Source: Pelagicoccus sp. SDUM812005
GTDB lineage: Bacteria; Verrucomicrobiota; Verrucomicrobiia; Opitutales; Opitutaceae
Direction: 5' to 3'
DNA length: 64,000 nucleotides
Assembly: GCF_031127875.1 (NCBI RefSeq)
Contig: NZ_JARXIA010000001.1
Span: 434,001 to 498,000 of the forward strand
Both the position numbers and the translations under genes were made by a program. A model generated the notes under the pieces. That model saw only the letters and a list, made by a program, of their open reading frames with translations. It had not been told where the DNA came from and did no database searches. Positions 1 to 64,000 of the stretch are shown one piece after another; positions within the stretch are counted from its first letter, which is position 1; each line of letters begins with the position of its first letter.

Positions 1-183
1 TTCTTGTTCCTTGATCGCCTCGATAGATTGCTTGATGGCGAAGTTGTTCTCGAGAGCGAACTCGAGGGTGGTTTGCAGCGAGAGGGAGGCGGGAACCTCG
101 GGCGTTTCCTGTGCTGGCAAGGGCGCTAGGGCGGCGACGAGGGCGGCTAGGCTAGCGGTGGCGCGTTTGATTTTTGGATACAC
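1..183 (-). CDS. TolC-like outer-membrane efflux protein, N-terminal part (runs off left edge)
   Basis: Reading the minus strand from a GTG at 183 gives an uninterrupted frame to the window edge. The product begins with a basic stretch and an Ala/Leu-rich segment ending in APLPAQE, which looks like a signal peptide. It continues LQTTLEFALENNFAIKQS, the usual first helix of the outer-membrane efflux protein repeat (TolC/OprM family). It starts 45 nt after the RND pump stop on the same strand, as expected for the third gene of an adaptor-pump-porin operon. In TolC systems this trimer forms the outer-membrane and periplasmic exit duct. The GTG start is chosen because no ATG or other in-frame start lies between it and the upstream in-frame stop. 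About 60 residues are visible, so the family call rests on context and one helix. Confidence 0.75.
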   Translation of the reverse strand, partial: MYPKIKRATASLAALVAALAPLPAQETPEVPASLSLQTTLEFALENNFAIKQSIEAIKEQE

Positions 184-228
184 GGCTTTGAAAGAGTGAA
201 GGGTGAAAGTGTGAAAAGTGAATGGAAG

Positions 229-3200
229 CTAGGCTTCGGCTCCGGGTTCTGGAATGGGATCTTCTTTTCCGTGGTGTTCCTTGGCGATGAGCACGTAGAG
301 AGACGGAACGAAGAAGAGGGTGAAGAGGGTGCCGATGGCCATGCCGCAGACGAGCACTAGGCCGATGGAGTTACGGGCGGCGGCGCCGGCTCCGCTGACG
401 AAGATGAGCATCATGTGGCCGAAGACGGTGGCTGCGGTGGTCATGAGGATCGGACGCAGGCGCACGGCGGCGGCTTCGGAGGCGGCCTTGAGCTTGCTGC
501 GTCCTTGGCGTTGCAGGGAGTTGGCGAATTCGACGATGAGGATCGAGTTTTTGGATACAAGGCCTAGGAGGGTGATGACGCCGACTTGGGAGTAGATATT
601 CCAAGAGGTGGTCCAACCCCAGCTCCAATGCGGATCCCAAGGCCCGCCGGGGGCTCTGAGCGCGGTGAAGAGCAGGGCTCCGAACATGCCCAGTGGCACG
701 GAGCCGAGCAGGATGATGAGCGGGTCGCGGAAGGAATTGAACTGGGCTGCCAGCACGAGGAAGATCAGGATCAGGGCCAGCCCGAGCGAGGGCAGGAAGT
801 TGCTGCCCTCCTTGCGGAGTTGGCGGGACTCGCCCCCGTAGTCGACGTTGTAGTCGAGCGGCAGGGTTTGGCGGGCTTCGTTTTCCAGGAACTTAAGGAC
901 CGAGTCCAAGGGGGCGGCGGGGATGCCGGTGATCTTGACGGCGTTGAGCTGGTTGAAGCGCTTGAGGTCGCGCGGCTCCACGCTGTCCACGATGGTGGCG
1001 AAGGTGGAGAGCGGGACGAGCTGGCCGTTGGCGCCGCGGATTTGGATGTCGTTGAGGTCGTCGGTGGTGAGGCGGCTGGCCCGCTCGACTTGGGAGATGA
1101 CCTTGTAGGAGCGTCCGTCCATGGGAAAGCGGTTGATGTAGTTGCCGCCGATGTTGGCCGCGACGTCGAAACCGACGGTTGCCATATCGAGCCCGAGGGC
1201 GGCGACCTTGTCGCGGTCGAAGACGATGCGGGACTGGGGCTCGTCGATCTTGACGTCCAGTTCCGGAGGGAAGGCGAAGAGTCCGCTGGCGGCGGCCTTG
1301 CCGGCGATCTCTTGGGCGAGAGCGGCGATTTGCTTGGTGTCGGCGGTGGAGGCGATGACCATTTCCACGGGAAAGTTTCCGGCGCCGGGCAGGGCTGCGG
1401 GAAGGATAGGGAAGATGGTAATGCCAGGGATGCCCATCAGCTTGGGCATGAGTTCGTAGCGGATCTGGAAGATATCGCGTTCGCGCTCGTCCCAAGGCTT
1501 GGCGATCATGCCGCCGAACCCGCCGGTGGGAAAGGTAATTTGGAAGGAGTAGTCGTATTCCGGGATGGATTCGAAGGCCTCTTGGGCTTGTTCGGTGAAA
1601 TGCGAGGTGTTTTCGAGGGAGGAGTTGGATGCGGTGCTCACTACTCCGAAAACGATCCCTTGGTCCTCGGTGGGGGCCAGCTGGGTGTTCATCGAGGAAA
1701 GGATGAAGAGGGGGAAGATCGCGAGGGTCACGAGCGTCCAGCCCGTGTAGATGGCGGGGCGGGTGCGCAGGGTGGCGTCGACTAACCGTTGGTACTTGTC
1801 GCGCAGTCCGTCGAAGAAGCGATTGATGAAGCCGGTCATTCCCTTGTCCTCGCCCTTGGCGTTAAGCACCTTGGAGGCTAGCATGGGCGACAGGGTCAGG
1901 GCCACGAAAGCGGATATGAGGATGGCGCCGGCGAGGGTGACGGTGAATTCGCGAAAGAGCGAACCGGTCAGCCCGCCCTGGAAGGCGATGGGCGCGTAGA
2001 CGGCGGCCAAGGTGAGGGTGGTGGCGATGATGGGGCCGATCAGTTCGCGGGCGCCGATGAGGGCGGCATCGAAGGGAGTGCGTCCTTCGCGCAGGTGTCG
2101 CTCCACGTTTTCCACGATGACGATGGCGTCGTCTACCACCAGTCCCACCGAGAGCACGATGGCGAGCAGGGTGATGAGGTTGATGGAGAAGCCGAAGATC
2201 TGCATCAGGAAGACGGCTCCAATGAGGGAAACGGGAATGGCGATGAGCGGTACGAGAACGGAGCGTATGGAGCCGAGGAAGAGGAAGATGACGATGACGA
2301 CCACGAGGAGGGTTTCGCCCAGGGTGGTGACGACCTCGTTGAGGGCGTTGTCGATGTACTTGGTGGCGTCGTAGGCGATTTCCCCGCGGAAGCCGGAGGG
2401 GAATCGCTCGCGCAGGTTTTCCATCTCGGCGCGGATGCGGGCGATGACGTCGAGGGAGTTGGCGGAAGGGAGGGACCAGATGCCCATGAAGACGGCGGCC
2501 TCTCCGTCGAAGCGGACGTTGGTATCGTAGGTTTCGGCGCCGAGCTCGACTTCGGCCACGTCTTGGAGTCGTACGATGGTGGCTCCGTCGTCGCGGATCG
2601 CGAGCTGGCGGAAGCCCTCCTCGGACTCGAGGGCGGTGTTGGTGGAGAGCTTGACCTGGATGTGGTTGCCCTTGGTTTGGCCGACCGCGGCCAGGGTGTT
2701 GTTGGCTGCTAGGGCGGCCCGGACCTCCGAGGCGGAGATGTTGAAGGCGGCCAGCTTTGCGGGATCGAGCCAGATGCGCATGGCGAAGGTGCGGGCTCCG
2801 AGGATGTCGGCCCGCTGCACGCCTTCGACGGCGGTGAGGGCGGGCTGGACGACGCGGACGAGGTAGTCCGTGACTTCGTTTCGCTTCAGGTTCTCCGAGC
2901 GGAAACTCAGGTACATGGAGGCGAATTGGTTGTCGGCGGTCTCGATGTTGATGACCGGGACCTCCGCTTCCGGCGGCAGGTCGGCGCGGGCTTGGTCGAC
3001 CTTGGAGGAGATTTCCGCGAGGGCCTTGGTGGCGTCGGCGTTGAGCTTCAGTCGGGCCGATATGGTAGAGAGGCTTTGCTGGGAGGTGGACTCCAGGTAG
3101 TCGATGGAGTCGGCGGCCGCGATGGCTCGCTCCAGCGGGGCGGTGATGAAGCCGCGCACCAGTTCCGCGTCGGCCCCGATGTAGGGCGTGGTGATGGTGA

Positions 3201-3369
3201 CGATCGCGTTTTCGCTTTTCGGATACTGGCGAACGGTGAACCCTTCGCCGCCCTGGGTAGCGGTGTAGATGGCTTGGCCACCGGCGATGATGACGACCAG
3301 GTTGACGACAATCGCCAAGACCGGCCGGCGGACGAAGAGGTCCGTGAAGGCTTTTTTATGGTAGCTCAT
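229..3369 (-). CDS. RND-family multidrug efflux pump (HAE1 type)
   Basis: A full-length RND inner-membrane proton antiporter of 1046 residues, the normal size for the AcrB/MexF group. The first membrane helix is at about 12-32. A large periplasmic loop follows, then a helix cluster with the hallmark GLVVDDAIVIVENVERH near residue 400, whose Asp pair is the proton-relay position of this family. A second periplasmic loop and a C-terminal helix cluster (LVSKNSILIVEFANSLQ near 930) complete the internal duplication. It exports drugs, detergents or metabolites from the periplasm or inner leaflet through a TolC-type duct. The adaptor gene lies 14 nt upstream and the porin gene 45 nt downstream, so all three parts are co-transcribed. 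Substrate cannot be deduced. Confidence 0.95.
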   Translation of the reverse strand: MSYHKKAFTDLFVRRPVLAIVVNLVVIIAGGQAIYTATQGGEGFTVRQYPKSENAIVTITTPYIGADAELVRGFITAPLERAIAAADSIDYLESTSQQSLSTISARLKLNADATKALAEISSKVDQARADLPPEAEVPVINIETADNQFASMYLSFRSENLKRNEVTDYLVRVVQPALTAVEGVQRADILGARTFAMRIWLDPAKLAAFNISASEVRAALAANNTLAAVGQTKGNHIQVKLSTNTALESEEGFRQLAIRDDGATIVRLQDVAEVELGAETYDTNVRFDGEAAVFMGIWSLPSANSLDVIARIRAEMENLRERFPSGFRGEIAYDATKYIDNALNEVVTTLGETLLVVVIVIFLFLGSIRSVLVPLIAIPVSLIGAVFLMQIFGFSINLITLLAIVLSVGLVVDDAIVIVENVERHLREGRTPFDAALIGARELIGPIIATTLTLAAVYAPIAFQGGLTGSLFREFTVTLAGAILISAFVALTLSPMLASKVLNAKGEDKGMTGFINRFFDGLRDKYQRLVDATLRTRPAIYTGWTLVTLAIFPLFILSSMNTQLAPTEDQGIVFGVVSTASNSSLENTSHFTEQAQEAFESIPEYDYSFQITFPTGGFGGMIAKPWDERERDIFQIRYELMPKLMGIPGITIFPILPAALPGAGNFPVEMVIASTADTKQIAALAQEIAGKAAASGLFAFPPELDVKIDEPQSRIVFDRDKVAALGLDMATVGFDVAANIGGNYINRFPMDGRSYKVISQVERASRLTTDDLNDIQIRGANGQLVPLSTFATIVDSVEPRDLKRFNQLNAVKITGIPAAPLDSVLKFLENEARQTLPLDYNVDYGGESRQLRKEGSNFLPSLGLALILIFLVLAAQFNSFRDPLIILLGSVPLGMFGALLFTALRAPGGPWDPHWSWGWTTSWNIYSQVGVITLLGLVSKNSILIVEFANSLQRQGRSKLKAASEAAAVRLRPILMTTAATVFGHMMLIFVSGAGAAARNSIGLVLVCGMAIGTLFTLFFVPSLYVLIAKEHHGKEDPIPEPGAEA

Positions 3370-3383
3370 GGGAGCGGGGCCGG

Positions 3384-4490
3384 TTAGGCGTTGTCAGGCT
3401 GTGGATTGAGGGAAGGCGTGAGGGCCTTGGAATTGTCGATGACCACGGCGCGGCCGTTGGAGAGCTTGAAGACGCCGGCGGTGGCAACCTCTTCGCCCGG
3501 TTCCAGTCCTTGAGTTACGGATACGAAATCGCCCTTGCTTTTGCCCAGCTTGACGAAGCGCTGCTCGACGGTTTTGCCGGAGCCGTCCGCATTGGATTGG
3601 ATGACGAAAATCGAGTTCCCGTAGGCTTGGTAGTAGATGGCGGTGTTGGGGATGGCCACGACCTCGAGGGGGTCGGGCTGGATGACTTCGACGCTGCCGA
3701 ACATGCCGGGACGGAGTTGGCGGTCGGAGTTTTCGAGGATGGCGCGAACGCGGAAGGTGCGCGTGACGGGGTCGAGCTCGGGGTTGGTCGCCTCGACGGC
3801 GCCGCGAAAGGTTTTGCCGGGGAAGGAGTCGATGGTGACTTCGACGGGATAGTCCTTAGCGGCGGACTGCAGCTGCTTTTGCGGTAGGTTGAAGTCGACG
3901 TAGATGGGGTCGAGCTGTTGGAGCGAGGCGATGGCGACGCCGGGGCTGAGGTATTCGCCGATATCCACCAAACGGATACCGAGGGTGCCGGAGAAGGGGG
4001 CGTGGATGCGCTTCTTGGCGAGCACGGCCTTGATTTGCTCAAGCTGGGCGTTGGCCTCGGAAGCGGTGGCTTCGGCGCGGTCGAACTCCGACTGTGAGAT
4101 GGTGCGGGAGCCGAGCAGCTCGCGGGACCGATTGAGGTTGAGGTTGGCCAGTTGGGCTGAGGCTTCGGCGGAGCGGAGCTGGGCTTGCTCGGTCGAATCG
4201 TCGAGGGCGAGCAGCAGGTCGCCGGCTTGCACTTCCTGGCCGGATTCGAAGAAGATTTTGGATACGGTTCCCGGGACTTCGGAGGAAACCATGACGCCTT
4301 TGGAGGCGCGAAGGGAGCCGGTTGCCTTGACGGTGTTGTCCCAAGTTTGCTCTTGGGCGACGGCCGAGGTGACGACCGAGGGCGGAAACGCCATAGGCGG
4401 CGCCGCTTCGAACTGCTTGGCTTTGACCAAGAAAATCGCTGTGAAGATCAGCCCGAGAAGGCCGAGTACGGTGAGGAATGCTTTTATCAC
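3384..4490 (-). CDS. RND efflux periplasmic adaptor (membrane fusion protein)
   Basis: A 368-residue HlyD/AcrA-family adaptor that bridges the inner-membrane pump and the outer-membrane duct. Visible parts, in order: an N-terminal membrane anchor (about 5-24), the first half of the lipoyl-like barrel (KATGSLRASKGVMVSSEVPG), a coiled-coil hairpin rich in Ala, Glu and Gln (about 95-150), the second lipoyl half (IHAPFSGTLGIRLVDIGEYL), a beta-barrel domain (PGKTFRGAVEATNPELD) and a membrane-proximal domain. The start has no lipobox, so it is probably anchored by the helix rather than lipidated. It is the first gene of the efflux operon. About 110 nt separate it from ccsA upstream, with no obvious strong terminator between them. 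Confidence 0.93.
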   Translation of the reverse strand: MIKAFLTVLGLLGLIFTAIFLVKAKQFEAAPPMAFPPSVVTSAVAQEQTWDNTVKATGSLRASKGVMVSSEVPGTVSKIFFESGQEVQAGDLLLALDDSTEQAQLRSAEASAQLANLNLNRSRELLGSRTISQSEFDRAEATASEANAQLEQIKAVLAKKRIHAPFSGTLGIRLVDIGEYLSPGVAIASLQQLDPIYVDFNLPQKQLQSAAKDYPVEVTIDSFPGKTFRGAVEATNPELDPVTRTFRVRAILENSDRQLRPGMFGSVEVIQPDPLEVVAIPNTAIYYQAYGNSIFVIQSNADGSGKTVEQRFVKLGKSKGDFVSVTQGLEPGEEVATAGVFKLSNGRAVVIDNSKALTPSLNPQPDNA

Positions 4491-4601
4491 GTTTAGAGAG
4501 GAGCAGGTTCGTTGTTCTCGGTGTGCTACGAAAAAGCCTACCGCGCGCTTGCGACTCCCTTGTGATTAAAACCGATTAAGTTGAAAGCTTTTTCTAGGTA
4601 T

Positions 4602-5387
4602 TTATCGGGTGTAGGTATGAACGCTTTGGTCGGCGATGGGGAGGTGGTTGAGGCCGAACCAGCAGAGAAGGAGCACGATCCAGGCGGCTCCGAGGAAGAG
4701 GAAGGCGCCGCGAGCCTGCAGGGGATGTTGCAAGCGGAAGTGCAGGTAGCCGAGGTAACCGAGCCAAGTGAGCAGGGCCCAGGTCTCCTTGGGATCCCAA
4801 GCCCAGTAGTGGCCCCAGGCTTCCTTGGCCCAAACGGCGCCGATGCAAAGGCCGAGCGTTAGGAAGGCGAATCCGATTTGAACGGAGCGGTCGGCGAATT
4901 CGAGGGATTGCTTTGATTTGTTGCTGAGGGGGGCGGCTCGCCAGCCGCGGATACTGGCGGCGAAAGCGGCGGAGAGGAAGGCGTAGGCGAGCAGGTACGC
5001 GAGGACGTGGGGAACGAAGAGAACGCTGCGTAGCGCGGGCATGAGGGTGCGGTCCCAGCTCTCGGGATGGGCGAGGTTGATGCCGAGAAAGAGGCCGGCC
5101 AAGGGGATGGCGTAGTAGAGCGGCCATGTCATTTTCCAGCGGATACAGATGCAGCCGGCCGCGATGGGGAGGAGGAAGGCGTACCAAAGGCGCGTTTCGC
5201 CAAGGGTGCGCAGGGGAGGGCGGTCGAGGGTGATCCAAATGGCGAGGAGGATGCCGCCGAGAGCGAGGGTGCCGAGGGTGAGGAGAGAGATGCCGAGGGC
5301 TCGTTTCTTAGGGAAGAGAGTGAGCCCGGCGCTCCAAAGGAGCAGGGCCAGGGCAGCGGCGTAGGGAAAGGTTTGGATTAGGTTCAT
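4602..5387 (-). CDS. ccsA: CcsA-type cytochrome c biogenesis (heme handling) protein
   Basis: A polytopic membrane protein of 261 residues with the tryptophan-rich signature WGHYWAWDPKETWALLTW, the WWD-type motif of CcsA/CcmC heme-handling proteins that present heme on the periplasmic face. With ResB it forms a system II cytochrome c synthase that attaches heme to CxxCH motifs. Its ATG overlaps the resB stop by 4 nt (ATGA), indicating translational coupling. Together with upstream nrfHA this is a self-contained nitrite-ammonification and heme-attachment unit. NrfA needs an unusual CxxCK heme site, so a dedicated synthase here may serve that site; this is inference from position. Confidence 0.9.
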   Translation of the reverse strand: MNLIQTFPYAAALALLLWSAGLTLFPKKRALGISLLTLGTLALGGILLAIWITLDRPPLRTLGETRLWYAFLLPIAAGCICIRWKMTWPLYYAIPLAGLFLGINLAHPESWDRTLMPALRSVLFVPHVLAYLLAYAFLSAAFAASIRGWRAAPLSNKSKQSLEFADRSVQIGFAFLTLGLCIGAVWAKEAWGHYWAWDPKETWALLTWLGYLGYLHFRLQHPLQARGAFLFLGAAWIVLLLCWFGLNHLPIADQSVHTYTR

Positions 5388-6667
5388 TTTTCTTGATCCG
5401 GCGCGGCCGTCGCGGGCTGAAGCTCGGCGCTACGAGGGGCGACGGCGATGCGGTCGAGCAGGTGCATGATGGCGCCGAGAGCGAGCAGGGCGATGCCGGT
5501 GTAGACGACGGGTATCCAAGGATCCCTTACGGCCTCGAGCACGCTCCAGCGGGAGGCCTTGCCGGCGGTTTCGTCGTAGGAGAGCTGGTTGAGTTCCCAG
5601 CCGTCGACCTTGACGGGCTTGTTGACTTCGACCCGGACGGGATAAGGGGGCTCGCCTTTTTTGAGGATGGTGATCTCGGAGGCGAATCGTTTAGGGCGGG
5701 GGAGGGCCATTGCGAAGCGGAAGCCGCTGTCGCCGGCTAGGATGGTTCGGGTGGGGACTTGGTCGTTTCCGCAGGTGGTCCAGCCTGTGATGGCGCTACC
5801 GCTCGCCAGGTGGGTGGCGCGAAGCTGGGCGGCGGGCGGCGCGTAGGGCGAGTCGGAGGCTTGGTAGCCGTCTCCGTGCGGCAGGGCTCCTTCGAAGCTT
5901 TGCAGGACTTCTATTTGCCAGCCGCGGATTTGGGCGAGGTTTCCTTGGTCGAGGTCGATGAGGGGTTCGCCTTTTTGCCAGACGATTTCCTTTTCGTCCG
6001 GATCGACGAGCGTGAGCTGGGTAGTGAAAAATTCGATACTGAAGTCGGAGAGCAGGACGCCGAAGGGGAGGTAGCGGGTTTGCGAGCCGTCGCTGCTGCT
6101 GACTTCAGCGGTGGCGTTGCCTTCGGAGACGATAAGCTCCCAGCGTTCGAGGTCGCTGGACGAGAGCAGTCCGGCGGCGATGAGCAGCCACATGCCGCCG
6201 TGGCTGACGTAGAACTTGAGGCGAGCTTTCTTGAGCTTGGTGAGGCGCCCGGCGGTGGCGAGTCCGAGGTTGAGCAGGAAGAGGATGAGGGCTGCGTTGA
6301 AAGGGAGAGAGGTGATGGGGTTGGCGAGGCCGAGCAAGCGGAGGATCTCGGGGAGCTGGGTACCGTCGCTGGCGGGGAGGGTGCCGGCTACCAGGACCCA
6401 GAGGAAGAAGTGGGCGATGACGCAGAGGGCGAAGGGGAGTCCGCCCAGCAGGAGCGTGGGGGCGAAGCGTTGTCCCTTGAGGCCGATGAAGAAGAGCCAG
6501 AGGGCGACGAGCCCTAGCAGGATGGCATTGGTGGGCCAGGGAGGAGCGATGAGTGGCTTGCCGTCTTGGAAAATGGATACGGCACAGGCGAGCAGGCTGG
6601 TGCCTAGGCAGATGAGGCCGCCGATCTTGTATTCGGATTTTGGGGGCTGAAGGGAGTTATCCTGCAT
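5384..6667 (-). CDS. resB: ResB-like cytochrome c biogenesis protein
   Basis: Membrane protein of about 427 residues, partner of CcsA in system II cytochrome c maturation. There are several hydrophobic helices in the first 190 residues, then a large extracytoplasmic domain, then a last helix (IPVVYTGIALLALGAIMHLL), the layout of ResB/Ccs1. I place the start at the ATG at 6667 because GGAG lies 9 nt upstream; an in-frame GTG eight codons earlier (6691) is the alternative. The C-terminal tail PRSAELQPATAAPDQEK is low-complexity and is encoded by a copy of the dispersed repeat at 5401-5435, so the original C-terminus was probably shorter. A stem-loop separates the gene from nrfA. Confidence 0.85.
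   Translation of the reverse strand: MQDNSLQPPKSEYKIGGLICLGTSLLACAVSIFQDGKPLIAPPWPTNAILLGLVALWLFFIGLKGQRFAPTLLLGGLPFALCVIAHFFLWVLVAGTLPASDGTQLPEILRLLGLANPITSLPFNAALILFLLNLGLATAGRLTKLKKARLKFYVSHGGMWLLIAAGLLSSSDLERWELIVSEGNATAEVSSSDGSQTRYLPFGVLLSDFSIEFFTTQLTLVDPDEKEIVWQKGEPLIDLDQGNLAQIRGWQIEVLQSFEGALPHGDGYQASDSPYAPPAAQLRATHLASGSAITGWTTCGNDQVPTRTILAGDSGFRFAMALPRPKRFASEITILKKGEPPYPVRVEVNKPVKVDGWELNQLSYDETAGKASRWSVLEAVRDPWIPVVYTGIALLALGAIMHLLDRIAVAPRSAELQPATAAPDQEK
5401..5435 (-). repeat. REP-like repeat copy inside the 3' end of resB
   Basis: Matches the right half of the dispersed repeat (CGCGGGCTGAAGCTCGGCGCTAC on the plus strand with small changes from the other copies). It lies within resB coding sequence and encodes its final residues RSAELQPATAA. 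The strand given is the coding strand of the host gene. Confidence 0.7.
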
Positions 6668-6730
6668 TTGAGATTGCTCCAAGAGGAGCACGAAGGAATT
6701 GGGGGGTAAACCGAGTTTTTGAAAGCTGTA

Positions 6731-6767
6731 ATTCGAAAAGGGCCGTTCGCTGTTTCGCGAACGGCCC
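6731..6767 (-). terminator. Rho-independent terminator or attenuator after nrfA
   Basis: Arms GGGCCGTTCGC (6740-6750) and GCGAACGGCCC (6757-6767) form a perfect 11-bp stem with a 6-nt loop, followed on the minus strand by TTTTCGAAT. It sits between nrfA and resB and probably reduces read-through into resB-ccsA, giving structural genes more transcript than the assembly genes. Confidence 0.75.
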
Positions 6768-6793
6768 GGAGCTTTGGATTGAAAGGGGCTATT

Positions 6794-8296
6794 CTAGTAG
6801 ATGCTTTTCTTGGTGGAGACGTTGTCTGGCAGGCCCATGGCTTCTTGGCGGGCGGCGGCTTTCTTGTCCCATTCGGGGAAAAGCTCCTCGCGGTGCTTGG
6901 CTTTGGTGGCTTCGAGTTCCTCTGGATCGAGGCCGATGTAGCGTTGGGCTTTCTCCTTGGTGGAGATGTCTGGCATGGCGATCTCTTCGGTGATGCCATG
7001 CTTCCAGAGGACGCGGGCGATTTCCTGTCGGGCGGCTCCGGCTTTTTCGATGGCGGTGCCGAGGACTTGCAAGGCGGTGTTGGGCGCGTGGAAGCCGGCT
7101 CCGTTGGCGGCGGCTACCCAGTCCCAGCGCCATTGGGCGTGACGGATATGGATGAGGGAAGTCTTCATCTCCTCCTCGGTGGCCCCGGCGTCCCAAGCGG
7201 CTTTGGCTTCGATGTGGGCTTTGGCGAGGAGGCCTTCGACGATGCCGCGCAGCTCCATGACCTTGTTCTGGCGTGAGTAGACGTCGCCCATGAGGGTGGC
7301 TTCGGACTCGCGGTGGCAAACTTGGCAGGAATTGGCGATGTTGTTGAGGGGGCTTTGTACGTGGTGGTCGGTGAACTTGGCTCCGCCCTCGTTCTTGTAG
7401 GGCATGTGGCAGTCGGAGCAGGAGACGCCGCGCTGGCCGTGCACGCCGGTCATGTAGAGCTCGTAGTCGGGGTGCTGGGCCTTGAGCATGGGAGCCCGGG
7501 AGAGTTTGTGGGTCCAGTCGGAGAATCCGAGCTCGTCGTAGTAGGCTTCCATGGCTTCGGCGGAGAAACCTTTGTCCCAAGGGAACTTGAGGTATTTGGC
7601 GGGCTCTTTCTGGAAGTAGTACTCGACGTGGCACTGGGCGCAGACGAGGGAGCGCATTTCCTGGTGGGTGGCCTCGTTGATGTCGTCGCCGCGGGCCTTG
7701 AAGGCTTCGGCGAGAGCGGGGCGGGAGATGCGTAGGTTCATGTTCTTGGGGTCGTGGCAGTCCTGGCAACCGATGGCGTTGACGATTTGGTCGCCGCGGT
7801 CGAACCAAGTGGCGTCGTAGTATTCGGCGACGCCGAGTTCGTTCATGACTCGGGGGACGTCCGGGCTTTTGCAGGTCCAGCAAGTGGCGGGCATGCCGGC
7901 GTTGGTGCGGTAGGTTTCGCGGATGTCCTCCACGGCGTAGGCGTGGCCGCGGCCTTGCTCGTAGGCTTTGGAGAATCCGTATCCAGCCCACAATACGACG
8001 AGATTGGGAAACTCTTCGAGGTAGTCGGTCTTGGCGGAGCCGCCGTGGGCGGACTTGAAGTCGGTTTCGGCGGTTTTCTTCCAGGTTTCGTACTCGCGTG
8101 GGAAGTTGGCTCCCCAGACTTCGTTGCGCGGTTCCCACTCGCCGATGGGGTTGGTCATCTTGGCTTGCTTGGCCTCGCCTCTACGCTCCATGACGGTGGT
8201 TATGAGGAAGCCGACGATGGCGACGCCTACGAGGGTGGAGAGGAAGAGGATCCAGCCCATGCTGGAACTGCCGGATTTCTTATTTTGCTGGTTCAT
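6794..8296 (-). CDS. nrfA: Cytochrome c nitrite reductase, catalytic subunit NrfA
   Basis: A 500-residue pentaheme ammonia-forming nitrite reductase that reduces nitrite to ammonium with six electrons in the periplasm. Five heme sites are visible. CWTCK at 139-143 is the NrfA-specific catalytic heme with Lys as axial ligand; CQDCH (177-181), CAQCH (219-223), CSDCH (293-297) and CQVCH (324-328) are ordinary sites. Residues following the third site (VEYYF) and the stretch YELYMTGVHGQRGVSC resemble the family active-site and calcium regions. An uncleaved hydrophobic segment (about 14-34) may anchor or export it. It overlaps nrfH by 17 nt, so the subunits are translationally linked. The length agrees with known NrfA proteins and no key residue is missing. 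Confidence 0.97.
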   Translation of the reverse strand: MNQQNKKSGSSSMGWILFLSTLVGVAIVGFLITTVMERRGEAKQAKMTNPIGEWEPRNEVWGANFPREYETWKKTAETDFKSAHGGSAKTDYLEEFPNLVVLWAGYGFSKAYEQGRGHAYAVEDIRETYRTNAGMPATCWTCKSPDVPRVMNELGVAEYYDATWFDRGDQIVNAIGCQDCHDPKNMNLRISRPALAEAFKARGDDINEATHQEMRSLVCAQCHVEYYFQKEPAKYLKFPWDKGFSAEAMEAYYDELGFSDWTHKLSRAPMLKAQHPDYELYMTGVHGQRGVSCSDCHMPYKNEGGAKFTDHHVQSPLNNIANSCQVCHRESEATLMGDVYSRQNKVMELRGIVEGLLAKAHIEAKAAWDAGATEEEMKTSLIHIRHAQWRWDWVAAANGAGFHAPNTALQVLGTAIEKAGAARQEIARVLWKHGITEEIAMPDISTKEKAQRYIGLDPEELEATKAKHREELFPEWDKKAAARQEAMGLPDNVSTKKSIY

Positions 8297-8924
8297 TTTC
8301 GGAAGGGGTTGGCTTTGAAAGTTTTCCTTGTAGCCAGTCTGGCATTACGGAATCGAGGTCGGGCGTGCGGGCCCATTCTGCGGAGGAGAGGCTGTTGACC
8401 TTGCCGTGCGGCGTTTCGCGGTGGCAGTCCCAGCAGAGCTTGCCCTGGCCTTGTTCGGCTTGCTGGAGGCTGACGGCCAAGTGAATGCCTTCGTCGAGCA
8501 GGTGCTCGTGGCAGCGGATGCAGTTTTGCTGGATGACGCCCATGCCCGGTTCGTGCACCTTGATGACTTGGGGCTCCATGTGGAAGGTGAACATGAAGGC
8601 GTGGCGAGCTCCGTCCTTGGCCTTGAAGTAGTACTTGTTGACGACGTTGTCGTGAGGGACGTGGCAGTCGTTGCAGTTGGCGACGCGGGCATGGCTGCCG
8701 CGCTCCCAGGTGGCGAACTGGGGCGTCATGATGTGGCAGTTGACGCAGGCGGCGGGATCGTCGGAGAGGTAGGAGGTGGCGTTGGAGACGCGCAGGAGCA
8801 CGATGCCCAATCCGAAGAGGGTGCCGAGGGCGAGGATCAGGGGCAGCCTCCATCGGGGAGGGCAGAACCGCGCCAAGGAACGCTTAGGGGCGGGAGAAGG
8901 GGATGAGGGAGGAGCGGGTTGCAT
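8280..8924 (-). CDS. nrfH: NrfH, tetraheme quinol dehydrogenase subunit of nitrite reductase
   Basis: A 214-residue NapC/NirT-family membrane cytochrome that takes electrons from menaquinol and passes them to NrfA. It has one N-terminal membrane helix (about 27-45) and four heme sites: CVNCH (60-64), CNDCH (84-88), CIRCH (135-139) and CWDCH (164-168). Met66 in CVNCHIM matches the unusual Met ligand of NrfH heme 1. It is first in the minus-strand nrfHA-resB-ccsA operon. The C-terminal tail after residue 175 is somewhat longer than in well-known NrfH proteins. The upstream gap (8925-9130) is shared with a divergent AraC gene; I found only a half-match to an FNR box there. Confidence 0.95.
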   Translation of the reverse strand: MQPAPPSSPSPAPKRSLARFCPPRWRLPLILALGTLFGLGIVLLRVSNATSYLSDDPAACVNCHIMTPQFATWERGSHARVANCNDCHVPHDNVVNKYYFKAKDGARHAFMFTFHMEPQVIKVHEPGMGVIQQNCIRCHEHLLDEGIHLAVSLQQAEQGQGKLCWDCHRETPHGKVNSLSSAEWARTPDLDSVMPDWLQGKLSKPTPSENEPAK

Positions 8925-9130
8925 GGCTCTTAGCCGGGAGTCGATGTCGCTGGAGTTGCGGTAATTGGGTAGAAGAGCGGTGGCGAATAATCAAGAATAA
9001 AATACCAATTACTCTTTGTTGAATCGATCGGCTCGAGTGGATCTTCAGGTTGTATTGCAAAACTCGCTCACCTAGGCATTGATGGATTCCAAGTAACGGG
9101 ACTCCTTCTCGAATCCTTTCAGCACTATAC

Positions 9131-10138
9131 ATGAGCGATCCCAAACGTTCAACCGAAGCGAACAAGAAAGGCCATATTGGCAGTCCTCTGTCGAAGGCGG
9201 ACCGTATCGAGATTATCGAGACGCTAGGCCGTTGCGTGCGGGAGGCGGAGTACAACCAGCTCAAGCTGAAGGTGCCCAGCGACGAGGGCAGGCTGCAGAA
9301 GCGTCCGGGCATGCACTACCACTTCAAGCCGGAGATTTTCGTGCAGACTAGCGGTTGGACGGAGTTCAAGGTGCCGAACGAGACGGTGACGGTTTGCCCG
9401 GGGGAGGTCTGCATCATGCCTGCGGGCGTGCCGCACCATGAGACGATTTCGTCGCGGAAGGATCCCTTCAAGAATTTGGTCGTGGGCTTCTACAGTAACG
9501 CGATCAGCGTGCACTTGGCCTTCGAGGTGGAGCCTGGCAAGCCTGAGATCGACGTGATCGAGTTCTACGATGCTCCGAACTTGGACGTGTTTTTGAGCCT
9601 GACCAACGGCTTGGTGGAGAACAGCAAGAAGAGCGGGGCGACGCGGGACCATGTGGTGAAGGGCTTGAGTATCGCTCTTTTCGCTATGATCAAGGGCTTG
9701 GTGGAGCGGGGCAACGAAGGGATCAACCAGGACATCGGCAAGGTGTTTCAGGCGAAGTGGCTGATTCGTGAGCAACTTTCGAATACGGAGCTCAACGTGA
9801 AGATGTTGGCGGAGCGCCTGCAGTGTTCGCCGGATTACTTGTCCCACCTTTTCAATACGCAGACGGGCGAGAAGCTCACGCACTACATCCAGCGAATCCG
9901 CATCGAAGGGGCGGCTTTGGCCTTGCAGACGACCCCGCTTTACGTGTCGGAGATTGCCTGGTCGAGCGGCTTCTCGGATCCGGCGTATTTTGCCCGCGTC
10001 TTCAAGAAGTTCCTCGGAATGTCGCCGCAGGAGTACCGCGCCGAGAGCGAGGAGCGTCGCCGCAAGGAAGAGGCGCGACCGAAGACGATCTACTACGATC
10101 GCGTCGACTACTCGGCGGGCGAGTCGCATCGGGAATAG
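9131..10138 (+). CDS. AraC-family transcriptional regulator with N-terminal cupin
   Basis: A 335-residue regulator. Residues about 50-160 form a cupin-type ligand pocket (MHYHFKPEIFVQTSGWTEF, then VCIMPAGVPHHE with conserved His and Gly). The C-terminal 100 residues hold two helix-turn-helix motifs, the second containing SEIAWSSGFSDPAYFARVFK and the AraC signature end GMSPQEYR. A Lys/Arg-rich tail follows. It lies 170 nt upstream of a sulfatase on the same strand, so it probably controls sulfated-glycan genes, though it could also act on divergent nrfH. The ligand is unknown; regulators of this build usually sense a sugar. Confidence 0.88.
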   Translation: MSDPKRSTEANKKGHIGSPLSKADRIEIIETLGRCVREAEYNQLKLKVPSDEGRLQKRPGMHYHFKPEIFVQTSGWTEFKVPNETVTVCPGEVCIMPAGVPHHETISSRKDPFKNLVVGFYSNAISVHLAFEVEPGKPEIDVIEFYDAPNLDVFLSLTNGLVENSKKSGATRDHVVKGLSIALFAMIKGLVERGNEGINQDIGKVFQAKWLIREQLSNTELNVKMLAERLQCSPDYLSHLFNTQTGEKLTHYIQRIRIEGAALALQTTPLYVSEIAWSSGFSDPAYFARVFKKFLGMSPQEYRAESEERRRKEEARPKTIYYDRVDYSAGESHRE

Positions 10139-10308
10139 GCTGGGGGAGTTCGGGGGCGGGGCGAGTGGCTTGTATCCAGAAAAAGGCGACTGGTTTAGGC
10201 GGGTTGAAGACTCTGGGGCTTGGGATCGTTTGGAAGAGTTTCGCCGTTGTTTTGCATCTCGTGGATTTTGCTATTAGGCTGCCCGCGAATCATTAATCCC
10301 CCCACCCA

Positions 10309-11865
10309 ATGAAAATTCGTATCATCGCCTTCGTCTCCCTCCTTTTCGCTTCGCTTGCGGCTGCGGCCGTCGCCCCGGTGCCGTCCGAGGTGATCCCGCA
10401 GTTGCTGGAAGGATCCAAAAAGCGAAACGTGGTCTTCATCCTTTCGGATGACCATCGCTACGACGCCATGAGCTTCATGGGGCATCCCTTTGCCGAGACC
10501 CCGCAACTGGATCGCATGGCGGCCAATGGCGTGCACTTGAAGAACGCCTTCGTCACGACCTCGCTGTGTTCTCCCAGTCGGGCTTCCATCCTGACCGGGC
10601 TTTATACTTTCCGCCACCAAGTGATCGACAACCAGCGCTTGGTGCCGGAAGGAACGCTCTTCTTTCCGCAGTATCTGCAGCAGGCAGGCTATGCCACGGG
10701 CTTCGTGGGCAAGTGGCACATGGGGGCTCACAACGACGACCCGCGGCCCGGCTTCGACTACTGGCTCAGCTTCAGGGGGCAGGGGCATTATTATCCTCCG
10801 AGCCCGGACTATACGCTCAACAAGAATGGAGAGCGTATTGAGCAGGATGGCTACATCACGACGGTTTTGACCGAGCATGCCCTCGAGTTTCTCGACCGGC
10901 AAAAAGGGGGCGAGCAGCCGTTCTTTCTCTACTTGTCGCACAAGGCGGTGCACGCGAACTTCACTCCAGAGCCGAAGTACGACGGCGCCTTTGGCGACAA
11001 GCCCTTCGTGAAGCCAGCCAGCGAAGCGGAGGTGACGGACAATGCCCTCAATCGTCCCCGTTGGTTGCTCGACCAGCGCAACAGTTGGCACGGAGTCGAC
11101 TTTCCTTATCACAGCGACGCTGACATCGACTATCTCTATCGCCGTTATTGCGAGGCGCTCAGTTCGGTGGACGACAGCGTGGGGGCGGTGCTCGACAAGC
11201 TCAAGGAGATGGGCATCTACGAGGAGACGCTCGTGATCTACATGGGGGACAACGGGTTTATGTTTGGCGAGCATGGCTTGATCGACAAGCGAGTGGCCTA
11301 CGAAACGTCGATTCGAGTGCCCATGCTGATGCAGTGCCCGGAGCTCTTCGAAGGCGGGACCGTGGTAGACGAGGTGGTGGCCAATATCGATATCGCTCCC
11401 ACCGTGATGGAGGCGATGGGGCTGGCCAAGCCGCCGCACATGGATGGCGCCAGCTTCATTCCGCTCGCTCAGGGGAAGGAGATTCCTTGGCGCGACTACT
11501 TTCTCTACGTCTACTATTGGGAAAAGAATTTCCCCCAGTCCCCGACCCAGTTTTCGCTGCGCGGCGATCGCTTCAAGTATACGACTTACTACGGCCTGTG
11601 GGATACGGACGAGTTCTTCGATATCCAGGCGGACCCGATGGAGCAGAACAACTTGATCTACGATCCCCAGTACGCGCAGCAGGTTCGGGAAATGGAGGAC
11701 CGGCTCTATGCGATGATGGAGGAGTTGGGTGGCGACAGCGTTCCCTTGCGCAAGCCGAGCGGCAAAAGCCAGAACAAGCGCTTTGGGCCAAAAGGCGGCG
11801 AGCAGGCCTCCGATTTCCCGCAGGCCTTGGTCTTGGAAAAGCCGGAGAGGAGCGACGCGAACTAG
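10309..11865 (+). CDS. Exported type I (formylglycine) sulfatase
   Basis: A 518-residue sulfatase with a signal peptide (about 1-19). ILSDDHRYDAMSF supplies the metal-binding Asp pair, and Cys87 in CSPSR is the residue converted to formylglycine, followed by ASILTGLY as in the family signature. GKWHMG (the second signature) and MGDNGFMFGEHGL (metal-binding Asp-Asn and His) are also present, so the active site looks complete. It removes sulfate esters from polysaccharides, probably of algal or animal origin. The sequence most resembles glucosamine- or iduronate-type S1 sulfatases, but the substrate is not assignable. The activating formylglycine-generating enzyme is not in this window. The Lys/Gln-rich tail after about 490 is probably unstructured. 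Confidence 0.93.
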   Translation: MKIRIIAFVSLLFASLAAAAVAPVPSEVIPQLLEGSKKRNVVFILSDDHRYDAMSFMGHPFAETPQLDRMAANGVHLKNAFVTTSLCSPSRASILTGLYTFRHQVIDNQRLVPEGTLFFPQYLQQAGYATGFVGKWHMGAHNDDPRPGFDYWLSFRGQGHYYPPSPDYTLNKNGERIEQDGYITTVLTEHALEFLDRQKGGEQPFFLYLSHKAVHANFTPEPKYDGAFGDKPFVKPASEAEVTDNALNRPRWLLDQRNSWHGVDFPYHSDADIDYLYRRYCEALSSVDDSVGAVLDKLKEMGIYEETLVIYMGDNGFMFGEHGLIDKRVAYETSIRVPMLMQCPELFEGGTVVDEVVANIDIAPTVMEAMGLAKPPHMDGASFIPLAQGKEIPWRDYFLYVYYWEKNFPQSPTQFSLRGDRFKYTTYYGLWDTDEFFDIQADPMEQNNLIYDPQYAQQVREMEDRLYAMMEELGGDSVPLRKPSGKSQNKRFGPKGGEQASDFPQALVLEKPERSDAN

Positions 11866-11882
11866 GCTGTCGGACGGCGAAA
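11865..11882. repeat. 18-bp direct repeat, left copy
   Basis: GGCTGTCGGACGGCGAAA; recurs at 11967-11984 with one mismatch. The two copies flank the REP-like element at 11908-11944. The right copy encodes the last residues (FRRPTA) of the P-loop kinase. Confidence 0.75.
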
Positions 11883-11907
11883 GCTGCGAAGCGATAGGTT
11901 TATCGTG

Positions 11908-11944
11908 CCTGCAATGCGGTCGCGGGCTAAAGCTCCGCGCTACG
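11908..11944 (+). repeat. REP-like repeat, near-consensus copy
   Basis: Left half CCTGCAATGCGGTCGC and right half GGGCTAAAGCTCCGCGCTAC. GCGG and CCGC arms can pair around the GCTAAAGC core. It lies in the short gap between the convergent sulfatase and P-loop kinase genes and is flanked by an 18-bp direct duplication. Confidence 0.8.
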
Positions 11945-11960
11945 TTTTATGCTGGGCGCG

Positions 11961-12467
11961 TCACTCGGCTGTCGGGCGGCGAAACTGGCCGGCTTCCTCG
12001 TTGGAGGTGATTTCACGCTTTTGGCCTTCGAAGGCGCGGAAGAGCTTTTGGTGGGCGGCGAGCGAAAATTCGTCCTCCCGGCTTTCGTATTGGGCGACCC
12101 AGCCCAGCAGCATCTCGAGGTTCTTGTCCTGTTCTTCCTTGCTGGCGTACTTATGGGGTTCCCAGGGGCGGGAGCGGCAATTTTCCTGGCAGGTTGCGGT
12201 TCCGGGATTGAGGAAGACGATCTCTTGAGCGTGGGCGGCGGCAATCTCGATGAGGGATGCGTAGCAGCCTTCGATGACCCAATCCTCGTGAGCGGCTATG
12301 AAGTCGCGTATCCGCTTTTCGCTGACGGAAAGTTCTTCGCGGACGGCGGGCGCTTTCCAGGCGAGAGTGTCAAGGTCGAGGTGGGCGGCCTGGCTTTGTT
12401 CCGCGATGCGGCGCGCTAGGGTGGACTTGCCGGAGCCCGAGTTTCCGAAGACGATGGTTCGTGTCAT
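11961..12467 (-). CDS. P-loop kinase-like NTPase (adenylate/shikimate-kinase or FlaR-like)
   Basis: A 168-residue small nucleotide-binding protein. Walker A is GNSGSGKST (8-16), followed by the LARRIAEQ helix and an LDLDTLAWK strand that resembles the substrate-side motif of FlaR/topology-modulation-type kinases. DWVIEGCYASLIEIA then supplies a second strand, and QENCRSRPWEPHKY may be the lid region. The fold is that of a nucleoside- or small-molecule kinase, but the substrate is unknown. It stands alone on the minus strand, convergent with the sulfatase. Its last codons form the right copy of an 18-bp direct repeat, so the C-terminus may have been altered by the local duplication. Confidence 0.7.
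   Translation of the reverse strand: MTRTIVFGNSGSGKSTLARRIAEQSQAAHLDLDTLAWKAPAVREELSVSEKRIRDFIAAHEDWVIEGCYASLIEIAAAHAQEIVFLNPGTATCQENCRSRPWEPHKYASKEEQDKNLEMLLGWVAQYESREDEFSLAAHQKLFRAFEGQKREITSNEEAGQFRRPTAE
11967..11984. repeat. 18-bp direct repeat, right copy
   Basis: GGCTGTCGGGCGGCGAAA, 17 of 18 identical to 11865-11882. It lies within the 3' end of the P-loop kinase gene. Confidence 0.75.
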
Positions 12468-12583
12468 TTTTCAGGATGGTTGGTTTTCCTGGCAGGGAGG
12501 ATTCCATGCGGACTCGAGTTGGCAAGGGTAAGTTGCTGGGAGTTCGTTTGAGGGCGGTGCCGGGATGCCAAAGCGGAAACGCG

Positions 12584-12617
12584 AAAAGGCGGCAGCCTCT
12601 TTGGAAGCTGCCGCCTT
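12584..12617 (-). terminator. Rho-independent terminator of the outer-membrane barrel gene
   Basis: Arms AAGGCGGCAGC (12586-12596) and GCTGCCGCCTT (12607-12617) form an 11-bp stem with a 10-nt loop, followed on the minus strand by TTTTCGC. It lies 26 nt past the stop at 12643. Confidence 0.8.
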
Positions 12618-12642
12618 GGCTTAGAGAATTTCGGATTGTTTA

Positions 12643-13422
12643 TTAGAACCTAAACTTGCCGCCTACGCTGACACCGTCCGAGTCGCTCGCGTTCTTGATG
12701 AAATCGCGGTTGTAGGAGACGTTTACGGCGAGGTTTGGCTTTAGGTAGTGGGTGGCGCTGAGCACGGTGTTGAAGTCGGACAGACGGTCTGTAGTTGTTG
12801 TTCCGATACCGACTCCAGTGCGAGCGGTCGGGTAGTAGGTGGCGAGAGCGTTCAAGCTCCAGTCGCCTTCGCTACCGTTGTTGGCCCAGCCGAATCCACC
12901 TTCGAGCGTGAACCAGCGGTCGTTTTCAAGGGCGAACAATCGCTTGGAGTTCAAGGCGTAGGACCAGGCGTGCCCCTCGTCGAAATCGGCGAGCGCGACT
13001 TCAGCTCCTACGGTGAATCCCTGTTGGAGGAAGTAGTGGTAGCCGACTTGGTAGGCGTTGAAGTCGTCCATCACGTCGGTGGAGAACCACGAGGCGCTGA
13101 AACCGTGATCGCTGTCTCGGTTCTGGTGCGTGTAGGCTAGGCCGTAGGTGTTGATGTCTTCCCCGAAGCCGGTAGCGAGGCCGTACTGTAGGTCGACCTG
13201 TCCTACCTTGTTGAAGAAGGCAGCTTCATCGTAAGGCGTTTTGCCGAGATAGTCCAAGGAGCTGGTATAGATGGTAAAACCGCCCAAGTATAGGTCCTCC
13301 CCTGAAAAGTTAGAATCCAGGTTTTGGTAGCCTAGCGATACTTCGGCTGTGTACTCAGCCCGTAGGGACGGGACGATTGAGCTTAACGCGACCATGGATA
13401 AGGTCGCTAGTTTCGTTTTCAT
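12643..13422 (-). CDS. Outer-membrane beta-barrel protein, function unknown
   Basis: A 259-residue exported protein. The ATG at 13422 is chosen because it is followed at once by a clear signal peptide (residues 1-22, ending PSLRA); a much longer upstream frame is basic and repeat-poor and lacks any export signal. The mature chain has alternating aromatic/polar strands (YTAEVSLGYQNLDSNFSG, FTVGAEVALADFDEGHAWSY), negative loops, and ends GGKFRF with the terminal Phe typical of proteins inserted by the Bam complex. The frequent short strands suggest an 8-12-strand barrel. It lies downstream of the IclR regulator on the same strand, behind a leader with two hairpins, and ends in a strong terminator. 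No enzyme motif is visible. Confidence 0.8.
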   Translation of the reverse strand: MKTKLATLSMVALSSIVPSLRAEYTAEVSLGYQNLDSNFSGEDLYLGGFTIYTSSLDYLGKTPYDEAAFFNKVGQVDLQYGLATGFGEDINTYGLAYTHQNRDSDHGFSASWFSTDVMDDFNAYQVGYHYFLQQGFTVGAEVALADFDEGHAWSYALNSKRLFALENDRWFTLEGGFGWANNGSEGDWSLNALATYYPTARTGVGIGTTTTDRLSDFNTVLSATHYLKPNLAVNVSYNRDFIKNASDSDGVSVGGKFRF

Positions 13423-13444
13423 CTTATTAGTTTGGTTTGTTGAA

Positions 13445-13485
13445 AAGCGCATGCTTCGGCGCTTATGTACCCAGATAATGGGTAC
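13445..13485 (-). terminator. Two stem-loops between the IclR gene and the barrel gene
   Basis: GTACCC/GGGTAC (13467-13485, 7-nt loop) and AAGCGC/GCGCTT (13445-13464, 8-nt loop). The second is followed on the minus strand by TTTTCAAC. They could terminate IclR transcripts or form the 5' leader of the barrel mRNA, whose start is 22 nt further on. Confidence 0.4.
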
Positions 13486-13550
13486 GGAGCGAACCAAATC
13501 AATTAAGATATTTTTGAAAATTTTCGAGTTCGAGGGAACTTTGTCCCGAA

Positions 13551-14330
13551 TTACGCGCTGCCTTGTTCGAGCGCTTCCTTCCATCCGAGAAGGCGGGAGA
13601 GCTGAAGGCCTGCTTCCTTGAGGAGGCTGGCGATTTCTTCGATGCGCTCGAGGGGCAGGCGCTTGCACGAGCCGGAAATGCCGATCGCGGCGACGCATTG
13701 GTTGTCGTTGGAGAAGACCGGTGCCGCGATGCGACGCGCTCCTTTACGGAACTCTTCGTCGTCCACGGCGTAGTTAGCGTGCCGCACGCTCTCTATCTCG
13801 GCGTTAAGAGCCTCTAGAGTGACGAGTGTTTTGGAAGTATGCTGCGGCAGCTCGTCGAGCGGGAGGACGGCTTGGAGGTCGGGCCAATGGGCGAAGGCCA
13901 GCAGGCATTTCCCCGTGGCGGAGCTGTGCAGGTCGAGGATGGCTCCCGGCTTGGTGGAGGACGAGAGCCGATGCTTGCTGGGGATCGCCTCGACGATAAG
14001 GGCACGGTTTCCGGAGGGAATGGCTAGGTGGCAGGTTTCGCCCGTTGCCTGTACGATTTGTTGGAGCAGGGGACGGGCAAGTTCGCTGATGTCCATGCTG
14101 GCCTTGGCTGCGTCGCCGATCGGCACGAGGGAGGGGCCGAGGCTGTAGCAATCGTCTTTCTTGGCGGTAAATCCTTCCAAGGTTAGCGTCGCCAAGATGC
14201 GTAGGGTGGTGGTGCGGGGGATTTGCAGGGATTCGGAAATGCTGCGGATGGAGAGGGCCTGGGGCGTCGTCGATAGGAGCTTCAAGACGCGGCAGGCATT
14301 GTGGAGGTTGGGGATTCTATATTTTTCCAT
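13551..14330 (-). CDS. IclR-family transcriptional regulator
   Basis: A 259-residue regulator with an N-terminal winged helix (IRSISESLQIPRTTTLRILATL, about 30-52) and a C-terminal effector-binding IclR domain: ETCHLAIPSGNRALIVEAI, then SSATGKCLLA and a Cys/Gly-rich end (CVAAIGISGS). I start at ATG 14330 (MEKYRIPNLHNACRVL), which matches typical IclR N-termini; an in-frame ATG at 14375 would put the GAGTTCA/TGAACTC dyad inside the gene. That dyad ends 8 nt before the chosen start, a position suited to autorepression. The same motif occurs upstream of the divergent TonB receptor, making that receptor the likely target. IclR effectors are usually aromatic or sugar-derived acids; none can be named here. 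Confidence 0.92.
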   Translation of the reverse strand: MEKYRIPNLHNACRVLKLLSTTPQALSIRSISESLQIPRTTTLRILATLTLEGFTAKKDDCYSLGPSLVPIGDAAKASMDISELARPLLQQIVQATGETCHLAIPSGNRALIVEAIPSKHRLSSSTKPGAILDLHSSATGKCLLAFAHWPDLQAVLPLDELPQHTSKTLVTLEALNAEIESVRHANYAVDDEEFRKGARRIAAPVFSNDNQCVAAIGISGSCKRLPLERIEEIASLLKEAGLQLSRLLGWKEALEQGSA

Positions 14331-14337
14331 CAGGAGT

Positions 14338-14355
14338 GAGTTCAAATGTGAACTC
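14338..14355. promoter_or_regulatory. Candidate IclR operator 1
   Basis: GAGTTCAAATGTGAACTC: 7-bp inverted arms (GAGTTCA/TGAACTC) around a 4-nt centre, 7 nt upstream of the iclR start codon. Confidence 0.65.
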
Positions 14356-14603
14356 GCAGGCGTTGCAAGTGCCATTTCTGTGGCGCGGCGCCTTTGGCTG
14401 AAGCGCCAAGGACGAGGGATATCGCGGATTTTGAAAGCTGGGAAGTTGCTTTCGACCTTGCCTCGGACGTTTCAGAACGAAAGCCGAAAGGCAGGCGTGT
14501 CACTCGGTGCGCAGAGGGAGAACGCTTGTTTTGAGCAAATTTACGATAGCGATCCCGCTCCTCGTTTTCGGCGACTTTGGAACGGCTAAAGGGCTCCGCG
14601 GAG

Positions 14604-14617
14604 GTTCGAATGTGAAA
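14604..14617. promoter_or_regulatory. Candidate IclR operator 2 (degenerate)
   Basis: GTTCGAATGTGAAA matches GTTCAAATGTGAAC at 12 of 14 positions. It lies about 110 nt upstream of operator 3. Confidence 0.45.
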
Positions 14618-14714
14618 AAATTCGGAACGCTTGATTTAGCGTTATTTTTAGGGAGAGAATCGAGATGGATTTTATTGACAGGCGCTAAGAAACGACGCAA
14701 ATACCTCGAAATAA

Positions 14715-14728
14715 GTTCAAATGTGAAC
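14715..14728. promoter_or_regulatory. Candidate IclR operator 3
   Basis: GTTCAAATGTGAAC is identical to the core of operator 1. It lies about 90 nt upstream of the TonB receptor start and 34 nt after a TTGACA hexamer. Confidence 0.65.
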
Positions 14729-14819
14729 CTCGGAGCTTTACCCAGCTCTGTTTTTTTACCCCAACGACCTAACACGTGTTGGTTCGTTGATTTCGCTTGT
14801 TACTCAAAATCTAACAACA

Positions 14820-17800
14820 ATGTCATACTGCAAAGGTACTTCATTTGGTACGGCCTATGCCCGTATCGCGAGAGCAGCGCTTGCCTGCGTTTCTCTCTTC
14901 GCTGTCGTGTTCTCCATGAGCACTGACGGTTTCGGTCAATCCACCGGTTCGATCCGCGGCCAGGTCAAGAACCTGTCTACGGGCAAGTTCCTCACCAACG
15001 CGCAAGTCGTGATCGAGGGGACCAACCAGCGAGCGTACACGGACGAGTACGGGGAGTATCGCTTCAGCAACGTGGCTTTGGGCGACGTTCGCTTGACGGC
15101 GAGCTATGTGGGCCTGGGCGAGAAGTCGCTTTCGGTCTTCGTGGAGGAAGGCGGCGTCACGGCTCCAGTGATCGCCTTGTACGCGGCCCGGGCTGGCCTC
15201 GACAACGAGGAAGTCTTCGAGCTGGAGGCGTTTACGGTGGACGGCAGCGACTTCGACAGCAACGCCATCGCCCAGCAGGAGCGAAAGATTTCCTCGAACC
15301 TCAAGCTCGTGCAGCACGCTGACGCTCTGGGCGAAATCGCGGAAGGCAACATCGGCGAGTTCCTCAAGAACATGCCCGGCGTGGCGATCGACTACGTGGC
15401 GGCGGACGCCCGCTCGATCAAGCTGCGCGGCATGTCGGCGGATTTCACGACGGTGACGGTCGACGGCGCTTCGATGGCCTCGGCTGCTTCCAGTGGTAAG
15501 GGGCGAAACTTCGAGCTGGAGCAGGTTTCCTTGACCAATATCGAGCAGCTCGAGGTAACCAAGCTTCCACGTCCTGACAATCCCGCCAACTCCATGGGAG
15601 GCTCGATCAATCTCGTGAGCAAGAATGCCTTCGCCCAAGGGGGACGCAAGATCACCTACAAGGCCTTTGCGAACTGGAACGGCATTTACGGGTTCGACTT
15701 CGACAAGTCGCCCGGTTGGACCTCCGACAGCTACCGGACCAAGACGAATCCAAGTTTCGAGTTCGGCTACTCCGACGTATTCTTGAACGATCGTCTCGGC
15801 GCGTCCTTCACGGTTTCGCAGTCGAACCAGTTCAATATCCAGCGCCGCTTCAACTACACGGGAGACTATCGAATCCTAAACGATGGAAGCGTCGCCAACG
15901 AGCGGATACAGATCCAGGACGGACCGAAGTTCAGCTTCCGCCAAAGCGTGGCTGCGAACTTCGACTACAAGGCGAGCGAGAATACGATTTTCACGCTCCG
16001 TTCCCAGGTGAACTGGTACGATGCGGAGTTCAACAACCGCAACTACAACTTCGCGATCGGCACCGACATGGCGAATTCGCGGGAGGGGCATATCGAAGGT
16101 TCCTTTACCTCGAACAACAATGTAGGAGCCTCCGTTCGCAACAAGAAGGGCGTAACCACGCACGTGGACCTCGGCGCCAAGCACACCTTTGGCGATTGGA
16201 AGATCGACTACGGCTTCACTTCCTCTATCGCGACCAACGAGTACCGCGACGGATCCGAAGGGTACGTGGAAGGCATGTCGACCCGCAACTTCAACGTAAC
16301 GGGCCAACGTTTGTCCTACGACTTCGAAAACATGATGGTGGCCTACGCGGACATCGTTGCCAAGGACTCTTCCGGAAACGTGTTGCCCAACTACGGCTTC
16401 GACCTTTCCAAGGGACGTCTGGCTTACCTGCGCCACCGCCCGAACGATTCGGAAGACAAGCGTTCGAACCTGCGTCTCAACGTGACTCGCCTTTTCGAGC
16501 TCGGCGACAACAAGGGGTCGTTTAAATTTGGATACGACCGTAGCGGGCAACATCGCGATACGATCAACCGCGAGTGGCGCTACAACGTAAACAGTAATAG
16601 CCCGACCGCTTCCAAGCCGCTCTCCGATTTCGTGGACGAAGTCTACAAGGACATCACTCCTGGATTTGGTTACCCAGGATTCACCTGGCTGAGCTCGATC
16701 CAGCTCGAGGACTACTTGCAGGCAAACATGGGCGACTTCACCTTGGCCAACAGCACCGCTCTCAGCGCCCAGCAGGGCAGCTACCTGAACCTGGACGAAA
16801 CGATCACCTCCTACTACGTGATGGGTTCTATCGGCTTCGCTGGAGACAAGGGCTTGTTTACCACAGGTATCCGCTACGAGGATACGAAGGTTGAAGGCTT
16901 GTCGCCCGTCGGTTCGAAGGTCGTGCCCGATCCTACCACGGAAAATCCGAACAATACCAAGACGCTTTCCACTATGTGGCTAGAGGGGACTGGAGAAAAC
17001 GGAGTCTTGGCAGGAGAGTTCATCGCGGCCAACCAGAGCTACGATACTTATCACCCAAGCGCCCACCTGCGCTACAATCTCACGCCTCAGCTGACTGCTC
17101 GCGTTTCCGCGGCGAATACCATCGGGCGTCCTAGCTTCGGCAATATGTTCGGGGCGGCGACGATTAGCTACGATACTTCGAGCTTCGAATATACGCTGAA
17201 CCTGAAGAATCCGAACCTCACTCCGCGTCGCTCGGATAACCTGGACTTCACGCTGGAATACTATTTTGGCGACACTAGCTTGCTGAGCGCGTCGGTGTTC
17301 CAGAACGACATCAAGAACTTCGAAGGCACGACGACCGTGCCGATGAGTCGCGAAGCGATGGCTGCTGCAGGCATCCCTTACCAGGCCGAGTACGACGACG
17401 TCGATAACCTGAAGTACACCTTCACGGCTGGCGATGCGACTGTGCGCGGTTTGGAGTTGAGCTGGAACCAAAGCCTGGACCACTCCTTCATTCCTGAGTT
17501 CTTCAAGGCTTCCAGCATCTATGCGAACGGCACTTTCCTCGATCTTGACGGGAGCTTCGAAGGGACGGACTACGCGGACTTCACCGACACGCTGCCCGGC
17601 TTTGCCAAGGAAACGATTTCCTACGGCGTGATCTTCGACAAGCGTCCTTTCTCCCTCAAGTTCCGTTGGAACACCCGCGGAGAGGAAACGCAAAGCGGCA
17701 CCCGCAACTTGCGCTTGGTTAACGGCACGGTGCTGCGTCCCCGTATCCACGACGAGGAACGCACCACGCTCGACATCAACGGCGACTACAAGGTTAACGA

Positions 17801-17963
17801 CAACATGTCGGTCTTCTTCTCGGTCCGCAATGCCAAGAACGCTCCTTACCGCTGGATCCTGGACCTCAGCGAGGTGGAAGGTTCCTCGACCGACGAGCGC
17901 GTGCTGTATCGCGAAGAGTCATACGGGGCTCAATGGTCGCTGGGCGTGAAGGGCAAGTTCTAG
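14820..17963 (+). CDS. TonB-dependent outer-membrane receptor with carboxypeptidase-regulatory domain
   Basis: A receptor of about 1047 residues that imports a ligand using TonB energy. After a signal peptide comes a carboxypeptidase-regulatory-like domain (GSIRGQVKNLSTGKFLTNAQ, then the YTDEYGEYRFSNV repeat). A linker EEVFELEAFTV follows, a TonB-box-like segment common in Opitutae receptors. The plug domain contains LKNMPGVAIDY, SIKLRGMS and TVDGASM, and then the large barrel ends GVKGKF. Start ATG 14820 is preferred because it leads into the hydrophobic signal; ATG 14787 is possible. Proteins of this build usually carry oligosaccharides. A strong terminator follows. The upstream dyads suggest IclR control. 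Confidence 0.92.
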   Translation: MSYCKGTSFGTAYARIARAALACVSLFAVVFSMSTDGFGQSTGSIRGQVKNLSTGKFLTNAQVVIEGTNQRAYTDEYGEYRFSNVALGDVRLTASYVGLGEKSLSVFVEEGGVTAPVIALYAARAGLDNEEVFELEAFTVDGSDFDSNAIAQQERKISSNLKLVQHADALGEIAEGNIGEFLKNMPGVAIDYVAADARSIKLRGMSADFTTVTVDGASMASAASSGKGRNFELEQVSLTNIEQLEVTKLPRPDNPANSMGGSINLVSKNAFAQGGRKITYKAFANWNGIYGFDFDKSPGWTSDSYRTKTNPSFEFGYSDVFLNDRLGASFTVSQSNQFNIQRRFNYTGDYRILNDGSVANERIQIQDGPKFSFRQSVAANFDYKASENTIFTLRSQVNWYDAEFNNRNYNFAIGTDMANSREGHIEGSFTSNNNVGASVRNKKGVTTHVDLGAKHTFGDWKIDYGFTSSIATNEYRDGSEGYVEGMSTRNFNVTGQRLSYDFENMMVAYADIVAKDSSGNVLPNYGFDLSKGRLAYLRHRPNDSEDKRSNLRLNVTRLFELGDNKGSFKFGYDRSGQHRDTINREWRYNVNSNSPTASKPLSDFVDEVYKDITPGFGYPGFTWLSSIQLEDYLQANMGDFTLANSTALSAQQGSYLNLDETITSYYVMGSIGFAGDKGLFTTGIRYEDTKVEGLSPVGSKVVPDPTTENPNNTKTLSTMWLEGTGENGVLAGEFIAANQSYDTYHPSAHLRYNLTPQLTARVSAANTIGRPSFGNMFGAATISYDTSSFEYTLNLKNPNLTPRRSDNLDFTLEYYFGDTSLLSASVFQNDIKNFEGTTTVPMSREAMAAAGIPYQAEYDDVDNLKYTFTAGDATVRGLELSWNQSLDHSFIPEFFKASSIYANGTFLDLDGSFEGTDYADFTDTLPGFAKETISYGVIFDKRPFSLKFRWNTRGEETQSGTRNLRLVNGTVLRPRIHDEERTTLDINGDYKVNDNMSVFFSVRNAKNAPYRWILDLSEVEGSSTDERVLYREESYGAQWSLGVKGKF

Positions 17964-18077
17964 TCCCTGCCTTGCAAATCTTAATAATGGCACGCGTGAG
18001 GCTGGAGGAAAGGTCGCTTGAGGTAGGCGATAGTAGGTTCTCGAGTACTTGGCCTTAGGCGTGCTATTAGTAAACGG

Positions 18078-18112
18078 GCGGAAGAGCTTAGGCTCTTCCG
18101 CTTTCGTTGTTT
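18078..18112 (+). terminator. Rho-independent terminator after the TonB receptor
   Basis: GCGGAAGAGC (18078-18087), loop TTAG, GCTCTTCCGC (18092-18101), then TTTCGTTGTTT. It is a perfect 10-bp stem located 115 nt after the stop. Confidence 0.8.
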
Positions 18113-18120
18113 GTGGATCG

Positions 18121-18197
18121 GTCGCGCTGAGCTTTTGCCTGCGGCGTTGAAGGAGTGAGCCTGCAGCGCGGTCGCTGGCTAAAGCTCAGCGCTACGG
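18121..18197. repeat. REP-like repeat, inverted pair
   Basis: A reverse-oriented copy (18121-18153, containing GCGCTGAGCTTTTGCC) is followed 6 nt later by a forward copy (18160-18197: CCTGCAGCGCGGTCGC, then TGGCTAAAGCTCAGCGCTAC). Both share the CTGAGCT variant, so they can pair into a long hairpin like paired REP units. Confidence 0.7.
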
Positions 18198-18259
18198 GGA
18201 GCGAGCCGTTGAACGCAGGTTTGGCGGCTCCGTGGAAAATGCGAGGATGAGGAGGCGTG

Positions 18260-19453
18260 CTATTTGTCCTTCGACGCGGAATCCGGGCTGTCGGTTCGCA
18301 CGCTGGTGGCGACTTCCTTGTCGACGGGGACGCCGTCCTCGATGGCTGGCAAAAAGATGCAGGCTTCGAGGTAGGCTTTGGTTTCGGGAGGGAGGGCGGC
18401 CTGGGCTTCGGGGGCGCAGCGTGCGTGCGTGGTTACGCCTCGCTTGTCTACGCTGAGGAGGACTTTGGTCTTGGTCTTGCTAAGCTGTTCGGGGTCGCGT
18501 TGCGGGGCGTAGATCAGAGTTGGATTTCTGTCGTTGAATTGTGGATACGGTATCGGTACCAGTTGTTCGACGAAGCAGGCGAATTCGTTGAAGAAGAAGC
18601 GTTGGCGCGCGGCAAGGGGGATCGGGGTGCCATCGAGAGTGGCGGGGTGGTACCGGGACTTCAGCAGGGTTGCCAAGGCGGGCGGAAGCAGCTCGGTGTG
18701 ATCGGCCTTGAGTTCAATGAGGTGCTCTATCGTGCCGTCCGCTGCTACTAGGAAAGTGGCTTGGGCGTAGCCGCCTTCCATGACGCCTTGCAGGGCAGCG
18801 GGAAATGCGAGCGGATGTTCCTGTGCGACCTGCGGGGGCTCCAGCTTTCGCGTGTCGGTTGGCGATGACTGGGGCCTTGGGGAGGCTTGGGAGGGAGCGG
18901 CGCTGAGGTCTCTTACTCTGATTTCTTCGCCTGCTGAGAAGAGGCGGTAGGTGTAGTTGGCTCCGCTGAAGAGCGGATTGATGGGGACCGTGATGGAAAA
19001 TTCATCTCCTTTGTCGGCTTCGATGTCGGGAATTTCCTGCACGATCTTGGTGGGTATTCCGCTATCCGGTTCGATGAGCAAGAGGATGAAGCAGTGCTGG
19101 AAGTCGCGGTCGATGACGGCGTTCGCTTTGAGGACGAATACGGGCGTGTTGTAGTGGTAGCGGGTATCTTTGAGGATGCCGACTTGTTTGTCCTGGAGGA
19201 TTATGCCTCCGTCCGTGTAGGTGCCGTTGGAATTGACCGCGAGCTTTCCGTTCGGAAAGGGCTTGAGATCGGAGGCGACGAAGGCGAGCGGCGTTTCCCC
19301 GTCCATGGAAACCACGGTAAGCCAATCGTCGCCGTGTTGCACGAGCACTTCCATTTGCGCGGAAGCGAGGAGAGCGGCGAAGGCGGAGGCGCCGAGGGCG
19401 AAAAGCGCTTTGGCGGGCCGCAGCGTTTTTCCGATCTTCCAGGACTGCTTCAT
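18260..19453 (-). CDS. Exported protein with TonB C-terminal-like repeats, function unknown
   Basis: A 397-residue protein with an N-terminal hydrophobic export segment (about 14-33). The N-terminal half has short beta-strands (QMEVLVQHGDDWLTVVSMDG). A Pro/Ser/Gln-rich linker at about 185-215 separates two regions that resemble the TonB C-terminal fold: GVMEGGYAQATFLVAADGTIEHLIELKAD, with pattern 'x-V-x-x-DG-x-h', and KVLLSVDKRGVTTHARC. No enzyme motif is visible. It might touch TonB receptors in the periplasm, but this is only suggested by the fold resemblance. It stands alone on the minus strand between a receptor and an AraC regulator. I do not recognise a named family. Confidence 0.6.
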   Translation of the reverse strand: MKQSWKIGKTLRPAKALFALGASAFAALLASAQMEVLVQHGDDWLTVVSMDGETPLAFVASDLKPFPNGKLAVNSNGTYTDGGIILQDKQVGILKDTRYHYNTPVFVLKANAVIDRDFQHCFILLLIEPDSGIPTKIVQEIPDIEADKGDEFSITVPINPLFSGANYTYRLFSAGEEIRVRDLSAAPSQASPRPQSSPTDTRKLEPPQVAQEHPLAFPAALQGVMEGGYAQATFLVAADGTIEHLIELKADHTELLPPALATLLKSRYHPATLDGTPIPLAARQRFFFNEFACFVEQLVPIPYPQFNDRNPTLIYAPQRDPEQLSKTKTKVLLSVDKRGVTTHARCAPEAQAALPPETKAYLEACIFLPAIEDGVPVDKEVATSVRTDSPDSASKDK

Positions 19454-19533
19454 TTAGGGGTATACGATTGTAGGAGGGGAAGGATTTCCGGATGCGGCAT
19501 TGTTCCCGAGCGAGAGCTTCGCGTCGCGTTCGC

Positions 19534-20391
19534 TTAGCGTTGGCGCTTGCGGTATTCTTTGGGGGAGCAGCCGCAGGCGCGGCGGAAGGCTTCGTTGAAG
19601 CGGGAGAGGGTGTTGAATCCGGAGGCCATGGCCACGTCCAGGATCTTGTCGTCGGTGGTGATGAGGAGGCGCTGGGCGTGCGATACGCGGTGATGGGTGA
19701 TGTAGTCGACGAGGGTCGTGCCGAAGGTTTTTTTGAAGAGGTTCATGGCGTAGTTGGGATGCAGGTCGACCGCTTTTCCGATGCTTTCGGCATTGAGCGG
19801 CTCCAGGTAGCGCTGGGCGACCAGGCAGGCCATGTGTTCCACCTTGTTCAAGCTGCCGTCGAGGAGGGCATTGGCCTTGCTGGCGGTGCTTGACTTGGAG
19901 GTTGTAGGCAGCTCGTCGTGCAGCTGGGCCATGCGTCGGAGGCGGGCTTCCAGTTCCAGCAGGACGATTTGCTCCGATTCCTTGTCGCCTTTGCCGAGGT
20001 CGTGCTCCCATTGGGCGAATCGGTCGTTCTCGCTTTCGATTCTGCCGCCGAGCCGCTGTCGCAGCAGTTCACCGTGCAGCAGGTTATGCACGAAGGCGTT
20101 GGGCAGCTTGAACTGGAGAAACCAGGGGAAGGGGATGGTGACGACGAAGTATTGGCTGTCCTCGCTGAAGGAAATGACCTGGTGGGGGATGGAGGCCCAG
20201 AAGGCTCCGAGTTGTCCCGCGTTGAGGGTGATCTTGCGTCCGCCGAGCAGGTAGGTGACGGATCCGCGAACCATGTGGTTGAGCTCGATCTCGTTGTGGT
20301 GGTCGGGGCGTCCCATGGGAGAGGGATTCCAGCTCACGCAGCTCAAGCCATAGGGTTGGAAGTCGGGGCGGTTGGGGTCGAAGGTGTCCAA
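19534..20391 (-). CDS. AraC-family transcriptional regulator
   Basis: A 285-residue regulator. The N-terminal cupin-like half (HHNEIELNHMVRGSVTYLLGG, then LGAFWASIPHQVISF) should bind a sugar or sugar derivative. The C-terminal half has two helix-turn-helix motifs: ESIGKAVDLHPNYAMNLFKK and DVAMASGFNTLSRFNEAFRR, followed by GCSPKEYRKR. It is transcribed divergently from the isomerase/transketolase/ABC operon that begins at 20576, with 184 nt between the starts, and is therefore the best local candidate to activate that operon. The gap contains a separate perfect ATTCCCG/CGGGAAT dyad. Confidence 0.9.
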   Translation of the reverse strand: MDTFDPNRPDFQPYGLSCVSWNPSPMGRPDHHNEIELNHMVRGSVTYLLGGRKITLNAGQLGAFWASIPHQVISFSEDSQYFVVTIPFPWFLQFKLPNAFVHNLLHGELLRQRLGGRIESENDRFAQWEHDLGKGDKESEQIVLLELEARLRRMAQLHDELPTTSKSSTASKANALLDGSLNKVEHMACLVAQRYLEPLNAESIGKAVDLHPNYAMNLFKKTFGTTLVDYITHHRVSHAQRLLITTDDKILDVAMASGFNTLSRFNEAFRRACGCSPKEYRKRQR

Positions 20392-20480
20392 GGCGAGTTG
20401 GGGTTGAGGCTTAGTATTCAGGTGATATGTAGTCCTTGTCAGGATGAAACGAGGATAAAATTAGGATATTCTACGGTCAT

Positions 20481-20498
20481 ATTCCCGGATTCGGGAAT
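20481..20498. promoter_or_regulatory. Perfect dyad upstream of the isomerase operon
   Basis: ATTCCCG-GATT-CGGGAAT, an inverted repeat of 7 bp with a 4-nt centre, 78 nt before the isomerase start. Its symmetry fits a dimeric repressor site (LacI- or GntR-like) better than the direct repeats usual for AraC. No such repressor gene is in the window. Confidence 0.5.
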
Positions 20499-20575
20499 TT
20501 GTACCTCTTTCCTGCCCCGTATTAATATAGGTCGCTGACGACTCTCGGGGAAAGCTGTTTCGAAAAATAATCCCT

Positions 20576-22000
20576 GTGAAAAAATCTACTCAAACCTTTG
20601 GCGTCATCTTTGGAAATCGCGACTTCTTCCCGGACAAGCTGGTGACGGAAGCCCGTGCCGATATCGAAAAGCTTTTCGGTGAGCTCGGCTTGGAAGGCGT
20701 GTATTTGTCCGAGGAGGACACCAAGCTCGGCGGGGTGGAGACGCATGCCGACGCCCGCAAGTGCGCGGAGCTTTTCAAGTCGCGTCGCGACGACATTGCG
20801 GGGGTGCTTGTTTGTTTGCCGAATTTCGGGGACGAGAAGGGCGTGGCCGACACGCTCAAGATGGCGGGCTTGAACGTGCCGGTGCTGATACAGGGGTATC
20901 CAGATGACTTGGACAGGCTAGACGTTATTCGTCGCCGCGACGCGTTCTGTGGCAAGATTTCCGTATGCAATAACCTGAGACAGGCGGGGATTGCCTATTC
21001 CCTAACGCGGAAGCACGTGGTTCGCCCCAATGATCCTTCTTTCGTGGAAGACTTGCAGCAGTTCGTCGCGGTGTGCCGCGTCGTAGGAGGAATCCGCGGT
21101 TGCCGTATCGGCGCCGTGGGAGCCCGTCCTGGTGCCTTCAATACAGTTCGCTACAGCGAGAAGATCTTGGAGCGCAATGGCATCAGCGTCACCACTGTCG
21201 ACCTGTCGGAGATCCTAGGCGATGCCGAAAAGCTCGCGGCGGATAGCGATGCGATCGTTGCGAAGGTCGAAGAGATCAAGGCCTACGCCAATGCCTCCAT
21301 GGTACCGCAGGCAAAGCTCGTCCAGATGGCTCGGCTCGGCGTGGTGCTGGACCGTTTCGTAGAGCAAAACGCTCTCGATGCGACCGCTGTCCAGTGCTGG
21401 ACGTCGGTGCAAGCGAACCATGGTTGCAACGTTTGCACCTCGATGAGCATGATGAGCGAGGACCTTTCGCCCAGCGCTTGCGAAGTGGACGTCACTGGAG
21501 TGCTCACCATGTACGCGATGCAGTTGGCATCCGGAACGCCAAGCGCGCTGGTGGACTGGAATAACAACTACGGCGCCGAGGACGACAAGTGCGTGCTTTT
21601 TCACTGCGGCAATTGGGCGAAGTCCTTCTTGAAGGAAGCGAAAATCTCCACCGCGCCGATCCTGGGTACGGTCGTGGGCGAAGAGAATACTTATGGAGCG
21701 CTTGATGGCCGTACTCCAGCGAGTTCGCTCACCTATGGTCGTATCACCACTGATGATACGAACGGCTCGATTCGAGCCTATATCGGCGAAGGTCAATTGA
21801 CCGACGACAATTTGAAGACCTTTGGGAATCGGGCGGTTGCGCAGGTGCCTAAGCTGCAGAAGCTGATGCGGCACGTCTGCCGCGAGGGCTTCGAGCACCA
21901 CGTGGTGATGAATGCCTCGCACACTGCGGCGATCCTCAAGGAAGCCTTCGAGAACTATCTCGGCTGGGAAACATATTACCATGAACAACCAGAGGATTGA
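20576..22000 (+). CDS. L-fucose/L-arabinose-isomerase-family sugar isomerase
   Basis: A 474-residue member of the fucose/arabinose isomerase fold (COG2407-like), which interconverts aldoses and ketoses using a divalent metal. Likely metal ligands are Glu303 (in ACEVDVTG), Asp327 (in ALVDWNN) and His449 (in NASHTA), matching the Glu-Asp-His arrangement of the fold. A Cys-rich loop NHGCNVCTSMSMM precedes them. The start is a GTG (20576) with a weak ribosome site. It heads the operon with the split transketolase and kinase. By position it should make the ketose that the FGGY kinase phosphorylates, and D-apiose to apulose is my proposed reaction. Fucose or another pentose cannot be excluded. Confidence 0.78.
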   Translation: MKKSTQTFGVIFGNRDFFPDKLVTEARADIEKLFGELGLEGVYLSEEDTKLGGVETHADARKCAELFKSRRDDIAGVLVCLPNFGDEKGVADTLKMAGLNVPVLIQGYPDDLDRLDVIRRRDAFCGKISVCNNLRQAGIAYSLTRKHVVRPNDPSFVEDLQQFVAVCRVVGGIRGCRIGAVGARPGAFNTVRYSEKILERNGISVTTVDLSEILGDAEKLAADSDAIVAKVEEIKAYANASMVPQAKLVQMARLGVVLDRFVEQNALDATAVQCWTSVQANHGCNVCTSMSMMSEDLSPSACEVDVTGVLTMYAMQLASGTPSALVDWNNNYGAEDDKCVLFHCGNWAKSFLKEAKISTAPILGTVVGEENTYGALDGRTPASSLTYGRITTDDTNGSIRAYIGEGQLTDDNLKTFGNRAVAQVPKLQKLMRHVCREGFEHHVVMNASHTAAILKEAFENYLGWETYYHEQPED

Positions 22001-22005
22001 GAAGC

Positions 22006-22081
22006 GTAGCTCGGAGCGAGAGCCCGCCAGCGCCTTGCCTGATCTAGGCTGCTAGAACGATGACCAAAGCGCAGCGCTACG
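22006..22081. repeat. Degenerate inverted pair of REP-like repeat
   Basis: A reverse copy (22006-22040, GTAGCTCGGAGC then GAGAGCCCGCC) faces a forward remnant (22062-22081, AAAGCGCAGCGCTACG). The element fills the gap between isomerase and transketolase genes. Confidence 0.5.
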
Positions 22082-22102
22082 AATTTTCGAATCATTTTCA
22101 CC

Positions 22103-22945
22103 ATGAACTACACTGACGGACAACTTGAGCAAAAGTCGCTGAAATTGCGGCGGAGCGTCGTAAAGTGGATCAAGCATGCGGGAGCCGGACACACGGGCGG
22201 CAGCTTGTCTTGCATCGATATCTTAAACGTATTGTACAATCGGATACTCAATGTATCGCCGGAGAATTTTACCTCTCCGGATCGCGATCGTTACGTGCAG
22301 AGCAAGGGCCACGCGGTGGAAGCTTTGTTTGTGGTGCTCGCGGATGCAGGGTTTTTCGACGAGTCGGACCTGGAGACGCTTTGCTGCTACCAGTCGCACT
22401 ACGTGGGGCATCCCACCCGAAAGGTAAATGGCGTGGAGCAGAATACCGGTGGCTTGGGCCATGGTTTGCCGATTTGCGTGGGCACAGCGCTAGCGGGCAA
22501 GATGGACGCCAAGGATTACCGTGTTTATACCTTGCTCGGCGATGGAGAATTGGCTGAAGGATCGAACTGGGAGGCGGCCATGTCTGCGGCTCATTATAAG
22601 CTCGATAACCTAACCGCCGTAATCGACTGCAATACCCTGCAGATCGCTGGGCGAACCGCGGACGTGATGAACAGCGAACCCTTGGTGGAAAAGTGGGAAG
22701 CTTTTGGTTGGGCGGTACGTCGAATCGATGGCCACGATATAGCTGCTTTGACGGAGGCCTTGAGGGATCCCTTGGAAGCGGGAAAACCAAGTATGGTGAT
22801 TGCGGATACGGTTAAAGGGCGGGGAGTCTCGTTTATGGAAGATGTCGGAAAGTGGCATCATGGCGTGCCGAACGACGAGGAATTCGCGAAAGCGATGGAA
22901 GGCTTCGATATGCAACTCGCGGCCAAGGAAGGAGCTCTGTCATGA
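22103..22945 (+). CDS. Transketolase, N-terminal (TPP-binding) subunit
   Basis: A 280-residue protein that corresponds to the N-terminal half of transketolase. GAGHTGGSLS near residue 30 supplies an active-site His. GDGELAEGSNWEAA (about 146-159) with the later VIDCN is the thiamine diphosphate/Mg motif, and GLGHGLPICVGTALA is the usual preceding helix. The gene for the other half overlaps its stop by 4 nt. Bacteria with split transketolases often also have a normal one, so a dedicated pair next to a sugar isomerase and kinase points to an unusual ketose phosphate. The closest known precedent is apulose-4-phosphate transketolase subunit A. Split transketolases that simply handle xylulose-5-phosphate also exist. 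Confidence 0.85.
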   Translation: MNYTDGQLEQKSLKLRRSVVKWIKHAGAGHTGGSLSCIDILNVLYNRILNVSPENFTSPDRDRYVQSKGHAVEALFVVLADAGFFDESDLETLCCYQSHYVGHPTRKVNGVEQNTGGLGHGLPICVGTALAGKMDAKDYRVYTLLGDGELAEGSNWEAAMSAAHYKLDNLTAVIDCNTLQIAGRTADVMNSEPLVEKWEAFGWAVRRIDGHDIAALTEALRDPLEAGKPSMVIADTVKGRGVSFMEDVGKWHHGVPNDEEFAKAMEGFDMQLAAKEGALS

Positions 22946-23955
22946 GCGCTCCTGCACCCTCGATGTATAGCCCCGAAGCCTCCGCTCTCGCGGAAGAGAT
23001 TGGGCTCAAGAAAGGCAAGGCAAACTTGGAAGTGTTTGCGGCGACGGTGGAGGCTCTCGCATCGAGCGACCCGCAGGTCGTGGCGGTCGTCAGCGATTCG
23101 CGTGGCTCCGGCAAGTTGGGTCCATTCGGGGCGGCTTATCCGAAGCAGCTCGTGGAAGTCGGAATCGCGGAGCAAAATTTGGTCGGCGTCGCGGCTGGTC
23201 TCGCCTCGGCGGGCAAGAAGGTCTTTGCGGTGTCGCCGTCTTGCTTTTTGACGGCGCGTTCCTTGGAGCAGATCAAGAACGACGTCGCGTATTCAGATAA
23301 CCCTGTCACCCTTGTGGGGATCAGCTCGGGAGTGAGCTACGGAGCCTTGGGTACGACTCACCACTCCTTGCACGATTTTGCCGCCTTGCGGGCGATCAAC
23401 AATTTGCACGTGGTGTGCCCAGCGGACAACTACGAAGCGGAGCAAGCGGTTCGAGCGGCGGCCGTCTTGGAAAAACCTGTCTTTCTACGCTTCGGCAAGG
23501 CCGCTCTGTACAGTCTTGGGAGCGAAGCGGAGCAAGCCTTCGAGTTTGGCAAGGCGCGCCTCTTGCGTTATGGCGACGATTTGGCGTTCATTGCGACAGG
23601 AGAGACGGTTGCGCATGCCTTGCTCGCTGCGGAAAAGTTGAAACGCGAACAAGGCCTGGAGGCCCGCGTTATCAGCTTGCATAGCTTGAAGCCCTTCGAC
23701 GTGGATGCGGTTTTGGCGGCGGCTCGCGAATGCGGGGCGGTTGTTACGGTGGAAGAGCACATGGTTAATGGTGGTTTGGGCGAAGCCTGCGCTGCTGCGA
23801 TTTTAGAAGCGGGAGTGGGCGATTGCTTGTTCCATCGAGTTGGAATCCCTGACGAATACACCGTCACGGGCAGTCAGGCGGACATTTTCCGTCATTATGG
23901 AATTTCGATGGAAGGACTTTTTTCCACGGCGGGCCAGATGCTCGAAAGGGTTTGA
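22942..23955 (+). CDS. Transketolase, C-terminal subunit
   Basis: A 337-residue protein with the pyrimidine-binding and C-terminal transketolase domains. VGIAEQNLVGVAAGLA (about residues 74-89) contains the Glu that activates thiamine, GALGTTHHSLHDFAALRA the substrate-phosphate region, and VVTVEEHMVNGGLGEA the C-terminal domain signature. Start ATG 22942 overlaps the upstream stop (ATGA) and follows GGAG, so the subunits are made in equal amounts; a longer frame from 22852 lies entirely inside the first subunit. Together they would transfer a two-carbon unit from a ketose phosphate to an aldose phosphate. For apulose-4-phosphate plus glyceraldehyde-3-phosphate the products are xylulose-5-phosphate and dihydroxyacetone phosphate. 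Confidence 0.85.
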   Translation: MSAPAPSMYSPEASALAEEIGLKKGKANLEVFAATVEALASSDPQVVAVVSDSRGSGKLGPFGAAYPKQLVEVGIAEQNLVGVAAGLASAGKKVFAVSPSCFLTARSLEQIKNDVAYSDNPVTLVGISSGVSYGALGTTHHSLHDFAALRAINNLHVVCPADNYEAEQAVRAAAVLEKPVFLRFGKAALYSLGSEAEQAFEFGKARLLRYGDDLAFIATGETVAHALLAAEKLKREQGLEARVISLHSLKPFDVDAVLAAARECGAVVTVEEHMVNGGLGEACAAAILEAGVGDCLFHRVGIPDEYTVTGSQADIFRHYGISMEGLFSTAGQMLERV

Positions 23956-23983
23956 TGTAACTGAGTAGGGTTGCTGCATGCGA

Positions 23984-24013
23984 CGCGCTGCGGATCTCAG
24001 GATCCGCGGCGCG
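23984..24013. repeat. Strong palindromic hairpin between transketolase and kinase genes
   Basis: A 13-bp stem with one G-T wobble (CGCGCTGCGGATC at 23984-23996 against GATCCGCGGCGCG at 24001-24013) and tetraloop TCAG. No T-run follows on the plus strand, so it is more likely an mRNA-processing or REP-type element than a terminator. Confidence 0.6.
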
Positions 24014-24047
24014 CCGCCAGAGCTTCCGCTCCGGATTAAAAAAATAA

Positions 24048-25553
24048 ATGCCCCATTTCCTTGCCATAGACCAAAGCACCTCGGCCACCAAGGCTCTGCT
24101 GTTTAACGAACGCCTAGAGTTGCTCGATCGAGAAGGCATCGAGCATGTCCAGCACTACCCAAGAGCGGGGTGGGTGGAGCATGATGCGGAGGAGATTTGG
24201 CAGAACCTCTTGACGGTCGCGCGCCGGCTCTTGGGGCGACGACCCGCCGAGGCGGAATCATTGTGTAGCCTTAGCATTACCAACCAGCGGGAAACGATTG
24301 TCGTATTCGAAAAATCGAGCGGTAAGCCTCTCTATCCTGCTCTGGTCTGGCAGTGCCGTCGCGGCGTCGGCTTGTGCGATGCGGCGAACGCAGGCGGTTT
24401 GGGCCAATTGGTCGAAGAGCGGACTGGCTTGAAGATCGATGCCTACTTTTCGGCTTCGAAGCTGAAATGGCTGATGCAAAACGAGCCGGAAATCGCTCGT
24501 AAGGTGCGTTCGGGCGAAGCGCTGGTGGGGACGATCGACGCTTATTTGATCTATCGATTGACGGAGGGGCGTACGTTCGCGACGGATACGACGAATGCGA
24601 GTCGTACTTTGCTCTACGATATAGCATTGTTGCGTTGGGACGAGGCTCTTTGCGAACTTTGGGACACGCCTCTGCACGCCTTGCCGGAGGTCCGAGACTG
24701 CGAAGCCAAATTTGGGGAGACGACCTTGGGAGGTATCCTAAAGGAAGCTTTGCCCATATGCGGAGTGATGGGTGATTCCCAAGCGGCTCTATTCGCTCAA
24801 GGCTGTTACGAACCAGGCTCGGCTAAGGTAACTTTCGGCACGGGTTCGTCGATCTTGTTGAATGTCGGTTCCGAAATGAAGCGCTCGGACAACGGGGTGG
24901 TGACGACGCTAGCGTGGACTCGCGGCGGGATCCCCACCTATGCAATGGAGGGCATCATTATCAGTTCGGCGGCCACTTTGGCTTGGCTGAAGAACCAGCT
25001 AGGCCTGTTCGAAAGCTATTCCGAGGTGGAGCCCATGGCCCGCGAGCTCACGGGCAACGGTGGCGTGTACCTTGTTCCCGCGTTTACGGGGCTCGGCCTG
25101 CCTTATTGGAAAGCCGATGCGAGGGCGACGATCGTAGGGCTGAGCTCGCAGAGCGATCGGCGTCACCTGGTGCGGGCCGGAATCGAGTCGATGGCCTATC
25201 AAGTTAGCGAGGCATTGGCGGCGATGCGTGAGGATGCTGGCGTGTCGCTTTCGGGGCTTAAGGCCGATGGCGGAGCCACGAAGAATTCCTTTTTAATGCA
25301 GTTGGTCGCAGACTTGTGTCGTGTGGATTTGTCGGTCGCAGGCATGCCGGAATGTTCTCCATTGGGAGCGACCATGGCTGGAATGCTCGGAATGGGCCTT
25401 GTGGTGTCGCCGGAAGACTTTTCCTTAGGATCGGCCGAAGGTTTTACCCCTCGGATGCTTGCCGAAGAGTCCGATCGACTATTAGGTGAATGGCGTTCCG
25501 CAGTGCAACAGACCCTCGCCCCTCTCGAGGCTAAAGACCCGTTGTATTTGTAA
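24048..25553 (+). CDS. FGGY-family carbohydrate kinase, GlpK-like
   Basis: A 501-residue ATP-dependent kinase close to glycerol kinase. [12 protein letters not shown] is the N-terminal phosphate loop. Arg81 and Glu82 (NQRET), Tyr133 (DAYFS) and Asp243 (GDSQAAL, catalytic base) match the glycerol-binding residues of Glp[11 protein letters not shown] and [16 protein letters not shown] follow, and DGGATKNSF is the adenosine site. Without context it would be called glycerol kinase, but no glycerol facilitator or GlpD is nearby, and it is framed by an isomerase, a split transketolase and a sugar importer. Its proposed substrate is therefore the branched ketose apulose, whose reactive end resembles glycerol. 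A fructose-1,6-bisphosphate site was not assessed. Confidence 0.88.
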
Positions 25554-25605
25554 TGATTTACTGATTACGAAGAATCTAGATATCCCCCGAAAAAATACCC
25601 AAAAA

Positions 25606-26583
25606 ATGAATACACAAAAACTACCCGTTGGGGCGTGGCTTGTTGCCATTTGCTCTGCAATCTTTCTTCTCGCTGGCTGTGGCAAAGGCGAGGACGGCGA
25701 AGCTGGCTCCGACTCTACGGGGCCGAAGCGAATGGCTGTGGTCGTATCGACCCTTAATAATCCTTGGTTTGTGGTACTTGCGGAAACCGCTCGGGATCGG
25801 GCGATCGAGCTCGGCTACGAAGCCACGATTTTCGACTCGCAAAACGATCCGTCCAAAGAATCGGTTCACTTCGACAACCTGATCGCCTCTGGGTACGACG
25901 CGGTCCTTTTCAATTGCACGGATGCAGAGGGCTCCATCGCCAACGTGCGTCGCGCCAAGAAGGCTGATATTCCTGTCTTTTGCATGGACCGAGAGATCAC
26001 GGCGAACGACGTAGCGGTTTCTCAAATACTTTCGGACAACTATTCCGGTTGCGTCGCCTTGGGCGAGTACTTCGTCGAAACCGTCGGGGAGTCGGGCGAG
26101 TATGCGGAGCTGTTGGGAATTATAGCCGATACCAACACCTGGAATCGCTCCAAGGGATTCCACAGCGTAGTGGATCGCTTTCCTGGTTTGAAGATGGTTG
26201 CCCAGCAGTCCGCTGACTTCGACCGGGCCAAGGCCTTGGAAGTCATGGAGTCGATCCTGCAGGCAAACCCGAACATCAAGGCGGTCTTCTGCGGTAACGA
26301 CGCGATGGCGATGGGCGCCTACCAAGCCTTGCTCGCGGCCGGCAAGGCGAAGCAGGTGAAGGTCTTCGGCTTCGACGGAGCGGACGATGTCGTTCGTTCG
26401 ATTGCGGAAGGCAAGATAACGGCTACCGGAATGCAGTTCCCCAAGCGTATGGCGCGAACCTCGGCGGAAAGCGCTCATGCCTACATCAATGGCAAGCGCG
26501 ATTTCGATCAGCGCACCTTGGTTGCGGTCGAATTGGTGACAAAGGAAAACGTATCCAAATTTGGCGACTTCGGTCGCAAATAG
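25606..26583 (+). CDS. Sugar ABC transporter substrate-binding lipoprotein (RbsB type)
   Basis: A 325-residue periplasmic binding protein. The ATG at 25606 leads into a signal ending LLAGC, a lipobox, so Cys becomes lipidated. The body shows the RbsB pattern: [71 protein letters not shown] and [11 protein letters not shown]. Asn, Asp and Arg at these points usually bind a pyranose or furanose. It is the first gene of the importer cassette SBP-DUF2291-ATPase-permease. By context the ligand is the sugar processed by the isomerase/kinase/transketolase genes just upstream. An in-frame start at 25486 would place 40 non-signal residues in front and is rejected. Confidence 0.92.
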
Positions 26584-26605
26584 TTTCTGCTTTGCTGGAA
26601 ATTCC

Positions 26606-27259
26606 GTGTCTTATCTCTCGTCGAAATTTGTACGTTGGGGCGGCTCGGTGGCTTTGCTCGCCATCCTCTGGCTCGTATTGCCTCCCTTCAGGATCGTCTC
26701 CTTGGACGAGAACGGTAAGCTCCCTTCTAATGGAAAAGGGGATGCTGCCTTTGACGCAGGGGAGTTTGCGGATCGCTTTTGGGAGGAAACCTTGGTTTCC
26801 AGCATGGACAGCGCGACGCCGCTCAGCGACTTGCTTGAGGCGATCGATGCCGATCTCGCTTCGGCTAAGCGGAGCTATGGCGAGCAGAAGGGGGAAGGAG
26901 CTCCCGTTTACTTCTATGCAGGGGGAGAGGGCACCGTGGTTGAGATCAAAGGCCGTCGGGCCACGCTTCAAGCCCACGGGGCGCGCGTCAACCTGCTGAT
27001 TGCGCCTCCTGTATTTGGAAATACAGTACGAGATGGAACTGGGTTGCTGAGCGTCAACGAACTGCCTGGCCTAGAGGAGTTCAATGCGGTTTCTGCTGCC
27101 CTGAACAAGAAGGTCGAGTTGGAAGTGATGTCTGTTCTGAAGGATAGTCTTTCGCAGGGGGTGAAAGTGCGTTTCGTTGGCTGCTCGAAAGTTCCCGAGG
27201 CCTTGTCTGACGGGGCGAACCTGGAATTCACTCCATTGCGAGTGGAGATAGCGGAATGA
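26606..27259 (+). CDS. DUF2291-family periplasmic protein of the sugar importer
   Basis: A 217-residue protein with one N-terminal membrane helix (VALLAILWLVLPPF, about residues 13-27) and a periplasmic beta-rich domain, for example APVYFYAGGEGTVVEIKGRRA. DUF2291 proteins are typically found inside sugar ABC operons of the ribose type and their role is unknown. Start GTG 26606 is chosen because GGAA lies 7 nt upstream; an in-frame TTG at 26561 would overlap the preceding gene. The stop overlaps the ATPase start by 4 nt. A role as accessory domain between binding protein and permease is possible but untested. Confidence 0.75.
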   Translation: MSYLSSKFVRWGGSVALLAILWLVLPPFRIVSLDENGKLPSNGKGDAAFDAGEFADRFWEETLVSSMDSATPLSDLLEAIDADLASAKRSYGEQKGEGAPVYFYAGGEGTVVEIKGRRATLQAHGARVNLLIAPPVFGNTVRDGTGLLSVNELPGLEEFNAVSAALNKKVELEVMSVLKDSLSQGVKVRFVGCSKVPEALSDGANLEFTPLRVEIAE

Positions 27260-28794
27260 TTTCTGAAGCGAAGTGTATCCTCGAAGCCGAGGAGATCGTT
27301 AAGACCTTTCCAGGCGTTAAGGCTCTCTCGGGGGCGGGGTTGAGCGTTTACTCCGGGCGGCTGGTAGCATTGCTGGGTGAAAATGGCGCGGGGAAATCGA
27401 CTTTGATGAATGTGCTTTCGGGCGTTTTTCAGCCCGATTCGGGTACGATTCGAGTCGATGGTGAATGTGTCCAGTTTGCCAATACGCGAGAGGCTCAGGC
27501 CCGCGGTATCGGGATCGTGCACCAGGAGTTGAATCTGATTCCCTATTTGTCGGTGGCCGAAAACGTGTTTCTCGGAAACGAACCTAAATCCTGGAGTGGC
27601 TTGGTTGACTTTCGCAAGATGGAGGCGGAAACGGCCAAGGTCCTCGAGCGGGTCGATTTGCGAGTGGACCCGAGCGAACTCGTTTCGAACCTTCGGGTCG
27701 GCCAGCAGCAGTTGGTTGAGATTGCCAAGGCCTTGGCCTCCGAAGCTCGTGTCTTGATCCTGGACGAACCGACTTCATCGCTATCGTCTCATGAAGTGGA
27801 TACTTTGTTTTCGGTGGTGCGGGACTTGAAAGCGGATGGGGTGGGCTTAATCTATATTACCCACAAATTCGAGGAACTTGCCCCAATCTGCGACGAGGTC
27901 GTGGTGATGCGAGACGGTCAGCGAGTGGGGGAAGGGCAGCTTGCGCAGATGAGCCGCGATCGGATCGTGCAGCTGATGGCTGGACGGGAGTCCAAAGAGT
28001 TGTTCCAAAAGGCGGATACGGTACTTGGAGAAGAGGTTTTGCGAGCGGAAAGCGTAAGCTTGCCCGCCCAGGGCGTGGGTCGTCCCTTTTTGGTGAACGA
28101 TGTTTCGCTTTCGCTGAAGAAAGGCGAAGTCCTTGGGTTGTTTGGCCTCGTGGGAGCCGGCCGTACCGAATTGCTCGAGTGCTTGTTCGGCGCCCATGCC
28201 GGGGTGGCGACCGGTACCGTTTTCATCGATGGCGAGGAGATCCAGTTTCGGACTCCGGCGGATGCTATCGCGGCCCGGATGGCGTTTGCTCCGGAAGACC
28301 GCAAGCGCGATGGATTGGTGTTGCCGATGAGCGTGTTGGAGAATGCGAGCTTGCCGACTTTGGACAAATCGGTTCGAGGCGGTTTGGTGGACGTATCCAA
28401 GGAAACTGAATACATCAAGCCGTTCATCGATCGGTTTCGGGTGAAGACGCCCTCGATGCAGCAAGCGGTGGTGAACTTGAGCGGCGGCAACCAGCAAAAG
28501 GTGATCCTGGCCAAATGGTTGGCGACCGAACCGCGAATCCTTTTGCTCGATGAGCCGACCCGCGGCATCGACGTAAACGCTAAGCGCGAGATCTATACCT
28601 TTATCGACGAGTTGGCCAAGGCGGGACTTGGACTGATCGTCGTCTCCTCGGAGCTGCCGGAAATCCTGGCCCTATCGGACCGGGTTATCGTGCTCTGCGA
28701 GGGCAGGAAAACAGCGGAATTTTCCCGCGAAGAAGCAACCCCTGAACGTGTTTTGCATGCCGCTTTGCCGGACGAGGTAGCGGTGATCGATTAG
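27256..28794 (+). CDS. Sugar ABC transporter ATPase (RbsA type)
   Basis: A 512-residue protein with two fused ATPase domains. The first has Walker A GENGAGKST (41-49), signature LRVGQQQLVEIAKAL and Walker B VLILDEPTSSLS. The second has the degenerate P-loop GLVGAGRTELLE (Arg for Lys, normal in RbsA/MglA), signature LSGGNQQKVILAKWL and ILLLDEPTRGID. It energises import through the permease 2 nt downstream. The upstream overlap with the DUF2291 gene indicates one translation unit. Confidence 0.95.
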   Translation: MISEAKCILEAEEIVKTFPGVKALSGAGLSVYSGRLVALLGENGAGKSTLMNVLSGVFQPDSGTIRVDGECVQFANTREAQARGIGIVHQELNLIPYLSVAENVFLGNEPKSWSGLVDFRKMEAETAKVLERVDLRVDPSELVSNLRVGQQQLVEIAKALASEARVLILDEPTSSLSSHEVDTLFSVVRDLKADGVGLIYITHKFEELAPICDEVVVMRDGQRVGEGQLAQMSRDRIVQLMAGRESKELFQKADTVLGEEVLRAESVSLPAQGVGRPFLVNDVSLSLKKGEVLGLFGLVGAGRTELLECLFGAHAGVATGTVFIDGEEIQFRTPADAIAARMAFAPEDRKRDGLVLPMSVLENASLPTLDKSVRGGLVDVSKETEYIKPFIDRFRVKTPSMQQAVVNLSGGNQQKVILAKWLATEPRILLLDEPTRGIDVNAKREIYTFIDELAKAGLGLIVVSSELPEILALSDRVIVLCEGRKTAEFSREEATPERVLHAALPDEVAVID

Positions 28795-28796
28795 AA

Positions 28797-29777
28797 ATGA
28801 ATCCTGAAACCTTATCAGCAAACTTGAACCGCTTTCGCTCGCTACTGGCCTTGGGGCTGATGGTGATCGCGCTGAGCTTCCTTTCCGAGCAGTTTTTGAC
28901 GGCCGAAAACGGCTTCAACATCCTGCGTCAGATTTCTGTGAACCTCTGCCTTTCGATCGGCATGACGCTGGTCATCGTGAGTGGCGGAATCGACTTGTCG
29001 GTCGGAGCGATCCTCGGGCTCGCGGGCGCGGTGGCTGCGGGACTTTTGAAAAATGGACTAGCTATCCCGCCTCTCGGTGTGGCTTTGGTCTTCACAACGA
29101 CAGGAGCCATCTTGGCAGGCGTACTGGTGGGTGGCGCCGCAGGGTGGGCGAACGGGTTTGTCATAACGCGCTTCCGCTTGCCGCCTTTCGTGGCTACGCT
29201 GGGCATGCTCAGTATCGCTCGCGGCCTGACAATGCTGTGGACGGGAGGATTTCCGGTTACAGGCCTAGGCGATAGTTTTGGGGCGGTTGGTACGGGAACG
29301 TTTCTCGGAGTTCCGATGCCGGTTTGGATCATGGTGGCCATGGCGGCGTTGTTCGTGGTGGTGACGCGGAAGTCACGCTTCGGTCGCCACTTGTACGCCG
29401 TCGGCGGCAACGAGCGAGCTGCCCGCTTGACCGGCTTGCGCGTGAACCGGATCAAGATCGCCGTTTATACCCTGGCCGGAGCCTTGGCTGGTGTGGCGGG
29501 ATTGATCGTGACCTCGCGTCTCGACTCGGCCCAGCCCAATGCGGGGCTTGGCTACGAGCTCGATTCCATCGCGGCGGTGGTGATTGGTGGAACTTCTTTG
29601 TCTGGCGGTCGCGGTACGGTGATGGGGACGGTGTTGGGCTGTCTTATCATCGGTGTCCTGAATAACGGTCTCTTTTTGCTAAACGTGTCGCCTTTCTGGC
29701 AACAAGTGATCAAGGGCGGCGTAATCCTCTTGGCTGTCGCTATCGATAAAATGAATACAAAGGAATCCGACGCTTAA
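28797..29777 (+). CDS. Sugar ABC transporter permease (RbsC type)
   Basis: A 326-residue polytopic membrane protein with 8-10 helices. Family landmarks are NLCLSIGMTLVIVSGGIDLSVG (written here as one run of helix residues 45-66), FVITRFRLPPFVATLGML and AVVIGGTSLSGGRGTVMGT, the cytoplasmic coupling loop. It forms the membrane path of the importer as a homodimer. It ends the cassette; two small stem-loops follow before the PA14 gene. Confidence 0.94.
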   Translation: MNPETLSANLNRFRSLLALGLMVIALSFLSEQFLTAENGFNILRQISVNLCLSIGMTLVIVSGGIDLSVGAILGLAGAVAAGLLKNGLAIPPLGVALVFTTTGAILAGVLVGGAAGWANGFVITRFRLPPFVATLGMLSIARGLTMLWTGGFPVTGLGDSFGAVGTGTFLGVPMPVWIMVAMAALFVVVTRKSRFGRHLYAVGGNERAARLTGLRVNRIKIAVYTLAGALAGVAGLIVTSRLDSAQPNAGLGYELDSIAAVVIGGTSLSGGRGTVMGTVLGCLIIGVLNNGLFLLNVSPFWQQVIKGGVILLAVAIDKMNTKESDA

Positions 29778-29793
29778 AGATACCCGACGTTCT

Positions 29794-29836
29794 CGAACCC
29801 CGGTCAGGTTCGCAGATTCGTCCGTATGTCGAATCT
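29794..29836 (+). terminator. Tandem stem-loops after the ABC cassette
   Basis: CGAACC/GGTTCG (29794-29812, 7-nt loop) and AGATTCG/CGAATCT (29814-29836, 9-nt loop). There is no T-tract, so they may slow 3' decay or terminate weakly instead of acting as a standard terminator. Confidence 0.4.
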
Positions 29837-29884
29837 CAATACCCACAATACTAAACTAAGAAAACTCAGAATACCCTAGTGATT

Positions 29885-30598
29885 ATGAATATACGCCTGA
29901 CCCAAGCCCTTGCTGCCTTTTTTACCCTTTCGACGGCGACGTTTGCGTACCCTCTGCAACCAGTTGGTGAAATTCCCAACGAAGCCGGCACTGGCCTAGA
30001 CGCTCAGTTTTGGGCGCAGCCTGCGAAGTCTCTCAAGAGTCTCGGGCGACAAGCCTTGGATGTGATCCGTGAAGAACCAACGAATGCGACCTTCCGTTCG
30101 AGCGCTGTTCAGTACGGAGGAAACGATCTTTGGAGCTTGGAGAAATGGTTAGGTGACGACGTCGGAAGCTTGAGCTACCAAAACAAGCCAGACGCGAATG
30201 TGATGGGAGACTGCGTGTTGCGCTTTTCTGGATACATAGCAATTCCGGAAGCAGGTGAGGTGAGCTTTACCTGTTCTTCCGATGACGGGTCTATGGTTTG
30301 GATCGGTGGGGAGCTGGTTATTCTCAACGATGGGTACGGCGCTGCGCCGGGGGACTTTCCCGAGGGGACGGCGACCTTTGCGGAAGCTGGCTTGTATCCC
30401 ATCGAAATTGCCTTCTTCAACGGTGACTGGGAGGATGGCCATGGAAATCACGGCGAGAGCATTATCCGCTTTTTTGTAGACGGAGAACCTGCGAGGAAGG
30501 GCGCCTTTTACTCCAAGAGCGAGCTTGAGGCGTCTCTCGGCTTCCCCGCTAATCCGCTAACGGATCCGGTTGGAACAGCTGTCGCGTTGAGTCGTTAA
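29885..30598 (+). CDS. Exported PA14-domain protein
   Basis: A 237-residue exported protein with a signal peptide (about 1-20, ending ATFAYP). The rest is essentially one PA14 domain: GLDAQFW, the central CVLRFSGYIAIPEAGEVSFT, then CSSDDGSMVWIGGELVILND and YPIEIAFFNGDWEDGHG. The Ser-Asp-Asp-Gly loop is the calcium/carbohydrate-binding edge of the fold. With no catalytic domain attached, it probably binds glycan at the cell surface or in the periplasm. ATG 29885 is preferred over the GTG two codons earlier. It follows the sugar importer and precedes two secreted nucleoside-hydrolase-like proteins, so it probably helps capture the same glycan. Confidence 0.8.
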   Translation: MNIRLTQALAAFFTLSTATFAYPLQPVGEIPNEAGTGLDAQFWAQPAKSLKSLGRQALDVIREEPTNATFRSSAVQYGGNDLWSLEKWLGDDVGSLSYQNKPDANVMGDCVLRFSGYIAIPEAGEVSFTCSSDDGSMVWIGGELVILNDGYGAAPGDFPEGTATFAEAGLYPIEIAFFNGDWEDGHGNHGESIIRFFVDGEPARKGAFYSKSELEASLGFPANPLTDPVGTAVALSR

Positions 30599-30715
30599 GA
30601 GTTCTAAGGTTATGACGGTATGGGGCTTGAATCTAGGTCTTGTCAGTAGCATCTTAGGATGCGGTCCGACCCTGGCTTTAAGCGTCGGGACGAACGCTCG
30701 GAAACTACCCAAGCT

Positions 30716-32140
30716 ATGAAGAAACTACTAGCCATTTTGTCCCTGCTCCTTGCTTGCATCTCCCTGCAAGGAGGCGAATTAGAGAAACATCGCATGATCG
30801 TGCTCACTGATATGGGCGCGGATCCCGATGATGAGCAATCGCTGGTGCGCCTCCTGCTGTACGCGAACCAAATCGATATAGAAGGAATCGTGGCCACGAC
30901 TTCCTGCTGGCACCGCGACAGTATTCGTCCGGACTTTATTCGGGACATCCTAGCGGCCTACGAAAAGGTCCGGCCAAACTTGCTCTTGCATGAGTCCGGT
31001 TATCCGTCGGCGGATACGCTTCGCTCTGTATCGAAGAAGGGAATACCTAAATACGGTATGGAAGGAGTGGGCGAAGGTATGGATACGGAAGGTTCCGATT
31101 GGATTATCGAAGTGCTGGAGCGAGACGACGAGCGTCCGCTTTGGATCAGCGTTTGGGGTGGGCCGAACGTTCTGGCTCAGGCTCTCTACAAGATCGACAA
31201 GACCAGATCGAAGCCGGAAGCGGAAAAGCTAATCTCCAAGCTGCGCGTTTACACGATCTCTGACCAGGACGACAGCGCCATGTGGATGCGTAAGACCTTT
31301 CCGAAGCTTTTCTACATCGTCACGCCGACGGATGACTACGGGAAGTCGACCTGGATCGCGATCAACAACAATCACGAGGGAGCCGACAATTCCTTGGTGA
31401 GCAATCCTTGGTTCGAAGCTCACATCCAGCAAGGTCACGGCCCCTTGGGTGCCCGTTATCCGGATACGTCCTGGGGATTCGAGGGGGATACCCCGGCTTT
31501 TCTGGGATTGATACCGAACGGCTTGAATCATATGGAAAAGCCTAACTGGGGGAGCTGGGGAGGCCGCTACGAGCTAAGCATACCCGACGTTAAGGATTTC
31601 CAAGACGGAAGTTCAGTGGTTGTTCCCGAGCCGGAGACTCGACCTATTTGGACGGATACTTCCGACACCTATACTCCGTATCGGAAAAGTGAATTCAAGC
31701 GGGCAGTAGAAAAGAGCGACAAGAGCTATAGCGGAAACGCAGTAACGCTTTGGCGTTGGCGCGAAGATTTCCAGAACGACTTTGCGGCTCGCATGGATTG
31801 GTGCACGCAACCTTACGATGAAGCGAACCACCCGCCAGTGGTTCACCTAAACCATCCACGGGAAATCAGGGTGAAGTCCGGTAAAGGATTTACGCTCGAT
31901 GCCTACGGCAGCAGCGATCCCGATGGCGATAGTATCAGCTACCTCTGGTTCCACTACCCGGAAGCGGGAAGCTACAAGAAATTCGTTCCGCACAACGGTG
32001 CGGAAAACTTCGATCGCGTGAACTATACGGCGCCGAAGGTCGAAAAGGAGGAGACGATGCACATCATCCTGAAGTTGAGCGACAAGGGCACTCCATCGCT
32101 CACGCGCTACGCCCGCGTGATCGTAACAGTGGAACCTTGA
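30716..32140 (+). CDS. Exported Sde182/DUF1593 nucleoside-hydrolase-like protein, copy 1
   Basis: A 474-residue exported protein. After the signal (MKKLLAILSLLLACISLQGG) comes a nucleoside-hydrolase-like domain: LTDMGADPDDEQSLVRLL keeps the Asp-rich calcium motif of that fold, WISVWGGPNVLAQAL matches a conserved core strand, and SDQDDSAMW follows. An Ig/PKD-like C-terminal domain starts near 385 (LDAYGSSDPDGDSISYLWF), the usual Sde182 layout. Nucleoside hydrolases cleave furanosyl bonds, and exported relatives are tied to polysaccharide use but have no settled reaction. ATG 30716 is chosen for its signal peptide. Its stop overlaps the start of copy 2. Confidence 0.82.
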   Translation: MKKLLAILSLLLACISLQGGELEKHRMIVLTDMGADPDDEQSLVRLLLYANQIDIEGIVATTSCWHRDSIRPDFIRDILAAYEKVRPNLLLHESGYPSADTLRSVSKKGIPKYGMEGVGEGMDTEGSDWIIEVLERDDERPLWISVWGGPNVLAQALYKIDKTRSKPEAEKLISKLRVYTISDQDDSAMWMRKTFPKLFYIVTPTDDYGKSTWIAINNNHEGADNSLVSNPWFEAHIQQGHGPLGARYPDTSWGFEGDTPAFLGLIPNGLNHMEKPNWGSWGGRYELSIPDVKDFQDGSSVVVPEPETRPIWTDTSDTYTPYRKSEFKRAVEKSDKSYSGNAVTLWRWREDFQNDFAARMDWCTQPYDEANHPPVVHLNHPREIRVKSGKGFTLDAYGSSDPDGDSISYLWFHYPEAGSYKKFVPHNGAENFDRVNYTAPKVEKEETMHIILKLSDKGTPSLTRYARVIVTVEP

Positions 32141-33522
32141 GTCAAGGCGAGCTGACGAGAAAGGCGACCGTGAATCTGTTTAACGCATCATTGTGGAGCT
32201 TGAGTCGTCGCTTGCGGAGCTCGGCTCCTGCACTGCGGGGGCTGAGCTGCGGTCTTCTTTGCTTTGCCTTTGTCTCGGCATCTTTCGCTGAGCCTATATC
32301 TCGTCATAGAGTTATCGTATCCACGGATATTGGAGGAACGGATTTCGATGATTTCCAATCCATGGTGCATCTGCTGCTCTATGCAGACGTACTAGAAATC
32401 GAAGGGCTGGTTTCCTCTCCTTATGGTCCGGGGCGAAAGGAGCATATCTTGTCTGTGATCGACCACTACGAAGCGGACTATGGAAATCTGCGCACCTGGT
32501 CGGATCGCTATCCAACTCCGGATTCATTGCGGGCTATCACGAAGCAAGGTGAGCTGGAGATGGCGCCTTACGCTGGGTATCGAAAGCCGACCGAGGGCTC
32601 GAAGTGGATTGTCGCTTGCGCCCGCCGCGAAGATTCACGCCCGCTGCATATCTTGGTTTGGGGCGGATTGGAAGACGTGGCCCAAGCGCTGCACGACGCG
32701 CCGGAGATTTTGCCGCAATTGAAAATCCACTACATCGGCGGTCCCAACAAGAAATGGAGTCCGGATGCTTATCACTATCTCGCTACCCAATTTCCTTCGC
32801 TCTGGATGATCGAGTCGAATTCTACCTATCGCGGGTGGTTCGTGGGGGGAGCTCAGCAGGGCGACTTAAGCGCTCATTCATTCGCTGCGATTCATGCCGA
32901 TGGCCACGGAGCTTTGGGTAACTTTTTCGCTCGGGGAATTTCTTTCGAATCAGCGATTCGGAGCGAAGTCAAAATGGGCGACACTCCCACAGTGGGATGG
33001 TTGTTGCAGGGCGATCCCAACATGCCGTTCCAAGGAGGTTGGGGTGGCCGGTTCGTTCGCGCCTGGACCCGGCCGTATTCGCATTTCGATAGGCTTACTA
33101 CGGCTGAGGACGAAATCGAGTTTTGCTCCATCATGGAGCTTGAGCTGCCCTTGGGACCCGATTGCCCGAAAACGCCGCAACTGCGCATGGAGGTGGAGAA
33201 CCAATCGCTGCTTGGGCATCTTCCTGGCGACGGTACGGTACGTTTTCGCTTTTGCCCAAAGTCGGCGAAAACCTTTTCCTACAAGATCGTAGGCGACGCC
33301 CCGTCGCTAAACGGAAAAGAAGGCAAGGTTACGGCTGTGCCCGCTTTGCCGGAACAGGCGCTTCGTCCAGATTCGCATTGGCCGAATTGGTGGACTGACG
33401 ATCCGTCTCCTGCGGCGGCGGTAGCCGAGCACCAAGGGGCTCGTACTGTGAGCCAATGGCGGGAGGCGTTTATGCGCGATTTCGCTCAACGGCTAGACCG
33501 TTGCCGCTCGCCAAAACGATAA
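32137..33522 (+). CDS. Exported Sde182/DUF1593 nucleoside-hydrolase-like protein, copy 2
   Basis: A 461-residue paralogue of the preceding protein, clearly diverged. It has VSTDIGGTDFDDFQSMVHLL in place of the first Asp motif (Asp at the start and the Asp pair kept), HILVWGGLEDVAQAL for the core strand, and a C-terminal beta domain. The N-terminal 50 residues hold a basic region and a hydrophobic export segment (GLLCFAFVSASFA). The start is uncertain: TTG 32137 overlaps the upstream TGA, and GTG 32170 is an alternative. Tandem retention of two diverged copies suggests two related bonds or two sugar linkages. The substrate is not known. Confidence 0.8.
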   Translation: MSQGELTRKATVNLFNASLWSLSRRLRSSAPALRGLSCGLLCFAFVSASFAEPISRHRVIVSTDIGGTDFDDFQSMVHLLLYADVLEIEGLVSSPYGPGRKEHILSVIDHYEADYGNLRTWSDRYPTPDSLRAITKQGELEMAPYAGYRKPTEGSKWIVACARREDSRPLHILVWGGLEDVAQALHDAPEILPQLKIHYIGGPNKKWSPDAYHYLATQFPSLWMIESNSTYRGWFVGGAQQGDLSAHSFAAIHADGHGALGNFFARGISFESAIRSEVKMGDTPTVGWLLQGDPNMPFQGGWGGRFVRAWTRPYSHFDRLTTAEDEIEFCSIMELELPLGPDCPKTPQLRMEVENQSLLGHLPGDGTVRFRFCPKSAKTFSYKIVGDAPSLNGKEGKVTAVPALPEQALRPDSHWPNWWTDDPSPAAAVAEHQGARTVSQWREAFMRDFAQRLDRCRSPKR

Positions 33523-33540
33523 ACTGAATACCAGAACATT

Positions 33541-34392
33541 ATGAAAAAATACGCGTATCTCTTAGCTTCCTTTGCTTGTATCCAAATTTCTCAAGTGAGT
33601 ATTGAGGCAGTTTCGCTTACTGAGGTCGTTTGGGGAGAGGTCGGTTGTTTCAAGATAGAGATGGAGATGGGGACGGTTTACTTTGAGAAGGACAATGGAG
33701 TCTCCGGATTTAAGAGCTTCGTCGATAATCAAGGAAACGATTGGGTTGCCTCCTATATGCCACCGGGGCCGAACGGTGATTTTCGGGGCTTTCCCAATAG
33801 CGTGGGAAACTTCGGTCATGCCGGACGCGACAGCGGTTCGAAAACGATTGTGGTGGACGATAGGAGGGAGGGGGATTGCGTTGTGCTCGAATCGAGCAAC
33901 GAGACCTTTACTTTCCAGTATTGGTTTTTTGAGGACAGGGTTGCGATAAAGGTTCTGAAGTCAGAGGGCGACTATTGCTTCTTGCTGGAAACAGTGGCTG
34001 GCGGTACAGCCGACGAAGAGGATTACTTTGTGTTGGCTGACGGAAAGAAGCGGATACCGAGCGGAGAGTTTCTGGATATCACGCCGGAGTGGTTTTATTT
34101 AGGCGATCCGAAGGTGGATCATTTCCTTTTTCTGGCCAAGACGCCGGAGGATGACGCTCCCAACGAAAACCATCGACAGATTCGTCCAAACGGAATGCAC
34201 AACATGGACCTCTACAGTTTCGGTCGAACCGGACGTGATCGCGGGTACAAGACCTTCGGCATGAGCGGTAATGAGCATGTATGTGTGATCGGCTTCGCAT
34301 CGGCGGACCTCACCCATCAGGAAATGACGGGACTGATCGAAGGCTTCCTTGCCCAGCCGTTTGGCTCGGATGGTGGGGGAGTTGTAGAATGA
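33541..34392 (+). CDS. Exported protein of unknown function
   Basis: A 283-residue protein with a signal peptide (about 1-23). The mature part is beta-rich, with Gly/Asp loops and many aromatic residues (GNDWVASYMPPGPNGDFRG, TFQYWFFEDRVAIKV, ITPEWFYLGDPKVDHFLFLA), resembling the beta-sandwich portions of glycan-active proteins. No catalytic motif was recognised. It follows copy 2 of the nucleoside-hydrolase-like pair by 18 nt on the same strand, so it is the last gene of that run, and it meets a pectate lyase gene tail to tail 28 nt further on. A sugar-binding or lyase-related function is plausible from company only. Confidence 0.65.
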   Translation: MKKYAYLLASFACIQISQVSIEAVSLTEVVWGEVGCFKIEMEMGTVYFEKDNGVSGFKSFVDNQGNDWVASYMPPGPNGDFRGFPNSVGNFGHAGRDSGSKTIVVDDRREGDCVVLESSNETFTFQYWFFEDRVAIKVLKSEGDYCFLLETVAGGTADEEDYFVLADGKKRIPSGEFLDITPEWFYLGDPKVDHFLFLAKTPEDDAPNENHRQIRPNGMHNMDLYSFGRTGRDRGYKTFGMSGNEHVCVIGFASADLTHQEMTGLIEGFLAQPFGSDGGGVVE

Positions 34393-34420
34393 ACGCCAAA
34401 CCGCCGATGCGTAATTTGCC

Positions 34421-35974
34421 CTAGCTGATGGTGTCGACGTTGTTGTCGAGGTTGTAGTAGTCGACTTTTTCGTTGGGGTCGGTCCCGTTGAGGAACTCCT
34501 CGATATTGCTGTATCCATCGCCGTCGCTGTCGAGGCGGCTGTCGGCTGCCGAGTGCGGGGAGAGGCGGTGCTGTTTTTCCCATGCGTCCGGCATGCCGTC
34601 GTTGTCGCTATCTTGCGGAACGTCTTGCGGAGAAAACGTGTACTCGGGATAGCTGCCGACTTGCTGGTGGTCGCTGATGATTCCGTTGCCGTAGGTAACC
34701 TCGCCGGTGCGTACCATTTCGATGACGCGGAGGTCTACGGCGTCTCTGCGGGGTAGGGTGGCTCCTGCTTTTTCGAGCACTTCGCGGTAGGCGACAGCGG
34801 CGCTTTGCTGGTTTACGGGCCACCCTTCGAAGGGGGAATTGACGCGGGCCATCTCGAGGGTACCCGCGCCTTCCTGGATCAGCACGCCTTTCCAGTTGTC
34901 GGCTGTGACCTCAGGGGAACCTTCGACAAGATTGCCTGCGATGTACCATTTGCCTGGGCGTTTACCGGTTTTTGGATACCAGCTGCCCTCGAAGCGGGAG
35001 CCTGGGGAAAGCATGTCGCGCTGCTCGATCTTGGCGATAGTGCTTAGCATGTTTTCGTTGGTGGCAGGACCAGGTTTGTAGTAGTTGTTGATAACGTTGA
35101 TGAGGGAGGTTTCGTCTCCTCCGTCCATGGTCCGATGGCGCCAGTTGAAGATCACGTTGTTGCGGTAGTCGAATTCCCCGCTCATGCCAATGGATGGATT
35201 GCGGCCAGTGTTGCTTGCGAAGAGGTTGTGGTGGAAGGTGGAATCGGTACCGCCCCAAGTGCCGCCAAATTCATGCCCCGGCTTCATGCCTTCGCTGGAG
35301 ATGCAGTACTGCACGGTCACGTTTTGCGTGGCGGTTTTGATGCGTAGCTTTTCGCCGGGATTGTGCGGATCGTCGTGGTATTCCATCCTGCGATAAAGGG
35401 AGAGGTTCTCGTCCCGTCCCCAGCTGGTGGAGCAATGGTCTACGACGACGTTGCGGTGCGGGTATCCGCCAATGTTGTCGGAACCTTGGCCTCCCGTTGT
35501 AATGCCTCTGCGAATACGAAGGTGTCGCAGGATGACGTTGTAGGTATTGATGTCGAGGGACGCGTATGCGATGCAAATTCCATCTCCCGGGGCGGACTGG
35601 CCGGCGATGGTGATGTGCGGGTTCTCGATCTCGAGGTTGGATTCCAGTTCGATCAGTCCTGCTACTTTGAATACGACGATGCGAGGACCTTCCGCCTCGA
35701 TCGCGGCTCTGAGACTTCCCGGTCCGCTGTCCTTGAGGTTGGTGACTGCGATGACTTCCCCGCCGCGCCCGCCCGTAGCATACATGCCGCCGCCCCAGGC
35801 TCCGGGGAAGGCAGGAATCTTGTAGGGCAGTACTGGCGGTAAGGGAGGCGCCATGGCAGGAGGCGGCTCGACGAGTCCTTCCTGAGGGGTGCTGGGCGTT
35901 TGGGCCGGCGAGGGGACGGTTAAGGAGTGGGTGCACGCAAGCGCGAGCGCGATTTGAGGCAAGTTAAGCTTCAT
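34421..35974 (-). CDS. Exported pectate lyase-like protein (PL1) with calcium-binding tail
   Basis: A 517-residue exported protein. After a signal and a Pro-rich linker (about 25-50) comes a parallel beta-helix starting GAWGGGMYATGGRGGEVI, with VTNLKDSGPGSLRAAIEAEG, ITIAGQSAPGDGI, RNVVVDHCSTSWGRDENLS and HHNLFASNTGRNPSI as PL1 coils. The conserved DHCS strand and the Arg after it lie where PL1 enzymes bind calcium and substrate. The C-terminus holds DSDNDGMPDAWE and DSDGDGYSNIEEFLNGTDP, EF-hand-like repeats often used for surface attachment in this phylum. It would cut polygalacturonate by beta-elimination. It is convergent with the unknown exported gene and divergent from GH127. Confidence 0.88.
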   Translation of the reverse strand: MKLNLPQIALALACTHSLTVPSPAQTPSTPQEGLVEPPPAMAPPLPPVLPYKIPAFPGAWGGGMYATGGRGGEVIAVTNLKDSGPGSLRAAIEAEGPRIVVFKVAGLIELESNLEIENPHITIAGQSAPGDGICIAYASLDINTYNVILRHLRIRRGITTGGQGSDNIGGYPHRNVVVDHCSTSWGRDENLSLYRRMEYHDDPHNPGEKLRIKTATQNVTVQYCISSEGMKPGHEFGGTWGGTDSTFHHNLFASNTGRNPSIGMSGEFDYRNNVIFNWRHRTMDGGDETSLINVINNYYKPGPATNENMLSTIAKIEQRDMLSPGSRFEGSWYPKTGKRPGKWYIAGNLVEGSPEVTADNWKGVLIQEGAGTLEMARVNSPFEGWPVNQQSAAVAYREVLEKAGATLPRRDAVDLRVIEMVRTGEVTYGNGIISDHQQVGSYPEYTFSPQDVPQDSDNDGMPDAWEKQHRLSPHSAADSRLDSDGDGYSNIEEFLNGTDPNEKVDYYNLDNNVDTIS

Positions 35975-36378
35975 AGCGATTCTTTGAGGGTTCAGTTTAA
36001 GAAGTCGTTCAGCCCGTTTTACCGGAGGGGGCGCTGCGCGAGTGAACAGACTAGCAGAGCCACCCTTACGAAAAGGTTACCGAAAGGGATAAATCCCAAG
36101 AATGAGCGAATCTTACGGTGAAACAGGAATGAAATAAAGAATTGTTTCCTTTAGTTTCATAAAAGTTCTTGTCATTCGTTTTTGTGCCTTTACAGACTTT
36201 CAATCTCGATAATCATAGGTTTGTCCGGTGGCTGCTGGGGTAGAGCAGCTGCCGGGCGAGTTTGTGAAATAATACCCTGTTTCATTTTCTTTTTCTCTAT
36301 CCCGCCCACTTTTGCTCCAAACCTGTTAATGCGTTACCCCAGCCCGCTTAGGTGCCGTGGGTAGCGTCCGTGAAAGCC
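35975..36378. other. Divergent intergenic region between pectate lyase and GH127 genes
   Basis: 404 nt without a credible gene. It must hold the promoters of both genes. An imperfect A/T-rich dyad at 36129-36160 (ATGAAATAAAG against CTTTAGTTTCAT) is the only symmetric element I see. No clear sigma-70 pair could be assigned. Confidence 0.5.
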
Positions 36379-38436
36379 ATGTTTCAACGCTCCCTTATCC
36401 CATCCTTGCTCCTTTTTCCTTTCGCATTCGCTCAGGCGGGCGACCGTTCACTGATCGACACTTCGGCGTCGCCTCATGCGAAGATGTATATGGTCGAGAT
36501 CGACGACGTGCATTGGCGGGACGGCTTTTGGGGCGAGCGTTTCCAGGTTCTTCAGGATTCGATGATCCCATACATGTGGGAGCTTTTCCAGGACGACTAC
36601 GAGAGCCACGCCTGGTCGAACTACCTGCTTGCCGCGGGCTTGGGCAATGGTCGCGACGGTCATTTCCACGGTCCTCCTTTCAACGATGGAGACTTCTTGA
36701 AGTGGCTGGAAGCGGTGGTGAACGTTTATGCCCTTACCAAGGATCCAGAACTCGACGAGTTGATGGACAAGGTCATCGACGTCGTTGGCAAGGCGCAGCG
36801 CGAGGACGGATATCTGCACACGAAGACGATCATTCCGCAACGCCAAGGCGTGTCCCAGGCCAAGGAGTTCGAGGACCGCGAACACTTCGAAACCTACAAC
36901 ATGGGCCACTTGATCACGACCGCTTGCTTGCACTATCGCGTGACGGGAAAAGACAGCATGCTCAAGTTGGCGATTAAGGCGGCGGACTACATCGACGGGC
37001 TTTGCCGCGATGTGCCGCATGACTTGGCCCGCAATGCGATTTGCCCATCCCACTACATGGGGGTGATGGAACTGTATCGAGTGACTGGAGACGAGAAGTA
37101 CAAGGACCTGGGGGCGCAGATGATTGAGATTCGCAGCTTGGTGCCCGAGGACATCGGTAGCGACCATAACCAGGACCGGGTTCCCTTTCGCGAGATGGAA
37201 GAAGCGGTTGGCCATGCGGTGCGGGCAAACTACCTCTATGCTGGGGTGGCTGACGTGGTGGCGGAAAACGGCGACATGACCCTGCTCGATCCGCTGGAAA
37301 AGATCGCGGAGGACGTAGCGACGCAGAAGCTCTATATCACGGGAATGACCGGGGCAATCTACGATGGCGCCTCTCCCGATGGCTCCAAGAAGCACAATTC
37401 TATAAAGTTGGTTCACCAGGCCTACGGCCGCGACTACCAGTTGCCGAACCTGACGGCTTACAACGAGACCTGCGCCACCATCGGGTACAATCTATGGAAC
37501 TGGCGTATGCTTACGCTGACCGGGGATTCTGGATACATGGATCTTTTCGAGCAGACGCTGTATAATGGAATCATGGCCGGTATCAGCTTGGAGGGGACCG
37601 AATACTTCTACACGAATCCGCTTCGTAAGCTGGACGATTTCGATTGGCCGCTTCGGTGGGCGCTCACGCGGGCTCCGAATATTAAGAACAGTTTTTGCTG
37701 TCCGCCCAACGTATTGCGCACCATCGCAGAAGTGCACAACCACATGTATTCGTTGGCGGAAGGAGAGCTCTACGTGAACCTCTATGGTGCCAATGATTTG
37801 GATACGCACTGGAAAAATGGCGATCAGGTTAAGCTTCGTCAGAGCACGAACTACCCGTGGAATGGAGCGGTACGCTTAGATTTCGAGAAGGCTCCAAAGT
37901 CGAAGTTTGCCCTGCAGTTGCGGATTCCGGAGTGGGTTGATTCGGAGAAGACGCGGCTGGTGGTAAACGGAAAGACGATCGCGAGCGGCGTCGCTGGTGG
38001 ACAGTATTTTGAAGTATCCCGTAAGTGGAAGGCGGGCGATGTGGTAGAGCTCGATCTCGGCTTCGAAGTGAGCCTCTACGAGTCGAACCCCTTGGTGGAG
38101 GAAACGCTAGGGCAGGTAGCCGTTAAGTACGGGCCGCTGGTTTACTGCATGGAGTCCAACGACTTGCCGGAAGGGGTAGACATTATGGATGTGGCTTTGT
38201 CCATGGACGCCGTTGAAGGAGGGGCTGTATTTGGCCAAAAGCAGATCGCCAATACGACGGTTACTACCGTGACCTTGCCTGCATGGCACTTGCAGAGCGA
38301 AAGGTGGAAGAGCGAAAGCCTTTATCGCAAAGCCCGCAAGCAGGAGGCCAAGCCGATCGATTTGGAATTCGTTCCGTACTACGCTTGGGGAAACCGAGGC
38401 GACACGAATATGACTGTCTGGCTGCAAGCGCGCTAG
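36379..38436 (+). CDS. GH127-family glycoside hydrolase (DUF1680), exported
   Basis: A 685-residue exported enzyme. The signal peptide follows ATG 36379 (LIPSLLLFPFAFAQAG); an in-frame GTG at 36352 is the alternative. An alpha/alpha-barrel follows (HWRDGFWGERFQVLQ near 45). TAYNETCATIGYNLWNW near 363 and FCCPPNVLRT near 440 contain the Glu, Cys and Cys-Cys set that binds zinc and supplies the Cys nucleophile in HypBA1, the beta-L-arabinofuranosidase of this family. Another GH127 member removes aceric acid from rhamnogalacturonan II in Bacteroides. Either L-arabinofuranose or a related furanoside from pectin is plausible. It begins the second plus-strand block. Confidence 0.87.
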   Translation: MFQRSLIPSLLLFPFAFAQAGDRSLIDTSASPHAKMYMVEIDDVHWRDGFWGERFQVLQDSMIPYMWELFQDDYESHAWSNYLLAAGLGNGRDGHFHGPPFNDGDFLKWLEAVVNVYALTKDPELDELMDKVIDVVGKAQREDGYLHTKTIIPQRQGVSQAKEFEDREHFETYNMGHLITTACLHYRVTGKDSMLKLAIKAADYIDGLCRDVPHDLARNAICPSHYMGVMELYRVTGDEKYKDLGAQMIEIRSLVPEDIGSDHNQDRVPFREMEEAVGHAVRANYLYAGVADVVAENGDMTLLDPLEKIAEDVATQKLYITGMTGAIYDGASPDGSKKHNSIKLVHQAYGRDYQLPNLTAYNETCATIGYNLWNWRMLTLTGDSGYMDLFEQTLYNGIMAGISLEGTEYFYTNPLRKLDDFDWPLRWALTRAPNIKNSFCCPPNVLRTIAEVHNHMYSLAEGELYVNLYGANDLDTHWKNGDQVKLRQSTNYPWNGAVRLDFEKAPKSKFALQLRIPEWVDSEKTRLVVNGKTIASGVAGGQYFEVSRKWKAGDVVELDLGFEVSLYESNPLVEETLGQVAVKYGPLVYCMESNDLPEGVDIMDVALSMDAVEGGAVFGQKQIANTTVTTVTLPAWHLQSERWKSESLYRKARKQEAKPIDLEFVPYYAWGNRGDTNMTVWLQAR

Positions 38437-38490
38437 CGCCTGTCGCTAACTTTTTAATACCTTTCTCGTTTCCCAACCCCATCCCATAGA

Positions 38491-40002
38491 ATGAGTAGTA
38501 CTGATCCCCATAAACAATCGCTGGTCGAGCGGCTCGACGCGGTTAACGAGTTCGAGCGCGAGCCCGTCGCGAAGGACAAGCTTCATGGAGTAAAATCCTT
38601 CATTGCCATGTTCTCAAGCGAGCACGTTGCCGGAACGGAGTTCGTTTTGGGCACGCTCTTGGTCGTGCACGGAGTTTCCGCTTTCGACGCCTTGGTAGGC
38701 TTAGCTGTCGGCAACATCCTTGCCGTCTTGAGTTGGGCCCTCATGTGCGCCCCTATCGCGGTCAAAGAGCGTTTGACGGTCTACTGGCAGATTCGCAAGA
38801 TCGCGGGTCCCTACGCGACTGTGCTTTACTCGGTGTTGTTCGCCTTGATCATGTGCGTGTTGGCGGGGTCGATGGTGAGTGTATCCACCACAGCGATCGC
38901 TCATCCCTTTGGGATCGAGAGCCCTAACTTTGCGGCGGGGGATGTCTTTCCGAGCGTTTCTTGGATGCTGGTGGCATTGGGGGTCGGAGTGGTGATCGCT
39001 CTGCTGGCGATGTTCGGCTTCGACAAGTTGACGCACTTTGCGAAAATTTGCGCCCCTTGGATGCCCTTGGTTTTCGTAGCCGGGGCCCTAGCGAGCTTGC
39101 CGACGTTGGGCGTATCCAGTTTTGGCGACTTCATGACGGCTGCCCGCGAGAAGATCTGGACGGGGGTTCCTGCCGAAGGCGTTTCCAAGTACGGCTTTTG
39201 GAGCTGCGTGGGCTTGGCTTGGCTTTGCAATGTTTCCCAGCACATGGGCATGGGGGATGTCACGATTTTCCGATACGCCAAGAAGTGGCAGTACGGTTTC
39301 GCTTCAGCTTTCGGTATGTTCATCGGCCACTATGTCGCTTGGATCTGCTCCGGTATCATGTGTGCGGCGTTCTTCACGGCCAATGGAGCTGGGGCAAACC
39401 CGACCCCGGGCAACATCGCTTGGCTCGGCGCGGGCTGGGCTGGCCTCGTTTGCGTCGTGCTGGCGGGCTGGTCCACCGCGAATCCAACCCTCTATCGAGC
39501 AGGGCTCGCCTTCCAGGTAGCTACTCCGAATTGGAGCCGGTGGAGGATCACGCTTTTCGCGGGAATCCTGATGATAATCGCGGCCTGCGTACCTGCCATT
39601 ACCTTCTTCCTGGATCGAATAGTGGCTTACTACGGATTGTTCTTTATGCCGCTAGGGGCCTTTATCTTTTTCGACTACTGGGTCTTTCCCAAGCTGGGAC
39701 TGACGCGCTACTGGGCGGAAAGCCGCAAGCTGCTTGCGAGCTGGCCGGCGATGGTGGGCTGGTTCGGTTCTTTTATTATCTGTTTCTTCCTTTTCGCAAA
39801 GGAAGAGTATCCGAGCTTTGCTTGGGTGAACGATGTCCTGCCAGATTTCCTCGCTCACTATAAGCCCGACTTCTTCATGCAGGTATTGCCCGCTTGGATA
39901 CTGGCGGTGGTGCTTTATACGGGGTGTAGTATAATCCAGCAAAAGCTTAATCCAGGAGCGGTCGAAAGCTCGAACCTCAATCCCCAAACCCAAGAGTCAT
40001 GA
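38491..40002 (+). CDS. NCS1-family permease (cytosine/purine/allantoin transporter fold)
   Basis: A 503-residue transporter with about 12 helices. SSEHVAGTEFVLGTLLVVHG is the first helix region, GNILAVLSWALMCAPIAVKE the second, and WLCNVSQHMGMGDVTIFRYA sits at the family's substrate-proximal loop. NCS1 proteins move nucleobases or related rings by sodium or proton symport. Why such a carrier sits in a pectin locus is unclear; a different substrate or a link to the nucleoside-hydrolase-fold proteins is possible. It starts 54 nt after GH127. A 59-residue membrane protein overlaps its stop by 4 nt (ATGA). Confidence 0.85.
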   Translation: MSSTDPHKQSLVERLDAVNEFEREPVAKDKLHGVKSFIAMFSSEHVAGTEFVLGTLLVVHGVSAFDALVGLAVGNILAVLSWALMCAPIAVKERLTVYWQIRKIAGPYATVLYSVLFALIMCVLAGSMVSVSTTAIAHPFGIESPNFAAGDVFPSVSWMLVALGVGVVIALLAMFGFDKLTHFAKICAPWMPLVFVAGALASLPTLGVSSFGDFMTAAREKIWTGVPAEGVSKYGFWSCVGLAWLCNVSQHMGMGDVTIFRYAKKWQYGFASAFGMFIGHYVAWICSGIMCAAFFTANGAGANPTPGNIAWLGAGWAGLVCVVLAGWSTANPTLYRAGLAFQVATPNWSRWRITLFAGILMIIAACVPAITFFLDRIVAYYGLFFMPLGAFIFFDYWVFPKLGLTRYWAESRKLLASWPAMVGWFGSFIICFFLFAKEEYPSFAWVNDVLPDFLAHYKPDFFMQVLPAWILAVVLYTGCSIIQQKLNPGAVESSNLNPQTQES

Positions 40003-40178
40003 AATCGATTTTAAAGGTACTCTCTTATCTTGGACTTGCCATGACAGTTTTGCCTTCGGTTCTGGTCTTCGCTGGAAAGATGGAAAAGGAACTGCACTAC
40101 AGCGTGATGATTGCAGGTATGGTTCTTTGGTTTGTCACTGCGGTTCTCTGGGTAAAGCCCGACCAGCATCAACCGTGA
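39999..40178 (+). CDS. Small two-helix membrane protein (59 aa)
   Basis: The ATG overlaps the NCS1 permease stop by 4 nt. The 59-residue product has two hydrophobic helices (LSYLGLAMTVLPSVLVFAG and SVMIAGMVLWFVTAVLWV) joined by a charged turn KMEKELHY, with a short hydrophilic C-terminus ending DQHQP. The overlap, clean membrane topology and lack of internal stops argue that it is real. It may be an accessory subunit of the permease. It is just below a common 60-residue cutoff, so it is easily missed. Confidence 0.7.
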   Translation: MKSILKVLSYLGLAMTVLPSVLVFAGKMEKELHYSVMIAGMVLWFVTAVLWVKPDQHQP

Positions 40179-40211
40179 GGCAGGGGCTTCGCTATCTTGT
40201 TGCGGTAAGAT

Positions 40212-40246
40212 CCTGCAGCGCGGACGCGGGCTGAAGCTCCGCGCTA
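40212..40246 (+). repeat. REP-like repeat in the leader of the rhamnosidase gene
   Basis: CCTGCAGCGCGGACGC followed by GGGCTGAAGCTCCGCGCTAC without the final G. Arms AGCGCGG and CCGCGCT can pair. It ends 9 nt before the GH78 ATG, so the structure could affect ribosome access. Confidence 0.85.
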
Positions 40247-40255
40247 CTATTTGAA

Positions 40256-42994
40256 ATGTCTGAAAAGCTATCCATCAACAAGCTCCGCTGCGAGTACTTG
40301 AACGACCCGCTCGGGATCGACGAAACGCGCCCACGCTTCAGCTACGTGCTGGAGAGCGATCGACGTGGAGCGAAGCAGATCGCTCGTCGCATTCGAGTGG
40401 CTACGAGCGAGCGCCTCTTGCTTGAGGGGCAGGCGGACCTTTGGGATAGCGGATGGTGCGAGAGTCGAGTGACGAGCCAAATCGAATACCTCGGAGCTCG
40501 TCTGAAATCACGCATGGTTTGCCACTGGCAGGTCGAGGTGGAGGACGAGCTGGGCGAGCGCCACCTCTCAGGAAGCGCTTGCTGGAGCATGGGGCTGCTG
40601 GATCCCAGCGATTGGCAAGCTCGATGGATCGCCGCCGATCCCGAGGTGATTGCTCGCGACGATGCGGCTACGGCTCCGAGTCTTACGGAATGCGGGACGC
40701 CTGTCCTTTTTCGCAAGGAATTCGAATTGGACGATGCCCCAATGCGGGCGACGCTTTATTTGACGGCGAGAGGCCTGGTCGAAGCGAAGATCGGGGGACG
40801 CCGCGTTGGCGAAGATCTCTTCGCCCCGGAGTGGACCGACTACGATACGCGTATCCACTATCGTACTTACGATGTTACCTCGCTGCTGGGCGGAAGCAGT
40901 TCCGCCTTGGGCCTGACTTTGGGGGATGGCTGGTGGAGCGGTTATGTTGGTTGGCAGGAGACGCGGGCTCGCTATGGCGATTTGCAGAACAGCGTTTGCG
41001 CGCAATTGGAAGTCGAATACGAGGACGGCCGCCGACAGATCATCGTCACCGATTCGAGCTGGCAGTGCGATACGGGGCCAATCTTGTCATCCGATTTCAT
41101 GATGGGCGAATCCTACGATGCGCGGCGCGAAAGCCCGGGCTGGAGCTCGCCAGGCTTCGCTGGAGAGGCTTGGCTGTCGGCGATCGAGATTGAGGCGCCC
41201 GCAGCCGTTCTTTGTTCTCAGCGTTCGGAGCCGGTGCGTGTGATCGATACCCTGTCGCCTGTATCGCGGGTGGAGGTAGAGCCCGGAGTCTGGATTTTCG
41301 ATATTGGCCAAAACATTTCAGGGTGGGCGCGGATACGGGTGAACCAGCCAGCCGGAACGCGAATCCAAATCCGCTATGCGGAGCGACTAAAGCCCGACGG
41401 GCAATTGTACACCGAAAACCTGCGTCTGGCGAAATCGACCGATGTGTATATGTGCCGCGGCGGAGGCGATGAAGTTTGGGAACCGCATTTCACTTTCCAC
41501 GGATTTCAATACATCGAAATCACGGGATTGGTAGAGCCCGAGGGCGAAGACTGTGTAGTGGCTTGCGTCATACACTCTGCAACGCCGCCTGCAGGGAGCT
41601 TTGATTGCTCGAATTCCGATGTGACTCGACTTTGGAAAAACGGGCTTTGGTCCCAGAAGGACAATTTCTTGTCCGTCCCAACTGATTGCCCCCAGCGCGA
41701 CGAACGGTTGGGGTGGATGGGCGATGCCCAAGTTTTTTTGCGGACGGCGACCTATAACATGGATGTGGCGGCCTTCTTCACGAAATGGATGGTCGACGTG
41801 TGCGACGCGCAGACGGCGGAGGGCATTTTTCCCGATACGGCTCCGCGTTTGCGGGAAGGCGAAAATTTCGTGGGGCTGGACGATCTCGTGGGAGGGGCGG
41901 CATGGGCGGATGCAGGTATCATTATTCCGCATACGCTTTGGAAAGTATACCGGGACAAGCGTTTGCTGGAAAGACATTGGGACTCCATGGCCGCCTGGAT
42001 GGACTATCTGGAGCGTACCAACCCAGACTATCTGCGGGTGAACGACTTGCGTAATAATTACGGGGATTGGTTGTGCATTCCTTCCGATCGCGAGTTTAGG
42101 ACGCATTCGCCCATGAAGAATCTGTTGGCAACCGCGTACTGGGCGGATGACGCCGCCAAGATGGCGGAAATGGCGAAGGCTTTAGGGAAGGTGGAGGAAG
42201 CCGAGGCTTACTTGAAAACTTTCCAAAGAGTTAAGGCAGCGTTCCAGGCTGAGTTCGTGAATGACGATGGAAGTCTGAGCGTAGAAACGCAGACGGCTTA
42301 CCTTCTGGCTTTGGCTATGGATTTGCTGCCGCAGGAATTGCGAGCGAAGGCGGCTGCCCACCTCGTTGAGAACATCAAGAATTTGGATTGGCACCTAAGC
42401 ACCGGGTTTGTCGGTATTCGTTTTTTGAATCCTGTATTGACCGATGCTGGTTACGGGGATGTTGCCTATCGCCTGCTGCTGCAAGACAGCTACCCGTCTT
42501 GGTTGTATCCAGTGAAGCATGGCGCCACTACGATTTGGGAACGTTGGAACGGTTGGACGGAAGAGGGCGGTTTCTTCGATCCCTTGATGAATTCCTTCAA
42601 CCATTACTCGCTCGGGTCCGTGGGAGAGTGGCTATTTAGCCATGTCGCAGGCCTTCAGCTCGACGACTCGGAGCTCGGCTTTGCGGCGGCCCAGCTTAAG
42701 CCTTATGTGGGTGAGGGGCTGGACTGGGTGAAGGCTAGCTACGACAGCTTGCACGGGACTTACGAAAGCGCCTGGGAGCAATCCAAGGACGCCTGGATTT
42801 GGCGATTCCGTATTCCGGCCAACGCGAGAGCAAGCGTTTGGATTCCCGTACATGACGAGACGAGCGTTGATCTTGATGGGCTCGAGATTTATTCCCGAAA
42901 GGATGGCTGGCTGCTTTGCCACGCGGAATCAGGAAGCTACGAAATCAAGGTGAGCGGCCGCGTTCGTTGTGGAGCGGCTACTGTATTGAACTAA
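40256..42994 (+). CDS. Alpha-L-rhamnosidase, GH78
   Basis: A 912-residue enzyme with the full GH78 layout: an N-terminal beta-sandwich (RCEYLNDPLGIDETRPRFSY), the accessory domains (ARWIAADPE, then LYLTARGLVEAKIGGRRVG), the alpha/alpha-barrel, and a C-terminal beta domain. The barrel carries VPTDCPQRDERLGWMGDAQ around residues 473-491, where the conserved acidic residues bind rhamnose, and later TTIWERWNGW. It has no signal peptide and so probably acts in the cytoplasm on imported oligosaccharides. Its stop overlaps the RLP start (TAATG), linking rhamnose release with acid-sugar metabolism. In rhamnogalacturonan II rhamnose caps apiose, so this enzyme could free apiose for the pathway. Confidence 0.93.
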   Translation: MSEKLSINKLRCEYLNDPLGIDETRPRFSYVLESDRRGAKQIARRIRVATSERLLLEGQADLWDSGWCESRVTSQIEYLGARLKSRMVCHWQVEVEDELGERHLSGSACWSMGLLDPSDWQARWIAADPEVIARDDAATAPSLTECGTPVLFRKEFELDDAPMRATLYLTARGLVEAKIGGRRVGEDLFAPEWTDYDTRIHYRTYDVTSLLGGSSSALGLTLGDGWWSGYVGWQETRARYGDLQNSVCAQLEVEYEDGRRQIIVTDSSWQCDTGPILSSDFMMGESYDARRESPGWSSPGFAGEAWLSAIEIEAPAAVLCSQRSEPVRVIDTLSPVSRVEVEPGVWIFDIGQNISGWARIRVNQPAGTRIQIRYAERLKPDGQLYTENLRLAKSTDVYMCRGGGDEVWEPHFTFHGFQYIEITGLVEPEGEDCVVACVIHSATPPAGSFDCSNSDVTRLWKNGLWSQKDNFLSVPTDCPQRDERLGWMGDAQVFLRTATYNMDVAAFFTKWMVDVCDAQTAEGIFPDTAPRLREGENFVGLDDLVGGAAWADAGIIIPHTLWKVYRDKRLLERHWDSMAAWMDYLERTNPDYLRVNDLRNNYGDWLCIPSDREFRTHSPMKNLLATAYWADDAAKMAEMAKALGKVEEAEAYLKTFQRVKAAFQAEFVNDDGSLSVETQTAYLLALAMDLLPQELRAKAAAHLVENIKNLDWHLSTGFVGIRFLNPVLTDAGYGDVAYRLLLQDSYPSWLYPVKHGATTIWERWNGWTEEGGFFDPLMNSFNHYSLGSVGEWLFSHVAGLQLDDSELGFAAAQLKPYVGEGLDWVKASYDSLHGTYESAWEQSKDAWIWRFRIPANARASVWIPVHDETSVDLDGLEIYSRKDGWLLCHAESGSYEIKVSGRVRCGAATVLN

Positions 42995-44241
42995 TGGAAC
43001 GCATCTACGCAGACTACTTTATCGAGACTCCGTTTCCGTTGGAAAAGGCGGCAGCGACGTTGGCAGGCGAGCAATCCTCGGGAACCTTCGTGTCGGTGCC
43101 CGGCGAAACGGCGGAGCTGAAGGAGCGCTTTGCGGCGCGGGTTGAGACGATTGAGGCCTTGGAATCCGTTTCGCGGCCTAGCATTCCCAGCGAAAAGTTG
43201 TCCGCGGGTTCGTATCAGCGAGCTCGTGTAAAGGTTTCTTGGTCGATCGAGAATTTTCGATACAATCTCCCAACCCTAATATCTACCTTGCAGGGAAATC
43301 TCTACGAGCTTACGCAGTTCACTGGGTTGAAGCTCATGGATATCGATTTGCCGGCCTCTTATGGCGAGCATTTCCGGGGGCCGCGCTTTGGAGTGGCGGG
43401 GTGCAGGGAGCTGACCGGAGTCGAGGATCGACCTTTGATCGGTACCATTATCAAGCCTAGCATTGGTATGACTCCGGCGGATACGGCAGAGTTGGTTAAA
43501 ACGCTGGTGGAAGCAGGGATCGATTTTATCAAAGACGACGAGTTGCTTTCCTCCGCCGCGAATTCGCCGTTTGCGGAACGGGTGGAAGCGGTGATGCGGG
43601 TGATCAACGACCACGCCGATCGCAGCGGCAAGAAGGTTATGTACGCGTTTAACGTTTCGGACGAGCTGGATGCTATGTTGCGAAACTACGAGACGATCGT
43701 GGCTTCTGGAGGCACCTGCGCCATGGTGAGCCTGAACAGCGTTGGTTTGGCTGGGGCGAAAAAGATCTGCGACCAAGGGGTTCTCGCGATCCATGGGCAT
43801 CGCAATGGGTGGGGCATGATGAACCGGCATCCCTTGCTAGGAATTGAATTCAAGGCTTATCAAAAGCTTTGGCGATTGGCGGGCGTGGACCAGATCCATG
43901 TGAACGGGGTCGCTAACAAGTTTTGGGAGAGTGACGACTCGGTGGTACGGTCTATGGAGGCTTGTAGCGAGCCTTTGCTGGGCGGATTCAGTGTTTTGCC
44001 GGTCGTTTCCTCAGGTCAGTGGGGAGGTCAGGCATTCGAAACCTATCGCCGCGTGCCGACGGTGGATTTGCTCTACATGGCGGGAGGCGGGATTATGGGT
44101 CACCCCGGTGGGGCGCGTGACGGTGTTAAGGCCTTGCAGCAAGCGTGGAATGCCGCGGTAGCCGGGGTGAGTTTGCAGGATGCTGCTGAAATGTATTCGG
44201 AATTTGGAGCTTCGGTAGAGAAATTTGGAGGCGGGGCGTGA
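42994..44241 (+). CDS. RuBisCO-like protein (form IV), probable 3-oxo-isoapionate-4-phosphate enzyme
   Basis: A 415-residue RuBisCO-superfamily protein. GTIIKPSIG (150-158) keeps the first active-site Lys but has Ser where true RuBisCO has the KPK Lys. FIKDDE (178-183) keeps the carbamylated Lys180 with Asp182 and Glu183 for Mg, His267/His269 lie in AIHGHRNGWG, Lys309 sits in the loop-6 region, and SSGQWGG and GGGIMGHPGG cover the phosphate sites. It therefore is a catalytic RLP, not a carboxylase. The partner acid-sugar kinase is 16 nt downstream; in known D-apionate pathways RLPs with this kinase act on 3-oxo-isoapionate-4-phosphate (decarboxylase or transcarboxylase/hydrolase). Start ATG 42994 overlaps the GH78 stop; the longer upstream frame lies inside GH78. 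Confidence 0.85.
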   Translation: MERIYADYFIETPFPLEKAAATLAGEQSSGTFVSVPGETAELKERFAARVETIEALESVSRPSIPSEKLSAGSYQRARVKVSWSIENFRYNLPTLISTLQGNLYELTQFTGLKLMDIDLPASYGEHFRGPRFGVAGCRELTGVEDRPLIGTIIKPSIGMTPADTAELVKTLVEAGIDFIKDDELLSSAANSPFAERVEAVMRVINDHADRSGKKVMYAFNVSDELDAMLRNYETIVASGGTCAMVSLNSVGLAGAKKICDQGVLAIHGHRNGWGMMNRHPLLGIEFKAYQKLWRLAGVDQIHVNGVANKFWESDDSVVRSMEACSEPLLGGFSVLPVVSSGQWGGQAFETYRRVPTVDLLYMAGGGIMGHPGGARDGVKALQQAWNAAVAGVSLQDAAEMYSEFGASVEKFGGGA

Positions 44242-44257
44242 CCTCGGAGTTAGAGCG

Positions 44258-45631
44258 ATGAGCCTCAAGATAGCATACTACGCCGATGACTTTACGGGCT
44301 CGACCGACGCCTTGGAGTTTCTGACGCGGGAGGGAGCTCGCACAGTTTTATTCGTGGAGCCGCCCAGTAGGGAGCAATTGGCCCGCTATGGAAAGCTCGA
44401 TGCGATCGGAGTGGCGGGTTTGACGCGCTCGATGGCGCCGGAACGTATGGAGGAACGCTTGCTGGAAGACTTTGCCCGCTTGGAAGCCCTTGAGCCACGG
44501 CACGTTCACTACAAGGTGTGTTCGACGTTCGATTCCTCGCCGAAGATCGGAAATATCGGGCAGGCTATCGAGGCTGGGTTGCGTGTATTCAAAAATTCGA
44601 TGGTTCCGTTAGTTGTGGGAGCTCCTGCATTGGGGCGCTACGTCGCTTTCGGCAACTTGTTTGCTCGCCTGGGAATTGGGAGCCGAGGAAACATTTACCG
44701 TCTAGACCGACACCCGTCGACCAGTCGCCATCCCGTAACCCCGATGACGGAGGCTGATTTGATGCGCCACCTCGCTCGGCAGACGGATAAGCGAATGGGC
44801 TTGATTGACTTCACGCAATTGGAGAGCGGCGAAGCGGACTCTGCTCTACAAGGTCTCAAAGCGGATGGTTGCGAGGTTGTTTTCTTCGACACGCTTAATC
44901 CTTCCCATCTCGAAGTGATCGGGCGCCTTTTGGATTCCGAAGCCAACGGATCGTGCCTATTTAGCGTCGGCTCCTCCGGGGTAGAGGCGGCCTTGGGATC
45001 GCTGTGGGCAGAGGACGGTTTACTCGCTGGGGCTAACGATTTCGAATCGCTAAGGGAGCGGAAGGATCTCTTGGTCATATCGGGTAGTTGTTCACCGGTT
45101 ACAGGCGAACAGATTGACAGGGCGATTTCTGATGGATTTGCAGCGGTATCTTTGGACACGAGTTTGTTGGTCGATGCGGAGGGATACAGGAAGGAAATTT
45201 CGCGTGCGGTAGAGGAAGCTGTTTCCTATTTGGCGGAGGAACGACCGACGATCGTGCATAGCGCCAAAGGTCCGGAGGATCCTCGTATCGATCGAACGGA
45301 AGCCGCATTTGCGAGGGTTGGAGTAGGCCCTGATTCTTTGAAGGAACGTAGCGGAGCGCTTTTTGGTGGAGCTCTAGGCGAGATCGCCCGCGAGTGTATC
45401 CAACGAACGGGGATAAAGCGATTGCTGGTATCCGGCGGGGATTCGTCGAGCTATGCGGCCCGAGCCATGGGAATCGAAGCGGTTGAAATGATTGCCCCGC
45501 TCGTGGCGGGCGCTCCTATCTGCCGCGCTCATGCGCCGGATTCGCCACTCGATGGAGTCGAAGTAAATTTCAAGGGCGGTCAAGTCGGCGGAAAAGCTTA
45601 CTTTTCGCAAGTTGCAAAGGGCTGCCTATAA
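44258..45631 (+). CDS. DUF1537-family acid-sugar kinase (3-oxo-isoapionate kinase-like)
   Basis: A 457-residue kinase of the four-carbon acid-sugar family. The N-terminal domain opens YYADDFTGSTDALEFL, the substrate-side motif of the family; HYKVCSTFDSSPKIGNIG follows. LLVISGSCSPVTGEQIDRA and LLVSGGDSSSYAARAMGIE belong to the nucleotide-binding C-terminal domain. Start ATG 44258 has GGAG 8 nt upstream. Known members phosphorylate threonate, erythronate or 3-oxo-isoapionate. Adjacency to an RLP favours the last (OiaK-like), where the kinase makes the RLP substrate. It is followed 11 nt later by an Asp/Glu-racemase-like gene. Confidence 0.85.
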   Translation: MSLKIAYYADDFTGSTDALEFLTREGARTVLFVEPPSREQLARYGKLDAIGVAGLTRSMAPERMEERLLEDFARLEALEPRHVHYKVCSTFDSSPKIGNIGQAIEAGLRVFKNSMVPLVVGAPALGRYVAFGNLFARLGIGSRGNIYRLDRHPSTSRHPVTPMTEADLMRHLARQTDKRMGLIDFTQLESGEADSALQGLKADGCEVVFFDTLNPSHLEVIGRLLDSEANGSCLFSVGSSGVEAALGSLWAEDGLLAGANDFESLRERKDLLVISGSCSPVTGEQIDRAISDGFAAVSLDTSLLVDAEGYRKEISRAVEEAVSYLAEERPTIVHSAKGPEDPRIDRTEAAFARVGVGPDSLKERSGALFGGALGEIARECIQRTGIKRLLVSGGDSSSYAARAMGIEAVEMIAPLVAGAPICRAHAPDSPLDGVEVNFKGGQVGGKAYFSQVAKGCL

Positions 45632-45642
45632 AACGAATTAGC

Positions 45643-46347
45643 ATGAAGAAGAAAACCTTAGGATTTGTTCACACCTCGGCGACTTTGGTCCCCATCTTTC
45701 AAGAGCTCAGCCAGAAGCATATCCCGAATGTGGATACGTTTAACATCGCCGACGACAGCCTGATAAAGGACGTAATTAGGCGGGGAGAGATGACGGCCGG
45801 GACTGCTCGTCGGGTGGTTGAACATGTGGGCTCGGCAGCGGCGGCAGGCGCCGATTACATATTGGTCACCTGTTCTTCGATCGGAAAGGCAGTGGAAACG
45901 GCGGCAACGTTGACGGGGGTACCGGTCTTGAGAGTTGATCAACCGATGGCGGACAAGGCGGTTTCTATGGGTAAGCGTATCGGTGTGATCGCAACCCTGC
46001 CGACCACTCTCGAGCCTACTGCGGATTTGGTGCGTCGCCGCGCTGCGGTGACAGGGGCGGATATCGAGTTGGTGGAGCGATTGTGCGACGGCGCGTTTGA
46101 AGCGTTGATGGGCGGGGATGCCGCAACGCACGACGCAGAGGTTTCCTCTGCTCTGAAATCGCTCAGCAAGGAAGTGGATGTGATCCTGCTCGCTCAAGCA
46201 TCCATGGCGCGAGTGGTCGATACGCTCGACGCGGAAGATAGGAAAACGCCTATTTTGGCCAGTCCGGAAATAGCGATGGAATACCTTTCAAAGGTTCTCG
46301 GCTCAGCGGGAACTGTCGCTGGATCCTGCAGCGCGGACGCGGACTAA
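45643..46347 (+). CDS. Asp/Glu/hydantoin racemase-like protein
   Basis: A 234-residue protein of the aspartate/glutamate racemase fold. FVHTSATLVPIFQEL opens the first lobe, ILVTCSSIGKAVETA carries the first catalytic Cys (residue about 77), and VDVILLAQASMARVVD sits where many members have the second Cys; here it is Gln-Ala, so two-base racemisation is unlikely. A one-Cys relative might be an isomerase, decarboxylase or lactonase. Its position between acid-sugar kinase and transporter suggests a step in the RLP pathway. The last codons (GSCSADAD) and stop lie inside a REP-like repeat, so the original C-terminus was probably different. Confidence 0.72.
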   Translation: MKKKTLGFVHTSATLVPIFQELSQKHIPNVDTFNIADDSLIKDVIRRGEMTAGTARRVVEHVGSAAAAGADYILVTCSSIGKAVETAATLTGVPVLRVDQPMADKAVSMGKRIGVIATLPTTLEPTADLVRRRAAVTGADIELVERLCDGAFEALMGGDAATHDAEVSSALKSLSKEVDVILLAQASMARVVDTLDAEDRKTPILASPEIAMEYLSKVLGSAGTVAGSCSADAD

Positions 46348-46360
46348 AGCTCCGCCCTAC
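46325..46360 (+). repeat. REP-like repeat overlapping the racemase-like gene end
   Basis: CCTGCAGCGCGGACGC, then GGACTAAAGCTCCGCCCTAC. The TAA inside the repeat is the stop codon of the upstream gene. The preceding GATCCTGCAG is shared with the copy at 40212. Confidence 0.85.
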
Positions 46361-46377
46361 CTTAAGCCCCATACCCC

Positions 46378-47652
46378 ATGTTGCAATTTCGTAAGCTCTG
46401 TTTGGCTCTAGCCCTTATTTTTCTGATTCTTCTCGGTCTTGGTCTCTCTGGTGTCCTGGGATCTGGATACACGAGTGGGGCGGGGCTGGCTTTGGCTGTC
46501 TTTTTCGCTCTGGGTTTGGGGGCGTTGCCGAGGTTGGAGGGCTACCAGTATACGGCATGGATCGTGGCTGCGGTAGTGGCAGGCATGCTTTTCCCGGAGC
46601 GTTGCTTAGGCATCGGTGACTTTGATCTGCGAAACAAGTGGCTGATTCTCATCGTGGTTCAGCTGGTCATGTTCGGGATGGGGACCCAGATGAAGCTAGG
46701 AGATTTTCAGGGCGTGATCAAAACGCCTAAAGGCGTGCTGGTAGGGCTACTTTGTCAGTTTACGATCATGCCGACCATGGGGTGGTTGTTGACGCGTGTC
46801 TTCGACTTTCCTGCTGAAATTGCTGCTGGCATCATTCTGATCGGGTCTTGTTCTAGCGGCTTAGCTTCGAACGTGATGGCCTATATCGCTCGGGCGAATC
46901 TGGCGCTATCGGTCACTGTGACCGCGGTGGCTACCATGGTGGCTCCTCTTATGACGCCGCTCTTGATGAGCTTCTTCGCGTCGACGATGGTGGAGGTTAA
47001 GTTTTTGGGAATGATGATGTCGATTGTGAAGATCGTGCTCGCTCCGATAGGGGCGGCGCTCTTGGCGGATTACTTGAGTCGGGCCTCGCTCGCAGCGGTG
47101 CGAAAGGTCGGCATCGTGGCAGGTCTTTGCCTTGTCTGGCTCCTTTACATCGCTTTTGGCGGCTGGGAGTTTCTGGTCCAGCGCTTGTCGCCTGCGGTAT
47201 TGATGTCCGTCGGTGTTTTTGGCTTTTTTGCCGCAGCGATTGTGTTGGGTATGGTCTACTTCTTTGCCCTGAAAGCGCTTCCCGTTTTGCAGAAGGTCAT
47301 GCCTTATGCCTCGATGTTCGGTATTGTCTATTTCACTACGGTGACTACGGCGGCGGGAAGGGATCACTTGCTGCAGGTGGGGCTGCTGCTCTTGCTAGCG
47401 GCAGTGATACACAATGCTTCTGGCTACTTTCTGGGGTATTGGTTTAGTAGGGCGCTTGGTTTGGGAAGAAATTCAGCGAGAGCGATGGCCTTAGAGGTGG
47501 GGCTGCAAAACGGAGGCATGGCTTCCGGAATAGCGGGGGCGATGGGCAAGCTCGGTACGCTTGGGTTGGCGTCAGCTGTATTCAGTCCTTGGATGAATAT
47601 TTCCGGTTCGATCCTAGCGAATATTTGGAGCCGTGAGCCCGTGAAAGACTGA
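46378..47652 (+). CDS. BASS-family (bile acid:sodium symporter-like) transporter
   Basis: A 424-residue transporter with about 10 helices. GMGTQMKLGDFQGVIKTPKG opens the BASS core; GSCSSGLASNVMAYIARANL and EVGLQNGGMASGIAGAMG are the two unwound-helix crossover motifs where sodium and substrate bind. The family moves bile acids, pyruvate, pantoate, glycolate and other organic acids. In this operon an acid sugar (apionate) or a pathway end product such as glycolate is a reasonable cargo; this is inference. The N-terminal two helices before residue 60 are an addition seen in some members. It follows the repeat by 17 nt. Confidence 0.85.
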   Translation: MLQFRKLCLALALIFLILLGLGLSGVLGSGYTSGAGLALAVFFALGLGALPRLEGYQYTAWIVAAVVAGMLFPERCLGIGDFDLRNKWLILIVVQLVMFGMGTQMKLGDFQGVIKTPKGVLVGLLCQFTIMPTMGWLLTRVFDFPAEIAAGIILIGSCSSGLASNVMAYIARANLALSVTVTAVATMVAPLMTPLLMSFFASTMVEVKFLGMMMSIVKIVLAPIGAALLADYLSRASLAAVRKVGIVAGLCLVWLLYIAFGGWEFLVQRLSPAVLMSVGVFGFFAAAIVLGMVYFFALKALPVLQKVMPYASMFGIVYFTTVTTAAGRDHLLQVGLLLLLAAVIHNASGYFLGYWFSRALGLGRNSARAMALEVGLQNGGMASGIAGAMGKLGTLGLASAVFSPWMNISGSILANIWSREPVKD

Positions 47653-47667
47653 AGGGCGAAGAGAACG

Positions 47668-48774
47668 ATGAGCTTAATGAAAAAGGAGGGCAAATTAGGG
47701 CTGGGTGTTCTAGGCCTCGGCGAAGGGCGCAGTATCATATCTGCCGGGGTGCAGAGCGATATGTGGGAGGTGGTCGGACTTTGCGACCGCAACGTAGAGT
47801 TGTGTCGCGAGCGTTGCCGAGAATTTGGCTTGTCGACTTACACGACCGAATACGATCGTTTGCTGGCGAATCCGGAGGTGGATGTGGTCGGCATATATAC
47901 GCCGGACCATTTGCATGCGGACCATGTGATCCAAGCCTTGGATGCGGGAAAGCATGTCGTTTGCACGAAGCCGTTTATTCATAACCTGGATAGGGCCAAG
48001 GATGTCCTCGAAGCAGTTGAGCGAAGCTCTTGCAAGGTGATGGTTGGGCAAAGCTCGCGTTTCTTTGCACCCTTCAAGCGTCAGCGGGAGCATTATGAGG
48101 AGGGGCGCTTTGGCGACATCGTAACGATCGAGTCCTATTACAACGCGGATCACCGTTGGTTTTTGAAGAAGGACTGGGCTCGGAACGATACATTCAAGTG
48201 GTTGTACGGTTGCATTAGTCATCCTGGAGATTTGATTCGCTGGTACCTTCCGAACATCGAAGAGGTATGCGGGTATGCTCATCTAAGCAACAATGGGAAA
48301 GCGCTCGGTCTCAAGCATCCGGATACGTTTCACTATGTATTGAAATCGAAGGAGGGCGTGCCGGCTCGGGTGAGCGGAACCTATTCCAGTCCAGTGGTTC
48401 CGAATCACCGTGACAGCAATATGAGCTGCATCTTGCGCTGCGACAACGGAGCAAGCCAGGCGGACTACTATGATCTCCGCTATGCCTACAAGTTGGAAGG
48501 GCGTTCCGGAATCGAGACTTTTGAGGATCATGCCGATTACTTCTTTCGCTTTGGCGGGCATTCGCATCATGCGGGCGAATACCAAAACTATATCGAGTAC
48601 ATTGCTCACTGTATTCGATTCGAGGAGCTCCCAAAGCCGGACGCCCGCGAGGGAATCGTAACGGTAGCGGTAATGCAGGCGATGGAGGAAGCTTCGGATA
48701 CCGGAAGTCCGGTAAAGATTGCAGCCTTGCTGAAGCGATTTGGCTTGGAAAACCTTTGGGAGGACGAGGGCTAG
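47668..48774 (+). CDS. Gfo/Idh/MocA-family NAD(P)-dependent oxidoreductase
   Basis: A 368-residue dehydrogenase. The N-terminal Rossmann domain begins GLGVLGLGEGRSI (modified GxGxxG), then VVGLCDRNVELC and YTPDHLHADHVIQALDAGKHVVCTKPF, where Thr replaces the usual Glu of EKP. The catalytic His is likely in YGCISHPGDLIRWY (about 190). Family members oxidise sugars and inositols. In the known oxidative apiose pathway a dehydrogenase of this superfamily converts D-apiose to the lactone, so this gene is a candidate for that first step. It lies 15 nt after the transporter and 3 nt before the second binding protein. Confidence 0.85.
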   Translation: MSLMKKEGKLGLGVLGLGEGRSIISAGVQSDMWEVVGLCDRNVELCRERCREFGLSTYTTEYDRLLANPEVDVVGIYTPDHLHADHVIQALDAGKHVVCTKPFIHNLDRAKDVLEAVERSSCKVMVGQSSRFFAPFKRQREHYEEGRFGDIVTIESYYNADHRWFLKKDWARNDTFKWLYGCISHPGDLIRWYLPNIEEVCGYAHLSNNGKALGLKHPDTFHYVLKSKEGVPARVSGTYSSPVVPNHRDSNMSCILRCDNGASQADYYDLRYAYKLEGRSGIETFEDHADYFFRFGGHSHHAGEYQNYIEYIAHCIRFEELPKPDAREGIVTVAVMQAMEEASDTGSPVKIAALLKRFGLENLWEDEG

Positions 48775-48777
48775 GGG

Positions 48778-49815
48778 ATGACGCGGAACAATCGATTTCT
48801 AATTGCAACTTTAGCGGCTCTGGCGGCGATCCTTGGCGGGATCAAGTGGTACCAGTCGCGGCATGTGTCGGTGGGAGTGGAACCAATCGTATTGTACCTG
48901 CCACTACCCCATCCTTATTGCAACGCGGTTGGCGAAGGAGGAATAGCTTATGCGGAGGACTCCGGCAAGGGAGTTCGCGTGGTCGTGGGGCAGGAGAGCA
49001 CCCAGGCGAACGTGAATACCAACGTGGAATCCATGTATACGCTGGGGCACCAAGGCTTCGCTATCTATCCCGTCGATCCCGCGGGGTCGAAAGGCCTTTT
49101 TGCGCGGCTGCAGGCAGGTGGACGGCAGGTGGTCTGCTACGGCGCGGAGCCGATGGATGGGTCTGCCGCCTCTTTTGCGGTGGCGACGGATACAAGTGCG
49201 GCTGCCACTATGGCGGCCGAGGAGCTGATTCGCCTAATGGGAGGACGAGGACGGATCTTGAATGTCCTAGAGTCATTGACGGATGCGAACACTCCGGTTC
49301 GCAAGGCGGCTATCGAGGCGGTCGTGGCGAAGTATCCTCAGGTAGAGATAGTGCAAACGGTAGGAGACGTGACCACGGAGGCTAAGGCTAGGGAGAAAAT
49401 CGAAAGCGCCTTGGTCGCTCGGGGCGATGAGGTCGATGGGGTAATTTGTACTGGATATACGACTACGGTTGCAGCAGCGGTATTGTTGTCGGAGCGGAAC
49501 GCCAAGTCCCAAGGGAAGCGTATCCGTTTCGTGGGGTTGGATACGGACGAGCGGGTCTTGGAGGCGATTCGCCTAGGTCATGTCGATGCGACTTTGGCCC
49601 AGAATCCTTTCGGGCATGGATACATCTCCTGCGCTTTGATAGACCTGATGCAAGAAGGCTGGCAGCCAGTGAAGCCGTACCAGTTCATCGATTCCGGGGC
49701 AGCTGTTGTGACGAAGGAGAATGTGGACGATTTCCAAGGGGGAATCGAACGTTTGACGGAAGAGATCGTGGCGGACTTGAAGGGGCGTTATTTGGTGAAG
49801 GAGGGCAGGGAGTGA
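48778..49815 (+). CDS. Sugar ABC transporter substrate-binding protein (second importer)
   Basis: A 345-residue RbsB-type binding protein. The N-terminus (NNRFLIATLAALAAILGG) is a hydrophobic segment without a lipobox Cys, so the protein is membrane-anchored or cleaved differently from the first importer. The core includes VVGQESTQANVNTNVESMY, RILNVLESLTDANTPVRKAA, VDGVICTGYTTTVAAAVLL and GLDTDERVLEAIRLGHVDA. Its sequence differs widely from the first binding protein, so the ligand probably differs too. It follows the oxidoreductase by 3 nt and precedes an ATPase and a permease. The substrate may be apionate, apiose or an oligosaccharide. Confidence 0.87.
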   Translation: MTRNNRFLIATLAALAAILGGIKWYQSRHVSVGVEPIVLYLPLPHPYCNAVGEGGIAYAEDSGKGVRVVVGQESTQANVNTNVESMYTLGHQGFAIYPVDPAGSKGLFARLQAGGRQVVCYGAEPMDGSAASFAVATDTSAAATMAAEELIRLMGGRGRILNVLESLTDANTPVRKAAIEAVVAKYPQVEIVQTVGDVTTEAKAREKIESALVARGDEVDGVICTGYTTTVAAAVLLSERNAKSQGKRIRFVGLDTDERVLEAIRLGHVDATLAQNPFGHGYISCALIDLMQEGWQPVKPYQFIDSGAAVVTKENVDDFQGGIERLTEEIVADLKGRYLVKEGRE

Positions 49816-49864
49816 GTTTGCTTTGCTTTAGTTTTCGGGTGCGAAAGTGTCGTGACGGAGGAAA

Positions 49865-49900
49865 CTTGCAGCGCGGTCGCGGGCTAAAGCTCCGCGCTAC
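49865..49900 (+). repeat. REP-like repeat before the second ABC ATPase gene
   Basis: CTTGCAGCGCGGTCGC, then GGGCTAAAGCTCCGCGCTAC. The outer AGCGCGG/CCGCGCT arms are perfect. It lies in the only sizeable gap of the second importer cassette, so it could separate expression of binding protein and ATPase. Confidence 0.9.
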
Positions 49901-49918
49901 GGGAGGGATTTTCTTCTG

Positions 49919-51424
49919 ATGTTGGAGTTAAGGAACATCACCAAGACCTTTCCAGGCGTGAGGGCTTTGGACTCCGTTTCGATGCGCTTTCGGGCGGGAG
50001 AGATTCATGGGCTTATCGGGGAGAATGGCGCAGGCAAGAGCACTGCGATCAAGGTCGTGACAGGCATCCATCAACCGGATACGGGCGAGATTTGGTACGA
50101 TGGAAAACGTGTGGTTTTGGAGAACTATCGTGACAGTTTGGCGAAAGGAATCGGAATCGTGCATCAGGAGTTGCATGTGATTCCCGATGCCTCGGTAGCG
50201 GAGAATATCATGATAGATAAGCTGATCGCGAACCGGTGGGGCATTATCGATTGGGAAAGCGTGTACCGCGAGGCAAGGCGATACATGGAAATCGTTGGCC
50301 TAGAGGTTTCGCCTGAGACAATGGCCTCAGGATTGAGCGCGGCGCAGAAGCAGCAGATTCAGATTGCGAAGGCCTTGTCGGCGGATGTGCGTGTATTGTT
50401 GCTGGACGAGCCAACCAGTTCTTTGACGGAGCACGAAGCGAAACGGCTGTTTGTTGTATTGAACGAATTGCGACAGAAGGGAGTCGCCCTCATTTTCGTT
50501 TCTCACAAGTTGGAGGAAGTTTTTGAGATCTGCGATCGGGTGACGGTCTTGAGGGACGGGCTGTTTGTTGGGGAGAGGGAGGTCGAGGGGCTGACGCAAG
50601 CTGAGCTGATCAGCATGATGATCGGTCGGACTTGCAACGACGAGCATCTGGGAGTGTTGAATCCTGACTTTTCGGAAGTTGCCCTCGAGGCGCGGAAGAT
50701 CGTGCGAGCGGGCAAGGCGAAGGGGGCTTCGTTCAAGTTGCATCGGGGCGAGGTTTTGGGATTTTATGGCTTGGTTGGATCGGGAAGGACTGAGTTAGCT
50801 CGCATTCTGATTGGGGAAGATCGCATGGATTCCGGTGAGGTCTTAGTTCGCGGAGAGAGGGTGTCGATCGAGAGCGTGGAGGAATGCCTTTACCGGCACC
50901 GGATTGGCTACGTGACGGAGAACCGAAAGGAGGAGGGGCTTTTTCTAGAAAATCCGATTCTTTCCAACGTAGCCTTGCCTGTATGGCCACGTATCCGAAA
51001 TGCGGTGACACGCAGGATAGACGAAGTTCTTGAGCGATCCACGGCAAACCGCTATGCGGAGGCGATGAGCGTGAAAACGCCGAGTCTGGATCAGGTGGTT
51101 GGGGCTTTGAGCGGTGGAAATCAGCAGAAGGTGAGTATTGGCAAGTGGCTAGCTGCGGACTGCGATATCTTGATTATCGACGAGCCAACGGTGGGGGTCG
51201 ATGTAGGCGCGAAGGAACAGATTCACACCTTGATATGGAAGCTGGCCGCGGAGCAGGGGAAATCGATTATCGTGATTTCTTCTGATCTGCCGGAGATCGT
51301 ACGTATGGCCAATCGAATTCTTGTTTTTCGAGAACAGGAGATCGTGGGAGAGGTGAAGGACATCGATACGGAAGCGAAGTCTTACGAGCAGGTCAGTGAA
51401 GCGATAGGTAAGTATTTGGTATAG
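49919..51424 (+). CDS. Sugar ABC transporter ATPase (RbsA type, second importer)
   Basis: A 501-residue double ATPase. First domain: Walker A GENGAGKSTAIK (about residues 38-49), signature LSAAQKQQIQIAKAL, Walker B LLLDEPTSSL and the switch SHKLEEVFEICDRV. Second domain: degenerate GLVGSGRTELARIL, signature LSGGNQQKVSIGKWL and IIDEPTVGVDVG. The separation of its two domains and the degenerate second P-loop match RbsA and MglA. It powers the permease that starts 35 nt downstream. Upstream lies a REP-like repeat ending 18 nt before the ATG. Confidence 0.94.
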   Translation: MLELRNITKTFPGVRALDSVSMRFRAGEIHGLIGENGAGKSTAIKVVTGIHQPDTGEIWYDGKRVVLENYRDSLAKGIGIVHQELHVIPDASVAENIMIDKLIANRWGIIDWESVYREARRYMEIVGLEVSPETMASGLSAAQKQQIQIAKALSADVRVLLLDEPTSSLTEHEAKRLFVVLNELRQKGVALIFVSHKLEEVFEICDRVTVLRDGLFVGEREVEGLTQAELISMMIGRTCNDEHLGVLNPDFSEVALEARKIVRAGKAKGASFKLHRGEVLGFYGLVGSGRTELARILIGEDRMDSGEVLVRGERVSIESVEECLYRHRIGYVTENRKEEGLFLENPILSNVALPVWPRIRNAVTRRIDEVLERSTANRYAEAMSVKTPSLDQVVGALSGGNQQKVSIGKWLAADCDILIIDEPTVGVDVGAKEQIHTLIWKLAAEQGKSIIVISSDLPEIVRMANRILVFREQEIVGEVKDIDTEAKSYEQVSEAIGKYLV

Positions 51425-51459
51425 GCGCGAGTGTGTAAGCGGACTTGGAGAATTTAATC

Positions 51460-52446
51460 ATGAGTAGTGAAATAGTTAGGACAGGATTTGGTCAGCGGGA
51501 TTGGGTGAGTAGCCGTACTTTGGGTTTAATCCTATTCGCTGGGATCTTAATGATAGCGATGGCTCTGGCGTCGCCGAGCTTCTTGACGGCGGATACGTTT
51601 TTTAGCCAAAGCCGCTATGTGGCGTTCTATGTATTGGTAGCGATGTCGCAGGCTGTGTGTCTAGCGGTGGGCGATTTGAACCTGACGGTGGGGGCGATCG
51701 GGAGTATCATTACGGTTGCCCTGGGATTAGCGATTTCGCCCGAGTTTGCTGGGCTTTCCCCTTGGGTGGCGGTTCCGATCGTGTTTGCCCTCGGTCCGTT
51801 AACCGGTTGGTTGAACGGGCTTATCATCACAAGGTTCAAGATCGATGCGTTTATCGTGACGCTTTCCATGATGTTTGTCTACATGGGACTGCGCTCGGGC
51901 ATCTCGGGTGGGAATTCCTATCGTATCCCGGAGGGATTCTGGTGGCTCGGACAGGGAAATATCGGCGGTTGGCTGCCCTACATGGCTTTGATTGTGATCG
52001 CAGTCCTGTGGTGGATTTCGTATTTGTATCGCAATACGGTACTAGGGCGTCGCTTGCTCGCAACCGGGAGCAACAGCGAAGCGGCGCGGCTTTCGGGGAT
52101 CAATACGAAGCGGATGATCGTCGTGGCGCATGTGCTTTCGGGCGGATTTTCGGCGCTAGCGGCGATCATGTGGGCATCCTGGTCGGGGAACGCGGCTCCG
52201 CAGACGGGCGACGACTGGCTGATCATTTCTTTTGCGGTGGCGATCATCGGAGGAACGGGCTTGAGCGGGAGCTTGATCTCGCCTTTGGGGATCTTGGTGG
52301 GCGCTGTCATATTCAAGCTGATACAGCACGCCCTGGTCATTCTGAAAATAAACGATAACTATTCGAATACGCTACTGGGAGGTCTGATCCTGCTGGCCAT
52401 CGTGGTTGATCGGGCCCGGGAACATTTCGGAAAGGATGGGAAGTAG
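51460..52446 (+). CDS. Sugar ABC transporter permease (RbsC type, second importer)
   Basis: A 328-residue polytopic permease. The ATG at 51460 has GGAG 9 nt upstream; a TTG at 51445 is in frame but worse placed. Helices include LGLILFAGILMIAMALASPS, then SQAVCLAVGDLNLTVGAIGS, GLIITRFKIDAFIVTLSMMF and VAIIGGTGLSGSLISPLGIL, the coupling loop. VGDLNLTVG replaces the usual SGGIDLSVG of RbsC relatives. It completes the second importer. A 19-nt gap leads to the large glycosidase-like gene. Confidence 0.93.
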   Translation: MSSEIVRTGFGQRDWVSSRTLGLILFAGILMIAMALASPSFLTADTFFSQSRYVAFYVLVAMSQAVCLAVGDLNLTVGAIGSIITVALGLAISPEFAGLSPWVAVPIVFALGPLTGWLNGLIITRFKIDAFIVTLSMMFVYMGLRSGISGGNSYRIPEGFWWLGQGNIGGWLPYMALIVIAVLWWISYLYRNTVLGRRLLATGSNSEAARLSGINTKRMIVVAHVLSGGFSALAAIMWASWSGNAAPQTGDDWLIISFAVAIIGGTGLSGSLISPLGILVGAVIFKLIQHALVILKINDNYSNTLLGGLILLAIVVDRAREHFGKDGK

Positions 52447-52464
52447 TCTTTTTATTAACACAAA

Positions 52465-54570
52465 ATGCACAGGTTTTTTGAGATGAAATTAGTAGATGGA
52501 TTTAAAGGATTGTTGAGCTCTGCCCTTGTTTGGGGAGCGGTTGGACTTGCTGCGAAGGAGAAGTCGCTGGTGCGCGGGTACGTGGATGAGTTGTTGCAAG
52601 GCAGCGAGTTGGCAGGAGCTGTGCGGCTGGAGGTCGTGGACTCTTTCGCTTCGGAGGAAGCGTTCGAGCTGATCGAAAAGGGAAGTAGGACTATTGTGCA
52701 GGCTGGCGGCGATGCCGGCTTGTTGTATGGGGTGCAGGAGCTTTTGATGCCGCATAGTGTGGTGGAAGCTGAAGGGGAGCCGGACTTTGAGATTCGAGGT
52801 GCGGTTCTGATGATGTTAAGCCAGGACTGGGATTATCAGTCCGAGCTCCATCCGGATACCTTTCCTTGGTTTTATGACCAGGAGCTGATGACGAAGTATC
52901 TCGATTATTTGGCCTCTGCCCGTCTGAATACACTGGTGCTGTGGTCTGGCCACTTGTTTCCGCATATCCTAGATCTGCCCGAATATCCGGAGGCGTCGCG
53001 TTTTTCTGCGGAAGAGATTCACCGGAATCAGGAACAGTTCCGCTGGCTGGCGAACGAATGTGGTAAGCGGAATATCACGATCCTGACCCACTTCTACAAT
53101 ATTCACATTAGCGACGACTTGGCTAAGGTTTTGGGTCGCACGGGCAAGGAGCCGACGCGTTACGAGGAGCCGGATGCGTTTGTGACGAAGTATTACCGCA
53201 CCCTCCTGAGCCGTTACTTTGAGACTTTCCCCAGCGTGGGGCTTTACGTGTGTCCCGGAGAATCGCTTGGCCTGGAATTCCAGAAAGGCTGGTTCGAGGA
53301 CGTGATCTTCAAGGTCGCCAAGGAGACTGGCAGGGAACCTTTGCTGATCATTCGCGATTGGACTTTGGATCCGGATTTCATGGAAGCCCTGCCGTCCCTG
53401 TACGGAAATCTGTATTCGGAATTGAAACACAACGACGAAACGATCACCAGCCCTTGGCCGGATACGCGTCATCGTAAGTGGAAGGGTAAGCTGAAGGGGC
53501 ATATCATAAATCTGCACGATCCTTCGGATGTGGTTCCGTATCGTGTGGGCAGTCCGAAGCTTTTCAACGAGATGGTGGGACACTGGAAGGATGAAGGCTA
53601 TTTTAAGGGGTCTTGGTTCTATCCTCCGCAAGCTTGGGTTTGGCCGAATACCGTAGATGTCTTGCCGGAGGGCGAGAGCTTGCTCGGTTTCGAGCGGGAC
53701 GATCTTTGGCATTTGCTGGAAGGGCGTTACCTTTGGAAGGCGAAGCGCGAGGAGGAAGGGGAAACCCGTTGGGCTGCGGATTGGCTCGGTCGCAAGTTCG
53801 AGAATCCACAGGTGGGTGAACTCATGGTGGAGTGGTACGACTTGACGGCGCCTATTTTGCCAGGGCTGCAAAACTTGACCGCGGTTCGCTTCGGAAACTT
53901 CTTCCCGCCATCGATCGCTCGCGTTCAGACGGATGTGGACGAGATTCTGGGATCGCGTCTTAGTTTGGATGAAGGTCCGATCGAAGGGGCGACCGGGCAT
54001 ACGGGGCAACGCTACTACAGTCGGCCTGTGGATGCGTATACGATTTCCAAATACGAAGAGCGCTATGCGGTATCGGGAATAGAGGACCTACGCTCGGTAC
54101 CCGTGGCCCAGTACGCGGAGTGGATTGATTCCGGAAGGCTCCCCAAGGAACACTACCTCGAACCCCTGAAGCTCTCAGCCCTTTACGTTGCAATGGCCAA
54201 GGAGGCGCTCGACTTGGCTCAGGATATGGCGGACTTGCCCGGTGCGGAAGTAGGGGAACGCTTACGGTTCGTGAGCGATAGCCAGTGCCTCGTTTATACG
54301 GCGGAGTTCTATGACCTGAAGGTTCAGGCAGCGTTTGCCAAGCGCATGTTGGAGAAGACGGGGGATCTTAAGTACGCGGACGATTTTGAATCCTTGATGG
54401 AAAGAAGCGTAGTGAAGTACGAGCAACTGGTCCGATACGCGCTGAAGTTTTACAAGGCAGGGTCTTCGATGTGGGCGGCGAAGCCTTGGGAGCGTACGCT
54501 CAACGACAAGGTTAAGTGGGATCGAGACGAGCAATTGAAGTGGCTTCATGAATACAAAAAGGCTCGCTGA
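52465..54570 (+). CDS. Exported glycosidase-like protein with GH67/GH20-type N-terminal domain, unassigned
   Basis: A 701-residue exported protein; a hydrophobic segment (FKGLLSSALVWGAVGLAA) gives the export signal, with ATG 52483 as an alternative start. Residues 40-95 (RTIVQAGGDAGLLYGVQELL) resemble the N-terminal domain that precedes GH20, GH67 and GH84/115 barrels. A TIM-barrel-like region follows: RLNTLVLWSGHLFPHILDL, NITILTHFYNIHISDD, SVGLYVCPGESLG and PLLIIRDWTLDPDFM, with acidic residues at strand ends. A helical C-terminal domain ends the chain. I do not recognise an assigned CAZy family. Its place between importer and GH28 suggests action on a uronic-acid-bearing pectin fragment. 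Confidence 0.65.
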   Translation: MHRFFEMKLVDGFKGLLSSALVWGAVGLAAKEKSLVRGYVDELLQGSELAGAVRLEVVDSFASEEAFELIEKGSRTIVQAGGDAGLLYGVQELLMPHSVVEAEGEPDFEIRGAVLMMLSQDWDYQSELHPDTFPWFYDQELMTKYLDYLASARLNTLVLWSGHLFPHILDLPEYPEASRFSAEEIHRNQEQFRWLANECGKRNITILTHFYNIHISDDLAKVLGRTGKEPTRYEEPDAFVTKYYRTLLSRYFETFPSVGLYVCPGESLGLEFQKGWFEDVIFKVAKETGREPLLIIRDWTLDPDFMEALPSLYGNLYSELKHNDETITSPWPDTRHRKWKGKLKGHIINLHDPSDVVPYRVGSPKLFNEMVGHWKDEGYFKGSWFYPPQAWVWPNTVDVLPEGESLLGFERDDLWHLLEGRYLWKAKREEEGETRWAADWLGRKFENPQVGELMVEWYDLTAPILPGLQNLTAVRFGNFFPPSIARVQTDVDEILGSRLSLDEGPIEGATGHTGQRYYSRPVDAYTISKYEERYAVSGIEDLRSVPVAQYAEWIDSGRLPKEHYLEPLKLSALYVAMAKEALDLAQDMADLPGAEVGERLRFVSDSQCLVYTAEFYDLKVQAAFAKRMLEKTGDLKYADDFESLMERSVVKYEQLVRYALKFYKAGSSMWAAKPWERTLNDKVKWDRDEQLKWLHEYKKAR

Positions 54571-54603
54571 GTTTATGGAATCTAAGAGGAGAGTATATTA
54601 GCT

Positions 54604-55899
54604 ATGAGGTTATTGAAGCATTTAAGTATTGGAGCGGCGGTTGTTGCATTGGCAGGCAGCGCTGCTTATTCGCAAAGTTCGATCGATCACGATCCACTTT
54701 TGGATCGCGAGAGGTATTTGATTACCGACTACGGGGCGGTTGGCGATGAGAGTACCATCAATACGGAAGCGATCCAGAAGGCGATCGACACGGCTTCCGA
54801 ATCAGGAGGAGGCGTGGTAGTGATTCCTAAGGGTGTTTTTCGGTCTGGTTCTATTTTCATCAAGCCAGGAGTGGGCCTGCATCTTGAAAAAGGAGGCGTC
54901 CTGCAAGGATCGCAGCAGCTTGAAGATTATCCCAAGTTGAACACGCGTATTGAAGGGCATTTCGAGCCATGGCGTATGGCCTTGGTCAACGCTCAGCATG
55001 TGGACCAGCTTCGCATCACTGGGGAAGGCTTGCTGGATGGCAATGGCGAGCCGTTTTGGGCGGCGTTTTGGCAGCGTCGGGAAGAGAATCCGAATTGCAC
55101 GAACCTGGAGGTGGAGCGCCCGCGCATGATGTTCATCGACCAGTGTAAGGATGTTTTGATACAAGGGGTAAGTCTGCAGGATTCGGGCTTCTGGAACATA
55201 CACGTTTATCGTTCGCAGGATGTAACGATCGATGGCGTTTCGATCACTTCGCCCAATGGCACCCCTCCGGACCGGGCCCCTAGCTCGGATGGAATCGACA
55301 TCGATAGCTGTCAGCGGGTAACGGTGCGAGACTGTTTCATAACGGTGGGCGATGACTGTATTGCTATTAAGGGTACAAAAGGTCCGGACGCTTTGGAAGA
55401 TGAGACAAGTCCTCCGGTGGAAGATATTTTGGTGGAAAACTGTCGCTTCGACAGTGGGCACGGGGTGGTGACGCTGGGCAGCGAAGCGACCATCGTGCGT
55501 AACGTGACGGTGCGGAATTGTACGGTGACGGGCTGGAACAAGCTGGTGCGTCTAAAGTTGCGCCCGGATACGCCTCAGACTTACGAGAACTTGCTCTACG
55601 AAAACATTGTCTACGAAGCGGAAGGCGGAATTTTTGATATCAAGCCTTGGAAGCAGTTCTTCGACCTGAAGGGGCAGGAACCGCCGCGTTCGGTGGTGCG
55701 CAACGTTACGGTTCGGAACGTAAAGGGCTGGACTGGCAAGTGGGGCGAGATCGTGGGAAATCCGTTGGATACGATCTCAAACTTTTCCGTGGAAAACGTG
55801 GAGCTTGAAATCGAGAGCGACGTGATGACGCTTGGTCAAGTCGACGGCCTGCGCTTCAAGAACGTGACCGTGAATGGTAAGAAGCTGCAGACCGAGTAG
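54604..55899 (+). CDS. Exported GH28 polygalacturonase-family enzyme
   Basis: A 431-residue exported enzyme with a signal peptide (about 1-22). It has a beta-helix opening YLITDYGAVGDESTINTEAI and then the GH28 hallmarks: SSDGIDID (NTDG-type strand), VGDDCIAIKG (catalytic Asp pair), SGHGVVTLGSE (His-Gly) and RLKLRP (RIK-type). All catalytic residues are present. It hydrolyses alpha-1,4-galacturonosyl or related rhamnogalacturonan bonds, exo- or endo-. GAGGAGAG lies 11-18 nt before the ATG region. It ends the pectin block; the stop is only 6 nt from the end of the convergent histidine kinase gene. Confidence 0.92.
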   Translation: MRLLKHLSIGAAVVALAGSAAYSQSSIDHDPLLDRERYLITDYGAVGDESTINTEAIQKAIDTASESGGGVVVIPKGVFRSGSIFIKPGVGLHLEKGGVLQGSQQLEDYPKLNTRIEGHFEPWRMALVNAQHVDQLRITGEGLLDGNGEPFWAAFWQRREENPNCTNLEVERPRMMFIDQCKDVLIQGVSLQDSGFWNIHVYRSQDVTIDGVSITSPNGTPPDRAPSSDGIDIDSCQRVTVRDCFITVGDDCIAIKGTKGPDALEDETSPPVEDILVENCRFDSGHGVVTLGSEATIVRNVTVRNCTVTGWNKLVRLKLRPDTPQTYENLLYENIVYEAEGGIFDIKPWKQFFDLKGQEPPRSVVRNVTVRNVKGWTGKWGEIVGNPLDTISNFSVENVELEIESDVMTLGQVDGLRFKNVTVNGKKLQTE

Positions 55900-55905
55900 C
55901 CAGGC

Positions 55906-58203
55906 TTACAGTGCAAAGGCGTTTTGGGCCTTGTAGTCGTACAGCGCTTGGCGGACGCGTTCGTCTTTGACCGGCTTCGATAGGAAATCGTTCATGCCTG
56001 CGGCCCGCATGGCGGGCTCTGCATCGGATTCGACGTTGGCGGTGAATCCGATGATCCAGGGTTGGTCGATTTCGTCGTTGGCCCGTATGATGCGGCAAGC
56101 TTCCAGCCCATCCATTTTTGGCATCTGCAAGTCCATGAAGATGATGTCGTAGGGTTTCTTGAGGACGGCGGCTACTGCTTCCTGTCCGTCGTTGGCGATA
56201 TCCACGGCGAAGCCTTCTCGTTTCATGATTAGCTTAAAGACCTTTTGATTCACCTTGTTGTCTTCGGCTAGCAGGATGCGGGTGCATTTGCTGGGGAGTC
56301 TGTCGGCTTGTTGTTGTTGTTGGTGCCTCGCTTTGTTTTTCGTTACCTTAGGCGGCGATCCGATCGCTTGCGCTATAAAGTTTCTCGCTTCGCTGAGTCG
56401 AAATGGGCAGTTGCTGTAGATGCCTTGGGAATCAGCGTTCCGCTTGAGGGGATGTTGGATAGTGAGGGAGGCGAGCTTGGCGGGGACCGGTTTTTGTTCT
56501 TCGAAGTTGTTGAAGCGGGAGCCAATGGAAAAGTCAGGGCGCTCTTCGGGGGTGACAAGTTTCAATCCCCATCGTTTTCCGAGCGCTTCGAGGCTCTCTT
56601 TCAGAGGGGTGAAAGGTACTTGTACGGAAAGGCTTCGATCGATGGGAAGAGGATCTGGAGCAAGACGTGCGGCGATGGTTTCTGCGGGAGCGTTGGCGAG
56701 CGAGAGTTCGAACGAGAAGGTGGTACCTTTTCCCTCGACGCTGCGGACTGCGATGTCGCCGCCCATGGCTTTGACCAGTTTTTGGCTGATCGCGAGTCCG
56801 AGACCGGTGCCGCCGTATTGGCGAGTGGTTGTGGAGTCGACTTGGGAGAAGGCTTGGAAAAGTCGGTCTAGCCTATCTTGCGGGATGCCGATTCCGGTGT
56901 CGTGAACGGCGATGCTGAGGGTAGAGGAGGGAACGTCGTCGTCGGTCGAGGCGTATTTGGCTTCGAGCCAGACATAGCCAGTTCTCGTGAACTTGGCTGC
57001 GTTCCCAAGCAGATTGACCACGACTTGTCGCAGTCGCGTAATGTCTCCCAAGATGGTGTAAGGCAAGCTCGGGTCGAGGGTGACGAAGAAGTCGACCTGC
57101 TTTTCCCAATGGAGGGCTGCCACCATATCGATGGCTTCTTCGAGGCAATCGGGGAGACTGAAGGGGGCGGTTTCCAGCTCTAGGTGTCCGCTTTCGATTT
57201 TCGAGTAGTCGAGGATTTCGTTGATGATCGCGAGCAGGTTGTCGGAGCTGGATTGGATAATCTTGACGTAGTTTTGCAGCTCGTGGTCGATCTTCTCGGA
57301 TGCGAGTACGCTGCTCATGCCTACGATGGCGTTCAAGGGCGTGCGCAACTCGTGGCTCATCGTGGAGAGGAATTCGGATTTGGCTTTGGAGGCGGCTTCC
57401 GCCTTGTGCATGGCGGTGCGAAGCTCTCGGGTTCGCGTGGAGACTTGGTCCTCGAGTGTTCTGTTGTGCTCGCTGATGGCTCGATCCCGTTCTTGGACGC
57501 CTTCCATCATGGTGTTGACGCTTTGGGCGAGCGACCCGATTTCGTCGTCGAAGCGTTTCGAGGCGCGTCTCGAGTAGTTGCCGTCTTGGGCGACTTGTTT
57601 GGCGAATTGTTCGAGCTCGAGCAGAGGGCGGGTGATTAGGCGTTGCAGGAGGTTCGCGATCCAGACTGAGAAGAGGGTTCCGAGGGCGACGATAATGACA
57701 GCGATGGTAATGGCTTTGCGCAGCTCTGCGTGTAAGGAGCGGGAATCAGTTTCGATGAGGAGGGTGCCGACGTGCTCTTGGCGTACTAGGATTTTGGTTA
57801 CACGCGAAACGGAGGATGGCGTGAGGATTGATCCGTAGGTCTCTGGAGCGGGAGGGATCTTAAGGGAGGGGGTTCTTTGGTAGGACGTGAAGAGGCTTCC
57901 ATCAGGTTTGTAGAGGGCGGCGAGGGTGATGTCCGTTTCGCTCGAAAGACTATTTAGGTAGTCAGCGGCTGTTATGGGATCGTCGAAGATCAGCGATGCT
58001 TCCGAATTGCTGGCGACGATGGAGGAAAGAGAGCTTAAGTGCTCGGTCTTTTGTTCAATGAAGGTTGCTTTTTCATGGAAGACGTAGGCGACGCCGAAGA
58101 GCGAAAGCGTAGCAAGGCTGGAAAGCTTCGTCGCGAGCAGGAACTTCTTGCGAACGCTGATCGAGACGAGCGAGCTTGCCCAGGCTTGTAGTCGTTTTCC
58201 CAT
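55906..58203 (-). CDS. Hybrid sensor histidine kinase with CHASE8-like periplasmic domain
   Basis: A 765-residue membrane kinase. Helix one (about 23-42) and helix two (about 165-188) bracket a periplasmic domain containing SIVASNSEASLIFDDPITAA and LAALYKPDGSLFTSYQR, the pattern of the CHASE8 sensor also found in YfiN-type diguanylate cyclases. HAMP follows, then HisKA (FLSTMSHELRTPLNAIVG, phospho-His near 287), HATPase (VVNLLGNAAKFT, HDTGIGIPQDRL, QYGGTGLGLAISQKLV), a weak receiver-like stretch (about 520-610), a Gln-rich linker, and an intact receiver (LLAEDNKVNQKVF and MDLQMPKMDG). No output domain is present, so phosphate must pass to another protein. It is 1 nt after yfiR, with the receptor upstream. 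Confidence 0.92.
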   Translation of the reverse strand: MGKRLQAWASSLVSISVRKKFLLATKLSSLATLSLFGVAYVFHEKATFIEQKTEHLSSLSSIVASNSEASLIFDDPITAADYLNSLSSETDITLAALYKPDGSLFTSYQRTPSLKIPPAPETYGSILTPSSVSRVTKILVRQEHVGTLLIETDSRSLHAELRKAITIAVIIVALGTLFSVWIANLLQRLITRPLLELEQFAKQVAQDGNYSRRASKRFDDEIGSLAQSVNTMMEGVQERDRAISEHNRTLEDQVSTRTRELRTAMHKAEAASKAKSEFLSTMSHELRTPLNAIVGMSSVLASEKIDHELQNYVKIIQSSSDNLLAIINEILDYSKIESGHLELETAPFSLPDCLEEAIDMVAALHWEKQVDFFVTLDPSLPYTILGDITRLRQVVVNLLGNAAKFTRTGYVWLEAKYASTDDDVPSSTLSIAVHDTGIGIPQDRLDRLFQAFSQVDSTTTRQYGGTGLGLAISQKLVKAMGGDIAVRSVEGKGTTFSFELSLANAPAETIAARLAPDPLPIDRSLSVQVPFTPLKESLEALGKRWGLKLVTPEERPDFSIGSRFNNFEEQKPVPAKLASLTIQHPLKRNADSQGIYSNCPFRLSEARNFIAQAIGSPPKVTKNKARHQQQQQADRLPSKCTRILLAEDNKVNQKVFKLIMKREGFAVDIANDGQEAVAAVLKKPYDIIFMDLQMPKMDGLEACRIIRANDEIDQPWIIGFTANVESDAEPAMRAAGMNDFLSKPVKDERVRQALYDYKAQNAFAL

Positions 58204-58204
58204 T

Positions 58205-58759
58205 TCAGCGAACAGCGAGCTGGGCGAGCTTCGAGCTTACTCCAAGGTTATAGGAATCGACTTCGATCAGGTTGAGGGCGAAGCGCAGGCGGTTTTGCAG
58301 GGTCACGAATTCAATTAGCCCGCCGGAGTCCATGAAGCCGGTTTCGCTACTGACTGTAATGGTGGCTTCTTGGCGGGAATTGGTCACGATATCGGACCAA
58401 CGTTTCTTTTGTCCGCGGCCGACGTAGATCATATCAAGCCCTTTGGCTTGGTCCAAGTAGGGCGCGTTGGCATCGATTTCGACGATCTCGAACGATCGAG
58501 TCGGGGTCGATTTGTCTGCGGCGATCGACTTGAGCTCGCGGTAGAGGCTGGGCTCGTTGAGCACTCCGATCTTGGAATGCCCGGTTTTCGGTTTTTCCCA
58601 GCGGACGAAGTCGACGAAGCGCAGTAGGTAGTTGGCCTTGAGCGAGTCTTCGTTGAGAGATTGGGCTTGGCTATCGCTTGCGGTCGCAGCGAAGAGGCAG
58701 AGCGCTATCAATGGAATCGCGAAATGGCGGAATTTTGGCGGAAGCAGCGTCATCTTCAT
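58205..58759 (-). CDS. yfiR: YfiR-family periplasmic protein (DUF4154)
   Basis: A 184-residue exported protein with a signal peptide (about 1-32). SLKANYLLRFVDFVRWEKPK opens the family, and the end VTLQNRLRFALNLIEVDSYNLGVSSKLAQLAVR (quoted in parts: IEFVTLQNRLRFALN and SSKLAQLA) is the strongest signature, including the C-terminal helix. In Pseudomonas YfiR holds the CHASE8 sensor of YfiN inactive in the periplasm. Here its neighbour is a histidine kinase with the same kind of sensor, so YfiR probably controls that kinase. The Cys pairs of Pseudomonas YfiR are not visible. It lies 2 nt after the receptor gene. Confidence 0.88.
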   Translation of the reverse strand: MKMTLLPPKFRHFAIPLIALCLFAATASDSQAQSLNEDSLKANYLLRFVDFVRWEKPKTGHSKIGVLNEPSLYRELKSIAADKSTPTRSFEIVEIDANAPYLDQAKGLDMIYVGRGQKKRWSDIVTNSRQEATITVSSETGFMDSGGLIEFVTLQNRLRFALNLIEVDSYNLGVSSKLAQLAVR

Positions 58760-58761
58760 AC

Positions 58762-60855
58762 TTAGAACTCGAGGTTCATTTCGAGGTAAGCTTCGCGCTT
58801 AATTTCGCTACCGATACCGATGTAGTCCTTGAGGTAAGTCTCGTCGACTTGGGGATCTAGAAGGTTTCGTCCGACGAGGGAGAGGCGAAATTGCTCGTTC
58901 GGTTGCCAGGTGAGACGGAGATCGCCTTGCATGCTCTGCTCTTGGTTGGAGCGGGGACTCGCGTATCCACTTTTATAGCGCAGTCCTAGGTCGGCCTGCC
59001 ACTCTGCGGTGAAACTCTGGGAATACCAGAGGGAGGCTTGATGGGTAGGGACGTTGTTGCTGAGCGTTTCCAGTTCTGCCTGCAGGGTCGGAAGGTTTTG
59101 GATATTCGCAGCGAATCGTTCCGCGGGCTCGAAGCGATCTCCGATATAGGAGTAGTTGAGTAGCAGTTTGCTGCGTTCGCCCAAGACAAGGTCGCGACTG
59201 AATTCGAGTCCGTAGGATCTGCCTGTGGCGAGGTTGTCGATCACCATTTGGTTGAGCAGGTAGGGATCCGCCACGGCGAGAACGGGTATCATGTTGAAGT
59301 CGCGGAAACCGATGATGTCCGCGTACTCGTTTAGGAAGGCTGTGACGACGAGCGATCCACCGGCTTGGTACTGGCTGCGGTATCCGATCTCGATCGCATC
59401 GAGTCGCTCGCTCTTCAGCTCGATTCCTTGGTTGGTGAGGTTGAGGAGCTGGGTGTCTATGGTGAAGTCGCCGTAGGGAGTCGGAATCACGAAGGGCTCT
59501 AGTCCAAGGTAGCCGTTTTTCATGCTTTCGATAGAGGTGATTCCTGAGGGGACGGCTCGGCTGGAAGAGGAGTAGGCAAGCCAGATGCGGCTTGCGTCAT
59601 TCAAGCGATAGAGCAAGCGGGCTGAGGGGAGCGGCTCCACGTGGTCGGTGTAGGAGTCGTAGCTGGCGCTGAGGCCGGCCGTCAGCTCGAGCTTTTGCGG
59701 TGAGAGGGTGAGGGTGTATTCTCCGCCGAGGTGGGCAGTGGTTTTACGAGGAGTGTAGTCATCTAGGAACGAGGTTTCCTCGGAGTCGAAGAGCGTTTCA
59801 TCGTCGAGTACCACGCCGGCGCTCAGGACGAACTTGTGTCTCTCGCTCGGTGAGATCAGGGAGCGGAACTCGAGACCGCCGAGCGAGAAGTCGTAGTTCG
59901 CGTAGAGGGACCGGAAATCGGTGCTGCCGACCCAGCCGCGCAGGCTGAATCCATTGTCTCGATCTTCATGGTGGGTCCATTTGAGCTGTGTATTGAAGCC
60001 ACTTTGAGTTTCCGGAGCTACCAGCGTTTCCGGGTATCCGGTTTCTGGATCCAGCACGGATCGAGAGAAGCCCAGCTCGGAGTCGAAATACTCGGCGGAC
60101 AGGCTGATCAAGTTTCCGCTGTTGGGACGCTTTTCGTAGCGGATGCCAGCTCTGCTCGTCGTCCAGGCATCGCTTAACAAGTCGGCAGCAGACTGGCGTT
60201 CGCTGTGTTTCGCCCAGACGCGAATGCCTGAATTTTGGTCAATGAGCCAACCGTGTCGCCCTTCGGTAGAGCGGTTAAGGTTGCCCACGCGGGTTTTCAG
60301 CACGGTGCCTTCGGTTTCGAAGACGGATTTTAGAATCACATTGACCCGACCGTTCGCGGCGTTGGTACCCCAGAGGCTGCCGCCTGGACCGTAAACCACT
60401 TCTACGGAGGCGACGTCGTCGAGGAGCAGGTCGTGGTCGCTTCCGAAAAGTCCGTTGAAGAGGGTGCTGTTTTGGCTTTGTTCGTCCACGGTGAACAAGG
60501 CTCGCGAGAAGAAGCGTGAATTCATGCCTCTGACTCCGAGTCCCCAGGCTCCGTTGCTCGAGCGCATGATGTGAACGCCGGGCGCGTAGCGCAGCATTTC
60601 GGGAATGGAGTCGACGGGCAGGTTTTGGATTGCTTCCTCGTCGAACACGAAGGCCCCGTTGGGCGCGTCGAAAAGCTGGAAGCCGGATTTCGAGGATTCG
60701 ATAACCGGCATGCTGGCGAGCTCCTCGAGCGAGAGCCCGGAGAAGTCGTTGGCGGTGAGTGAAACCGACGCGATCGAAGACAGGGCAAGGGCAGCGAGCC
60801 CGAGTCGTCTGGTAGGTGAAACTCTGGTGTTACTTGTCGGAGGGTGGATTCCCAT
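58762..60855 (-). CDS. TonB-dependent receptor of the YfiR/kinase operon
   Basis: An outer-membrane receptor of about 697 residues. The ATG at 60855 leads into a signal (about 13-33, LGLAALALSSIASVSLTA); an in-frame start at 60966 is longer and lacks a signal. GLSLEELASMPVI follows, then the plug: PEMLRYAPGVHIMRSSNG, LGVRGMNSRFF and VEVVYGPGGSLWGTNAANGRVNVIL (plug end VYGPGG, NGRVNVI). The barrel ends YLEMNLEF. Receptors of this group resemble colicin/vitamin or heme-type TonB proteins and co-occur with DUF4154 and two-component genes. It may import a ligand or signal its presence to YfiR and the kinase. Confidence 0.9.
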   Translation of the reverse strand: MGIHPPTSNTRVSPTRRLGLAALALSSIASVSLTANDFSGLSLEELASMPVIESSKSGFQLFDAPNGAFVFDEEAIQNLPVDSIPEMLRYAPGVHIMRSSNGAWGLGVRGMNSRFFSRALFTVDEQSQNSTLFNGLFGSDHDLLLDDVASVEVVYGPGGSLWGTNAANGRVNVILKSVFETEGTVLKTRVGNLNRSTEGRHGWLIDQNSGIRVWAKHSERQSAADLLSDAWTTSRAGIRYEKRPNSGNLISLSAEYFDSELGFSRSVLDPETGYPETLVAPETQSGFNTQLKWTHHEDRDNGFSLRGWVGSTDFRSLYANYDFSLGGLEFRSLISPSERHKFVLSAGVVLDDETLFDSEETSFLDDYTPRKTTAHLGGEYTLTLSPQKLELTAGLSASYDSYTDHVEPLPSARLLYRLNDASRIWLAYSSSSRAVPSGITSIESMKNGYLGLEPFVIPTPYGDFTIDTQLLNLTNQGIELKSERLDAIEIGYRSQYQAGGSLVVTAFLNEYADIIGFRDFNMIPVLAVADPYLLNQMVIDNLATGRSYGLEFSRDLVLGERSKLLLNYSYIGDRFEPAERFAANIQNLPTLQAELETLSNNVPTHQASLWYSQSFTAEWQADLGLRYKSGYASPRSNQEQSMQGDLRLTWQPNEQFRLSLVGRNLLDPQVDETYLKDYIGIGSEIKREAYLEMNLEF

Positions 60856-61223
60856 AGTGATTCTAAGTAGTCTCTCTATCGGTCCACTCAGTGTATTTCT
60901 TGAAGACGGTTTTACGGTAAATCGTTGATTCTTGCTCCTACCTAGTCGTCGCGGAAGAGGCGGCATCCCTAAACGACAGCTCCGATCCTCAGAGCTGCTG
61001 GGAACTGGCGATCTCTCTCATTTAGATCAGCCGCCTTCCGGACCTCTGTGGACTAGTTCAATCGGCCGCGCTCGAGGCGTTTTTTTGCCGCTCCTCGCGG
61101 CGATTTCTGATTTCTGATGCGATCCGCTTCGATCAGGACAGGGGGGGGCGAGTTGGATTCTGGGAAACAGCTCGCTGGAAGCAGTCTTGTGAATGTGGGG
61201 TGGGGATGTTGTTAAAGCGCAAT
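60856..61223. other. Intergenic region upstream of the receptor operon
   Basis: 368 nt without a credible gene. It holds the promoter of the receptor operon and the end of the GH31 transcript. A short GCCGC/GCGGC hairpin near 61087-61102 has its T-tract on the wrong side for GH31, and no riboswitch consensus was seen. Confidence 0.5.
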
Positions 61224-63533
61224 TTAGAGGGGGAATCCTTCTTCGCCGAGAATGATTGAGAAACGCTTGTCGTTCGGCTCGCTTGAAAGCGTTTGCAGGG
61301 CTTCATCCCAGCTCAGTTCGGTCAATTCGAAATCGCCTTCCTCGTACGCGTAGGTTTCTCCGTCGTCTTGGTAGAGATCGAAGGTGGTGTCGGCTCCGGG
61401 GTAGAGAAGGATAGACACCTCGTTGCGGGGCGACTCTCCTGTGTGCTGGAGTTCGGGGCCGATGGGGATGATGCTGCCAGCTTTGACGAAGAGCGGTATG
61501 GTGTCGATGGGGGTGTCGACGGCGATGGTCTGTCCGCCATTGAAGCGTTCGCCAGTCCAGAAGTCGTACCAGTCGGTGCCGGCTGGCAAATAGATGCGGC
61601 GGGTGCGGGTTGTTTCTTCGACGGGAGCGCTGCCGGAGCGGTAGTACATGGGCTCGGTCACCGGACAGGCCATGATGGAGGGGCCGAACATGACTTGGTC
61701 GGCGATGGAGTAGGTCTCCTCGTCTTCAGAGAAGTCGAACGCGAGCGGGCGCATGAGGGTGTCGTGCTTGCGATGGCAAGCGGCGGCTGCGGAATAGATA
61801 TAAGGTAGAAGCCGGTAGCGAAGGTTGATGAACTTTAAAATGGAGTCGTAGAAGGGGGTGCCTGGTTCGCCGAATCTCCAAGGTTCGCGTGGCGTATCCG
61901 TTCCGTGGCTACGGAAGACGGGAGTGAAGGCGCCGAACTGCAGCCAGCGGGTGTAGAGCTCGCGGTAGCCGAGGTCATCGACGCCTTCCGGGTAATCGCC
62001 CGACCAAAACCATTGTTCCTGGCTTTTGACGAAGAAAGCTCCGATGTCCATGGTGACCCATGGGCATCCGCTGGCGGAGAAATTGAGCAGGGCGGCGATG
62101 TTTTGGCGCAGTGTCTCCCAATTGGCGGAGGGGTCGCCGGGCCAAGTGATGGTGCCGAAGCGCTGCTGGCCGGCATAGGCGGAACGAGTGAGGTTTACGA
62201 CGCGTTTATTGGGCTGGGATTTAAGTTGGTTTTCGTAAATGCCTTGGCTGTGGTAGAGCGAGTAGGCGTTGATGTGGGCAGGGTCGATGTGACGTTTGAA
62301 CTCGGCGATATTGAGGGCGGCTCGTTGGTGGCGATCACGTTTTTGATCGCCTTCCCAGTCGGCGATATAGGGTTCGGTGGAGTCGCACCACCAGGCGTCG
62401 AATCCGTATTGGAAAATTCCCTCTTCGGCCTGCTTCCAATAGAGTTCGCGCGCTTCGGGGTCGAAGGCGTTGTAGATGGTGTGGTCATTGAGCATCTTTC
62501 CCGCTGCGATCATTTCGGGACGATTTTTGCTGTCCATCATGTTGGGCCAGATGGAGATCATGACCTTCATATCCAAATCGTGAATATCGGAGCAGAGCTT
62601 GGCGGGGTCGGGGTAGCGAGTAGCGTCGAAATGCTTGCCGCCCCAGCCGTCGGGCCAGTAGTGCCAGTCTTGCACGATGAGGTCGATGGGAATCTGGCGG
62701 TTCCGGAACTCGCGGGCGACGGAGACGATTTCCTCCTGCGTTTTATATCGCTCCTTCGATTGCCAATAGCCAAAGGCCCAGCGGGGCATCATGCTGGCGC
62801 GGCCGGTGAGGATACGGTATTGTGCGATAACGGCGTCGGGAGTGTCGCCAAGGTAGAAAAAGAAGTCGAGTTCCTCTACGGTATCCAGAGAAAGGGTACA
62901 GTTATCGCTGCGGTCGTCGAACTCCATGGCGCACTCAGCGTGGAAGAGCAGGCCGTAGGATTTAGTGGAGACGAGGGTGGGGACGCAGGCTTTTAGATTG
63001 TGTTGGTAGAGGTATTGGTGGGTGCCGCGGAGGTTGAGGTGAGACTCCTCGTGGGAACCGAGGCCGTAGAGGGCTTCGTTGGCGTCGAGCTGAAAGCGGA
63101 TCTCGCCGCTGTAGGCGTCGCGATCGAAGATGGTTTCCTTGACTTTTCCCATGGCCCGCTCGCCATCTACGGTCTCGGTGAGGACGAGGGAGTCCTCGTC
63201 CATGATGGTGCGGTAGACCTTGCTTGGCTGTAAACGAAAGGGCTGCTCGCTGGTTTGGAGGCGTAATTCACCTTTCTCATCGAAAAAGTGGATCTGCCCA
63301 TCCCTTGAGTCTAGGCGCAGTCGAAGAGAACCTGTTGAAAGTTCTTGGATACCGCTCTGTTGCGACTTTTTGTAGTTGCAGCTTTGATACTCGGGATTGA
63401 CTAGAATGCCGGAAGCGGTGCTTGGAAAGTTTCCCGAGGGATTTACGCGTACGCGTGCGGTTTGTGCTGTCGGGAAGTCGATCTGTATCCAATATCCACT
63501 TTCCAGCCGAGACTTGAAGGGCTGAGCGTTCAT
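61224..63533 (-). CDS. GH31 alpha-glycosidase (alpha-xylosidase/alpha-glucosidase family)
   Basis: A 769-residue enzyme without a signal peptide, so probably cytoplasmic. After the N-terminal beta domain (YGLGSHEESHLNLRGTHQYL) comes the barrel: RWAFGYWQSKERYKTQEEI, IVQDWHYWPDGWGG, and FDAWWCDSTEPYIADWEG near 385, where the Asp is the catalytic nucleophile. WPGDPSANWETLRQNIAALL and FRSHGTDTPREPW follow, then the C-terminal beta domain. The family cleaves alpha-glucose, alpha-xylose or related terminal sugars. The WCDSTEP motif is common in the alpha-xylosidase-like clade. Its ATG directly follows the stop of the upstream gene (no gap). Confidence 0.92.
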   Translation of the reverse strand: MNAQPFKSRLESGYWIQIDFPTAQTARVRVNPSGNFPSTASGILVNPEYQSCNYKKSQQSGIQELSTGSLRLRLDSRDGQIHFFDEKGELRLQTSEQPFRLQPSKVYRTIMDEDSLVLTETVDGERAMGKVKETIFDRDAYSGEIRFQLDANEALYGLGSHEESHLNLRGTHQYLYQHNLKACVPTLVSTKSYGLLFHAECAMEFDDRSDNCTLSLDTVEELDFFFYLGDTPDAVIAQYRILTGRASMMPRWAFGYWQSKERYKTQEEIVSVAREFRNRQIPIDLIVQDWHYWPDGWGGKHFDATRYPDPAKLCSDIHDLDMKVMISIWPNMMDSKNRPEMIAAGKMLNDHTIYNAFDPEARELYWKQAEEGIFQYGFDAWWCDSTEPYIADWEGDQKRDRHQRAALNIAEFKRHIDPAHINAYSLYHSQGIYENQLKSQPNKRVVNLTRSAYAGQQRFGTITWPGDPSANWETLRQNIAALLNFSASGCPWVTMDIGAFFVKSQEQWFWSGDYPEGVDDLGYRELYTRWLQFGAFTPVFRSHGTDTPREPWRFGEPGTPFYDSILKFINLRYRLLPYIYSAAAACHRKHDTLMRPLAFDFSEDEETYSIADQVMFGPSIMACPVTEPMYYRSGSAPVEETTRTRRIYLPAGTDWYDFWTGERFNGGQTIAVDTPIDTIPLFVKAGSIIPIGPELQHTGESPRNEVSILLYPGADTTFDLYQDDGETYAYEEGDFELTELSWDEALQTLSSEPNDKRFSIILGEEGFPL

Positions 63534-64000
63534 CTAGACTGTGGTGGAGTCTTGGGCTTGGGCGAACTCTTCGAGCGCGATGTCGCGTATCAGTAAGGCG
63601 TCCTCCCAGCGGTCGCCGATTTCGGAGACTCCGCCTGATTCGTTGCGGAGGGTCGGAGCGTAGTAGATCGCGGGCCAAAGGAGCTCGGGAGCGAAGACGA
63701 GGAAATCACCGGGCCCGGCGCGTTTCAGGAAGCCTTCGAAACAGAGTCGCCAGAGCTCGCGGAAGTGCTGCACGTAGGTGGATTCGAGTTCGCCGGTGAC
63801 TGGTGCCTGTATGGCGCCGGGGGTGGCGATACGGCCATGCATGAAGCCTACGCGCTCGAGAACGGGACGGATGAAGTCTACTTTTTCGTCCCAGTGTCCG
63901 TTTACCATTTCGAGACCTGCGTACCAGTGGGAGAAGTCGCCGTTGAAGCGCAGCTCCGGAAAGCGCTTTACCAGCTGGACGGTGCGCCAATTGTCTTGGG
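63534..64000 (-). CDS. Sugar phosphate isomerase/epimerase-like TIM-barrel protein (5' part off the right edge)
   Basis: The frame runs from the right edge to a TAG at 63534, giving at least 155 residues. It includes LVKRFPELRFNGDFSHWYAG, then VGFMHGRIATPGAIQAPVTG and FLVFAPELLWPAIYYAP. The Asp-x-Ser-His-Trp strand and the His-Gly-Arg strand resemble the metal-binding region of the AP-endonuclease/xylose-isomerase-like superfamily. It directly abuts GH31, so the two are co-transcribed. Members include isomerases and epimerases of sugars and one decarboxylase of 3-oxo-isoapionate, so a link with the apiose locus is possible. The catalytic N-terminal half is not visible. Confidence 0.7.
   Translation of the reverse strand, partial: QDNWRTVQLVKRFPELRFNGDFSHWYAGLEMVNGHWDEKVDFIRPVLERVGFMHGRIATPGAIQAPVTGELESTYVQHFRELWRLCFEGFLKRAGPGDFLVFAPELLWPAIYYAPTLRNESGGVSEIGDRWEDALLIRDIALEEFAQAQDSTTV

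Follow-up and report, generated by a model that had tools for sequence, protein, structure and literature searches.

The locus described here lies in a window of 64,000 nucleotides (the whole stretch of DNA that was analysed) from Pelagicoccus sp. SDUM812005, and it raises the question of whether its genes serve one sugar of rhamnogalacturonan II (RG-II) by two routes or two sugars by one route each. The initial annotation had proposed the former, with a transketolase and an oxidative route of D-apiose breakdown in one locus; the transketolase half of this proposal stood, and the oxidative half fell for lack of an ApnO match. The base of an RG-II side chain has the order aceric acid, rhamnose, apiose. 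We favour, with a probability of about 0.6, the reading that this RG-II locus carries two distinct pathways, each for a different exotic monosaccharide of the same side chain.

Gene content of the locus

Every gene named in the initial annotation was recovered at its place (20576-55899) as an open frame with domain matches (Table 1). The PF01177 protein and the SBF symporter, between the kinase and the oxidoreductase, were absent from that annotation, as were the GH138-like protein (52465-54570) and the membrane protein (38491-40002); the latter, of 503 aa, has no match in Pfam or the PDB. No obvious signal peptide was seen in the GH78 protein when its start was inspected by eye, and the likely RLP start (42994) overlaps the GH78 stop by one base.

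Table 1. Features of the locus, in window coordinates.
Feature	Position	Strand	Evidence or remark
L-fucose-isomerase-family sugar isomerase, probable D-apiose isomerase (ApsI-like)	20576..22000	+	PF02952
Transketolase N-terminal subunit (AptA-like)	22103..22945	+	PF00456
Transketolase C-terminal subunit (AptB-like)	22942..23955	+	PF02779, PF02780; ORF open from 22852, likely start 22942
FGGY kinase, probable apulose kinase	24048..25553	+	PF00370/PF02782
First importer, whole	25486..29777	+	binding protein, DUF2291 protein, ATPase, permease
First importer, binding protein (ORF)	25486..26583	+	
First importer, DUF2291 protein	26561..27259	+	
First importer, ATPase	27256..28794	+	
First importer, permease	28797..29777	+	
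PA14-domain protein, two Sde182 nucleoside-hydrolase-like proteins, 283-aa protein	29879..34392	+	
PL1-like pectate lyase with TSP3 repeat	34421..35974	-	PF00544
GH127, signal-peptide-like start (by eye)	36352..38436	+	closest PDB entry 5mqo
Hydrophobic protein, probably membrane transporter, 503 aa	38491..40002	+	sequence
GH78 alpha-L-rhamnosidase	40256..42994	+	Pfam rhamnosidase domains
RuBisCO-like protein (RLP), proposed beta-keto-acid 1-phosphate decarboxylase	42994..44241	+	NCBIfam OiaX match below cut-off
DUF1537 (SBD_N/NBD_C) kinase	44258..45631	+	ORF open from 44225, likely start ~44258
PF01177 (Asp/Glu racemase family) single-cysteine protein, proposed isomerase/epimerase step	45643..46347	+	
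SBF/PanS-type symporter, proposed branched sugar acid importer	46378..47652	+	PF01758
Gfo/Idh/MocA oxidoreductase	47668..48774	+	
Second sugar importer: binding protein, ATPase, permease	48778..52446	+	
GH138-like protein	52465..54570	+	PDB 6hzf match
GH28, rhamnogalacturonidase-like	54604..55899	+	PF00295

The description of the region as a pectin (RG-II-like) locus was borne out, as GH127, GH78, GH138-like and GH28 rhamnogalacturonidase-like proteins are found together. Residues 38-441 of the GH138-like protein match BPa0997 (PDB 6hzf, 170 bits), which we take to be a GH138 of RG-II enzyme type, and the GH28 protein scored 440 bits with NF049899 (BT4153), below the cut-off of 650. Two matches to the Apiosidase family over cut-off lie elsewhere in the genome. 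The gene sets are more than a chance arrangement, since the same sets recur in other genomes.

A probable apiose module of the transketolase type

The first module (20576-29777) fits the D-apiose transketolase route, with enzyme activities predicted from sequence. This pathway reportedly comprises ApsI, an apulose kinase and AptA/AptB, as Carter et al. are said to have described in 2018; the module has the same isomerase, FGGY kinase, split transketolase and importer with a DUF2291 protein, and the split transketolase, kinase and importer form one run. Compared over some 464 aa, the isomerase is 54-55% identical to three isomerases of enterobacteria, which serve as references by their location within apiose-type operons and are not characterised ApsI proteins. 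Those operons, of Rahnella, Sodalis and Klebsiella plasmids, have the gene set of the first module, and their AptA, AptB and kinase share 78-79, 73-77 and 70-72% identity with the counterparts in the apiose cluster of E. coli SE15. A PDB search with the isomerase was uninformative. Apiose transketolase-route clusters occur in E. coli and Pectobacterium, and E. coli strains that carry the SE15-type cluster are reported to grow on apiose (PMC13001218).

The AptA-like subunit of the window is 50% identical to E. coli SE15 AptA, the AptB-like subunit 41% to E. coli AptB and 49% to a Shinella homologue, and the FGGY kinase 35% to E. coli AplK. The module thus differs from the E. coli cluster in a kinase and AptB that are only 35-41% identical, and from the known pathway in a binding protein that is nearer to a ribose-binding protein and in being embedded among RG-II-type genes. 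The initial proposal of a transketolase-type apiose module within an RG-II-type locus is upheld by the 54% identity of its isomerase to those of apiose-type operons.

The RLP block and its association with GH127

The RLP belongs to a conserved block of four genes. Among the best 80 of at least 537 confirmed stretches that make up the relatives' loci, RLP was present in 80, the DUF1537 kinase in 76, the PF01177 protein in 76 and the SBF symporter in 75; 72 of these loci are from Bacteroidota, seven from Verrucomicrobiota and one from a record labelled Actinomycetota. Three long loci lack the kinase (L005, L043, L049), two of which (L005 and L043) also lack the PF01177 and SBF genes. One locus (L140) carries the whole run isomerase, transketolase N- and C-terminal subunits, FGGY kinase, GH127, GH78, RLP, DUF1537 kinase, PF01177 and SBF, and four others (L138, L141-L143) resemble it, with extra genes, small changes of order, or genes beyond the fetched end. 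The tree was built from 20 of the 80 loci; of the other 12 RLP loci in Verrucomicrobiota, five were left out (L086, L089, L093, L094, L095). A Rufibacter tibetensis plasmid locus (L001) has the same RLP-kinase-PF01177-SBF block near pectin enzymes (74, 54, 68 and 67% identity) and differs in having no transketolase module annotated in 41 kb.

At least 97% of the aligned RLP rows, with OiaX among them, share a set of residues that includes K180, K206-D207-D208-E209, H293, H295, R296 and K335 (numbered on the 441-aa ORF). The catalytic Lys, the KDDE motif and the HxHR motif, to which we presume catalytic roles, are conserved in the window RLP, its relatives and OiaX. In the PF01177 protein, C77 and S187 are invariant in all 76 aligned sequences, the window included; the two-cysteine pattern of Asp/Glu racemases was not found, the second site, as assigned from motif position, being S187. 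Its AlphaFold model (pLDDT 92) has the fold of Glu/Asp racemases. The SBF symporter scored 198 bits with PanS, below the cut-off of 400.

At the genome level, GH127 is the constant partner of this block. The window's GH127 scored 671 bits against PDB entry 5mqo (next entry, 343 bits), and 1025 versus 512 bits with the family profile. We take 5mqo to be BT1003, an aceric acid hydrolase; if so, the score places the GH127 in the same subfamily as BT1003 of the Bacteroides thetaiotaomicron RG-II system, and the 671 bits make its earlier assignment to the aceric-acid-hydrolase type probable. The present GH127 differs from BT1003 in being tied to the RLP/kinase block, a block missing from several other genomes with GH127. 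Some GH127 enzymes have another specificity (PMC5698469).

Among the best 80 of at least 537 loci, GH127 lay within about 10 kb of RLP in 34, directly upstream (within about 400 bases) in 21, or 17 by a coarser measure, and the next commonest enzyme families among those counted reached 19, 18 and 18; in 46 loci the DNA covered has no GH127. Thirteen of the 80 loci are shorter than 20 kb, and GH127 was present in 30 of the 67 long ones. Genome counts, made for 50 of the 80 loci, gave a single GH127 match in each of the 50/50 Bacteroidota RLP genomes, the weakest at E 1.3e-197. In 325 Bacteroidia drawn, GH127 (E<=1e-150) was present in 5/5 RLP-positive and 6/320 RLP-negative genomes (Fisher p 5e-7, chosen centre left out).

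In Verrucomicrobiota, 387 genomes were searched, with identity and E-value bounds for the RLP, isomerase and GH127 counts set after the results had been seen. RLP matched in 13 genomes, of which G130, at 33% identity, was set aside as too distant. All 12 RLP-positive genomes carried GH127 and a close isomerase (76 genomes matched the isomerase, and a match was classed as close from 72% identity upwards, which 13 reached). Isomerase, RLP and GH127 lay within about 32 kb on one contig in 10 of the 12, the window included; in the other two (G010 and G295) isomerase and RLP are on different contigs. GH127 matched in 30 genomes, 13 being counted at 60% identity or more together with G295 (46%), and the other 16 (36-44%) not counted. 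At the 1e-150 bound, 18/387 genomes had GH127, namely 12/12 RLP-positive genomes and 6/375 others (Fisher p 9e-19). GH127 without RLP was found at 60% identity or more in G143 and G351, and at 36-44% in 16 more of the 387 genomes, four of them above the 1e-150 bound. One of these genomes (G143) has the isomerase, transketolase, GH127 and GH78 and no RLP match. The RLP module does not seem to require the isomerase, and this reading was rejected because 18 of 50 RLP genomes have none (E<=1e-50).

Substrates of the two modules

The first module could instead serve ribose or D-arabinose, as a comparable operon does in Thermotoga maritima. Its binding protein is closest in the PDB to the ribose-binding protein 2fn8 (374 bits), presumably of Thermotoga, ahead of 5ibq/4ry0 (215 bits), and its FGGY kinase passes the NCBIfam GlpK subfamily model NF000756 (523 bits, cut-off 498). 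Against this speak the 54% identity of the isomerase to those of enterobacterial apiose-type operons, the close isomerase in 12/12 RLP-positive Verrucomicrobiota (near RLP and GH127 in 10) and the absence of a ribokinase from those module genes that were scanned, which make such an operon quite improbable. For the second module, the initial annotation had read RLP, DUF1537 kinase and Gfo/Idh/MocA oxidoreductase as the oxidative route, so that the oxidoreductase would oxidise apiose, and kinase and RLP would act via apionate and 3-oxo-isoapionate. The oxidative pathway (ApsD, ApnL, ApnO, OiaK, OiaX; Rhizobium sp. BT03) has the same tandem RLP and DUF1537 kinase, homologous to OiaX and OiaK; those of the window are 48 and 41% identical to the ones of a canonical apiose cluster, and OiaX and OiaK are their closest NCBIfam models (RLP 504 bits with OiaX; kinase 449 bits with OiaK versus 203 bits with 3-oxo-tetronate kinase; both cut-offs 700). 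These sub-cut-off scores alone weigh little, since a Labrenzia RLP, in a full apiose cluster, is also without the OiaX name. ApnO is the D-apionate oxidoisomerase that makes the OiaK/OiaX substrate. It was found in 3/3 canonical apiose clusters; no match was obtained in the host genome, in a search without a control of its own, nor in the whole genomes of 49 relatives with the RLP block (49 of the 80 loci's genomes, with L003 as control, which was found), and a non-homologous protein may take its place. ApnL had no match in the best 80 of at least 537 loci, nor among 26 window proteins compared. The oxidoreductase and the second binding protein are not orthologous to the canonical ones, with 28% identity to ApsD over only 119 residues and 24% over 164 residues, respectively. 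Module 2 further differs from the oxidative pathway in its PF01177 and SBF proteins and in GH127 as partner. It is therefore probably not the oxidative apiose route, a reading rejected for lack of ApnO in the host and its relatives, and both apiose routes in one locus are very improbable. LerI and RpiB were also absent from the best 80 of at least 537 loci, which says little, since they are likewise missing from the canonical loci of Labrenzia and R. ruizarguesonis. The second importer and the oxidoreductase were rejected as core parts: among the best 80 of at least 537 loci, relatives of the binding protein were found in none, of the ATPase and permease in three each, and of the oxidoreductase (29-58% identity) in only 14.

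Module 2 might also serve another RG-II acid (Dha, Kdo) or a uronate-derived acid, in which case the RLP would decarboxylate a beta-keto acid. Co-occurrence with GH127 alone is compatible with other RG-II acids such as Dha, because RG-II enzymes travel together; a beta-propeller protein like BT_1020, presumably a Dha hydrolase, occurs in nine of the best 80 of at least 537 loci, twice next to RLP, NCBIfam holds DUF1537-type kinases for several four-carbon acids, and there are clusters with RLP and DUF1537 kinase but no ApnO match (in one, the genes are about 6 kb apart). We consider this unlikely, as no other family counted is as common a partner as GH127 (34 of the best 80 of at least 537 loci), and as the carbon chains of Dha and Kdo are unbranched, whereas the beta-keto acid on which OiaX and OiaK act is branched.

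We give roughly even odds to aceric acid catabolism as the function of the RLP-kinase-PF01177-SBF block in Bacteroidota and Verrucomicrobiota, with aldose-ketose isomerisation by the PF01177 protein and removal of the carboxyl branch by the RLP, a chemistry like that of 3-oxo-isoapionate that would need no oxidative rearrangement. Gene content, conservation, co-inheritance and the lack of an ApnO match are observed; what we infer is how the steps of module 2 are ordered, which proteins act as isomerase and aldolase, and every substrate. Aceric acid would be released by the secreted GH127, and the bond between rhamnose and apiose would be cut by GH78. In the first module, the isomerase would convert apiose to apulose, the FGGY kinase apulose to apulose 4-phosphate, and the split transketolase the latter to dihydroxyacetone phosphate and xylulose 5-phosphate. 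Aceric acid would be imported by the SBF symporter and isomerised by the PF01177 protein to HOCH2-CO-C(OH)(COOH)-CHOH-CH3; as this ketose is 3-oxo-isoapionate plus one methyl, the OiaK/OiaX chemistry could carry over without ApnO. The DUF1537 kinase would then phosphorylate the primary hydroxyl, and the RLP decarboxylate the resulting beta-keto acid to 5-deoxypentulose 1-phosphate. Aldose-ketose isomerisation by a PF01177 protein would be new chemistry.

No breakdown route for aceric acid was found described in the literature, and searches pairing RuBisCO-like protein with aceric, and on OiaX/apulose, returned nothing useful. If the proposal is true, the aceric acid pathway becomes a testable four-protein set that explains the coupling of RLP to GH127 in many genomes, and RuBisCO-like proteins gain one more substrate. 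The RLP/DUF1537 kinase pair would thereby be separated from apiose, and the names OiaX and OiaK could mislead in these two phyla. The block encodes neither an aldolase nor an undisputed isomerase. Cleavage of 5-deoxypentulose 1-phosphate to dihydroxyacetone phosphate and acetaldehyde could fall to a class II aldolase, and class II aldolases gave four matches, in three open frames, elsewhere in the host genome.

Gene order of the locus and its surroundings

The genes named in the initial annotation are present and arranged as it described. They form two co-directional runs (20576-34392 and 36352-55899), separated by a PL1-like lyase on the opposite strand. Gaps in the second run are at most 103 bases, with a single exception of 253 bases; GH78 and the RuBisCO-like protein (RLP) overlap by one base, and the RLP and kinase reading frames also overlap. 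A similar gene run was found in an Opitutia genome (L077), which makes Verrucomicrobiota the most likely phylum of the host. The host genome is 6.65 Mb.

Features of the window and their coordinates
Feature	Position	Strand
RND efflux	229-4490	-
Cytochrome c552 family protein	6794-8296	-
AraC regulator	9131-10138	+
Sulfatase	10309-11865	+
TonB receptor	14787-17963	+
Two tandem Sde182 nucleoside-hydrolase-like proteins	30659-33522	
GH127	36352-38436	
GH78	40256-42994	
RLP block	42994-47652	
Gfo/Idh/MocA protein	47668-48774	
Hybrid sensor kinase with YfiR-like protein	55906-58759	-
TonB receptor	58762-60966	-
GH31	61224-63533	-

Relatives of the Sde182-like proteins adjoin PL1-like genes on contig C74 (locus L130). 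Downstream of the window, a DUF5060-Apiosidase-DUF5605 protein (L128:11437-13257; contig C31 of host genome G000, about 529.4-531.3 kb) is surrounded by GH43-like, GH65-like and GH95-like genes.

A probable transketolase route for apiose

For the isomerase of the first run, the single Pfam hit was the C-terminal domain of L-fucose isomerase. One NCBIfam model matched it far below threshold (83 bits, cut-off 700), and a PDB search gave zero matches. A search of plasmids returned 13 records. In the top three (Klebsiella, Rahnella and Sodalis, 53-55% identity) the isomerase has a split transketolase on one side and an FGGY kinase on the other, and upstream lie genes for a binding protein, a DUF2291 protein, an ATPase and a permease. 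The plasmid AptA, AptB and kinase share 78-79%, 73-77% and 70-72% identity, respectively, with their counterparts in E. coli SE15. PMC13001218 describes E. coli strains that carry the AptA/AptB/AplK cluster and grow on D-apiose, and an isomerase gene, apsI, absent from Escherichia and present in Pectobacterium. Because its homologues sit in AptA/AptB/kinase operons like that of SE15, we take the window isomerase as putatively ApsI-like, on the strength of operon context.

Two observations count against apiose as the substrate: the binding protein of this module is closest to the ribose-binding protein 2fn8, presumably from Thermotoga, and PMC3750489 describes in Thermotoga maritima a ribose operon that includes transketolase and two enzymes predicted to act on D-arabinose. 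Matches to the Apiosidase family also include T. maritima, whose comparable operon is termed a ribose operon and might deserve testing on apiose. Monoglobus pectinilyticus (L157) has a distant isomerase (26%) together with a split transketolase and a kinase of GlpK-like type, next to a DUF5060 protein; this may be a further apiose operon.

The RLP block and the oxidative route

The initial annotation placed two apiose routes in the locus, a reading that is right in part. The transketolase route is supported; the second module is probably not the oxidative route through RLP and kinase, since ApnO was found in 0/49 RLP-bearing relatives (control record recovered at E 5e-134) and a search of the host genome, run without its own control, gave no match. 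The canonical order in Rhizobium sp. BT03 is OiaX-OiaK-LerI-RpiB-ApnO-importer-ApsD-ApnL, where we assume the names LerI, ApnO, ApsD and ApnL; the Labrenzia and R. ruizarguesonis loci examined have ApnO, ApsD and ApnL homologues but lack LerI and RpiB. ApnO was absent at E<=1e-5 from four further loci in which an RLP and a DUF1537 kinase occur (Bradyrhizobium, Azospirillum, Paroceanicella and Sinorhizobium fredii), with 3/3 canonical clusters positive as controls; both families therefore seem to be used beyond apiose.

Relatives of the RLP were taken as the best 80 of at least 537 confirmed stretches (70-78% identity): 72 from Bacteroidota, 7 from Verrucomicrobiota and 1 labelled Actinomycetota. 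Among these 80 loci the kinase occurs in 76, the PF01177 protein in 76 and the SBF symporter in 75, and ApnO, LerI, RpiB and ApnL in 0. GH127 is present in 34; in 21 of the loci (17 by a second measure) it ends upstream of the RLP at a distance of no more than about 400 bases. By the same kind of count, DUF5703 (19), GH78-like (18), esterase (18), GH141 (12), BT_1020-like (9) and GH138-like (5) families also occur. Locus L005 has the RLP without the other three block genes, and a second locus of the same species, L007, has all four. In L043 and L049 GH127 adjoins the RLP and the locus DNA examined holds no DUF1537 kinase; a BT_1020-like beta-propeller protein comes next in L049 and a protein of comparable length in L043. 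The Actinomycetota record (L081:10001-11236) is a MAG labelled Williamsia; this label is probably wrong, because the RLP of the MAG falls among those of Bacteroidota and a SusD-family protein is encoded close by.

In a 35-row tree made by a quick method, the window RLP falls inside a group of Bacteroidota loci and L081 (SH-aLRT 99), separate from other Verrucomicrobiota RLPs. By identity, the isomerase (79% versus at most 72%) and GH127 (64% versus at most 52%) are nearest to Verrucomicrobiota relatives. The RLP block may thus, judging from sequence, have been acquired separately from both and then landed in the same run; if so, its position would in turn suggest that these genes are functionally linked.

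GH127 and a proposed route for aceric acid

The window GH127 scored 671 bits against 5mqo, which we take to be BT1003 (next chain, 343), and a profile of ten relatives 1025 versus 512. In rhamnogalacturonan II, according to PMC7939467, the Rha-alpha1,3-Api linkage is cleaved by the alpha-rhamnosidase BT1001, and BT1012 is the apiosidase.

Among 387 Verrucomicrobiota genomes, a close RLP occurs in 12 and a close isomerase in 13 (12 in common), and GH127 at E<=1e-180 in 14, including all 12 with RLP (Fisher p about 1e-21; isomerase by genus 9e-15; mostly one family, so that genomes are not independent). In 325 Bacteroidia genomes, RLP was found in 5, all with GH127, and GH127 in 11. Fifty RLP genomes from the 80 loci had GH127 in 50/50 and the isomerase in 32/50; GH127 therefore accompanied the RLP block in all genomes tested, and the isomerase is separable from it. 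GH127 without RLP occurs in 6/320 Bacteroidia and in two Verrucomicrobiota (G143 and G351), with 16 more at lower identity; the RLP block was absent from 8/8 such loci (six in Bacteroidia, one in G351 and, in G143, the DNA behind GH78). A further GH127 gene, with 42% identity, lies on contig C63 of the host.

Aceric acid is OHC-CHOH-C(OH)(COOH)-CHOH-CH3; OiaK phosphorylates a terminal CH2OH and OiaX removes CO2. Isomerisation of aceric acid would give the ketose HOCH2-CO-C(OH)(COOH)-CHOH-CH3, which corresponds to 3-oxo-isoapionate with CHOH-CH3 in place of CH2OH. Phosphorylation of its terminal CH2OH and loss of CO2 would then be the OiaK and OiaX reactions on a homologous substrate, and ApnO would be unneeded because aceric acid already carries the carboxyl branch. 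The resulting 5-deoxypentulose 1-phosphate could be cleaved by a class II aldolase, a type of enzyme for which the host genome has genes at other places. Use of apiose by the transketolase route and of aceric acid by the RLP route, in one locus, is the best reading, with a probability of roughly 0.6. Matches listed from the open-licence literature included no paper on aceric acid catabolism, which does not imply that such work is absent.

The weakest step is the proposed aldose-ketose isomerisation, assigned to the PF01177 protein because it is the sole block member left for it. C77 and, at what is apparently the second catalytic position, S187 are invariant in 76/76 aligned sequences. The best Foldseek rows for its AlphaFold model (pLDDT 92) were glutamate, aspartate and hydantoin racemases (TM 0.61-0.74 to query); an arylmalonate decarboxylase mutant gave 0.49. 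Relatives of the Gfo/Idh/MocA protein (29-58% identity) occur in 14 of the best 80 of at least 537 loci, often near GH127 or RLP.
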